This document shows, one piece after another, positions 1 through 44,342 of a DNA stretch of 44,342 nt. A model generated the notes under the pieces. It did not search any database, was not told the DNA's origin, and worked only from the letters and a program-made list of their open reading frames with translations. The stretch's first letter is position 1, and every line of letters begins with the position of its first letter. The position numbers and the translations under genes were made by a program. Source of the stretch: Paramacrobiotus metropolitanus (taxonomy: Eukaryota > Tardigrada > Eutardigrada > Parachela > Macrobiotidae). The stretch covers positions 1 to 44,342 of the forward strand of contig NW_026570558.1 of assembly GCF_019649055.1 (NCBI RefSeq), in the 5' to 3' direction.

Positions 1-103
1 CTTCGCTGGTTACTACTTACTTTCAATGTTTATTGTTGTGAAAGTTCCATAAGTCGTTGCTCAATTATAAAAAAACAAGAGCACCATGAGAAATTAAACT
101 TAC

Positions 104-2034
104 CTCTTTGCTGCCACTTGCGAATGAATGTCCAACTGTTGCAGAACCTCCGTTAGAATCTCAACAGGCAAATCGAGCAGTGGTTCCTCTACCCCTACAA
201 AAATGAGCGCGCCATCATACAATATAAGCGGGAGAGCATTTAAGCAACTATAAAGTCGCTCTCGAACAAAAGCAAAGACTGGTTAAGAATGAGCTTGTAC
301 CAGCATTAGCAAATTGGAGCTAGTTGGTCAACATTATGCAGAACAGAAATTTTTGTTTTAACTCGTTCGCTGATTACTTTACAACCTAATAATACTGCAT
401 AGGCGGTATTAGGCACGATAACAGTTTTTAGACGCCGGCCATCACAAAACATACAGCTACTATGTGACTGACCAAGTTTTTCTAAGTGCGTTTTTGCTAA
501 CCAGTTCACAGAGGTTTTTCTGCTGAACATGTCCGATCAACACCGTAAGCGAACGCTTTGGCTGTGCAAAACAGTCTTACTTGATGGCAACTCATAAGAG
601 TTGCGCCTGCGCAATTCCGGTCCGTAGTTGTACGGCAACATCATCATGCCCGCTGACAGTTTTTTGTCGGTATTGTCATGCCAACACCCGCGTACATTGC
701 AGGGACGATCCCAAATATGCCAATTTCCACCAACACCATGGCCCCCAAGTACTGCCATTATCACAAAGGTGGCAGACTCTCCGGTAACACGGACAAAAAA
801 CTGATCACTCCCCGCAAAGTTATATTTCTGTAGTGGTTAAAAACAAAGTTGTGGTTATTTTGCCGCAATGTGACGCTAAGAGATTGCCACACACAGTGGT
901 AAAATGGCCAATAACGATGTGGTTAATTTGCCCAGAATGCGTGGCACTGATAAGCATGTTGTTGCACCTCATGATGCAGTAACCAGTACATTAATTAAAA
1001 TAATTAAAACAGGTAAGGAGACAATAATTGACATATATAAGAAAAATTTAAAACTAAGACTATGCGACTAATTTTTGTGTATTGAATCCACTAAGCTGAC
1101 AAACAAGACCAATCTTCTTTCCTAGTGCCATTCGATACCAATGAGTCAACAGATGCAAGTTTTACAGACAATATAGTTTACAGTAAACTGACGAGAAAAA
1201 AATTAGTTTTGAGATTAATTCGGCAATCATAGCATGGTCAACAATTCACAGGCAATTCAAAAACTAGTTTACTGTGTAAGTAAATTGAATAACTGGCGGC
1301 TACTGGCACAAAGCGCAGTTTGCGCGGACTCTGCTTAGCGAATGTTTACTCGTAATATTGTCCATAAAAAAACACTAACAAACCACGAACTTTTTTACGG
1401 TAACCTTTTATTCCTAAATTCTAAACTGTTCCTACACAAAACAAAACTTAATAGCCATGCTGCTAGTGCATACCAGCTCCTTGTCTCGAAACGCGATATC
1501 AAAAAGGCTGATGATTTGGAGTTCATCCATGTTCCTCAATAGATCAGCTTTTTCCGTCTGGATAACAACTTTCGCGATGGGAAGTTCGTTTATGTTTCTA
1601 GGGAAACGAAACGGTGTGGGATGTAGCGGCAGTTGGTTAACAACTTGCCGGGAATGCACAATCTGAAACTCTGACGAATTGGTGCATTTCAGGGTTATGC
1701 AGCACAGGAACAAGGCCTCATATGAGCAGGCGTTAAGAAGCATCGCTGGCCGGAAGATATACGGACCGGTGCTCTCTTCGCGGAGTGCTACGAAGACGTC
1801 TTGTGGCAGGCATTTCTCCATCCGCACTTCCGATGGTACATAAACCCACTCTGCCGACATCCAGCGAGGTGGTACTGTGGAGCAATTGAAATCGATAAAC
1901 ACCCTGTCGCCATCAATGTCCTGCAGCCAGCCAAGGTAGTACTGATCCATACTTCCATCAATGTGAACCATCACCAAGTTATTAAAATTCAGCTGACCAT
2001 TGCGCATGCAGCAAGAAAAGTACGAACAGGCCAT
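104..2034 (-). CDS. F-box family gene copy A, partial (runs off left edge)
   Basis: Three exons can be placed on the minus strand: 1474-2034, 581-827 and 104-194; the C-terminal exons lie beyond position 1. The start is the ATG at 2034, matching the start context of copies C and D. The first exon carries the family signature LQDIDGD (about residues 37-43) and GPYIFRP. It ends at a GTATGC donor in phase 0. The second exon opens after CTACAG and encodes QFFVRV, then ends at GTAAGA in phase 1. The third exon is 91 bases, exactly the length of its counterpart in copy B, and encodes the first half of an F-box (LPVEILTEVLQQLD, then AAKR) before a GTAAGT donor. F-box proteins bring substrates to SCF ubiquitin ligases; the substrate here is unknown. 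The introns (828-1473 and 195-580) show no other gene. Confidence 0.8.
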
Positions 2035-2055
2035 TTTGCAGTGAGTCAGTGGCAA

Positions 2056-2965
2056 GAAAATGATGCACGCCGAATCACGTAAATTACACTATCGTAACTC
2101 AATTTCTGCTGTCTAGAAAAGAAATATCTTTACTGTATCGTATTTCGTGCGTTTACAAAAGTTGAAACATGTAAAGTATTACAAGGTGAGCACACGGTTT
2201 CTTTTTGCTCAGAGTTCCGTCTGTGCAACCGGTGTAAGTTTACGGGGTCACACACGCTGCAACATATTTGACTGGTCAGAATCATGTTGAAAGAAGAGGT
2301 CACAGTCATTCCCTCTGTGATAGACGTTATATAATATATTAGCTGGTGGCATGCCCGATTAAACATCGCATCCGGGTCCTGTGTGGCCTGAGCACAGTTG
2401 CGGATACAAACTGTTAAACAAGTGCCAAACGTACCCATGGCTACCTGCATTCCAATGCAGCGTAATTGACATGGCATTCATAAAGGTCATTAGAAATTTT
2501 GCTACGGTTTCGTTCTGCAGTTGCGGTACTGAAAACACTTTTGCGACTGCTTCACCGCAAAAGTGCATAAAAACGGGTAAGCTTCTTAGACACGGAACCA
2601 GTTATTCAACATACGGTGAAAACTACATACTGTTGAAAAGACTCAGAATATACCGTATGTAGCTGTATGGAATATACCGTATGTAATTTGCTAGTAATGT
2701 CCAGATAAGTAGAGCCTTAATTTAATTCAATACACCCTCCCGGTACAACTGCAAGATAGATATCTGGGTAAAATTTTACACGGAGTCGGATCGGGCCGAT
2801 GCGTTATCGCCGACGATGGGCCAGAATAATAAATATTTGTCCTATGACAAACCTCATTGCCAGTTTAACGTCGATAACACGGCATGAATCGTTAATTTAA
2901 TAGGCGAAGAATTCTACGTGACCCACCTACAAGTTTCTTAAAAGCGGGAACGTTTGATGAAAACG
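2056..2965. other. intergenic, no supported gene
   Basis: This stretch separates the start of F-box copy A from the end of the kinase-Kelch gene; both are on the minus strand. It must hold the promoter of copy A. A cysteine-rich open frame at 2130-2477 (minus) has no recognisable domain or clear signal peptide and overlaps another open frame, so I do not call it a gene. Confidence 0.5.
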
Positions 2966-5900
2966 TCAGTTGTTAGTGTCTGGACTGAGAGGAATAATAT
3001 CAGTACCCAGATTAACCGGCACCGCAGTTAGATTGTCATAATGATTTTTGCAACGTGCCGCCAAGGTGGATAACAAGCGGATACTCTGTTCTGACAAGTT
3101 AACCATAGACCACTCTGCGTCGCGTTTCGTGTCGTAAAACTCGATTTCGAGCGCGTGCTCTCTCGCAGAATGTCGACCGCCGCAGACGTATATACGGTCT
3201 TTAATAACGCAAGCCGCGTGGTCATATCTCGGCCGTCCAAGAGGTTGAACGTCTTCCCAGACAGAAGTGTCCAGGTTCAGTCGAATGCAGCCCGCTGTAG
3301 GAGTAATTCCGTGCGCCTCAGCGACTTCCCCACCCACGATATAAAGGCATCGTTTCACAACGACCATTGCAAATTTATCACGCCTTTTCGGCAAATCTGG
3401 TAAAGATATCCATTCATCGGCAACCGTATTATACTGATGCATGGTTATGCTACCATACCGGTTCATTCCGGGAAATGCCGCATAAAATATTTGTTCGTTA
3501 TATTTTGTGACCGTCTGAATGTATCCGAGGTTACCATCGCTGCAAGAAAATAGACACTCCATGACATTTTTATAAAATTAAACGTACTGATGTACAGATT
3601 TTTTACTCGCAACGAGTATTTATTGTAAGTGCCGGAAGGTTCTGCAAAAGTTTGTAGCAGAACTACTGTAGTTATGACTTTAAAACAATTATATAAAACT
3701 GGTTGAATGCCTACCTAGCTATTGCAGGAGGGTCCTTTAGACGTACAACATTGCCAGTAAAAATATCGATCTCTTGAAAGGAATCAAAGTAGTCCCAGAT
3801 ATAAAGTTTTTGGTTCACCACGATCGGGTGCATGTGAAAAAATATGTCCACAGAAGGCGTCAGCTCACGACACGTTCCATTTCCCACATTCCAGAAAGTG
3901 AATTTCCCGTAAATATTTTCAAAGCGATCTATTCCTTCAGTTAAAACTATTTCCGTGTCCGTCGCTGCTAACTGTAGCCAGTAACGCGACATCAGACCTG
4001 AGGGGGTCGGTTTGCTTAGTGCGTCTTCAGCACAGAAGGAGCTAACTGCGGGATCGAATACCATAGATTGTCGAACGTCATTGCCACAGTAAAGAAGAAA
4101 CACGATGACCTCTTTTTTTTCCAGCTCATGCAGCAGCTTTTTGGCCGATATTCTGTTGGCACTAACTGGGTCCAAGCAATTACGGATGAGACCTGCTGTA
4201 TTTTCTTCAATTTCATCGCTGATAAAGGGCACGAAACCGTCGATAATCAGCCTGGCGTATCGGAGATTCTTTTGGTTGCCTGCACCATCTACAACTTCCC
4301 CATCTTTAGTAAGTCGATTTTTAGGTAACCGATTAAAACTTTCATCTATTTCCAGCATGATGCAACCTAAACTCCAAATATCCGTTTTTCTGCCCGGTGC
4401 CTCTGTTCCTTCTTGAGAAAATTTCTTGAGCATTTCTGGCGACATGTAGCGCGTCGTACCGCGCAACTGCGAAATGTCTGCCGAACACGTTGAGATTTCG
4501 CGCATTTGTACTAAGTCGTCCAAATCACCAATCAGAAGCGTTTCATGACCATCATCTGATATGTGCACTAGAATATTTTCTGGTTTTAAGTCGCCATGAA
4601 TTATGCCATTTTGATGCAGGTATTCCAATCCTCGAACGATGTTGGTTGCGAACTGTATAAGCTTGGTACCATCATGCAGACGGTTTTCGGTTTTCTCAGT
4701 TTCTTTCAGAAAAGAAGCAAGATCACCTAAAAATATGTTTTGATGTAACACCCATTTGCATAGAGTGATGATAATTGTCTTAAAGAAGCAGATTAATATA
4801 GCAATTCAAAATCAAAATTCTAATTCAGAAAGGCATTCAGTTTTCATTAATTTTTACCTTGGTGGTATTTCATTGCAAGCTCAATGGTGGTTCCGCCGGA
4901 AGCTTTAGTGATAGATACCTTGTGATAAACCACGAGATTCTCATGAACCAGTTCAGTAAGCTTGCGCAGTCGTTGTGCGGCTTCCACCCAGTTGTCATGG
5001 TCAGGCAGAGCCTAAAATAGCGTCAATTATTAGACACAAGTGTCAATCTTTAAAAAATTGTGTCAAACTTTACGGAAAAAACTGTCAATCTTTTGAAAGT
5101 TGAAAAATGCAGTAAAAAAGACGAGGGGGTCTGCGATTTAAAAAAAATTGGCATGAGGAGAAACAGGAGGACAAACCTGTATGTTCCTGAAGCGAGAAAT
5201 TTTACGGCAGTACGCAATGAAATTGTGCAGAGTCTAATAAATTTCTTGGAAGAGCGTATGGAGATCGATTCACTTCTGGTAACCGACGTGGCTCCATTGC
5301 AAAAATTCAATGTCGACATTCCGAGCCCTTTGCTGACCGCAACGCATGCTCGTGTTGCACCGGATCTCGCTTTAGAAGAATTCGCAGCATCTTACCGCGA
5401 ACTGGCGCGCAAGTTTCCTGGGATAGGAATACGAGAAGCGCTCAGTGTTTGCGCATCGCACCCAGAATGGCACACTTTAAGTACTTCACTGGCCCGCGTT
5501 GTAGCGGCAACACCGCATTCGTGCGACGTTGAGCGTCTGATATCCACGTACAACCTTTCCAAAGATTCGTTGCGCTCTACCGTGAGTGACAAGACTCAGC
5601 GAAACTACTTATACGTCCAGGTTAACATGCCGCCCCTTGCTGAGTTCGATGTGCGTCCTGCGGTAAGGCTTTGGCTAGAAGAGAAGGACCGGCGCCCAAG
5701 GACTAAACCACCGACTAAAGACGCTGACTATTTTAATGGAGTGTTCCGTTAGTTTTCATGTTGCGTCTGACTTACTAATTTGTTACAGATTTATGTTGTC
5801 TCAGGTCATTCAGTTGGCTAATTTTTCATACAGCTCTGTTTGTTAAAATCTCATTTCCCTTAATAGTACAGTAATACAATAAAACGGGTCTCGTTGCGGT

Positions 5901-6280
5901 AACACTATGTTACGGTAACCTTTGCGTTTGGTACTCACAATATACTCATTCAAAAATGTTTCTGCATGCTTTCGAGTTTCCTAGTTGAAAAATTATTGTC
6001 CCCCCTGGCCCCCCAGCCCACCCCCCAGGGGGGCGTCAATCTTTAAAATTCCACTATTTTAGGCTCTGTCCAGGTCAGGAGCAGTTTCGACATAGCCGAT
6101 ATGTACCACTTTGACAGCAACAGTATCCTCGCCCATATAATTGCCACGCTTTGTAATTTTGGCTTTGTAAACAACGCCGAACGATCCCCTGCCAATTAAA
6201 TCAGCATGACGGTAGCGGTATTGCATATTTCGGCCATACTCTTCGGGTTTGCTATCCGCGCTGGAAACCTTGTTCCCCAT
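2966..6280 (-). CDS. protein kinase-Kelch fusion gene
   Basis: Four exons on the minus strand: about 6065-6280, 4858-5011, 3715-4726 and 2966-3539. They sum to 1956 bases (651 residues) with all phases compatible. The protein starts MGNKVSS, a good N-myristoylation signal. The glycine loop GRGSFG (30-35) and VAVK with K57 follow. The catalytic loop reads HGDLKPEN (from H167) instead of HRD, the metal-binding motif reads GDLDD (190-194) instead of DFG, and the activation segment ends TRYMSPE. The fold is serine/threonine MAP3K/STE-like, but the altered HRD and DFG motifs make activity uncertain. From about residue 350 the sequence becomes beta-propeller-like, with Kelch repeats in the last exon (LYIVGG and IYVCGG blades). 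Introns 2 and 3 are GT-AG. Intron 1 is unusual: it is a TIR-bounded insertion lacking GT-AG ends at the phase-compatible junction. If that insert is not spliced, the gene is disrupted. Confidence 0.8.
5060..5752 (+). pseudogene. hAT transposase C-terminal fragment
   Basis: The open frame ends with the pattern of the hAT dimerisation domain: a HPEWHTLS block, then ATPHSCDVERLIS and a NYLYVQVNMP block. In hAT transposases this C-terminal region mediates dimerisation. There is no ATG at the start of the frame, and the zinc finger and most of the RNase H-like catalytic part are missing, so this is a remnant or a domesticated tail. It lies antisense within the kinase-Kelch gene, inside the TIR-bounded insert. 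Confidence 0.7.
6000..6033. repeat. C/G-tract inverted repeat
   Basis: CCCCCCTGG (6000-6008) is matched by its complement CCAGGGGGG (6025-6033) across a C-rich loop, near the right end of the TIR-bounded insert. CAGGGG-type ends are common in hAT elements, so this may be an older nested hAT terminus. It could also simply be a stable hairpin. Confidence 0.55.
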
Positions 6281-8080
6281 CTCGATTACATAATCAGTTT
6301 ATATCCCGACTGAAAAGGGTGCTCATACGTTTAGTTTGACTACATCTCTCGTAAATTTTTAACGTTCTATGTATCCTTGCTTCTTGAATGTACATAGTTC
6401 TGATAACCACCTACACATAAGCGTACTGCAGCATTCAGGATAGAGTGAGCGGAATTACGGAGTAATGCTATAATTATCAGTGGCCCGAATGATACTGTTA
6501 TCGCAAAACACAGATAACCCAACCGCACTTGTAAAGTGTCCTAGCAAATTAATAGTCAATAAAAAAATCCTTGGAGCAAACGGCACGTACGACACGCCAG
6601 GAAAATCCAGCAGTTTTAAAACGGTTATAAAAAACGGCAAACTTTCCCACTATTTGAAGCAATACAAATGTGACAAGTTTTTTGTGCACAACACTGTCAC
6701 GGTTAGTACTTCGGTTGGTTAAGCGCAGTCGTAAGTTTCCCGCGAAATACCGGGTAGTAGCAGTTCTGAATCATCAAAAGCAGCCAGGTACGAGAGAACA
6801 ACAGCCCAACTGTAGAGTGTTAATGAATCGGCGTTTGTTTTTAAGGAGTGTTTCGGCACTTGAAAGTAGTCGATAATTTTTTTATCTCTGTTTTTTCCAT
6901 GGATTATGAGAATTGTCTTCTGCTGTACATCACTTCTGTAGACGGCTCTGTTGCTAAGCTGTAATGTGAAATGCAGTGTGAAAAGTGTAAATTCAGTTAC
7001 CGTTTAGATGTCGAAATGGAAGGACTGACCGTTTCCGGTCCAACAGAAATGGAAGGGCCGGAAACCGTTAGTCTGTCTGGTTATGATCACTGATTAGCGA
7101 CGGCCAACTCTCTTTGATTTAAGTATTAAAGGTTATTAAGCGCCATCAGTTTAGTTCTTCGGCTGACCTTTAGCTACAGCAAAGATTTAGTCTTATTTCA
7201 CCACAAATCATCAGCAGAACGCTACAAAACGTTTGTTGACAAACGTTGACGCGGATGGAGGAGTAGGACAGTAAGTAAGTACATCCACATCGGTTTACCT
7301 TCAATAAGTAACACGATACAAGCACAAAATAAAGGTGAGTACTCGGTACTCCTCATCACATAAATTGCGTTCCCCGGTGTTTCTGCAAGTTAGTCACTTG
7401 CGGCTCTGATTCGGGTGCTATACAGTACTAGTATTAAATTATGGCGTATAGTACGTGTGCGTACAGCACGTACGCACATATACTGACACCTGGGCATAGT
7501 CTGATGCTTTTCTCCTTGTATACGCACATCTTTATTTACGCTTCAGCTTTTCCACAATACTTTGCATGAAATAGAATAAAACAGCTTCCACAAAGAGGCG
7601 AGCGATCGATAATAGAAAGACTGGCATTGTTGCCTCTTTTCCTTTTCCCACTGGCTGACATCATACTGACGAGCCATCTGAGTCAGCCTGTGACTGCAAG
7701 CGGGTGCAGTCACGCTGTTAAGATCGATCAGTTATTGCCGATCAGTGTTTGTTTGCAACTTTGGATAGAAACGCCGTGCAGGTCGTTTTCGAGGTTTCCC
7801 GTACACTCTTCCCTTCTATATCACAACTCGTCTTCTATCGACATTCTGTATATTCTCAGCGCTAGTTAGTCGTGTAACCGTTTATATCCGCATCCTGTTT
7901 TTTTTTGTTGTGTAGCCAGTGTCTAGCCACAAAAGACAGAGTCATACACTTTGCTTTGGTCGCCCTGTTCTGCGATTTTTTCAATATTCCCGCACGCAGA
8001 TTGCTAAAACCTAATTTCTCGCACCCTTAGGAAAACGTTCGGCTAAAAACTCTACAGTTTCCAACGGCTTCCCTGTGAAG
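6281..8080. promoter_or_regulatory. divergent intergenic region
   Basis: This 1.8 kb lies between the starts of the kinase-Kelch gene (minus) and F-box copy B (plus), so both promoters should be here. No open frame shows a recognisable domain. Two inverted repeats are visible: one at 7023-7073, and a short one around 7447-7485 built on GTACGTGTGCGTAC. Confidence 0.45.
7023..7073. repeat. imperfect hairpin
   Basis: A 19-base arm at 7023-7041 is nearly complementary to 7055-7073, with a 13-base loop. The shared core is GTTTCCGG against CCGGAAAC. It may be a small foldback or a regulatory hairpin; nothing else supports a function. Confidence 0.5.
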
Positions 8081-11000
8081 ATGCCATATCCTTTTGAATG
8101 TTTTTCGGGCATAAAACGCAGGTGTCCCGGCCAGTGGAACATCAATAATGCTGTGATGGTGAATTTAGTCGGTGATGATTTCTACTTGGCCTATCTACAA
8201 GACATCGATGGCGATCTAGTCTTTGTGGATTTCGATTGTACCAAAATCCCGCCTTGGTGGGTACCAGCCGATCGAGTCTATCGACATAATTTATACGGGG
8301 AGCGGGCGAAAAATGACTCAAAAGCGACCGATGTTTTTGTGGCTCTGCGCGAAGATGACAACGGTCCGTACATATTCCGTCCGGCCAAGCTATTACGAGA
8401 TTCCACACTTCGCACAAACTACCTCTGCTGTGTTTCAATAAATATTTCTCAGGATCCAAAGAATCCGTTTCGGGTGGTACATCAGTGGCAACTTTCGAGC
8501 GTGCTGCCGAATCAATATACAGACCGTCCAACAAAAATCACGGAAGATCATGTCGAAAAGGTAGTCGTTCGTGTTGACAACATGGGCTTCATGAAACATA
8601 TTGACGAGTACCACATAACACATCTTCTTGATGTGGGATTTCGTGATGGGTTCAATCCGATCGGCTGGCGGGTATGTCACACGTTTCTAGCCTTTCATAA
8701 TACCTTCAAGGAGTACTGTACTGGTCGAAGAATGACAGCGCTGGAGCAATGAATATTAATCTTACCATCACCGACATAAATGTGAATTGCAGCGCCTATT
8801 CCGACGCTTTTTCCATTCGGAATGGCTATTTTGCCGCAGTATCTGTGGCCAGTTAGCGAGTTGGCTATTTTGCCTCACACTGCGGGTTTTCAGCTCGTCC
8901 GCTATTTTACCGCAGTACCCGTATATTCGCATAGCCCCATACCCAGCATTCTGTACGCAAGCGGTGCAGTGCACTTGTACGAAACGGATATTTTGAACTC
9001 AGTCGTACAGTGCACTGCGCTGCATTCGTACTGAATGTGGAGATATCCCAATATCTCGAGATATCCCAATATATGCGACCATTTTGTCCCAAGCTGTAGA
9101 TGGATTTTTTAGGTTTCTTAAGGCTGTGGCTACTGAGCCGCTGTATGCGGCAAAATAGCCTTACCTTAGCCTTTCAATTTCGTATATGTACACCCATTTT
9201 TTCGGCTGGCGTATACATATATACCTATACGTATACATATACATACGTATGCGTATACTGATATACATAATAATTATACGAAACTGAAAAGGCTAAGGCT
9301 ATTTTGCCGCAGTAAGAACAATATAACAATTTCGTATATGTACACTCATTTTTTCTACATATTACAGGCCTTTGACGTCGCTCACAAGGACGATCGGGAT
9401 CAGCTTTTCGTTCGGTTAACCGGAAGGACGTTGACGTTCATAATAATGCAAGCACCGTGCTTACATGTCTTCTGGAATACGAGGGATCCTGTTATTCTTG
9501 CCTGCCAGAAGAGAAAAAAATCTAGAAAGTTCTCGTACCATAATTGTACTTGCTGGAAAAAGGAAATCGCTAAAGATATTTCGTTCGGAATAAACAACTA
9601 TCTCCGACGGTACTGTTACCGACCGGAAATTGGCAATCCGTTTTCATGCGAAAGCCTTATAGGTAAGACCTAGCCATAAGCACCTGCCCCTGGGTTACTA
9701 GATTTCCTTAAGGGAAATATGAAGAGGGCACAGCGAAAGAGTTAACACCCGATTGTTCCGGTGGTTGCTTTTTCGACAGCGAATTTACCAACTCCTGGAT
9801 AAAAATGCCATGCGGCATGTGTACTTTATGAAGAACTGAAAACGTAATATCATTATACAAACCACTTCTGATAAAATGGCTACCGGGATAAAATTAAGAT
9901 AGAGACATTCTCACGGAAGAGAGGATCCAGGAGGGACGTCATATTGTTAATTCCGTAACTAACAAAATCCATAATTGTATTAGTCTTGATAGAGTATAAT
10001 AGAGGGTTGTGTTGTAGAAGAAGTTCCATCGCTTGGCAGTATACCGTTTGAAGTTCAGTCCACCGTTTTGCAGTATTTGGATGTTCATTCGCAGGCGGCA
10101 GCAAAACGGTGAGTGACCATCAGGTCTAAAGAATCCAATTAACATTATTATTAACTTAATTACTGGAATCTATGGGGGCAAGGATTTACCGTGCCTTTTT
10201 ACCACTTTTTACCAAGGACAATCGGTTCCTCGTTGTGCCATAGGCCCATACAGCATACGCAAAGCACGCACTCCTAAATCAGAAACTGACTCAACTTGAC
10301 TAAGCTCAATGATAAAATCGAAATAATACTGGAGAAGGAATAAAGATATTGCGCTTTTAAGGCGGCAGCACGTACAAACTATCTGTAGATGCAACATTCT
10401 AATAACTCTAGCAGCCTATCACTTGTTGCAGAGTATGCTCTCTGTGGAACGCCTTAGTGCCTGATCCAGCATCCGCTGCGACTGTCACGGTTGATTTTTC
10501 CCGGATCAGTGACACCTTGCCCGGATTGTTGGAAACAGAGGGATACCGTACTGCGCATCTGTTACACCGCGTGGTCAGCCAGAAAACTAAAGGGTTAACG
10601 CTGCTGCACCTGGATCACCGCACAGACTGTATAACGGCGCTGGTTTCATGCATCAAAGAACTACTCGCTCTGAAACAAACAACGATCTTTCTGATCTCCG
10701 TCAGATACTGCCGGATGCCATTTGAAAGCCGTCGAGTGGGTTGTAGCAACCCTGACGAGCCGATTCACGGAAAAATATTGTTCCAACTGCTTCCCCTAAA
10801 ACAGCTCTGTCGGCATCTGCGGATTCAGCACCTAGTTATGGATTTTTCCTTGTGTAATATACGACCACGTACATTTTTTATGAAAAAGATCAGGGATGAA
10901 TGTGAAAAAACTTGCAACCTGATGATCGTAATTCCCGTAATGGACGTCGAAAACGACGATGAAAATGCAAACGTTAAATCCTTTAAGCGAGCACTGGAGG

Positions 11001-11383
11001 CATGCTGTCCAACCGTTGACAATGCCACCAAGAAACGTATTAGAAAGCTGCATACTCGCTGGCTGCGTACTATCCCGTATCCCAATGAGCAGTGGACTGG
11101 TTTACGACGACTACTCGAACTGTAAGTATGCGATTCGATGTTCGAATCAAATGCCAAAAACTTCGGTACGCTTGCATATTGCACTCTATTGAATTATACA
11201 AAAGCTTGATTTCTGTTTGCATGGCACATGTATGTTATCATTGCATATTGCAGTTTTGGAGTGCTGGAATGGGGTAACACTGATGAAACGGAAGCGTGGG
11301 AAAACTTGGACTTGCGCAACTTCGACAATATTCCCTTTGGTAATCTTCAGTTGTCAATTCTTGCCCATTTCTACCTAAACTGA
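8081..11383 (+). CDS. F-box family gene copy B (five exons)
   Basis: Exons 8081-8671, 9368-9662, 10018-10108, 10432-11121 and 11254-11383 give 598 residues with consistent phases and GT-AG introns (donors GTATGT, GTAAGA, GTGAGT, GTAAGT). The first exon has LQDIDGD at residues 39-45, then VFVDFDC, PPWWVPADRV and GPYIFRP. This is a compact beta-rich module that resembles Tudor/Agenet-type barrels in pattern only. Exon 2 carries QLFVRL. The F-box spans the 91-base third exon and the next one (SIPFEVQSTVLQYLD, then AAAKRVCSLWNALV), split at the same point as in copies A and C. The C-terminal part has leucine-rich stretches and ends with the family tail DLRNF-D-FGN-ILA. It is probably an SCF adaptor with unknown substrates. 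The first intron carries a small inverted-repeat element. Confidence 0.85.
9147..9310. repeat. MITE-like element in intron 1 of copy B
   Basis: GCGGCAAAATAGCC and the following bases (9147-9181) are mirrored at 9278-9310, around a core of palindromic TA/GTATAC repeats. Just outside, about 26 bases beginning AATTTCGTATATG occur twice in direct orientation (from 9176 and from 9328). The second copy leads directly into the splice acceptor at 9367. Related GCCGCAGTA pieces recur at 8830-8920. Confidence 0.6.
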
Positions 11384-12212
11384 CTACAGGCCATGCGTTT
11401 CTTCGACGGCAGTGGGTCCCCTTCTTTTTTGGCAAGTGTTTTCTTAAGTTCTTTTTAATAAATGCTTATTCTGATGCTATTTTTTTATTTAAGCTTTGAC
11501 GGCATTAATATAATTTTGGCCATACCTAAAATTACATATGAAAATTGCTGGTTCAGTCCGAAAGAGCTGTTATAAACGAATTGAGATGTTTTTGTACTTT
11601 GTAAAATGATAACGGCTGGCATGCATCTATTATTTTAATCGAAGAATAAGAAGACCTGGTTGCAACAATTTTGTTTTAGACTTGAATTCTGCAATTCAGA
11701 CTTACCCAATGTTGGGAAACATAAAACTACTGGGTCAAGAATTGTACCTATGTTGCAAGGGAGAGGACATCATAACACGGACATCCGATCCATGCTGGTT
11801 CTACTGAATTATTTACTGACTAACCATTGGGGAGTATTTATCGCATTTGTTTGCCATCGGTCGCAAGATAGCAGTAAACAACGGCAGTGCTTTTGGCTTT
11901 ATGCCTTCTACAGAAATGTACAATGAACTATCCACACCCATTAATGATAATTCGTTGAAGACAATTGTATAATACGTAAAAACATTAACTTTGTCGAATC
12001 ATCTCGTCCAAACATCCAAGTAAGTTTTATGGAATGCCCTCCGGTCAAAGCTTCTGACCTCCTAGATTCAAGAAATATCTTTATTTCACAGCTAGGCTGG
12101 CGTAAAAATGAACCATAAATCAAATTAGATAAATCTCTAACCAATAGGAAAATGAAATTATGTGTACTCTGAGTGAATACGCATGGTCATTATATGTCAG
12201 TGGCGGGCATAC
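11384..12212. other. intergenic, no supported gene
   Basis: This is the downstream region of F-box copy B, convergent with the small secreted-peptide gene. An open frame at 11660-11926 has no recognisable features. AATAAA at 11457-11462 could serve as a polyadenylation signal for copy B. Confidence 0.4.
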
Positions 12213-12392
12213 CTAAGGCTTCTTCTTCTTGTCTTGATCTTTTTCCCAAGGCTTTCCGTGTGTCTGGCGCAAAAGCTTTATTCCCTTTTCAAATTCCTTT
12301 TCACTCATCTCCTTTTCACTTTGTACAGGCACGGTAAAGATGATTAGCAGCGCGCACATCATTCCCATAAACAATATCCACGTAAAGCGCAT
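12213..12392 (-). CDS. small secreted peptide, 59 residues
   Basis: ATG at 12392 and TAG at 12213 enclose a 59-residue protein. It opens with a strong signal peptide: MRFTW, then a hydrophobic run ending ALLIIFTVPVQS. The remainder is about 35 charged residues containing KEFEKGIKLL, HGKPWEKD and a lysine-rich C-terminus. It contains no cysteine after the signal. It is probably secreted intact or processed as a peptide; I do not recognise the family. It may be a single-exon gene or the first exon of a longer one. Confidence 0.6.
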   Translation of the reverse strand: MRFTWILFMGMMCALLIIFTVPVQSEKEMSEKEFEKGIKLLRQTHGKPWEKDQDKKKKP

Positions 12393-13319
12393 TCTTCAAA
12401 GCTGTTAAACGGTTGTATAACACGAACTTGCGGTGAAAATTTAAGCAAAATGTCAGTTAAGCGCAGATGCAAGTCGTTTAAATGATGCCTAATATTGTAC
12501 TGATTTTATTTGCGATGTCGTCGTATAAAAAACAATGAAGCTGAAAGCAGCCTGCGGCGAATAAAAAATTCGCGGTGTTTTGCAAAAAAACATAAATGTT
12601 TTTGCAGTTGCAAAAAAGCGGAATTTTCCGCAAAAAATAGATGAGTTAAGCAGTGTAATAATATAAACAGTGCATGTTTATATTATTACGTTATGTCACA
12701 CTGATGACAGCGTCCGGGGTTATGGCCAACATTTTGACATGATTTTGTCCAGCCGAATAAATAAATGCTTCGAACGGCTGTAGAAAGTTTATTTTGGCCG
12801 CTTTTCCAGCTGTATTCTGTAAAGTGCAAAGCGTAGACTAAAAGGGCCAATTGGAACGACACACCGGCAGCACCGGCAACAATTTCGCCAATTTAATTTA
12901 ATGTTAATGTTTGCAGTGCATAAACCCCGCTATCATTGAAAAAAAGCAACATATACATACCAAAGGTTGTTCAGTAATTCTTTGTAGTAACGACCTAGGT
13001 TTATTTTGCAAGTTTCGACCCGTTACTAACGGGTCGAAACTTACAAAACGGACCTGAAGTTAAAGCAAAATAAACCTCTTTAAAAAAATGAAAGGTTCTA
13101 CGTTGCGCACCAAACTCAAAACCATGAAAAGCCAAAACATGTAACCAGAAGTCGAACTCAAAGTTTTTTTTATTGATTTTTATTTTATATTATTGATTTT
13201 TTGATTTATTACTAGACACGAACATTACTTGACTAAGATATTGACTGTACTTTGGACTCCACGGTTACTCAGTCATGTGGTTATCCATTTTTTCTACAAT
13301 TATTGATCTAAACTACTAG
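12393..13319. other. intergenic with a foldback
   Basis: AT-rich DNA upstream of the small secreted-peptide gene. No coding frame is supported. It contains the palindromic element at 12997-13077 and an AT-only tract around 13160-13215. Confidence 0.5.
12997..13077. repeat. two-layer foldback palindrome
   Basis: AAGTTTCGACCCGTTA (13010-13025) is followed after one base by its perfect complement (13027-13042). Outside it, AGGTTTATTTTGC (12997-13009) is perfectly matched by GCAAAATAAACCT (13065-13077). The two nested perfect stems suggest a tiny foldback transposon or a transcribed hairpin. Confidence 0.75.
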
Positions 13320-13337
13320 GTAGTTGTATTAGATGCG

Positions 13338-13860
13338 TTGTATTTTGGACGGGATTTTATGTACCGATGCCACACTAACACTCCGGCCATTCCGTTGTGG
13401 AGCAAAATCGAAGTGTGGATGAACCATATCGTTCCGCTGATTTTCATCAACGTGACCTCTGTGTTTCTGGTGTATAAACTTGCCGAACGGAACCACCGTG
13501 TTGTAGGGGATGCAGCAATCCATGATACGCACGGCACGTCGGTTGATGGAAACGGTGCGGCGAAGAAAATTCTAGTCAGGAGGTTCCCGAGAAAGGAAGC
13601 GGTAAACCGTAAAACCTTTCCTGATTCTCACGTTTGCGGTGATCAGCATCACAATATGCTTGATACCGGCAGCCGTGTATTTTGCCGCAGCAATTTATGC
13701 TAGAATGTGGCTGCCGAAGAAACACTTTGTTCTGGCCATTTCGTTGGATCTGTAATCCCTGCAGATTGCAGATGTTGTTTGATCCCTTATTACGATTGTA
13801 TTTTGTTGCGGCCTGTACGTTGGCCTGGCAAAAGGTTTGTCCGTAACCAGACGAAAGGTG
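13338..13860 (+). pseudogene. rhodopsin-like GPCR remnant (TM5-TM7)
   Basis: The first frame encodes a TM5-like helix (VPLIFINVTSVFLVYKL) followed by a basic loop. After a frame change near 13600 comes a TM6-like helix with CLIP before AAVYF, resembling the CWxP motif of class A receptors, then a TM7-like segment broken by two in-frame stops (about 13751-13783). TM1-TM4 are not visible upstream. The frameshift plus stops make this a dead fragment. Confidence 0.6.
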
Positions 13861-14738
13861 ACGTAGATTTGGCGCTAAGGCTGCTCTGCTTCTCCTGCAA
13901 CACTCCGCAATGAATTACTACCGTACATATTCTCGTTGAGCGTTCTGTTGTAAATGTAACAACCGAAAAAGTGCTTCTGTTTTGCTTGTGATGTTATAAA
14001 CTGCACTGAAATTCCTGTATTTCGGATAGAATCACAATTCCGTCAGTTCGAATGCAGTAATACAGTAATCCTGCACTCCTTTGGTCCATGTTTTCCAACA
14101 GCTATCTTTATTCAGCGCTCTGCGCGTGAGGTCTAACAGAAACGATAACTTACGCAGTAGAAAATTAATTTTGGACAGTATCAGCTTTTCTGTTACAATT
14201 ATAATTGTGGAGGTTAATTTTCTTCCGTGTTGAAGCAATAGTAAAATCAAAATCAACTCTGTTAGAACAAGTACTTACAGTGTGATTGCCAGAGGCGCTT
14301 TTTACATCAAACGAAATCGCTAAAAGTTCAAGAACTCTGAAGAACAAAGAGAGATAGCATTGCCATTATCAAAGTACATATGCAACTGTTTCTTTGTATT
14401 TTTTTATATGTATTTTAGTGTGACCTGTTGGCTGCCTCTATCAAACAACCGATTCGATTTCCACTCGGCAGTATCCTTCGTTATTGGTGTCTGATGAGGT
14501 GTCTTCTCTGCGATTTCTCGAATCGATTGATTGTGCACCGCCCATCCCACTCTCAGCCCGTGATGGTAAAACGGTGAGCAGGAGCTTCGATCGACGCAGT
14601 CTGTTTGTCACGGCACGAGCATTTGTTACTCGATGATAAGCACACATTCACAATTAATAACATGAAGATTCTCTTCACATCGTTTCTCTTTCTGCAAATG
14701 CTTCTTGCATCGTTTTTTCTCTTGTAATCTTGTAAGAA
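13855..14738 (+). repeat. left copy of a segmental duplication, upstream of copy C
   Basis: Pieces of this stretch recur in the same order at about 17470-18928. Examples are GACGTAGATTTG against GACGTCGATTTG, the block ending GTTGAAGCA (14230 and 17793), and the promoter-proximal block with TTCGATCGACGCA (14587-14599 and 18810-18822). It must contain the promoter and 5' UTR of F-box copy C. No coding frame is supported. Confidence 0.6.
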
Positions 14739-17338
14739 ATGCCAGTAATTTGTGCATACTTTACGGGTGGAAGACGCATGCGCAAAGACTGTTTTAACGT
14801 GCAAAATCCAGTCTTGGTCCATGTAACTGATAGCTTGTTTTACCTTGGATATCTTCAGGATGTCGATGGCGACAATTTCTTCGTCGATTTCGACTGCAGT
14901 ACGATTCCGGCATGGTGGATACCGGCATGGCGTGTGTGGTTCTACAACATTAACGTGCACTGCGGTCCTTTTAACGGCGAGTCAGACATGTTTGTAGCGT
15001 TGCGCAGTAACCCAAACGGGCCGTACATTTTCCGTTCGGCTGAATTGTTATACCACAATTACAATTTATTTCTGTGCCGTGTTACCGATTCGCTGGAGAA
15101 TCTCAACGCTAGCTCCCTGCATCTCGTGCATCGCTGGCAGATTGTTAGGCACTTACCGTTTTTACGATTATTGCCACACAAAACTTGTCTTGGCACCATG
15201 GATGTCGAAAAGTTCGTGATTCGACTGGAAAATTTGCAAGTTATCGCAGGGATCGATGAAGACGTTATTTGCGCTCTGACGCAGATGGCTTATCGTAGTG
15301 CTGGCAGCAGTCCATTTGCAGATGAGTTTATGGATCGAATCTTTGTGCGAATTAAGGAGAACGAAATAATATTTCTTATTGCCCATGGAGGATGCTTTCA
15401 TCCTCTACGACCGGAATATTACTTCGCGCGCTTCACTCGCACTGATGCGGTACAGTGCAAAAGTTCAAAGCCTGTTCAACGATTTTTAACCGGCTTCAAG
15501 AGACATCTTGTTATCCGCTGTGGCAAGGAGAAATTTCTCCGCACTGTTCCACCGACAACAGCAGGTACCTACTCAGTAGGAGAATTCTGTCCCATAATAC
15601 CGATTAACTGAAACTCCAACGAGTCTTTTTTCAAATTTACAACCAAAGGTAGCGTGCGAAAATGTGTAGTGGAGTAAAAGATTTGGGTCCGCGTGACACA
15701 CTACGCCTGCAAAAAAATGCTATTGCCTAGGGAAGTTTTCGTCTGTACAGTGTGCAGTAAATGTGTGCACGTAAATCCCGACTCGGGATTTGCCACATAT
15801 TAATTATAACTGAATTTTTGTTCAGCTCATTCGACGGAAAAATCTGTATCCCAAATTGTAACACAAAATTGTGCTTAGTTATTTTTGTGTAAACAGTGAA
15901 TCATGGTGTTTGGTGCATGTATAACGGATGCAGTTCGCGTACCACCGTTTGAATCTTACCTGCAGATGAAGCTGAATGTCTATTGAATTGTATTTCAATC
16001 GACGTCGCAAAGGAAACCCTGGTTTATTTGGACATCCGTTCCCAGATTGTGGCAAAAAGGTGAGAATTTTGTTATACTAGAAAAATGCGCGCTGCAGTGC
16101 GTCAGCAGACCGGAGCGCAGCGGCTCAACACGTTGATTAGATTCAGGTTGAATAAGCGGTTTTTCACAGTTTTGTTATGCCATTGATGGAATTTTGCAGC
16201 AGACAGGCATCAGCAGCAGCACTGCATTTCTGCCGGCATACAGCCAGGCAAAGTCGCAGTATATGTCCTGGGTGACGCTGCTGGAGCCTTCCGTAGCAGA
16301 CAGACCTGCTTCTGCTTTTTGGTATAGTTAGAGGACCTTCGCTGCGCTCCTGTCGATAATGTCACCCTAGTTTGATTGAACGTGATTCAGTTTCGCTATA
16401 CATACACTGGCTGCCCTTGGTTATAGAGTGTGCCCGTTGTGGAACTTGTTACTGTCGGAAAGCAGTTGGCCAGCATGCGTGACAATTGACTTTAGTGGCA
16501 TACCGCCATTCGACCAACCCGTCAAACGATACCACTACGGATTTGTGCTGACCCACGCCATCAGCCGTGCCCCCAAAATCTTGTCACTGATTAATCTGAG
16601 CCATGTCACTGCCAATACGTATGATGTTGCTGCATTTCTGAATATTACCGCCACCATGCTGACCATGAGCAACGTTTATTTATCTAAGCTTCTGGTGAAA
16701 CACTGCGAGCTCACTGTTAGTCGACCGTCCCCGGTTATGTTCTCCCACGATAGTTGGATCCGCACAAGCAACCGTGACAGTGCGCCTCTTTACAGTGACT
16801 TGCTACCCTTTCGCATGATGAACGTCTGTCGTCAGCTGGTGCTTTCACAGTATACTGTGCACTTTGAAGTGAATTTCGCTAAGGAAACGTGTCCATACTA
16901 TGCCGCAGATCGGATGCCGGGTTTCATCGGTTCGAGTGCACCATGCAGTCTGAGTATCAAGATCCCCCATCTGAGTTTCGATTCCGCGGAGACCAGTGAA
17001 GAAAGCGCACTCCGTTTGATGCACGCACTAGATCAATGTTGCCCCCCGGTGGATGCGTTTACGAGAGAAAAGCTGCGGAAACGGCACTGTGGCTGGGCCC
17101 GTAAACTACCATATCCGGGGAGAGAATGGGAGCTTTTCAAGCAGCACTTAGACTAGTAAATTCCTTATAAATGGTCAGCTGGCAGCTTGACACGTACAGT
17201 TTGTTTAAATTTACGCTGCTTTGCAGTTACAAAATTCGTCAACCAGCACTTCGGATTCCGGATCTAAGAAATTTCGACAGCCTTGCTTTTGGAAACATCT
17301 GTCTAACGATTCTTGCTCGAGACTACGTTAAGCCGTAA
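14739..17338 (+). CDS. F-box family gene copy C (four exons)
   Basis: Exons 14739-15564, 15966-16059, 16427-17155 and 17227-17338 sum to 1761 bases (586 residues) with matching phases and GT-AG introns. Here the N-terminal module (LQDVDGD at 39-45, GPYIFR at 94-99) and the FVRI segment share one exon, whereas copy B splits them; an intron was lost here or gained there. The F-box spans exons 2 and 3 (SIDVAKETLVYLD, VAKR, VCPLWNLLL) with the same split position as copy B. The C-terminus ends with the shared DLRNFD, FGN, LTILA tail. Its probable role is an SCF substrate adaptor. The 15565-15965 and 16060-16426 introns show nothing else. Confidence 0.85.
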
Positions 17339-17462
17339 ACATTTCCGGAATACTGTCGCAAGAGGAGGGAAAGAATTTTAAGACATTCGTTTATAATAAT
17401 TATTATGTGTGCAGTTTATCGCTGATTTCTTTTACACAAATCCGGCCATACATACTACTTTA

Positions 17463-18928
17463 TTCGACGGAAGATGACGTCGATTTGCGAGTAAAACTGC
17501 TACATTTACCTCTGCAGCCACTTAGTGCTTTCATTGAACTTTCTGTTGCTGTTGTAATAATGGAGTAAGTGTTCTTGCCCTGCCTTTCATGGCATTAATT
17601 GCACCGAATAGTTCCGCCCAAATCCAAATCCGTACTTTGTACAATAGTGAAAGGTCATCGTTCTTTGCTTTGCCGTAGCCAATTTAATCCAGCGCAGTTA
17701 ACGTGTATCATACCGTAACATGTGTAACGTAAAATATCGATCGATTTTCGATCACAATTACAGTGGTGAAGGTGCATTTTTTCCACTGTTGAAGCACGCT
17801 TGGTACGGCCATCGCCCATTTACTTATTATAGGTGCCCAACCGAGCGCCCACGCGGGTAACTTTGAACTGGTATCTGATAAAACACTTAACAATATGAGT
17901 TTTTACTTACAACACTTAACAATATACGTTTCGGACTACCAGCTGTTACGGCACATAACTGCGTGGCGTGCGGGAAGTTAGTGGAACCACATGGCCTTCA
18001 CGGGCTTTCTTGCAATAAGCCTACGAAGGGAAGAGGGGCCAGACATAGGGAAATGAACAGTATAACGAAAAATTGTTGCAAAAGTGCGGGATTCCCATGT
18101 CAACTGGAACCGACGGGTTTATCACAAAGCGAGGCGATTCGTCCTGACGGCATAACGCTTATCCCAGTCCGTCAGGGGATGTCAGTTGTATGGGACGTTA
18201 CAAGTTGGTGTACGGTAGCTGACTCCCATGTCCACGGAAGTTCGAAGAAAGCGGGAAGTGTTGCTCACCTGGCAAAAAATGCAAAGCGACGGAAGTACTC
18301 TTCGCTGGAAAATCGGCATCTACTTTTTTATCCGTTAGTGTTCGAGACGTTTGGTGTTTTCGACCTTGCTTTAACTGAACTGGTACATCTTATGGGCCCA
18401 AAAAATTCGTGACTTGACTGGAGAAGCGCGTTCTACTGCTTTTATCAAGCAACGCTTCAGTTTGGCTGTCGTTAAGGGCAACGCTACTGCTGTGTTAAGT
18501 ACTTTACCTTTTAACCCGCGCATGGATAGAGATTTTGGTTGTTTTTTTAATGCTTAAATTTTAACCGTGAAGTAGTGTGTCCGCGCCTGCATTTTATTGT
18601 TTTGATGGCTAATGCCTATTAAAATACACATACGAGTTTTTGCTGTGGCTTATTTCCCATTAAGCAACCGGCTCGGATTACCTCCACTCGTGCAATATTC
18701 CATGTTGTCGTTGTCTGTGGATGTTTTCTCTCTGTTTAATCCCAGATAGATATATTGCATCCCTCCCATCCCACTGTCGATTGCGAGACGGTAAAGCGTT
18801 GAGCAGACGTTTCGATCGACGCAATGTGGTTGCCATCCGGTAGCCGGGGTTCGATGAGTACTAAGCAAAAGAGCAGAGCGATGCTTCCGTCGTTTCTCTT
18901 TTGGCCGTTGTTTTTTCCTTGGCAGAAA
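17463..18928 (+). repeat. right copy of the segmental duplication
   Basis: This matches 13855-14738 in scattered but collinear blocks and leads into broken F-box copy D, just as the left copy leads into copy C. It is longer because an RT-element fragment (about 17942-18510) lies inside it. The stretch 17339-17462 shows nothing. Confidence 0.6.
17942..18510 (+). pseudogene. retroelement C-terminal endonuclease fragment
   Basis: The frame has a CVACG...HGLSC zinc-knuckle-like start, RHREMN, then RPDGITLIP and VVWDVTSW, and a KYSSLE...FYPLVFETFG block. This order is typical of the tail found after reverse transcriptase in some metazoan retroelements; the RPD...WDV residues resemble a PD-(D/E)xK nuclease core. 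The frame breaks at an A-run near 18402-18407 and related coding continues in another frame to about 18510. No RT domain remains. Confidence 0.65.
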
Positions 18929-19226
18929 TGGCCACTAGTGCATACTTTACGGGTGGGAGACGATTGTAAAAAGATCGTTTTAACGTAAAAAATCCCGTCC
19001 TTGTTCATATATCGGATAGTTTATACTACCTGGGATATCTTCAAGATGTTGACGGTGACGATTTCTTTGTCGATTTTGATTGCAGCAAAATTCCGCCATG
19101 GTGGATATCGGCATCGCGGGTGTGGTTTTATAACCTTGACAAGAATTACTATTCTGATAGCAGAGAGTCACCCGACATATTTGTGGCTTTACGAAATGAC
19201 TCAAATGGACCATACATCTTCCGACC
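18928..19226 (+). pseudogene. F-box family copy D, broken
   Basis: ATG at 18928 begins the family N-terminus (AYFTGGRR), but a TAA follows almost at once (about 18967-18969), where copy C reads through. Family coding resumes (YLGYLQDVDGDDFFVDFDC, then NGPYIFRP) and stops abruptly at 19226, where an LTR begins. No F-box exon follows. It arose with copy C by duplication of the gene and its upstream region. Confidence 0.85.
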
Positions 19227-19752
19227 TGACGTATGGGAGTAGGATCATACGCCGGATGTACGTACGGATGCTGACTGTCCGCCTTCCACCTGCAACATAA
19301 CGGATAATCTAGTCAATCAATGCTGTGATTTGCTGTTCTCTTTTACTAGCGATGTATATGATGTCATAACGCAAAGTCTATATAAGTTCTTGTGATGCCT
19401 AATATCGGAATGAGTAGTCTGAGATTTGCTTCTGAGACTGCTATCTAATTACGATTTCCTAGTGTTGTGAACTGTGATGTGAATTGGATAAAGAGACAGC
19501 AATACTTGTTCCTACTGAAGTGCATAATTGTTCCCGGATTATCGCTTAGTATACAGGTTTGCTCGGACACAATCGTCGTCTTGCCGATGGAGGACTTCCT
19601 GAGTTCCTGTGTTCCTGATTCGTTCGTCTTATTTCCACCATAGTTCTTCTGTTACAGTTTGAGTACGAGTGCCTACCGATTGAGCATTACAGGCGTGGAA
19701 GAGTAAAGATTGTTCATGGAGCCTTAACCGGCGTGAACGCTTATACACGACA
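19227..19752 (+). repeat. plus-oriented LTR inserted in F-box copy D
   Basis: It starts TGACGTATGGG directly after the interrupted coding of copy D and ends ACGACA just before a primer-binding-site-like sequence, giving the canonical TG...CA termini. It matches the minus-oriented LTR at 19821-20382 as an inverted copy but lacks about 50 bases around 19582-19600. The left target-site flank is CGACC; the matching right flank is not in view. Confidence 0.8.
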
Positions 19753-19767
19753 TGGCGCCCACCGGGG
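19753..19767 (+). promoter_or_regulatory. primer-binding-site-like sequence
   Basis: TGGCGCCCACCGGGG follows the CA end of the LTR with no gap. PBS sequences start TGG to pair with the CCA end of a tRNA, and TGGCGCC-type starts are common in LTR elements. An identical copy occurs in the second palindrome (about 21416-21430). Confidence 0.65.
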
Positions 19768-19768
19768 G

Positions 19769-19811
19769 GCTTCATACTGGGCTGAAGAGCAGTCTCGAGA
19801 CGCGAGGATTA
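19769..19811 (+). pseudogene. short pol fragment in the palindrome loop
   Basis: About 33 bases encoding ASYWAEEQSRDARI match the pol reading frame at about 36190-36225 (minus) almost exactly. The element represented by the plus-oriented LTR is therefore the same family, with nearly all of its interior deleted. Confidence 0.75.
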
Positions 19812-19820
19812 CCCGTTAAG

Positions 19821-20382
19821 GCGTTCACGCCGGTTAAGGCTCCATGAACAATCTTTACTCTTCCACGCCTGTAATGCTCAATCGGTAGGCACTCGTACTC
19901 TCAAACTGTAACAGAAGAACTATGGTGGAAATAAGACGAACGAATCAGGAACACAGGAACTCAGGAATCCCTCAGGAACACGCTAACCACAACTTCCGGT
20001 CGTAAGTCCTGTGAGGATCGGCAAGAGCTAGGACGATTGTGTCACGAGCAAACCTGTATACTAAGCGATAATCCGGGAACAATTATGCACTTCAGTAGGA
20101 ACAAGTATTGCTGTCTCTTTATCCAATTCACATCACAGTTCACAACACTAGGAAATCGTAATTAGATAGCAGTCTCAGAAGCAAATCTCAGACTACTCCT
20201 CCGATATTAGGCATCACAAGAACTTATATAGACTTTGCGTTATGACATCATATACATCGCTAGTAAAAGAGAACAGCAAATCACAGCATTGATTGACTAG
20301 ATTATCCGTTATGTTGCAGGTGGAAGGCGGACAGTCAGCATCCGTACGTACATCCGGCGTATGATCCTACTCCCATACGTCA
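19821..20382 (-). repeat. 3' LTR of the giant element (inverted relative to 19227)
   Basis: Read on the minus strand it begins TGACGTATGGG at 20382, preceded by the G-run GTTCGTGGGGG, a polypurine tract in the correct place. It runs about 562 bases and stops about 12 bases short of the full LTR end, where it meets the pol fragment. It forms a long hairpin with 19227-19740. Confidence 0.75.
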
Positions 20383-22043
20383 CCCCCACGAACGATGCTT
20401 GGCCGTGCCAAAATAAACAACCCATCCCGCAACATCCCAGTGCGATTGTGCACTTCCATCCATCCTGATCCCGATCCACCGCACAATCCACGCGTCCATC
20501 CGATGCCCAATGTGACTGTACGCCGCGATTCCCAGAGGGTTAGTGTGGAATCCTTGGCGAAGAGGCATCCGGAAGTCCACGGGTTTGGCAGGGCGGAGGT
20601 CCAAGGATCCAGGAAGGCGAACTATGAATTACTGACATGGTGCCGCTTGAGTTTAGATGGTGTTTTATATACAGTATACGGCATAAAGCTTTATTAATTG
20701 TGAAACTAAAATCTTAAAATGTGATTATGTGCAACTCTGTAGAACTATGCATTAAACGAACGAGACCGCGATAACCAACAACCAGTAGTATTCTTACGAA
20801 TTCTCGAGTACTACAAATCACATCGTATAGCAACAAATGTCAACAACAACAAACAAGCTACCAATAAGCGTATCAAAATGGTGAGTGCAATCTACTAGCG
20901 CACTGATACAATAATGTAAACCAGTAAAAGGCAACAAAATCAAAAGTCAAGGCAATGCAACAAAGCCAGTAATAATATGAGATCAAAGAAAGCAACCAAG
21001 GTCAATGTCAAAGGTGAGTCAAGGTTACTAGTCTGAGATTTGCTTCTGAGACTGCTATCTAATTACGATTTCCTAGTGTTGTGAACTGTGATGTGAATTG
21101 GATAAAGAGACAGCAATACTTGTTCCTACTGAAGTGCATAATTGTTCCCGGATTATCGCTTAGTATACAGGTTTGCTCGTGACACAATCGTCCTAGCTCT
21201 TGCCGATCCTCACAGGACTTACGACCGGAAGTTGTGGTTAGCGTGTTCCTGAGGGATTCCTGAGTTCCTGTGTTCCTGATTCGTTCGTCTTATTTCCACC
21301 ATAGTTCTTCTGTTACAGTTTGAGAGTACGAGTGCCTACCGATTGAGCATTACAGGCGTGGAAGAGTAAAGATTGTTCATGGAGCCTTAACCGGCGTGAA
21401 CGCTTATACACGACATGGCGCCCACCGGGGGGCTTCATACTGGGCTGAAGAGCAGTCTCGAGACGCGAGGATTACCCGTTAAGGCGTTCACGCCGGTTAA
21501 GGCTCCATGAACATCTTTACTCTTCCACGCCTGTAATGCTCAATCGGTAGGCACTCGTACTCTCAAACTGTAACAGAAGAACTATGGTGGAAATAAGACG
21601 AACGAATCAGGAACACAGGAACTCAGGAATCCTCAGGAACACGCTAACCACAACTTCCGGTCGTAGTCCTGTGAGGATCGGCAAGAGCTAGGACGATTGT
21701 GTCACGAGCAAACCTGTATACTAAGCGATAATCCGGGAACAATTATGCACTTCAGTAGGAACAAGTATTGCTGTCTCTTTATCCAATTCACATCACAGTT
21801 CACAACACTAGGAAATCGTAATTAGATAGCAGTCTCAGAAGCAAATCTCAGACTACTCCCTCCGATATTAGGCATCACAAGAACTTATATAGACTTTGCG
21901 TTATGACATCATATACATCGCTAGTAAAAGAGAACAGCAAATCACAGCATTGATTGACTAGATTATCCGTTATGTTGCAGGTGGAAGGCGGACAGTCAGC
22001 ATCCGTACGTACATCCGGCGTATGATCCTACTCCCATACGTCA
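20383..22043. repeat. 1661-base tandem unit: 3' UTR plus paired LTRs
   Basis: The 3' UTR copy (20383-21030) is followed by a truncated plus-oriented LTR from 21031, the PBS and pol-fragment spacer (about 21404-21483) and a minus-oriented LTR (21484-22043). The next unit repeats it with a constant 1661-base offset (20383 against 22044). Open frames inside these copies are identical between units and carry no domain, so they are not called as genes. Confidence 0.85.
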
Positions 22044-23297
22044 CCCCCACGAACGATGCTTGGCCGTGCCAAAATAAACAACCCATCCCGCAACATCCCA
22101 GTGCGATTGTGCACTTCCATCCATCCTGATCCCGATCCACCGCACAATCCACGCGTCCATCCGATGCCCAATGTGACTGTACGCCGCGATTCCCAGAGGG
22201 TTAGTGTGGAATCCTTGGCGAAGAGGCATCCGGAAGTCCACGGGTTTGGCAGGGCGGAGGTCCAAGGATCCAGGAAGGCGAACTATGAATTACTGACATG
22301 GTGCCGCTTGAGTTTAGATGGTGTTTTATATACAGTATACGGCATAAAGCTTTATTAATTGTGAAACTAAAATCTTAAAATGTGATTATGTGCAACTCTG
22401 TAGAACTATGCATTAAACGAACGAGACCGCGATAACCAACAACCAGTAGTATTCTTACGAATTCTCGAGTACTACAAATCACATCGTATAGCAACAAATG
22501 TCAACAACAACAAACAAGCTACCAATAAGCGTATCAAAATGGTGAGTGCAATCTACTAGCGCACTGATACAATAATGTAAACCAGTAAAAGGCAACAAAA
22601 TCAAAAGTCAAGGCAATGCAACAAAGCCAGTAATAATATGAGATCAAAGAAAGCAACCAAGGTCAATGTCAAAGGTGAGTCAAGGTTACTAGTCTGAGAT
22701 TTGCTTCTGAGACTGCTATCTAATTACGATTTCCTAGTGTTGTGAACTGTGATGTGAATTGGATAAAGAGACAGCAATACTTGTTCCTACTGAAGTGCAT
22801 AATTGTTCCCGGATTATCGCTTAGTATACAGGTTTGCTCGTGACACAATCGTCCTAGCTCTTGCCGATCCTCACAGAACTTACGACCGGAAGTTGTGGTT
22901 AGCGTGTTCCTGAGGGATTGAGTAGTCTGATGGTGTTTTATATACGGTATACGGCATAAAGCTTTATTAATTGTGAAACTAAAATCTTAAAATGTGATTA
23001 TGTGCAACTCTGTAGAACTATGCATTAAACGAACGAGACCGCGATAACCAACCAGTAGTATTCTTACGAATTCTCGAGTACTACAAATCACATCGTATAG
23101 CAACAAATGTCAACAACAACAAACAAGCTACCAATAAGCGTATCAAAATGGTGAGTGCAATCTACTAGCGCACTGATACAATAATGTAAACCAGTAAAAG
23201 GCAACAAAATCAATAGTCAAGGCAATGCAACAAAGCCAGTAATAATATGAGATCAAAGAAAGCAACCAAGGTCAATGTCAAAGGTGAGTCAAGGTTA
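22044..23297. repeat. second and partial third tandem unit
   Basis: 3' UTR copy 2 covers 22044-22691. A plus-oriented LTR piece follows (22692 to about 22920). A third, 5'-truncated 3' UTR copy (about 22928-23297) then continues directly into the stop codon of the first accessory ORF. The junction GGTTACTA|GTCTGAG seen at 21030 recurs at 22691, so both units descend from one event. Confidence 0.8.
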
Positions 23298-24085
23298 CTT
23301 GCCAGCACTGGGAGCCAATGAAAAGAGACCAGTAATGCCAGAGCCAGACGCTGCAGCGGCATCCAAACGGCGAGAAACTTCCGCAGCCATCTGACGTCGA
23401 CGATCAGCATCCAATTCCCGCTGCTGCTGTTGGGCCAAATAGCCAGGCACAAAATTATGCTCGGCAGAACCAACAGGACCGGAAGGTGCAGACGGCGCAC
23501 GTGGGCGATCAGCCGGAGAACGGTCGCGGGCATCGCGGACAATCGGTACTTCAGGTAGCGGCAAAACGTTTGGTGGCAAACCGGGAAATTCAGCGTTAGC
23601 CGGGGCCTGCACAGGTGGAATGACAGCCGGAGGAACGACAACGGCATTCAAGGCTGGTGGGCCATGTAGATTGACAGCAGGGTTGACACCATTGGGCTCA
23701 CCTGCAGCCACATTTCCGTTGCCTTGGACCGGATTCGGTGCATTCGCTGCTTGGTTGCCGGGTCGTCAACCTCCATGTCTGCGGCGGCAGCTTCCACTGG
23801 AGCAACTGGGTGAGCGTCTCCATCAGGTACTTCAATAACTTCCGGTGCGCCCAGAGGTCGGCCATTACGACGCCAATGATCGTTTCCACGACGCAAGTTA
23901 TTGTCTCCAAAATTCCTATGATTTCCTCGGCCGTACGGACGAAAGTTGCCACGGTAAGCACCACGGGCTCCACCCCTTCCTCGGTGATTATAACCGGCAT
24001 TATACTGTTGTTGCTGGTTGGAGGATGAATGAAAAATAGCGTCAACCAGCTTATCAAAAGCTCGGTTAGGATCAATAGGCGGCAT
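23298..24085 (-). CDS. accessory protein 1: RGG- and proline-rich (one frame break)
   Basis: Starting at ATG 24085, the N-terminal third has a poly-Gln patch and an RGG/RG box (HRGRGGARGAYRGN and further RG, RN repeats), typical of disordered RNA-binding regions. An Ala/Pro-rich acidic stretch follows. Around 23765 coding appears to move to another frame, continuing with Pro/Val-rich sequence, an RDARDRSPADRPRAPSAPSG segment and a final helical part to the stop at about 23296. The frame change could also be an intron. Placement just before the 3' UTR and the nucleic-acid-binding composition suggest an RNA-packaging or chaperone role (inference). Confidence 0.55.
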
Positions 24086-24607
24086 GCCCAACTAATGAAA
24101 ACTAGTGACCTTTTAACGCGAAAAGTGTAAGGAGAAAAAGCGTCAAAATCACAGTCTACACACAGTGAAAATCCAGCTGCCAGAAGGCCGAAACGAAAAT
24201 CCACAATGCCGATTTCTGCACACTACGCGCAAGTGATTTTATACCTGTCTGCTGGAACGAAATTTTAAACTGCGGCAGATTCCATACTGGCAGGAGAAGC
24301 AACCAATCAGCGCTTCGCGCTATATCCTTTTAATTCAACGTAATCGAAGATCAGATCTATCCAGGTGTGATTAAAGATTCGGCACAGATAGCTGCAGTGC
24401 ACATACAACACATGAAGACCAGTTCATTGACTCAAAGCGCGTAAAACTAGAAAAATAAAAATTCGGACAAAAAACCCCAATAAAATTGTATGATTTCGAC
24501 GACAACAGCGACACGGTAAACACTAAATGCAATTTTTAATACTAAAACAAAAGGAGACATCGTCAGATCATGGCGAAAGGGCAATTAAAGCAATACAGCT
24601 GACAGCG
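24086..24607. other. spacer between accessory ORFs
   Basis: About 520 bases with no supported coding. It probably contains 5' leader sequence for accessory protein 1. Confidence 0.4.
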
Positions 24608-24613
24608 GCAAAT

Positions 24614-25446
24614 TCACAGTTCATCAGAATGTGGCTGCTGGTTACCGTAGCCTACTGGTTCCGCAAATTCAGGTGAGTCTTCCCGAGCAACAGCGGCAAC
24701 AGGTGGCACAGCAGGGACAACTGGCTGCAGAGATGGCAGCGGATCAACATCCATTTTCTCAAAATCAGATCCATCGTCATCATCGCAATCGACGACCATA
24801 TCTGCGTTCTCGTCAGCTTCGACATCAGCATTCTGCTCAGGGATAACACAGCCGAAGGATCCTCACGATCTTCACCATCATCCGACACGGAAACTTCACT
24901 TGGCGCAGAAGACGAGGACGGTGAAACCTCCTTGTACTTGCGCTTTTGCCCACGAGTGCGAAAATTATATGGTCCAGCAGAAGTTGAAGCCTGCGGTTCA
25001 GCACTTCCCACAGCCGGAGATACATTGGCCGTGTGACGAGCAACTGCATCCGCTTTCTGATGCTTGTCCAGAACTTCAAACAGACGAACAAAAACTGGGT
25101 TCAAATATAAATACTGGCGACGCAATTCAAAGGCGATAGGCGTGGGCAGGGACCGTGTAATGGTACACAAATCAAATCGATTAATTAGAGCTCCGTTGGT
25201 AAACAAAAACCGCGATAAGTATAAACGAGGATAATATCGATGAAATCTGTTTAATCCGGAAAAATAAGCCTCGGTAATCACTAACTGATGCTCACCCCGG
25301 TTATCCGCCACAGCCATTCGTGGAAATACTCCGGAATGCGCTCGTTTGCGAGCCGTCTGCTTGGTCTTGAAGACCGGCCGTGGTGCATCCGGGTTGTAGG
25401 GCGCGTATAAAATTCCGCCTTTACGCAGATGCTCTTCATCTGACAT
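24614..25446 (-). CDS. accessory protein 2: YNPD-family paralog, acidic tail
   Basis: From ATG 25446 (MSDEEHLRKGG) the protein has ILYAPYNPDAPRP, a basic TARKRAHSG patch and then a helical block (YLSRFLFTNGALINRFDLC, FELRRQYLYLN, VRLFEVLD). It resembles the ORF at 32859-33707 in motif order: YNPD, an RF region, a long helix with ELRR, then VEFL/VRLF and LD. A nuclear-localisation-like RTRGQKRKYKE follows. The frame breaks near 24840; in the second frame an Asp/Glu-rich tail (DCDDDDGSDFEKMDVD) runs to the stop at 24614. I do not recognise the family. Confidence 0.55.
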
Positions 25447-25608
25447 AACAAGAAGCAACCATTAATACCAGCGGAGCAAAGAATTATCCCCACTAACTGT
25501 ATCACAGATATGCGACGAGGACACAAACCAAATATCCGTTAATTTCACACAAAAGCGCCAATCAGATTCGCAACAATATATATTGGAGTTTTAAGTCGAT
25601 AAAACCGA

Positions 25609-26181
25609 CTAGAAATAACGGAACCTGAGAACTATCGTTATAATCAAGCAAAGGGAACCAAAACAGCAAGGAAATACGGCGGTACCTCGCTTCGCTCGCA
25701 CCGACGGAGTCTCAGATGGTGAAGGCTCCTCTTCAGTCAAGTCAGGAGTACCCAACTGTCTCTCCGCCTGCGTCTGCGGTTTCCTAGGTGATGGCTGGCG
25801 AATCTCAACGTCGGGGCTGGTAGGAAATGATCCCCGACGGGCACGGCGGCGAACCACAGCAGCATTGCGTCGTAAGATTGTACGTCGCCGCTGTGCATCA
25901 TATCGGCGCTGCAAAGCATTGACTACTGCATCTGCCCAACTCGTTGAAGGTTGCTGAGCCTCTGCTGCACTCACCGATCCCGATGACCCAGAAGATTGCG
26001 CAGAAAACACTGGTTGCGCGGAAGTACGACGAGAGACGCGAGATCGAGTGACACGCGACGAAGAACGGGCTTCATCGCTGTCCGGAGAGTAACCAAAACT
26101 TAATCCCGCTGTTGCTCGACTCGGGCGCGGTGTACGCGATGCAGTCTTCCTCGCAGTTGCTTTCTTTGCGGGAGGCGACAT
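25609..26181 (-). CDS. accessory protein 3: Arg/Ser-rich basic protein
   Basis: The start is taken at ATG 26181 (MSPPAKKATARK), a strongly basic N-terminus. The middle is Ser/Arg-rich with many RR pairs (RRTILRRN, VRRRARRG). An acidic patch (DLTEEEPSPSE) and a hydrophobic end (CLIITIVLRFRYF) follow. The end could be a tail anchor, or intron sequence read through, because GTACCG at about 25681 could act as a donor. The composition suggests nucleic-acid binding or condensation. It shares an M-x-PPA-x-K start with the small ORF at 30669-30851. Confidence 0.5.
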   Translation of the reverse strand: MSPPAKKATARKTASRTPRPSRATAGLSFGYSPDSDEARSSSRVTRSRVSRRTSAQPVFSAQSSGSSGSVSAAEAQQPSTSWADAVVNALQRRYDAQRRRTILRRNAAVVRRRARRGSFPTSPDVEIRQPSPRKPQTQAERQLGTPDLTEEEPSPSETPSVRAKRGTAVFPCCFGSLCLIITIVLRFRYF

Positions 26182-26238
26182 TCTCAAAACGTGAAAGAGA
26201 CAAATCGTAAGAAGACGGGGACAATAAAAATAAAACAA

Positions 26239-26789
26239 ATGCCAGCAGATTCAGAGCGCAAAGAAAATTGGTGTGCAAGGAAAACACAACAAACAACCTG
26301 CACTGGCACCGACACCGAAAACTCAAAATACACGGAGTGCACCATGAGGCGGTTGACAGGCGACAAGTGGATTTTGCGAATTTCGAAGCCACTATGATCA
26401 TTTGCACTAAGTCACAGAGAATACCGCTTGTTTCGCTGGAGATCGGTAAATTTCATCCGCAGAAACCAAATTCCAACGCAAAATACAAGTCAAGGAGGTT
26501 AGAAGGATACGAAAAAGGAAAGGCAAAATCAAAACACGCGGCTGGGAAATATTCGGAACACAGACCGGAAACTGCGCAGTTTCCGATATCATTGCCATAT
26601 CAGGGCGGCTGGCAGACAACAGAATGCCGGTTTGCAAGCACAGAAAATATCAGCTGTTCATTTTATTTTGATAACCTGAAGAACCCTACAATATTTATCC
26701 TTTTGTGGTGACGGGATTTTCTGTTTGTCATTTACTACCCTATTCCTCTTGTTTATTTCATTTAATTTGGATTATTTCACTGGATCATC
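26239..26789. promoter_or_regulatory. divergent spacer between minus and plus accessory genes
   Basis: About 550 bases separate the minus-strand ORF at 25609-26181 from the plus-strand cassette starting at 26790, so a promoter for the plus-strand genes is expected here. Open frames in it look like chance frames. Confidence 0.4.
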
Positions 26790-27577
26790 ATGTCAGGACA
26801 GCCTATAGGACCAACGGGAGAGCCTCTACCATCGCCGGAAGCAGACGCGATTGCCCACTATGAATACTGGAAGGGACGAACTCGCGAATCAGTTCAGTTT
26901 GCCATGGCAGAGCCTCTACAGCCAAACGAAACCATCCGAGACCGTCGACAATTGGCGATGCATACGGCAGCCCACGCGTGCATTCTTGAAGCTGACATTA
27001 CAGGGTATTATGTGGACATGTCATCAATCAAGAAATTCGTTGCGGAAATGCACGATGATTTCACGGAAGAACGAGTGGATTTCTTCCTCGGCGACGCGAT
27101 TAACGCAGGAATCTTGCTCAAGAAGATGAGCCGCGATGGACGTTTCGTGCTCGAGGTGGCCGAGGAAGTGAAAAGTAACCGCGATCCAGAGACGAAAGTA
27201 ATCGACACAACTAGCAAGTTTCGTCGGATGATTCGCGTAATCCTCTACCACGGTCGATACGCCATGTCACGCACCGAAATCCAACACTGGATCTGTACGT
27301 TCGACGTACAGTTGCAGGACGTGGACTACTGGCTGGAGCGCGGGCTGCGCCAACTGGTTAACCAGAAACATGTCGTCGTCGTCTACGGAAATCTTTTCGT
27401 GGACAGCTGCATCGACCTATGGCTACGAAGCATTCGCGGTTGCTGTCTCTGCACCACTCTGGCCCAGACCATCAGTGAGTATTTCTGTGTTTTTCGAAAC
27501 AGCATCCTTGATACTTACACTTTAAAATAGCACAGCAACGCCGCCTACTGGAAATCACGTTGTCTGCCGTAATTTAA
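26790..27577 (+). CDS. plus-strand accessory gene 4: spliced, winged-helix-like
   Basis: ATG 26790 opens a 685-base exon ending at A|GTGAGT (27474). A 56-base intron (27475-27530, ending AAATAG) leads to a 47-base exon with TAA at 27575-27577, giving 243 residues. Two tandem helix-helix-strand units (IKKFVAEMH...GILLKKMSRDGRFVLEV, and IQHWICTFD...QLVNQKHVVVVYGNLFV) look like winged-helix DNA-binding folds, by pattern only. It lies opposite to gag-pol, so it cannot be read from the genomic RNA of the element; it needs its own promoter or is a captured host gene. Confidence 0.6.
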
Positions 27578-27606
27578 CCAAAGTGATTTAAATTGTAGAT
27601 ATCAAA

Positions 27607-28164
27607 ATGGGCACCATGAAGGTTATCGTAAACGGCAAGGAGACCAAACAGCATGTCGCCGATTGCAGCTTTGGTTACGTGGGACAAGACGGGAATCTGG
27701 TTGTCGATGGCATCATGGAGCGGCTGGACGCAATCGAGCCCGAGAAGAACAACACCACCAACGTAAATCTGGTAATCCGGGCTAGCAAAGACGGACGCAT
27801 TGAGAGAGAACCAATTATCACGCTCACTCAACTAAAAGCTATGGGCGGCCGTCCTAAATATGTCCCCCGATCAAAGAATACGGATACCGAAAAGAAAGGC
27901 CAGAAGACCAAGGAGAAGGCCGAAAAGCCTGACAATGAAGTGAGCACTGCAAAACCGGATGCTATTAAAAAGCCCGACGCAATCGACAAATTACTAGAAC
28001 AAGTTGAACGAGAGAAGGATATTATGGATAACTGCAAGGCGCTGGTAAACACGCTGAAGGCTCGAGCGACGATGGATGCTAAACATATCGCGTATATCCG
28101 TGAGGCTCTAGAACAGCGTCTTGCCAACTTAAAAACTGCGAAGGAGAACTTGGATCTGGATTAA
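27607..28164 (+). CDS. plus-strand accessory gene 5: lysine-rich coiled-coil protein
   Basis: ATG 27607 starts 29 bases after the stop of the spliced gene, so both may sit on one transcript. A splice-acceptor-like AAATTGTAG (27591-27599) lies just before it, which would allow alternative or trans-splicing. The 185-residue protein has a beta-rich N-terminus (MKVIVNGKE, DGNLVVDGIM), a Lys/Glu linker (KKGQKTKEKAEKP) and a C-terminal coiled coil (IDKLLEQVEREKDIMDN through EALEQRLANL). Family not recognised. Confidence 0.6.
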   Translation: MGTMKVIVNGKETKQHVADCSFGYVGQDGNLVVDGIMERLDAIEPEKNNTTNVNLVIRASKDGRIEREPIITLTQLKAMGGRPKYVPRSKNTDTEKKGQKTKEKAEKPDNEVSTAKPDAIKKPDAIDKLLEQVEREKDIMDNCKALVNTLKARATMDAKHIAYIREALEQRLANLKTAKENLDLD

Positions 28165-28880
28165 ACAGCGGTTGTTACATATCTGATAATTTGTTCTAAA
28201 ATTCGGCCGACTGTTATTTCTTCTGTTTTAATCTTTTGATCTCGTTGAATTAATCTCGTCAATGTTTTCACAGGCAATTCTCATAATTCCGTACAGATTC
28301 TCATATAGTCATTAATTTTGCTGGTCGGACAGATCTTAAATCGAGTTTTTAATTTGGATTTATGCAGCATTTGAATAACCGCAATAAAATCGGTGTAACA
28401 GAATGCGCAACCGTAACGACAGTGAATTCCAGTGCAGTGTGAGAAATTAACAGCTTAAAATCAATTATCACACCTGCGCCCGTGAATCAAATGCTAAAAA
28501 CAATTTTATTATTCCATCCGGGGAATAAAGTAACAGGAATCACCACAGAAAGGAAAAAAGAATGGAGAGAAACTCTTAACACTCGCAAAATCTGTATTCA
28601 CGCAGGATTGAACCTTGCATCTAGGTGGACAACTAAATCCTGCTCTTGCCCATACGCTAGCATGGCTATACCACATTTTACTTTTAATTTGGCAATCACC
28701 AAAGGCGCTGTACTACGAAAATTCACAATATAGTGAAAATTCACCGCTGCAGCAGCTGATAAATTTAAGATTTCACCACCATCATGAACACAGAATTCGC
28801 GCCGACAACGGAAATATTTCCACAAGAGTGACAGTAAAAATATAGAAACAAAAAAGTAGGATGTCAGAAAATGCAATTTT
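28165..28880. other. non-coding stretch
   Basis: About 700 AT-rich bases downstream of the plus-strand cassette, leading into the tRNA-like array. No supported gene. Confidence 0.4.
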
Positions 28881-30140
28881 AATTTCAAGGGGTTTCGAAC
28901 CCGCAACCTTCATTGCACCTGTCGTTGTGGTTCAACAGTTCAGTGCACTACGCCACTACAATCTACGAAGTTTAAACCTAAAATTCGCTCGTCGGGAATG
29001 GCCATAAAATTACCAATCTCGAAGCCAACATAATACTGCATATAAATTTAAAAATAGAAAACCGAAAAAGAAGGTTTTTAAATTAAACGGATTAACTTTT
29101 AGGGATTCGAACTCTAGACTTGCGAGAAGCGGGTCGGTATGGATTCTCAGTCTAGCCACTACGCCACGAGGTGCTCTACGCTTTAGCCGAGTTAGATTCA
29201 ACACCGGAAGCGCCATGTCGTGTATATTTTAATCCTACTGCAATAAGGCACCAAACGATTAACTCTTCATCCCACAATGGTACAAAAATATAGGGCAGGA
29301 AAAATGTAGTTTTCAACATGCAGCATGAAACCCTGAGGTTAAGACTAGCCGTTTAGGAGGTAGAACATGAGGCGAATGGCCATCATTGATAGCCACTGAA
29401 CTACAAAGTCATTCGAATAGAGACAAACATACGGCCAAGTGCAATGTTAACCATTGAGTGTGTATACAATTTTACGCCCAGCTCTTTGAGTTTGATTCTG
29501 GCATTCTGGGGACTGTTGACAATACTTTTCCCAAGACGAAAACAAAAATATAGAACGAAAAAAAGGTAAGTTTCTCAAAATTGCAAATTAGCTGTAAGGG
29601 ACTTGAACCCGCAACCGTTTCATTTCCCCGTTGCTGCAGTTCACCGGCGCGAAGCACTATGCTACGCTGTTCTACGACAGTAACTTTGAATTCGCTCATC
29701 GGAAATGACTGTAAAATTACAACGGTCAACGGCAACGCATATTTGATGCTATTTTAACAATATAAGACGCAAAAAAGAAGGTTTACAAAGATGCTTTTAA
29801 ATTTTTTAGTGGATTTGAACCCAGGGCCAGCAGTAGGTAAACGGATTCGCCTGGTATTGTCCTCACAGCTTAACCGGTCGACTACAAGAGTCATCGGCAG
29901 AAATAGCGTTAATAACACTGCTTACAGTGTCAGTACTCGTATTGACGCCTCTCAACGGTGATTCAGCCAATATTCCTCATTTTAATTCCCACGAATAAGA
30001 ATGTAACGATTCACGAAATAAAGACCAAAAAAAAAAAAAAATGAGGATATTTACAAAATCGCGTTTTTATGCGGACTGGAACCTCCGACCTCCAATGACG
30101 AAGCAACGGAAGCCTCTACTATACTAGCGGGGTCGCTCTA
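28880..30140 (-). repeat. array of at least six tRNA-like units
   Basis: On the minus strand, paired A-box and B-box motifs recur. Unit 1: A 28945-28955, B about 28892-28903. Unit 2: A 29156-29166 (TGGCGTAGTGG), B 29103-29113. Unit 3: A about 29390-29404, weak B. Unit 4: A 29654-29664, B 29598-29610 (GGGTTCAAGTCCC). Unit 5: A 29872-29884, B 29811-29822 (GGGTTCAAATCC). Unit 6: A 30116-30126, B 30073-30084 (AGGTTCCAGTCC). A-B spacing of about 40-60 bases is tRNA-like. The acceptor stems do not pair, so these are not functional tRNAs. Units share T-rich 3' tails and homologous flanks (compare about 28962-29012 with 29670-29722), as diverged tandem SINE-like copies would. Confidence 0.6.
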
Positions 30141-30668
30141 CGTAAGAGTATTATTAAGGGCAACGCCAAAGGCAACCACAAAACATGGTAAATGTGCAAG
30201 CAGGCTGCCCACCCAGGTGACCGGCTACATGCCAAGCAACACGATGTGCTAACGGAAGTGTAGTCTCGAGCGGTGGCGTATTTCACCATTCTAGATTTAT
30301 CAACACACAGGAGCGACGGCGACCACGTAAACTTTATTAACTTCGCACACTGCATAGTGAACAACCAGGTAAGCTCGCAACAAAATAAAACGCAAAGTCA
30401 ATAGTGTGCGAGTGATACACAACTAGCGAGGGAAAGGGAGAACTAAACCAAGGAATAACTAAACGAATCCCGATAAACATAAAAACAGAAAGCTAAAAGA
30501 TCGATCATGTGAGATCTGCCGAGCAAATACGGATACAAAATAAGAGAATAAAAGGCGTACAAAATCCACCCACGCGTAGTACCACGCACGCTGTCCCCAC
30601 AGAAGGTATTCTACCATTGCTGTGCGGAATCTGCCCGAGGAAAATCCATTCCGCGATACCACACGGCT
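30141..30668. other. non-coding stretch
   Basis: No recognisable gene; the open minus-strand frames here show no domain. Confidence 0.4.
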
Positions 30669-30851
30669 TCAAGGAGCCTTAGGTGGAAGCTTGGTCACGG
30701 CTTCCTTGACTGCGAGTCTGCCACGCTCAAAACGTTGTTGAGCTTCTGAGCGTTCGGCCATCTTCTGCGCCACAGTCTCCGTCCATGCCGTAACACGATT
30801 CTCCAGCGCCTGCTTGGCCGCTTTCTTCTTCTCCGAAGCTGGAGGAGTCAT
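30669..30851 (-). CDS. accessory protein 6: small basic helical protein, 60 residues
   Basis: ATG 30851 gives MTPPASEKKKAAKQAL, then a long amphipathic helix rich in Ala, Glu, Arg and Lys ending KLPPKAP. It is compact and highly charged, and its start resembles that of the basic ORF at 25609-26181. Its short length lowers confidence. Confidence 0.4.
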   Translation of the reverse strand: MTPPASEKKKAAKQALENRVTAWTETVAQKMAERSEAQQRFERGRLAVKEAVTKLPPKAP

Positions 30852-31492
30852 CGTGATTTGACAGATAACCACAGTATCACGGATTGCACAAATAAACTTA
30901 AGGCAGCGGAATCAGCGGAATAAGATTACGGTAATTGTGAACAATTAAATTAAAATAAAAATTCATACTGGGATACATTCAGATCAACATATGGCAACCG
31001 CCCACACTGGCGACCGCATACTTCGTAACCAGCGAAGTCGATTAAATGAGAGTGCCACCCGGCGGTAGGCCTGCCGTCAGCTCATTACACCGGAATTAAT
31101 GCGTATGCTGCATGTAGCGATAGATATCCGAACTTCACACTTTTTAATTCCGAAACTGAATATTTGACAATCTTTAACACCAGAAAAATTATACGACATC
31201 ATCAGCAAAATTATGACCATAAGGCCGTCGTATTATTACCATTTCACGTCAAGGAGAGCCTTTAACGATTAGGGCTGCTATCACAACTATTAAAAGAGCA
31301 GAACAGCGTTCATACACGCATTCACAACGCGGCAGCTAGAAAATTGTACGCGATCAGCCACGCCACGCTGAGACATCATTGAAAACGCACAAAAAGCGCA
31401 AGAAACAGCAAGAGATTTAAACAAAAGGGCGCATACAGTTTAGATCATCCCGCCGTGCTTTAGAAATACAAACGGCCGATCGGCGAAGATCC
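30852..31492. other. non-coding stretch
   Basis: No supported coding between the small basic ORF and the ORF at 31493-32068. Confidence 0.4.
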
Positions 31493-32068
31493 TCACTTCC
31501 AATAGTTGTGGGGAATGCCACGCAGAGAGTGACGCTGCACCACGATGTGCTTACGCTTCTTCTTCGGTTTCTGATCAGAGCCGAAGTCTTCATCCACCCA
31601 CAGCATATCCACAGGCAAAAATTCAACCGGATCCTTAAAATCCAGTTTGTGCTCTGCCCACCAGTCATCCACATCTAAGTCTGGCTCTTTCCAGTCCTCC
31701 AGATTGCCAGATCCCCAGATATTTGGAACAGGCTCATCGTCCAAAGTGTACAACATACGGCCGCACGAACCCGGACCATTATTTTCGCAGTCCACACAAC
31801 AAAGCTCTTCTTCCATCACTCGCTTGTTGTGTTCTAGCATGCGCTGATGACGCTCACGCGAAGTTTCCGGCGGGTTAAATAGGGATGGCAAACCACATTC
31901 CTTCCGCAGACGTTCAGATGCTTCACGGCGAACTGGAGTGTCGGGATACAGAATAAACCCGATCTTCAAGTAATACATCTGCGACTCTGACTTGCGGATG
32001 TTCTCGATCTCCAGAGCCACCTGAGCCTCAAAATCCAATGGCTCGGGTTCTACAAAATTCAAAGCCAT
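31493..32068 (-). CDS. accessory protein 7: acidic, Cys- and Trp-containing
   Basis: ATG 32068 starts a 191-residue protein. A helical N-terminal half (QVALEIENIRKSES, RREASERLRKECG) leads to CCVDCENNGPGSCG, a possible zinc ribbon or knuckle, then an acidic Trp-rich part (DLDVDDWWAEHKLDF, DMLWVDEDFG) and a basic end (KPKKKRKH, a classical nuclear-localisation pattern). The ORF overlaps the upstream small ORF by ten bases in another frame, and open sequence extends above its ATG, so the two may be one gene with a frame break near 32120. Family not recognised. Confidence 0.55.
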   Translation of the reverse strand: MALNFVEPEPLDFEAQVALEIENIRKSESQMYYLKIGFILYPDTPVRREASERLRKECGLPSLFNPPETSRERHQRMLEHNKRVMEEELCCVDCENNGPGSCGRMLYTLDDEPVPNIWGSGNLEDWKEPDLDVDDWWAEHKLDFKDPVEFLPVDMLWVDEDFGSDQKPKKKRKHIVVQRHSLRGIPHNYWK

Positions 32069-32280
32069 GATTTCCGAGTTAGAGAGCCTGCACAGTTCTC
32101 TGATAGGAATGTACGGAGCATCAAGCGAACGCCAAAATGCACAAACTCACAAATGCGCTCCTGGTTCGCCAAAACGTAGGTAACAGAATCAGAAAATTTC
32201 ACAAACTTACGGCGCTTTTGCTCATCTTGCTCGGCACAAATCATACGCCCGCGCTCTGATTTATAAAATTCCATCTCCAT
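32059..32280 (-). CDS. accessory protein 8: small ORF with a PP1-docking-like motif
   Basis: ATG 32280 opens a 73-residue frame containing KRRKFVKFSDSVTYVL. The KFVKF core fits the RVxF docking motif for protein phosphatase 1, and the following S-D-S-V resembles the region after the motif in PPP1R15/GADD34-type regulators. No second hallmark (the Trp-containing actin/eIF2alpha segment) is evident. The frame may continue into the next ORF after a break. Function is speculative. Confidence 0.4.
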   Translation of the reverse strand: MEMEFYKSERGRMICAEQDEQKRRKFVKFSDSVTYVLANQERICEFVHFGVRLMLRTFLSENCAGSLTRKSWL

Positions 32281-32858
32281 TGTATGAAAGGGCAGAGATT
32301 AAAACCAGAACAAATAACGACAAAGTCTGTAGAATTTAAAAGCTGTAGTAAAAAAGCAAGACTAAACAGGAAAACCGCTGATACACTACAGCTGTGCAGA
32401 CCGGAAACAGCTGTGCACTACGTGACTGCCACTGCCCTAACATCTAACAACACACGGGCGGTTGCCATGGTATCATTTGTTTACATGTTCAAACGTGAAG
32501 GCTTTACCTTTTTAAACTGTCATTTGTGTGGTAAAATCGTTTTGCATCGGATTGTCCGCCAAATTCTGATTTTAAACAACCGGAGAAGTCTATTTTGACT
32601 GATTTATTACTGAACAGCCAAGTTTGCGTTCCAGAGAATGAGTGGTAAGCTAATTCGTAGAATAGCTGCACATTGCACAGGCTGTAAAAATAACGTTAAA
32701 GAGCTAATTGTAAACGGAAAACAGATTCTGTACAGGATTCTATAAACTTAGAATAACATGCCCAACACTAAAGGTAATGCTCTTCCGTAGAACGAAAAAT
32801 ACAGACGTTAAATAAGAGAGCACTAAAACAGGGCTGTGATTTGCAGGGAAAATCCTCA
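32281..32858. other. non-coding stretch
   Basis: About 580 bases between minus-strand accessory ORFs with no supported gene. Confidence 0.4.
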
Positions 32859-33707
32859 TTACACCGCAGCGCCCATATTATCGTCGTCATCATCACGGCG
32901 CGGACGGTGGCGTTTGGCGATTGAAGCATCAAGTTTGCCCGGGCCACGCTTCTCTTGTCCTTCATGTAACAGCCAACGAGTTTGTTGCAGTTGCTGCTGT
33001 TGACGGGATGACGAGCGCGGATCCGCTGCATTCAGACGATCAAAATAACGCTGCTCTGCCTCCAAGCGGTGATCCTCATCAATATTGGAAACCAATTCCT
33101 CTATATGTTGATTATACACGTCCACGAGCGTAACCACGGCACCATGGTCCCCCGTTTCCCCTGGGACATAATCCAACGCAGTGAGAAACTCGACAGGATT
33201 GCGCACCACATTGACGCCGAAGTTCCGACGGAGTTCACACACAATTTGCCCGATGAGCCATCCTTGGCGGAAGTCCACACGCAGGTAACGTAACAATGCA
33301 TAGTGTGCATCCTTTGACAAATCTAGAGTGTGAACAAAGCGGTTATATTTGTCCACCGTCATCTCCGATCCATTATGGTAAATTTTGCCGCGGAAACGCA
33401 ATCGAGTGTCAGGATGGAGCTCCACATAGTCTCTGTCCGGATTGTAGGGACAATTAATCAAACCAGACGGAGGAATGTAACTCTTTCCTCCACGGGCATA
33501 GTCATGCGGAGACGGACGAAGGCCACAATCCACCATGAGATGGGACCATTCAAATATTGGTTCAGGCCATCCAACGTGAGGATCGGGGTACATTGGCGGC
33601 TGAACATCGGCCAAGACATCTGCCAAAACCTGCACCGAATCCTCCGAGGAACTCGTGGTATCCTCATGCATGAAGGATTGATGTGCTGGCACTTTCGGGC
33701 GATACAT
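32859..33707 (-). CDS. accessory protein 9: YNPD-family protein, 282 residues
   Basis: This is an intact frame from ATG 33707. An acidic, Ser-rich N-terminus precedes the core: SGLINCPYNPDRDYVELHPD, YNRFVHTLDLS, YALLRYLRVDFRQGWLIG, QIVCELRRNFG, VEFLTALDYV. The C-terminus has poly-Gln and a basic-then-acidic tail (KRHRPRRDDDDDN). The core aligns by eye with the ORF at 24614-25446, making the two a duplicated accessory family within one element. I do not recognise it; the all-helical core with charged tails could be a nucleocapsid-like or regulatory protein (inference). Confidence 0.65.
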   Translation of the reverse strand: MYRPKVPAHQSFMHEDTTSSSEDSVQVLADVLADVQPPMYPDPHVGWPEPIFEWSHLMVDCGLRPSPHDYARGGKSYIPPSGLINCPYNPDRDYVELHPDTRLRFRGKIYHNGSEMTVDKYNRFVHTLDLSKDAHYALLRYLRVDFRQGWLIGQIVCELRRNFGVNVVRNPVEFLTALDYVPGETGDHGAVVTLVDVYNQHIEELVSNIDEDHRLEAEQRYFDRLNAADPRSSSRQQQQLQQTRWLLHEGQEKRGPGKLDASIAKRHRPRRDDDDDNMGAAV

Positions 33708-34050
33708 TATCAGAAATTGTTAGGCGTAAAATCAGTGTAGAAATTTAATTCGCACAAGACTGAAGGCGAGTTAATAAATGACGCTGATCTTGCAGGTAAA
33801 AATCTGATTCGCGGTCAGCTAAAAGCGGCTTCCCTATGCAGCTGATGTGCAGAAAGGGCAACGAACGCAACTACGTCATCGCGGACTGTCCAATGGCGAA
33901 TACACACCAACAATCTGTACGTACAAACAGTTTGGGAATTTTCCAGGCAATTTTAATGCAGTAGAGAGTAAAAATTTCAATCCTTAGAGTTCCAAAATAA
34001 AATAAAATAAAATAAAATAAATGTACAAATTTACACGGCCGCTTGGCCTT
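33708..34050. other. spacer with an (AAATA)n microsatellite
   Basis: No coding is seen. A pentanucleotide AAATA repeat occupies about 33993-34022, immediately downstream of the stand-alone zinc module. Confidence 0.6.
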
Positions 34051-34330
34051 TTAATCCAGATTACATAAGGTACAAACTCGGCAAAATTTCGCTAAATCAG
34101 ACTTCATTTCAGGCCAGAAAAACCGAAGGTTTTTGTACAAGTAGTCATATGGCGAAATGGCACTGCCATACTTGTGAAGCAACCGACGGTGTACTGATTC
34201 AACTAGTAGTTTACGCCATTGAAACGGGATCAAAATTTTAGGGATTCTTTTCTGGATATCCTCTCTTTCGCCGTAATGGCAGATAATGCCTTTTACTTTC
34301 AGAACTAGAGGAGATGCCAGGCCGCGTATG
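34051..34330 (-). CDS. stand-alone integrase-type zinc-binding module (third copy)
   Basis: The frame opens just inside the end of pol, in the -1 frame relative to it, and ends at 34051. It reads like the N-terminal integrase zinc domain: GIICHYGE, then IPFQWRKLLVESVHRRLLH, FFWPEM, and CRVCTLC, giving the His-His-Cys-Cys ligands. No catalytic DDE core follows; the frame stops right after the last Cys pair. It could be reached by a -1 shift from pol, from a separate start (ATT/TTG only; no ATG near the front), or it may be a relic. Confidence 0.65.
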
Positions 34331-36650
34331 CAGATTCCTCAAGAGTGCAATCTCCATCAACAACGGCGTCCCACAACATCATGTCACTGCACTCCATCTG
34401 GCGATACCTCCAGAATTCCTGCTTGTCAAGAGCGTCATCGGATATTACGCCTTGTGGCCAGAACTGCTCAATTGGGCGTGCCCAAGCCGGGACTGGAAGA
34501 ATTCTGTCTTCTACAATAGGCAAGGCAGTTTTTGCTGGCTGTAACGGCCCAATCTCCATTGCGTTACAGGTAATAGACGAAGTATCATTGGCCACCGGGG
34601 CAACTAGTTCAGATTGGCCCCCTCCCGGCTGGGATACATTCGGAATAGCCGGTTCTCTATCATTTGTGGCCATGCGCTTTTTAGCATCAGCCGACGGGTC
34701 TCTTTTACGCTTTTTGTCGTTGCTCTGATTCACAAGTCTTTCCACAGGTTTCACCACACGCCCGGAGCGGGTTTTAAGCAGCGGGACCGCTTCCATCTGG
34801 TTATCCAGATATTCAGCGTACTCAGCATCAAGGCGCGACGATGCTGAATCAACGGATGGAATCACCGGCGGCGGCGCGGGCGCCTCAACTAATTCATCGG
34901 GGCATTCCTTCTCCACACAATCGAGCAACTTCGGTAAGTGCTCGTCTTGCAGAATAGTATCGACGTCGCGGAAATTATACGGCTTCAAACGGCTGACATG
35001 TACAGTGTCAGTTTTGACATTTCCGCGCCGGTTACTCTTTACTACATAGTGCACTGGCCCTGACTGACGCACAATTTCCCATCCAGCAGTCCAACGGGGC
35101 ATAAGGGATGGATTCTTCCCCACTTTCCGATGAAGTACGTACACCAGAACCTGATCTCCCGGTTTAAACGATACATGTGAAATATTTGCATCATATCTAA
35201 TTTTATCTTTAAGCTTATGACGAAACTCTTCAGCATTCACTAAATCCAAGGCCTCACCAAGGCCGCGCTGCATCTGCTGTACATATACATGAGCAGGAAT
35301 TACAAAATCCTCTTCGAATGGCAGGAAGTTATTTATCGGTAAGCGCATCTCGGTGCCGTGCATCATGAAGAATGGTGAGCGGCCCGTTCGCTCCACAACC
35401 TTACTGTTAAATGCCGCACAAAGTGCTGGGAGGAATATATCCCAGTCGCTTTGCTGCTCGTTCACATACTTCGCTAGCGCCTTTTTGATTTCCCCTACTC
35501 GTTTTTCGACGAGTCCATTGCCCTGCTGGTGGCCTGACGCCGTCGGCGCGTGAGCAACACCCGCGAGAGCGAGAAGCTCCCGAAACATTTCTGACATGAA
35601 ATTACTGCCGCGGTCTGAGGTGATATGTACAGGCATGCCAAAGACTGTTAGAATGCGGCGATAAAAGAACAACGCCAATGTGGCAGCATCATTTCTCTCA
35701 ACTGCCTCCGCGACTATATATTTGCTCCCGTAATCTACTGCAATAATTATGTTTTTGTTTCCAGATTCCGTCATTGGGAGGGCCGGAGCAACGTCGATTG
35801 CCCAAACTAACCGAGGAGGAACCGTGGGATTGGACTGGAGAGCACCGGCCGGTGCCGTAGCAAGAGGATTTTGTGCAAGGCACGCCGGACAAGAGGCACA
35901 ATAACTTTTAACAGACTCAAACATACGAGGCCAATAAAAATATTTGTACATCCTTTTATAGGTGGCCAGGACGCCCAAGTGTGCTGCTAACGGGGAATCA
36001 TGGTTATCCTGAAGGAACTGAAGCCGCCAGTGAACAGGTACATACATGCAATAATAGATCTTCCGGTTTAATTCGAACTTATAATAAACAACGCCCTGTT
36101 TCACTACAAATTTATTTAGGTGTAATTTCTCATGCTCTGACATCTTTTCCTTTCTATTTTCTAGGAGCAGCCGCCATCTGACAATTCGCGCATCTCGAGA
36201 CTGCTCTTCAGCCCAGTATGAAGCCTTATCGTCAGTAATTAACTTCTGCACCTTGTCCTCATCAAAAGCTTTCATGTCCTCCTCTGGGATGGCTTTAACT
36301 TCGGCCGACATCATCTCGAAGCGGATATCCACATAGTCTCTCTCCAGGATAGCGAAACAACACTCGATCATCGCGGCATCACCGGCGAAGGGGTGGGTTT
36401 GCCTATAGTCAAACTCGATGTCTGAGTCGTCAGAGTCGGGTTCCGGTTGCTCTCCTGGGTTTCTACTCAAGGCGTCAGCAATGACGTTCTCTTTGCCAGG
36501 TATGTGAACAGGCTTAGTATTAAATTGCTGGATATACAACGCCCAGCGCCCAAGGCGGCCAGCGGCATCACGCATATTATTTAAAAACACTAACGCTTGG
36601 TGATCTGTTTGTACTTCGAACTGATAATCAGACAAATAATGCTTCCATTT
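34305..36650 (-). CDS. pol, RNase H C-terminus and integrase
   Basis: One open frame of about 776 residues continues the RNase H domain (VQTDHQALVFL) and then encodes integrase. The zinc module is HRH-type with YFYWPRM and CASCPAC (about 35880-36000). The catalytic core shows D in AIDVAP (about 35800), D in ITSDRGSNF (about 35615) and E in NGLVEKRVGE (about 35505), so all three DDE residues are present. FKPGDQVLVY and VHVSRLKPYNF mark the GPY/F-like C-terminal part. The final 200 residues are a Pro-rich, charged tail. It joins the upstream RNase H frame after a break at an A-run near 36650. Confidence 0.85.
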   Translation of the reverse strand, partial: KWKHYLSDYQFEVQTDHQALVFLNNMRDAAGRLGRWALYIQQFNTKPVHIPGKENVIADALSRNPGEQPEPDSDDSDIEFDYRQTHPFAGDAAMIECCFAILERDYVDIRFEMMSAEVKAIPEEDMKAFDEDKVQKLITDDKASYWAEEQSRDARIVRWRLLLENRKEKMSEHEKLHLNKFVVKQGVVYYKFELNRKIYYCMYVPVHWRLQFLQDNHDSPLAAHLGVLATYKRMYKYFYWPRMFESVKSYCASCPACLAQNPLATAPAGALQSNPTVPPRLVWAIDVAPALPMTESGNKNIIIAVDYGSKYIVAEAVERNDAATLALFFYRRILTVFGMPVHITSDRGSNFMSEMFRELLALAGVAHAPTASGHQQGNGLVEKRVGEIKKALAKYVNEQQSDWDIFLPALCAAFNSKVVERTGRSPFFMMHGTEMRLPINNFLPFEEDFVIPAHVYVQQMQRGLGEALDLVNAEEFRHKLKDKIRYDANISHVSFKPGDQVLVYVLHRKVGKNPSLMPRWTAGWEIVRQSGPVHYVVKSNRRGNVKTDTVHVSRLKPYNFRDVDTILQDEHLPKLLDCVEKECPDELVEAPAPPPVIPSVDSASSRLDAEYAEYLDNQMEAVPLLKTRSGRVVKPVERLVNQSNDKKRKRDPSADAKKRMATNDREPAIPNVSQPGGGQSELVAPVANDTSSITCNAMEIGPLQPAKTALPIVEDRILPVPAWARPIEQFWPQGVISDDALDKQEFWRYRQMECSDMMLWDAVVDGDCTLEESAYAAWHLL

Positions 36651-37278
36651 TTAAGAGCACAAATAACTGCATAGGCCTCAAGCTCAGTAGGGAAGTAGAG
36701 CCTTTTCTGCGTTTCAGTCAACTTGCGGCTTAAGTACGCAATAGGACGCCAATTCGTGGGCACATCCGTCGGTTTATCCTTGGGACATTGCATAAGGACT
36801 GCACCAACAGCAATAGTACTTGCATCGACAATAACACGCGACAAAGCCTCCGGGTCATAACGAGCCAAGACCGGCGCTGTCACCAAGGCCTCCTTCAACT
36901 GTTCCACAGACCTGCACTGATCCGTTCCCCATTCAAAGGTAACTTTTTTGGGAATCAACTTTTGAAGCGGCTCAGCGATCTCTTGAAAATTCTTAATAAA
37001 TTGGCGGTAATATCCTACCATACCTAGGAAACGCAGTATATCTTTTTTGTCTTTAATAGGGCCGAATTCCTTAACCGCCTGGATCTTCTCTGGATCAGTA
37101 CTGATACCGAACTGGTCAACCGTGTGACCCAGGAACGTTATTGAATTTACAAATAATTCTGTCTTTTCAGGATTAATGGTCCAGCCGCATTCCTGGAGCC
37201 GCAAGAAGAGCTCCTGTAAGTCTCGCACATGATCAGCCAGGTTTTTACTGAAGACAATAATGTCATCAATAAAAGACC
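36590..37278 (-). CDS. pol, RT thumb and RNase H N-terminus
   Basis: This frame begins after the RT catalytic box with IDDIIVFS, then FLGHTVDQFGIS and FLGMVGYYRQFI, the usual RT palm-thumb and connection landmarks. VIVDASTIAVGAVL and YLSRKLTETQKRLYFPTELE follow, with the first acidic residues of RNase H. The frame leaves the correct register near 36650, where coding continues in the next frame. Confidence 0.8.
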
Positions 37279-39899
37279 AACACGTTCCTCCACTTCATGT
37301 TCGCAAGCGTCAAATCCATGGCGCGCTGGAAAGCCGAAGGCGCGTCCTTCATTCCAAAAGGTAAGACTTTGTATTGAAACGTGAACTCTTCGCCAACCAT
37401 TGTTGTTTTACACCGGTCTTCCGGTTTGATTTTAATTTGCCAAAATCCACTTTTTAAATCGATCTTGCTAAAAACCGTAGCTTTATCGAGGGCATTTAAT
37501 ATGTCGTCAACTCTGGGAAGCGGGTAACTGCTGCCCATTAATCTTTCGTTAAGCTTACGGAAATCCACGGTTAAACGCCGGGATTTATCCTTCTTCTTCA
37601 CTATGCAAATGGGACTGCCCCATGCCGAATTTGTTGGCTCAATTATACCGTCTTTAATCATTTCCTGTGTTTTAGCTTGGAGCCATTTTCGATCCTCGAA
37701 CGACGTGCGATACGGAGGGGTTCTAACCGGCAAACTTGTGCCTGTATCCACAGAGTGCTCATAAATGGTACAGCATCCCACAGGACGCGCTTTAGTCGGT
37801 AAGACCGATTTTGCCTGATAAAATATAGCCTTTAATTCCTCCTTGCTTGGACAAATGTCTCCGACTTTAATTTTAGCGAACGTTTCTTCGGTTTCAGGAT
37901 CAACGACACTGACGGCGGGTGGCGGCAACTGCATCGCCACACATTCATTTATTTTCTCCGGTGTCGAGACACCTTCTTCCACACTGGGAATGCCACCAAT
38001 TGCCTCTTGACAATTCTCCTGGAACTCCGGAGAGTCCATTTGGTACACTGCGTCCACAAGCGCGACTTCGCCAAGGTTGGTTTCTTCGTTTAAAACCAGC
38101 GGTTTGTCAGAAACGTTAACAACGCAGACTCGGCAATTACCATACTCATTTAGCGTTAAGACGCCATCGAGTAATACGGCGTTTTTATTTGACTCTGGTA
38201 TTTTTCCTTCGTAGAGAAACGGCTGGGTGTACAGGTATTCGTCTTGAAATTCCATGAACTGTTCGTCAGACATCGACGTCGTTGCACGAATAATTCCCTG
38301 TGAATGGGGCTGAATTATAACCGGCGAAGCTGGAAACAGCTCCATTTTAAAACAGTCAATTGGACCGGGTTCAGGCTCGAAGCGGTAAATATCGTGTTCT
38401 ACCGAATTAACTTCAACCTGTGCTTGTGCCTGTTTCAGATGGGCGTCCCTGTACGCCAGCTCGATGACATCCTTCGAATACACGCATGCCGGGATATCAG
38501 TGGACTCACGGACGTCCTGAGATCGTTTGGGCAAATTTTTAGCTGTCGGTTGTTGTAGCACCGGTGCCGGCTGCACCGTCTCAGCTGACATTTGGCTTGC
38601 CGCCTCTCTTTCTGCATATTCCCGCCGAATTCTGCGGCTGTAACTGGACTTTTTACGTCTAGGAGAATTCCTTCCCGAACCTTCCGGTGATGGTTCGTAG
38701 TTTCCCACGGTGGGTTGTACTGGATTAACGGCTGCAGATTCGGTCAATGCCTTCTTTTTCTGTATTTCATTCCAGATTTCCCACTGTTCGTTAATATTAA
38801 TTTTTGTCGCAACATCGTAGGTCGCTCTGACATCCTCCGAAACGAACTCAGACGGCTTCGGCGGCGGTGAGTTACTAATCATTTGAGAATTTATTTCTCT
38901 TTGCTTCTCCGCCTGTTTATCTTCGTAGGAGACCGGACACGGGCCAATATTAATGGGTTTCATACCATCTGCAGGGACAAAGCTACCGTTTTCAAATTCA
39001 CCTGCTGGTGCCGGGTTATCCACAGAAAAGGTAACTTTACGTTTTCCTGTAGCTTTCTGTGCGTTTAATTGCTCCGTGCGTTTCAAGGTTTCAAAATGCC
39101 GGCGATCATTAATCGAGTTTCGACACACGTCGCAGTTCTTCTCGTACCGTTCAATTTCTATTATACAGTCCGGCCAGTAAAATAATTTCACAAAGTACGG
39201 ATATAGCTTTTCATGCCGGCCATACGCTTGCTTATGAATTAAAATTTCGTGGAAGCAGGCAATTAATTTCTGTCGCCATTGGTGCGGCACATAAATTCTT
39301 GGGCAAGCACCAGAATGATCAGGTACCCTACATAAAATCCCTTCGCATATTACGAATCTGTTAATCTCATACTTGGTAAAATTCGTATTAGCGTGCGACG
39401 GTTTCTTGTACATTTTGTACCACATCCGGCTATCAACACACTGCTGTTGAGTTTCGCGCCAGAACTGCGGATCACGGAATCTTTTTTCTGAAGGAAACAG
39501 CTGTTTATCCTGTGGCCTATCCATCGGCGTCATCCACTTCTTTAACTCTGGATTGCGTGCCATGTAGGACGGATAATCGTGGACGTCATCGACTTCTCTG
39601 CGGTCGCATTCAACAGGTATGACATTGAGCAATTTATTATCTATACTCAGACATTCCACTGACTTTGATGATTTATCTAACACGCCCATATACAGGTATT
39701 TCGCCGCAGGATGCTGCTTCAGCACTGCGTCTACCGAGGAAATCTGAATGGGAAGTTGCAAAGGATCGTCACCCCCACGAACTTGACTGGAGCCGGAATT
39801 AGGCGCGGGACTAACCGATGTCGGAGACGAGGTACTCGGACTGCCTGCCGGTGACGGCTGAACAACTTTTTCCTTTTTAATTGGCGGCTGGGAGGACAC
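37266..39899 (-). CDS. pol, pre-RT zinc module, spacer domain and RT N-terminal part
   Basis: About 877 residues are open. The N-terminus is Pro/Ser-rich. At about 39100-39350 an integrase-like zinc module appears ahead of the RT: ICEGILCRVPD, YVPHQWRQKLIACFHEILIH, FYWPD, NCDVC. A long disordered linker follows, then a small beta domain (IIQPHSQGIIRA, VLLDGVLTLNEYGNCRVCV) like that often found between protease and RT. The RT begins with PYRTSFEDRKWLQ and shows WGSPICIVKKKD, LTVDFRKLNE, FSKIDLKSGFWQI and FQYKVLPFGMKDAPSAFQ. The frame ends exactly at the YxDD box (about 37270). No ATG is in frame at the start, so it is read as part of a polyprotein. Confidence 0.85.
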   Translation of the reverse strand: MSSQPPIKKEKVVQPSPAGSPSTSSPTSVSPAPNSGSSQVRGGDDPLQLPIQISSVDAVLKQHPAAKYLYMGVLDKSSKSVECLSIDNKLLNVIPVECDRREVDDVHDYPSYMARNPELKKWMTPMDRPQDKQLFPSEKRFRDPQFWRETQQQCVDSRMWYKMYKKPSHANTNFTKYEINRFVICEGILCRVPDHSGACPRIYVPHQWRQKLIACFHEILIHKQAYGRHEKLYPYFVKLFYWPDCIIEIERYEKNCDVCRNSINDRRHFETLKRTEQLNAQKATGKRKVTFSVDNPAPAGEFENGSFVPADGMKPINIGPCPVSYEDKQAEKQREINSQMISNSPPPKPSEFVSEDVRATYDVATKININEQWEIWNEIQKKKALTESAAVNPVQPTVGNYEPSPEGSGRNSPRRKKSSYSRRIRREYAEREAASQMSAETVQPAPVLQQPTAKNLPKRSQDVRESTDIPACVYSKDVIELAYRDAHLKQAQAQVEVNSVEHDIYRFEPEPGPIDCFKMELFPASPVIIQPHSQGIIRATTSMSDEQFMEFQDEYLYTQPFLYEGKIPESNKNAVLLDGVLTLNEYGNCRVCVVNVSDKPLVLNEETNLGEVALVDAVYQMDSPEFQENCQEAIGGIPSVEEGVSTPEKINECVAMQLPPPAVSVVDPETEETFAKIKVGDICPSKEELKAIFYQAKSVLPTKARPVGCCTIYEHSVDTGTSLPVRTPPYRTSFEDRKWLQAKTQEMIKDGIIEPTNSAWGSPICIVKKKDKSRRLTVDFRKLNERLMGSSYPLPRVDDILNALDKATVFSKIDLKSGFWQIKIKPEDRCKTTMVGEEFTFQYKVLPFGMKDAPSAFQRAMDLTLANMKWRNVLVFY

Positions 39900-40014
39900 C
39901 TGTTCTCTCCCCGCGAACTTGACTGCATACTATTCACAATTATTTACCACCTCCCCACGAACTTGACTTGGTTCATACTATTTACAATTGTTTCACCTCC
40001 CCCCACGAACTTGA
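39767..40014 (-). repeat. polypurine-tract-like repeats inside pol
   Basis: GTCAAGTTCGTGGGG or a close variant occurs four times on the minus strand (about 39998-40014, 39952-39967, 39908-39923, 39767-39786). The last includes GTTCGTGGGGGTGACG, 16 bases identical to the polypurine tract/LTR junction at 20378-20393. Two of the units form a roughly 46-base tandem repeat. Confidence 0.75.
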
Positions 40015-40440
40015 CTTGGTTCTGGGTTTTCTCTCTTTAATTTCTTGTTTAATTGCAGACGAACAGGTTCATCCAGCGGAAGCTGCTCTCGGGAGATATT
40101 GACGAATCATCTCCTGTACTACACTACGAACAAATTCTTCGTCACGCTGATCAGATCCTTTTTTTGGTCGAGGCGCCGGACTGGTGTAGTTCTTTAACTT
40201 CCGTTTTCACCGGGGCATCAACCACTTTTGTCACTGGTGGCGACGGACTGGACGCGGCCACTCCTGCTTAGCCTTCTGTAAGTGCAGGATACAGATTTCT
40301 GGGTCTGCTTTTGCTAAAATTAAATGAGCAGATTCGTAAGGCACGAATTTTGCTTCCTTAGCGACACCAATGCGCTCAGTCAACATCAACGCAGGGATTG
40401 CGGGAGACGGCTCCCAGGAATTAACGGATCAAAATCGTGA
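39938..40440 (-). pseudogene. protease-RT linker coding, broken
   Basis: Minus-strand pieces such as KFVPYESAHLILAKADPEICILH (split here as KFVPYES and LILAKADPEI) and PVTKVVDAPVKTEVKEL read as a low-complexity linker but change frame at least twice. No domain is recognised. Confidence 0.4.
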
Positions 40441-40479
40441 GCGAATGACATCCGACATCAGGTGAGTTTCGCGACGGAA

Positions 40480-40870
40480 AAATGCCGGAGCATTAGGCTG
40501 TCTACGCGAGACGCCAAGTCATCGTGTTCATATCTAGTATAAAAGGCTTTGTAGCTAAAAGTCTAGACCTAAAACCACGTGGTCCCTATCAAAGTGGAAC
40601 TCACAAGCATAGCATGCTCAAAAGCCATCCCAAATTCATGGATGGTGACCACCCGACAACGGCTCGATCAGCTGTCTTCCTTGGTACGCTGTATGTACAA
40701 CCCTGCCTTTAATGTGATCAGGACAGCGATGTATATTTAATTTTAAATCTTTAGCCATTTTTGAGACATAACGGAAATGCTAGAACCCGGTATCCAGCAT
40801 AGTCTTCACTTTCTGATAATTTATGTCAGATAACAGAATACCAAGCCTGGGCATCCAGCGTCGGCAACAG
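40480..40870 (-). pseudogene. retropepsin-type aspartic protease, broken
   Basis: Coding reads RLGILLSDINYQKVKTMLDTG, the start of a retroviral-type protease with its active-site DTG at about 40785-40796. Immediately after DTG the frame is lost and a stop appears; recognisable coding (VSKMAKDLKLNIHRCPDHI) continues in the shifted register with further stops. Compared with the zinc-knuckle frame upstream it lies in the -1 frame. Protease function is not intact in this copy as sequenced. Confidence 0.7.
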
Positions 40871-41312
40871 GCACGTGATCCGCTAGAGGGTACTGCGAAA
40901 AGTCCTGGACTTCCATTTTGTTACTGGGGCGTCGGAGAGAAGACAAACCAGCCGGTAAGTCCAACTCCATCATGTTAATCTGCTGCTGCGGGTTATTGTA
41001 GCGTGCCAATAATTCAGCGGATGGCTCATACTGGCGAAGTACAAATTGATTCGTACAACCAGCTGCAGGATGAAGACCATGACAGCGGAAGCAAATCTCG
41101 ACTCCGCGATTTGTTCGCCATTTATCCTTCAGGATATTTCGTTCATCAAACGGAGGCTGACTACCGGCCTGCTGATTTTGCCGGTAATTCTGGTTATTTT
41201 GCTGACGATTATTGTTGTTGTTATAGCCACTTCGTCCGCGATAATTATTATTATTATTCGGTAATTTCACGATTATTACCGCCATCATAATTATTGTTAT
41301 TCGCAGGGCCAT
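40821..41312 (-). CDS. gag, nucleocapsid region
   Basis: An Asn/Gln/Tyr-rich low-complexity stretch with RGRSG leads to CFRCHGLHPAAGC. This is a variant zinc knuckle, C-x2-C-x3-H-x4-C, one residue shorter than the canonical CCHC. A short linker (QQINMMELDLPAG) follows before the protease. Retroviral-type knuckles bind genomic RNA for packaging. Confidence 0.7.
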   Translation of the reverse strand: MALRITIIMMAVIIVKLPNNNNNYRGRSGYNNNNNRQQNNQNYRQNQQAGSQPPFDERNILKDKWRTNRGVEICFRCHGLHPAAGCTNQFVLRQYEPSAELLARYNNPQQQINMMELDLPAGLSSLRRPSNKMEVQDFSQYPLADHVPVADAGCPGLVFCYLT

Positions 41313-42270
41313 TCTGTTGGTACTGCTGGATCAAAATTCTGTACCGGTTGTTGGAATTGCGGCTGCATAACCGGCATCATTGGATTCATCATTTGAACTG
41401 GGACAGGCATAGAAGCCTGCATAGGAATTGGTTGAGGAAAGTCTGCGCAAATTGCACCGGTGTTGTTGCTCAACATATTGTATGTTGGAACACCGGACAG
41501 GGACAAACTGCGGCTGGGGACATTCAGGACAGGCTGCACAGGAACCACCAATTCTGCGGCTGAGGAATCACTGTCTCCGTGTACGAACGTGAATATCCTC
41601 CGCGATTGTTGCTTCCGCGGCCTCCCCGGTTCGAATAATAATTTCCTCTCTGCGACGAGCCACCGCGGCCGCCTCGATTTTCATAATTCGATTATTATTA
41701 TTATTATTGCCGGCTTCTCGGTTCTGAAGGCTTTTTCTGAGTTGATTCAGGTGTCTTCTTATCTTTATTCATGCGCTTCCAGTTTTCGCATTCCTGTAAC
41801 TTCTTCTCAAATTCCGCATAATTTTAGGTGCCGCATTATAAATTTCACGGAACCATGCCGGCCGATGTTCCTGTACGCCATCAAGGAGTGCTTCCACCTG
41901 CTCTTCGTCAGATGTTTTTAGTTCCTCAAACCATGGGAGAAACTATCCAGGTAGGCACGGACTGGTTCATAAAATTCTAATTTGCGATTATTCATTTTCG
42001 GCGAATATCGGCTTTAGACAGCGAACCGTTAAAATGCTCCACAATAGCCGGCTTAAAGAAATCTGACCACGATTTGCCTTTATTGTCCTTCCCAGAATTT
42101 TTCAAACCATTGAAAAGACGGACCGGTGAATGCACCGATTACTCTGCGACACGTTGTTTCATCATTCCAGTTATTCGTGGCTCTGCATTGTTCGACGTTC
42201 ATGAGCCATCTTTGAATTTTTCTGGATGAGCGTCATCAAAGCAAGTAGCTTCATGCCACCTACCGTTTTA
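41297..42270 (-). pseudogene. gag middle (capsid-like) region, heavily frame-broken
   Basis: Coding fragments alternate among all three minus frames. They include LLDGVQEHRPAWFREIYNA (near 41850-41900), a second basic, Asn-rich stretch (41640-41720), and a Met/Pro/Gln-rich segment (MQASMPVPVQMMNPMMPVMQ, 41340-41420). At least five register changes occur in under 1 kb. The position between the coiled coil and the nucleocapsid suggests capsid. Confidence 0.55.
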
Positions 42271-44342
42271 TCGCTGTCTTTTTCCACAATTTTCGCTAAA
42301 GCTCAACAACGCTTTCTTGTGTAAGCGTCGTTCTATCCGAAATTTGGGTCTGTTTAGTAGCCATTCCTCCAGCTGAGGATTTCTAGACATGGACTCATTA
42401 CTGGTCGTGCTACTGGGGCGACGGTGTTCATCCTCCATTAGGGCATCATCCATCAGTTCATTTTCTGTATCAGAACTGTCTCTATTTTCTGTTCCTCGCA
42501 TCTGGCGACTAGATTCGTCAGCTGTTCTTTTCAGAATTTGCTGGCGTAAGTCTGTTGAGCCATTTTTCCTCTGTTTGGCAGGTGCCGTTTCCTTGGAATT
42601 TGACTTTCTGACGATGAACGCAGCATGGTCTGACCCTCCGAGAATTCGACTCGTGATTCCTGCCTAGGCCTGCGCAAGATGCCAGCTGGATTACTGCCAG
42701 TAGCTAAGGGCTGATCCACGTATAGACGAGAAATTTTGGGGATTAAATGGTGTAAGCGGGAGGACGTAATACGTCTCCTGTTGCTACCGGCGCTTCCTTT
42801 GAAAGTATCCTTCACCGCCGCCAAGAACAGCATCTGTATTTCGAAGCCGACGAAGTTCGTCAAACGCTTGCTTTAGATCCACTTCCATCTTGGTAAGTTG
42901 ATCTTGTTTTTCATGCCATTCCCTTCGGCATTGCGCATTTTCTTCATACAGCCGATTACACCTTTCAGACTTTTCATATGCGTCAGCCTGTGCTGTATTT
43001 TTCGCTTGAATCGCGTTCTCACAATTATCACATCTTTTATCCTTTTTCGAATCTTTTAATTCCTTTTGGGCCTTTTGAACATTCTCTCGCTCTGTAGTCA
43101 ACAGACCCTGCAATCTCTCAATTTCCTTTTGGGACGCATCATCCTTTTCCTTGGGAATATGCATCGGGCCGACTGAAGACTTATTGTTCAGTTGAACTCT
43201 CGCTTTGTGTGAGTTCACGCTGTAGAGAGTCTTCCATCTTTAGCCCGTTTCTTTTCATCTTCCAAATCTTTGGTAAGTTTGTGACCAGGTTCTGCGCATC
43301 CGTCAAATTTTTTATTAGTTAATTTATGCGCATCTTTCTCAGAATTACAATCTTTCTGAGCTTTCGAGAGCTTTTGGTTCAAATCAGTTATTTGTTTCGT
43401 TAAATCCGGTGCTGGTTGTGCACTGAGGCCATCAATCGTAGCTTTCGCGTTTGAAAGATCCTCTCTGGGCATCTTCCAACTGTTTTTCAAGATTACGATT
43501 CGTGTCTTTTAAAGTATCGCGCTCATCTTGTATTGCGTTAAATGCGGCCTCCGCATTTCTGTTGGCTTGTCTTAGTCATGTGCAAATTATCATTCGCAAT
43601 GCGTATTTCGTTGGCCAATCTGTCATTTTCTATTTGTTCATTTTCAAATTTAATACGCATTTCATTGAAATCTTTGAAATTTCAATTTTCGTTTCGTTCC
43701 GCATCTACACGAGCGTCTAAAGACATAGTATTACCCATTTCATCTACTTTTGTTTTTGTAGATGCGATGAGCGTGCGGAGACTTTGGATCAATACGGGCA
43801 TAGTTTGCCGGACTATCAAGCCCACGTCCTGGTCAGTTTCTGCCGCAGCTAACTGCTCATCGACTTCCCTAGCTTGGTAAGGAAGTCCTCATCAGGTTGT
43901 TCAAAATCCTTTTCTGACACAAAACTGTGTAATTTTAGCTGTGCCGGGTGGAATGTCATTGTTCCACCTCGAATGCTTTTACTTGCTCTTGTTTCTGATC
44001 CCTCAGAATATATCCGCTTTATCCGCAGCCGACAACGCTATCAGTTATTGTCCGACTGGGACGACTGAGGTTCTGTTTGGCTCTCGGCCACGCTTGGAGT
44101 TTCGATATGGGTTCATCCAATATCGCACCGGATGCCTGGGCTGGAATTTTCTCCTTGGCACCGCGCGTGACGCGCTCATTTGCTGCCTGTTTTTTTTGGA
44201 GTTTTTCCGTTGCTTTTGACGCTGTGATGCGGCTTAAGGCCGCCTCTCTTCGTCTATTCAAATCTTCCGTATATTCTGGCAGCCACCTGTTTGCATCCTG
44301 CAAGGCAGCTTTAAACTGCTCATCAGTAATGTCAGGTAAGCT
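42268..44342 (-). pseudogene. gag N-terminal coiled-coil region, runs off the right edge
   Basis: Successive minus frames (44342-44019, about 43880-43520, 43490-43215, 43218-42784, 42863-42531, 42501-42268) each encode helical, Lys/Glu/Gln-rich sequence. Examples are QITDLNQKLSKAQKDCNSE and KEIERLQGLLTTERENVQ; this forms a long coiled coil with a CDNCENA pair. The final part has the acidic, Ser-rich DSSDTENELMDDALMEDE. The register changes about every 300-400 bases. A long coiled-coil N-terminus is unusual for gag. Coding is open to the window edge, so the start and the 5' LTR lie beyond it. Confidence 0.6.

Follow-up and report, generated by a model that had tools for sequence, protein, structure and literature searches.

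Transcription, the processivity of reverse transcriptase (RT) and packaging have traditionally been seen as limits that keep retrotransposons to about 10 kb, and the planarian giant Gypsy elements Burro and GYPSM1 were described with internal regions of more than 20 kb and extra coding capacity (PMC6431247). In plants, Retand elements carry a region of 2.9–6.6 kb between pol and the 3′ LTR, usually with TRP28 (PMC11963269, PMC7264820), and the short, non-autonomous TRIMp3 elements harbor a small-RNA sequence in their LTR (PMC10886601). Here, we analyzed a contig of the tardigrade Paramacrobiotus metropolitanus that contains what is very probably a decayed copy of a giant Ty3/Gypsy element whose lineage was active recently, a reading that comprises its architecture, its mobility and a module of accessory genes serving the element. 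Among the papers listed in searches of the open-licence PMC literature, none dealt with this element. With an internal region of 22–23 kb and at least six genes on its two strands that form a module under selection, such an animal family offers a natural setting in which to study how closely a retroelement can approach a viral gene set, the retention of introns by antisense genes in an element copied through RNA, and the use of Pol III RNAs by retroelements.

Gag-Pol and complete copies of the element

The window, i.e., the whole stretch of 44,342 nt analyzed here, is an entire contig (C338) of a genome of about 170 Mb, and the copy in it is truncated and frame-broken (Table 1). The copy breaks off at the right contig end, as alignment to other copies showed, and has neither the beginning of gag nor a leader or 5′ LTR. 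Gag to integrase had initially been annotated in order along the minus strand; in the window, RT, RNase H and integrase were indeed recovered, but in broken frames and without the gag start. The order was found intact in copy C52, in which a single frame of 3,517 aa covers gag, CCHC, protease, RT and integrase. A Gag-Pol of about 3,500 aa in one frame occurs in some copies. Conserved domains were detected for the gag core (PF03732, E = 0.03) and the protease (PF13975, E = 4.5e-7) of C52 and for pol part 1 of the window (PF00078, E = 6e-17; PF17921, E = 0.0064). Protease, RT, RNase H and integrase follow in this order, and the best PDB relatives of both RT/RNase H and integrase (Ty3 Gag-Pol, 7q5b, E = 4e-28) are from Ty3. 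Pfam reported no MATH, BIR, BCL2 or dUTPase-like domains in the gag-to-protease part of C52, in the window pieces from H2C2 to integrase or in the scanned accessory proteins.

Table 1. Features of the element copy in the window
Feature	Position	Strand	Remarks
Inverted LTR piece	19227..19752	+	
18-nt copy of host tRNA-Lys(CTT) 3′ end	19753..19770	+	adjoins inverted LTR, then pol fragment
LTR copy 1	19821..20383	-	12 end bases missing, replaced by other sequence
Further inverted LTR pieces	21029-21415 and 22690-22919		
Second 18-nt tRNA-Lys(CTT) copy	21416-21433		same arrangement as the first
LTR copy 2	21484..22044	-	within a 1,661-bp tandem duplication of the element 3′ end
Gene G	23295..24085	-	RG-rich; frameshifted in window, 264-268 aa in other copies
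Gene EF	24652..26181	-	exon 1 26181-25686, predicted intron 25685-25440, exon 2 from 25439
Gene D	26790..28164	+	exon 1 26790-27474, intron 27475-27598 (GTGAGT...TTGTAG), exon 2 27599-28164
Array of 6 Pol III-like units	28587..30126	-	A box, B box and T-run in order; B boxes 30073-30083, 29811-29821, 29599-29609, 29103-29113, 28891-28901, 28604-28614
ORF C	30669..30851	-	60 aa; 88-91% in C52, C55A, C55B
Gene B	31493..32280	-	two overlapping frames in window; dN/dS 0.33 (one pair)
Gene A	32859..33707	-	282 aa; dN/dS 0.07-0.14
RNase H end and integrase	34305..36650	-	H2C2, rve and C-terminal domain
RT C-terminal part and RNase H	36590..37294	-	best PDB match Ty3 RT 4ol8, E = 3e-25
Pol part 1	37266..39929	-	H2C2-like zinc-binding segment, then RT start; frame broken at ~37270
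Nucleocapsid region	40821..41680	-	CCHC-like knuckle CFRCHGLHPAAGC, motif read by eye
Gag region	42268..44342	-	several frames; coiled-coil N-terminal part and gag core

An integrase search of the genome resulted in 64 matches at 58 loci, and five further copies were fetched. All five carry the same accessory block and two direct LTRs with TG...CA ends flanking the coding region; from LTR to LTR they measure 23.4–24.2 kb in four cases and 31.4 kb in the fifth. Clean 4-bp target duplications (ATAG, GGGG, TAAG, ACCG) were identified in four of them, the exception being C55A (AAAT versus AATC). The elements are products of reverse transcription: the 5′ and 3′ LTRs of each are 99.3–100% identical (574/574, 568/570, 571/575, 572/573 and 572/572 aligned positions), and at all six 5′ junctions (five elements and one duplicate) the LTR is followed by the primer binding site TGGCGCCCACCGG. 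This site fits the end of the host tRNA-Lys(CTT), CCGGTGGGCG, which is the primer. Two same-strand LTRs on contig C55 were rejected as the ends of one element, being the 3′ LTRs of two neighboring elements.

The 562-base LTR noted at first is a real LTR, but the full repeat (TGACGTA...ACACGACA) is about 574 nt long and has 12 of its end bases replaced in the window. The polypurine tract reported ahead of it amounts only to GTGGGGG preceding the 3′ LTR, and the window has no normal LTR at this end, where LTR pieces in direct and inverted orientation lie jumbled by rearrangement across positions 19227–23300.

Accessory genes between integrase and 3′ LTR

The block of about 11 kb between integrase and 3′ LTR holds the minus-strand ORFs, the plus-strand pair and the array that had been annotated, except that the pair is one antisense gene of two exons (gene D). 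Gene A adjoins integrase at 55 of 58 scored loci, and A, D and F occur in order at 49; at two loci (C201 and C364), none of the three was in range. D1 had A or integrase in range at 64 of 69 listed places and lacked them at five. No copy lacking the block between integrase and LTR was encountered, with the 58 loci scored for A, D and F and LTR positions checked in the five fetched copies. The accessory genes are under purifying selection (dN/dS 0.03–0.33), and because dozens of loci are co-linear and dN/dS is far below 1, the layout is more than chance. Together with the two-LTR copies, this supports the initial view of a giant element with its own gene set. The term cargo appears doubtful: for D and A, no relatives were found outside the species, so that the accessory genes look like the element's own. 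Among the accessory proteins scanned, none had a convincing Pfam or PHROG family, and no Pfam match pointed to an envelope gene. For A, 57 pattern matches in IMG/VR were not confirmed by tblastn, and its structure model was unusable (pLDDT 38).

Gene D encodes about 410 aa in the RefSeq models. Two RefSeq "uncharacterized proteins" (LOC129598761 and LOC129596679) are gene D, which bears on tardigrade annotation; these models, which may be purely predicted, use the D intron. In families I, II and III, this phase 1 intron occupies an identical or almost identical place, and its donor in C78 was not matched by our patterns. A structure model of mediocre quality (mean pLDDT 56, pTM 0.36) predicts a tandem winged helix (H-H-H-strand-strand) with a C-terminal helix. 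Foldseek revealed no match at E 0.001 in PDB or viral models; ranks 2, 6 and 7 were Pol III subunits, themselves tandem winged-helix proteins, at non-significant values (E 0.085–0.23). At the sequence level, D had no significant relative in PDB (best E 0.1), a single weak PHROG match to a RusA-like family (E = 0.0037) in a low-confidence part of the model, and 37 pattern matches in IMG/VR, none confirmed by tblastn. TRP28 (PF04195) was not reported by Pfam for D of families I, II or III.

Gene EF looks like a spliced sense gene, judging from intron donor and acceptor patterns present in the window, C52, C55A and C50 and not matched in C78 and C55B. The frame of C52 is open straight through the proposed intron, and in the window there is a frameshift near the end of exon 2. 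Reading through the predicted donor gives E a tail that is hydrophobic in the four copies read, strongly so in the window (KD 2.32); E was alone among 11 proteins in exceeding KD 1.8, and did so in this tail. The tail is alike in the window and C55A and of different length and sequence in C52 and C55B. An unspliced membrane form of E is thus conceivable from these reading frames. Gene B, 226 aa long in C78, has a mildly hydrophobic start there (KD 1.37).

For family II, the identities were 35% for A, 33–39% for D1, 44–47% for F and 38% for G. Family III comprises 15 near-identical D copies plus G; its linkage to pol rests on three of about 15 copies (C292, C347 and C80), in which RT lies 10.5–10.7 kb from D. 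An RNase H profile search revealed no family III pol near known blocks among the 150 matches listed, and no ORF of more than 73 aa was present in 1.1 kb of sequence upstream of the C101 block. Though D proteins are only 24–33% alike between families, related genes stand in related order with the D intron kept; at least three diverged families retain much of the module.

Array of Pol III-like units

Six units with the type-2 Pol III layout (A box, B box and T-run) were found in the array of the window, and none in its other 42 kb on either strand, including positions 19000–26500 with the LTRs. Family I copies have four to six units (shuffle means 0.03–0.07), all on the sense strand in six copies, and the T-run begins 31–45 nt past the B box in each; families II and III have only two units each. 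When one unit was searched in the genome (53 candidates), all 40 scored places were within 8 kb of D. The units are more conserved than the remaining array region (p 1e-5 to 3e-8), and within them, the inter-box stretch and the trailer show about the same level of conservation as the boxes themselves.

The initial description as a tRNA-like array holds for the boxes and T-runs but not for tRNA identity. ARAGORN at default settings and Rfam called no tRNA gene, relaxed ARAGORN gave many low-scoring calls on both strands, and Rfam assigned no RNA family, its two weak matches lying below the gathering score (one of them, ASdes, E = 0.21, overlaps the array on the opposite strand). Five of the six units were folded and did so no better than shuffles (z -0.67 to +1.63; host tRNA-Lys -3.08). 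By these searches, the resemblance of the units to tRNA is confined to the promoter motif. The array was also considered as a source of the RT primer and rejected, since the primer binding site fits host tRNA-Lys(CTT). The only GGTGGG of the window array is outside the units.

Proposed explanation and comparison with known systems

The copies show a provirus-like unit in which A, B, C, the sense array, the antisense two-exon gene D, and sense EF and G lie past integrase. We propose that, much as in complex retroviruses, transcription from the 5′ LTR yields the genomic RNA together with sense mRNAs that are partly spliced, and that D has its own promoter; because D is antisense, its intron would survive reverse transcription of the sense RNA. 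The array would make short Pol III RNAs, which we regard as a serious possibility a little short of even on the motifs found. D, with its predicted nucleic-acid-binding winged helices, the RG-rich G and the small RNAs might together support the production, export or packaging of a 23-kb RNA, or protect it from silencing, in the nucleus or germline, and the block would in this way counter host control. Any one function of D or G is doubtful. A stronger version, which we consider tentative and rather unlikely, is a retroelement resembling complex DNA viruses, whose own Pol III small-RNA genes, D and spliced sense regulators would jointly block host small-RNA silencing or control the element's RNA; in its boldest form, prompted by the non-significant Foldseek ranks of Pol III subunits, D may cooperate at the array with the Pol III machinery.

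That the whole is instead a chance composite, i.e., a Gypsy element of 6–8 kb with trapped host DNA or another element, later amplified with roleless ORFs, is extremely improbable. The lack of outside relatives for D or A and of convincing families would leave a captured origin untraceable, yet purifying selection across families (dN/dS 0.03–0.33) largely refutes this idea; in addition, A adjoins integrase at 55 of 58 loci, and related genes, their order and the D intron persist in families whose D proteins are only 24–33% alike. An errantivirus-like endogenous retrovirus with an envelope or membrane protein among the unnamed proteins would agree with a complex gene set containing predicted spliced genes and with the hydrophobic stretches of B in C78 and of the E tail, the latter alike in two copies; however, Pfam found no envelope match, and the tail lies past a predicted splice donor and differs in C52 and C55B, so that we consider this very unlikely.

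For the array, an origin by insertion of tRNA-derived SINEs or of tRNA pseudogenes into the element is very improbable: A box, B box and T-run do resemble SINE heads, and tRNA-like LTR elements are known (PMC10886601), but all 40 scored places of the searched unit are at the elements and every unit is on the sense strand in six family I copies. Less easily dismissed, though still unlikely, are TFIIIC-binding sites forming a transcription boundary without any RNA being made. The array indeed sits between the converging sense genes A–C and antisense D, and the units scored do not fold like tRNA; against this, each family I unit has its T-run 31–45 nt past the B box, and the conserved stretch between the boxes and the trailer would be needless for a bare binding site.

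Returning to the provirus-like unit, its earlier comparison with the organization of a small viral genome is fair as an analogy, with no envelope gene recognized, and dozens of copies with the same extra genes suggest an ability of such elements to sustain small gene sets like those of viruses. Virus-encoded Pol III units are the TMERs of MHV68, where several stand in a row, the VA RNAs of adenovirus and the EBER RNAs of EBV. In comparison, the tardigrade units are predicted from motifs, do not fold like tRNA, and are carried by a retroelement. Terminons, to our knowledge, have no LTRs, protease or Ty3-type integrase. These rotifer Penelope-like elements are similar in being giant animal retroelements with many ORFs, and differ in RT class and telomeric location (PMC6431247). 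The TRIMp3 elements Cassandra, Helenus and Ajax are likewise LTR elements with Pol III promoter sequences, and animal Helenus shares the 4-bp target duplications (PMC10886601), whereas the tardigrade element has an internal array and its own gag-pol. Retand and Grande share a long region between pol and the 3′ LTR that harbors a conserved antisense gene, possibly DNA-binding in function, and introns are not mentioned in the main text of either source (PMC11963269, PMC7264820); the tardigrade region, about 11 kb long, holds at least six genes, of which the antisense one has an intron and a winged-helix model. Similar in size are Burro and GYPSM1, which are also animal and Gypsy-like, with a very long polyprotein. 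In Burro, the extra domains (MATH, BIR, BCL2, env-like) are described as mostly inside a polyprotein of 4,873 aa (PMC6431247), whereas the tardigrade element has separate post-integrase genes on both strands, without convincing Pfam relatives, and a Pol III-like array.

Copies of the giant element

The window makes up the entire contig C338 of a genome of 169.8 Mb in 533 contigs. Comparison of 2-kb pieces of its DNA with five further copies, fetched piecewise (C50, C52, C55A, C55B, and C78), supported the initial annotation of a giant element with a multi-gene accessory region: alignment to the window pieces gave LTR-to-LTR lengths of about 23.8, 23.5, 24.2, and 23.4 kb for C52, C55A, C55B, and C78, respectively, and the ORFs common to the copies followed the sense order A, B, C, array, D (antisense), EF, and G. 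C50 measured 31.4 kb because part of the A–C region is doubled, with A present twice, and about 4 kb are inserted. All five copies possessed both LTRs (about 574 nt), and four of them exact 4-bp target duplications, the exception being C55A (AAAT vs. AATC). The 5' and 3' LTRs within one element were 99.3–100% identical in the five copies, whereas LTR-region matches between copies reached 91–97%, indicating young insertions in a diverse family. The candidate TATA sequence TATATAAG was common to all six aligned LTRs. Two C50 LTRs, 7.35 kb apart, have identical flanking sequence on their outer sides, reflecting either a local duplication or an assembly repeat. Same-orientation clusters of the element suggest preferred regions.

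A single 3,517-aa open frame of C52 spans gag, a CCHC knuckle, protease, an H2C2-like segment, RT, and integrase, and frames of more than 3,200 aa were detected at six further places, one with a stop inside the match. The window copy has a broken RT frame and lacks its 5' end. Ty3 was the best solved-structure match of both integrase and RNase H. This integrase-type H2C2 zinc-binding motif ahead of RT, far from the integrase's own, matched PF17921 with E-values of 0.003–0.006, under Pfam's cut-off.

Beyond the element, three similar-looking ORFs with the motif GYLQD.DGD.-F.DF probably represent a host gene family. Kinase- and Kelch-looking ORFs adjoin them, and one further ORF looks like the C-terminus of a non-LTR RT (both by eye only).

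Location of features and dN/dS of genes (Nei-Gojobori, pairs of family I copies; restricted to copies with a recovered frame, a choice biased toward intact genes; a number of dS values lie above 1, close to saturation; E takes in about 25 possibly intronic codons)
Feature	Location	dN/dS	Pairs
GYLQD-motif ORFs	window 1432–2088, 8015–8752, 14736–15611		
Kinase- and Kelch-looking ORFs	window 2966–4805		
Non-LTR RT-like ORF	window 17891–18412		
Rearranged 3' end	window 19227–23300		
Joins with tRNA bases	window 19753, 21416		
A	window 32859–33707	0.07–0.14	6
B		0.33	1
D1		0.05–0.11	6
D2		0.03–0.19	10
E		0.13–0.30	3
E read-through tail	window 25609–25685 (minus)		
F	window 24652–25446	0.13–0.30	3
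G		0.09–0.23	6
Integrase		0.05	1
Pre-RT H2C2 motif	window 39100–39300 (minus); L031 about 2413–2583		
C50 LTR pair	L024 3337–3897; L025 687–1247		
Same-orientation clusters	C55 560243–610498; C76 460–508 kb; C23 1395–1430 kb		

Genes of the accessory module

The accessory module, the block of about 11 kb between integrase and the 3' LTR, is kept by other copies, as the initial annotation had implied. The 64 integrase matches fell into 58 loci, scored out of 1,600 first-look candidates; A was located downstream on the same strand at 55 of these, D on the opposite strand at 51, F at 50, and all three at 49. At least two of the nine loci without the full set (C11:4895 and C364) lie less than 8 kb from the contig start, and A, D, and F were all absent in range at C201 and C364. 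A or integrase was in range at 64 of 69 D1 places, hand-picked from 120 matches after setting aside those of family III, those further down the list, and second fragments.

The plus-strand ORF pair described initially is present; according to RefSeq models, these are not two ORFs but the exons (D1, D2) of one antisense gene, D. A pattern scan detected the intron acceptor in 8/8 copies and the donor in 7/8 (all except C78), and the intron is in phase 1 in every copy. Exon 2 starts with N-x-x-M in families I (the window and the five fetched copies) and II, while in family III the methionine lies one residue past the junction. Identity to the window's D protein was 33% in family II and 24% in family III. 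An antisense intron would escape loss at reverse transcription, consistent with its conservation here. The D model showed two winged-helix segments, mostly at pLDDT 70–90; its second half, modelled with low confidence, contains a long helix. Structure matches were generic winged helices, nearly all on the second segment (cullin WHB, linker histone, Z-alpha); the first segment matched SAMD1.

For the sense gene EF, the conserved end of E (AAGCGAG|GTA) and start of F (AG|ATGAnGA) were each found in 5/6 copies scanned, and both sites, spaced 213–251 nt apart, in the window, C52, C55A, and C50. Such a sense intron would persist only with partial retention, as in retroviruses. Two observations speak against a simple intron: the EF frame of C52 is open across the predicted intron, and the read-through tail of E is hydrophobic in the window, C52, C55A, and C55B (alike in the window and C55A), so that retention of this intron could yield a membrane isoform. 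A short motif (ELRR..., NRFDL/KYNRF) is common to proteins A and F, and the family III protein in the F position also matches A; weakly, this hints that A and F may be paralogues. G is rich in RG dipeptides.

The Pol III-like array

Units were defined by an A box (≤2 mismatches), a B box (≤1), and TTTTT. On the sense strand, we counted six in the window, five in C78, four in C52, six in C55A, five in C55B, and two each in families II and III, while none was antisense in any of the seven array regions scanned; 200 shuffles per region gave means of 0.03–0.07 and a maximum of 2. The C50 array held six units. The same scan found none in the window outside the array on either strand, and two outside arrays in 24 fetched pieces (L034, sense; L035, antisense); one unit in L044 flanks the D gene of family II on the side facing the array. 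When one unit was searched genome-wide, all 40 scored places (53 candidates) lay within 8 kb of a D match. Units were better conserved than the rest of the region between the window and C78 (532/573 vs. 1373/1596 aligned positions; Fisher p 9.9e-6), C52 (549/577 vs. 1288/1478; 2.6e-8), and C55A (527/567 vs. 1222/1442; 2.9e-7), with neither neighbouring positions nor the three comparisons being independent. The "tRNA-like array" proposed initially resembles tRNA genes in its promoter motifs alone: neither ARAGORN at default nor Rfam called a tRNA in the array, relaxed ARAGORN gave unspecific, low-scoring calls on both strands, and five units displayed no excess folding.

Priming, relatives, and precedents

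Directly after the 5' LTR, TGGCGCCCACCGG followed by TGTCT was present at 6/6 junctions (five elements and the duplicated C50 piece). The 3' end of two host genes for the primer, tRNA-Lys(CTT), reads CCCCCCGGTGGGCG. The rearranged 3' end of the window contains a 1,661-bp tandem repeat in which LTR pieces of both orientations occur together with 18-nt copies of the tRNA and a fragment of pol. At two sites, TGGCGCCCACCGGGGGGC, the exact 18-nt complement of tRNA-Lys(CTT), adjoins the end of an inverted LTR and leads into the pol fragment, with GGC common to both sides of the join. Plus-strand strong-stop DNA copies 18 tRNA bases ahead of strand transfer, and the joins look like failed plus-strand transfers preserved in the genome. 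The region may owe its structure to such reverse-transcription accidents or be partly an assembly artefact of the repeat, but an assembly error would not account for the tRNA bases.

Family II (C13, C9, and others) has an RT 82–83% like that of C52 and relatives of A, D, F, and G. Family III comprises 15 near-identical D copies, plus G; in C292, C347, and C80, an RT 67–73% like that of C52 lies 10.5–10.7 kb from D, oriented as expected, and the 104 candidates scored out of 1,477 included none near the remaining copies. C12 appears to represent a fourth family (RT 68%; D 24% to family III). Profile searches of 5.8 billion proteins, in which other tardigrade genomes may have no such proteins represented, matched D only to two P. 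metropolitanus RefSeq proteins and A to none (about 8,000 candidates scored each). Integrase found distant Gypsy proteins only, the best by score at 30% over 72%. In a study of tardigrade repeats, Hypsibius and Ramazzottius appear in the tables, and the main text does not name Paramacrobiotus (PMC11071193).

Altogether, the finding is real and its initial reading largely right; its strongest new parts are gene D, antisense and with an intron, and the array of Pol III-like units. The giant size has precedents in Ogre and Burro (PMC6431247), and plant elements also carry antisense accessory ORFs, a precedent for the antisense gene of the tardigrade element.
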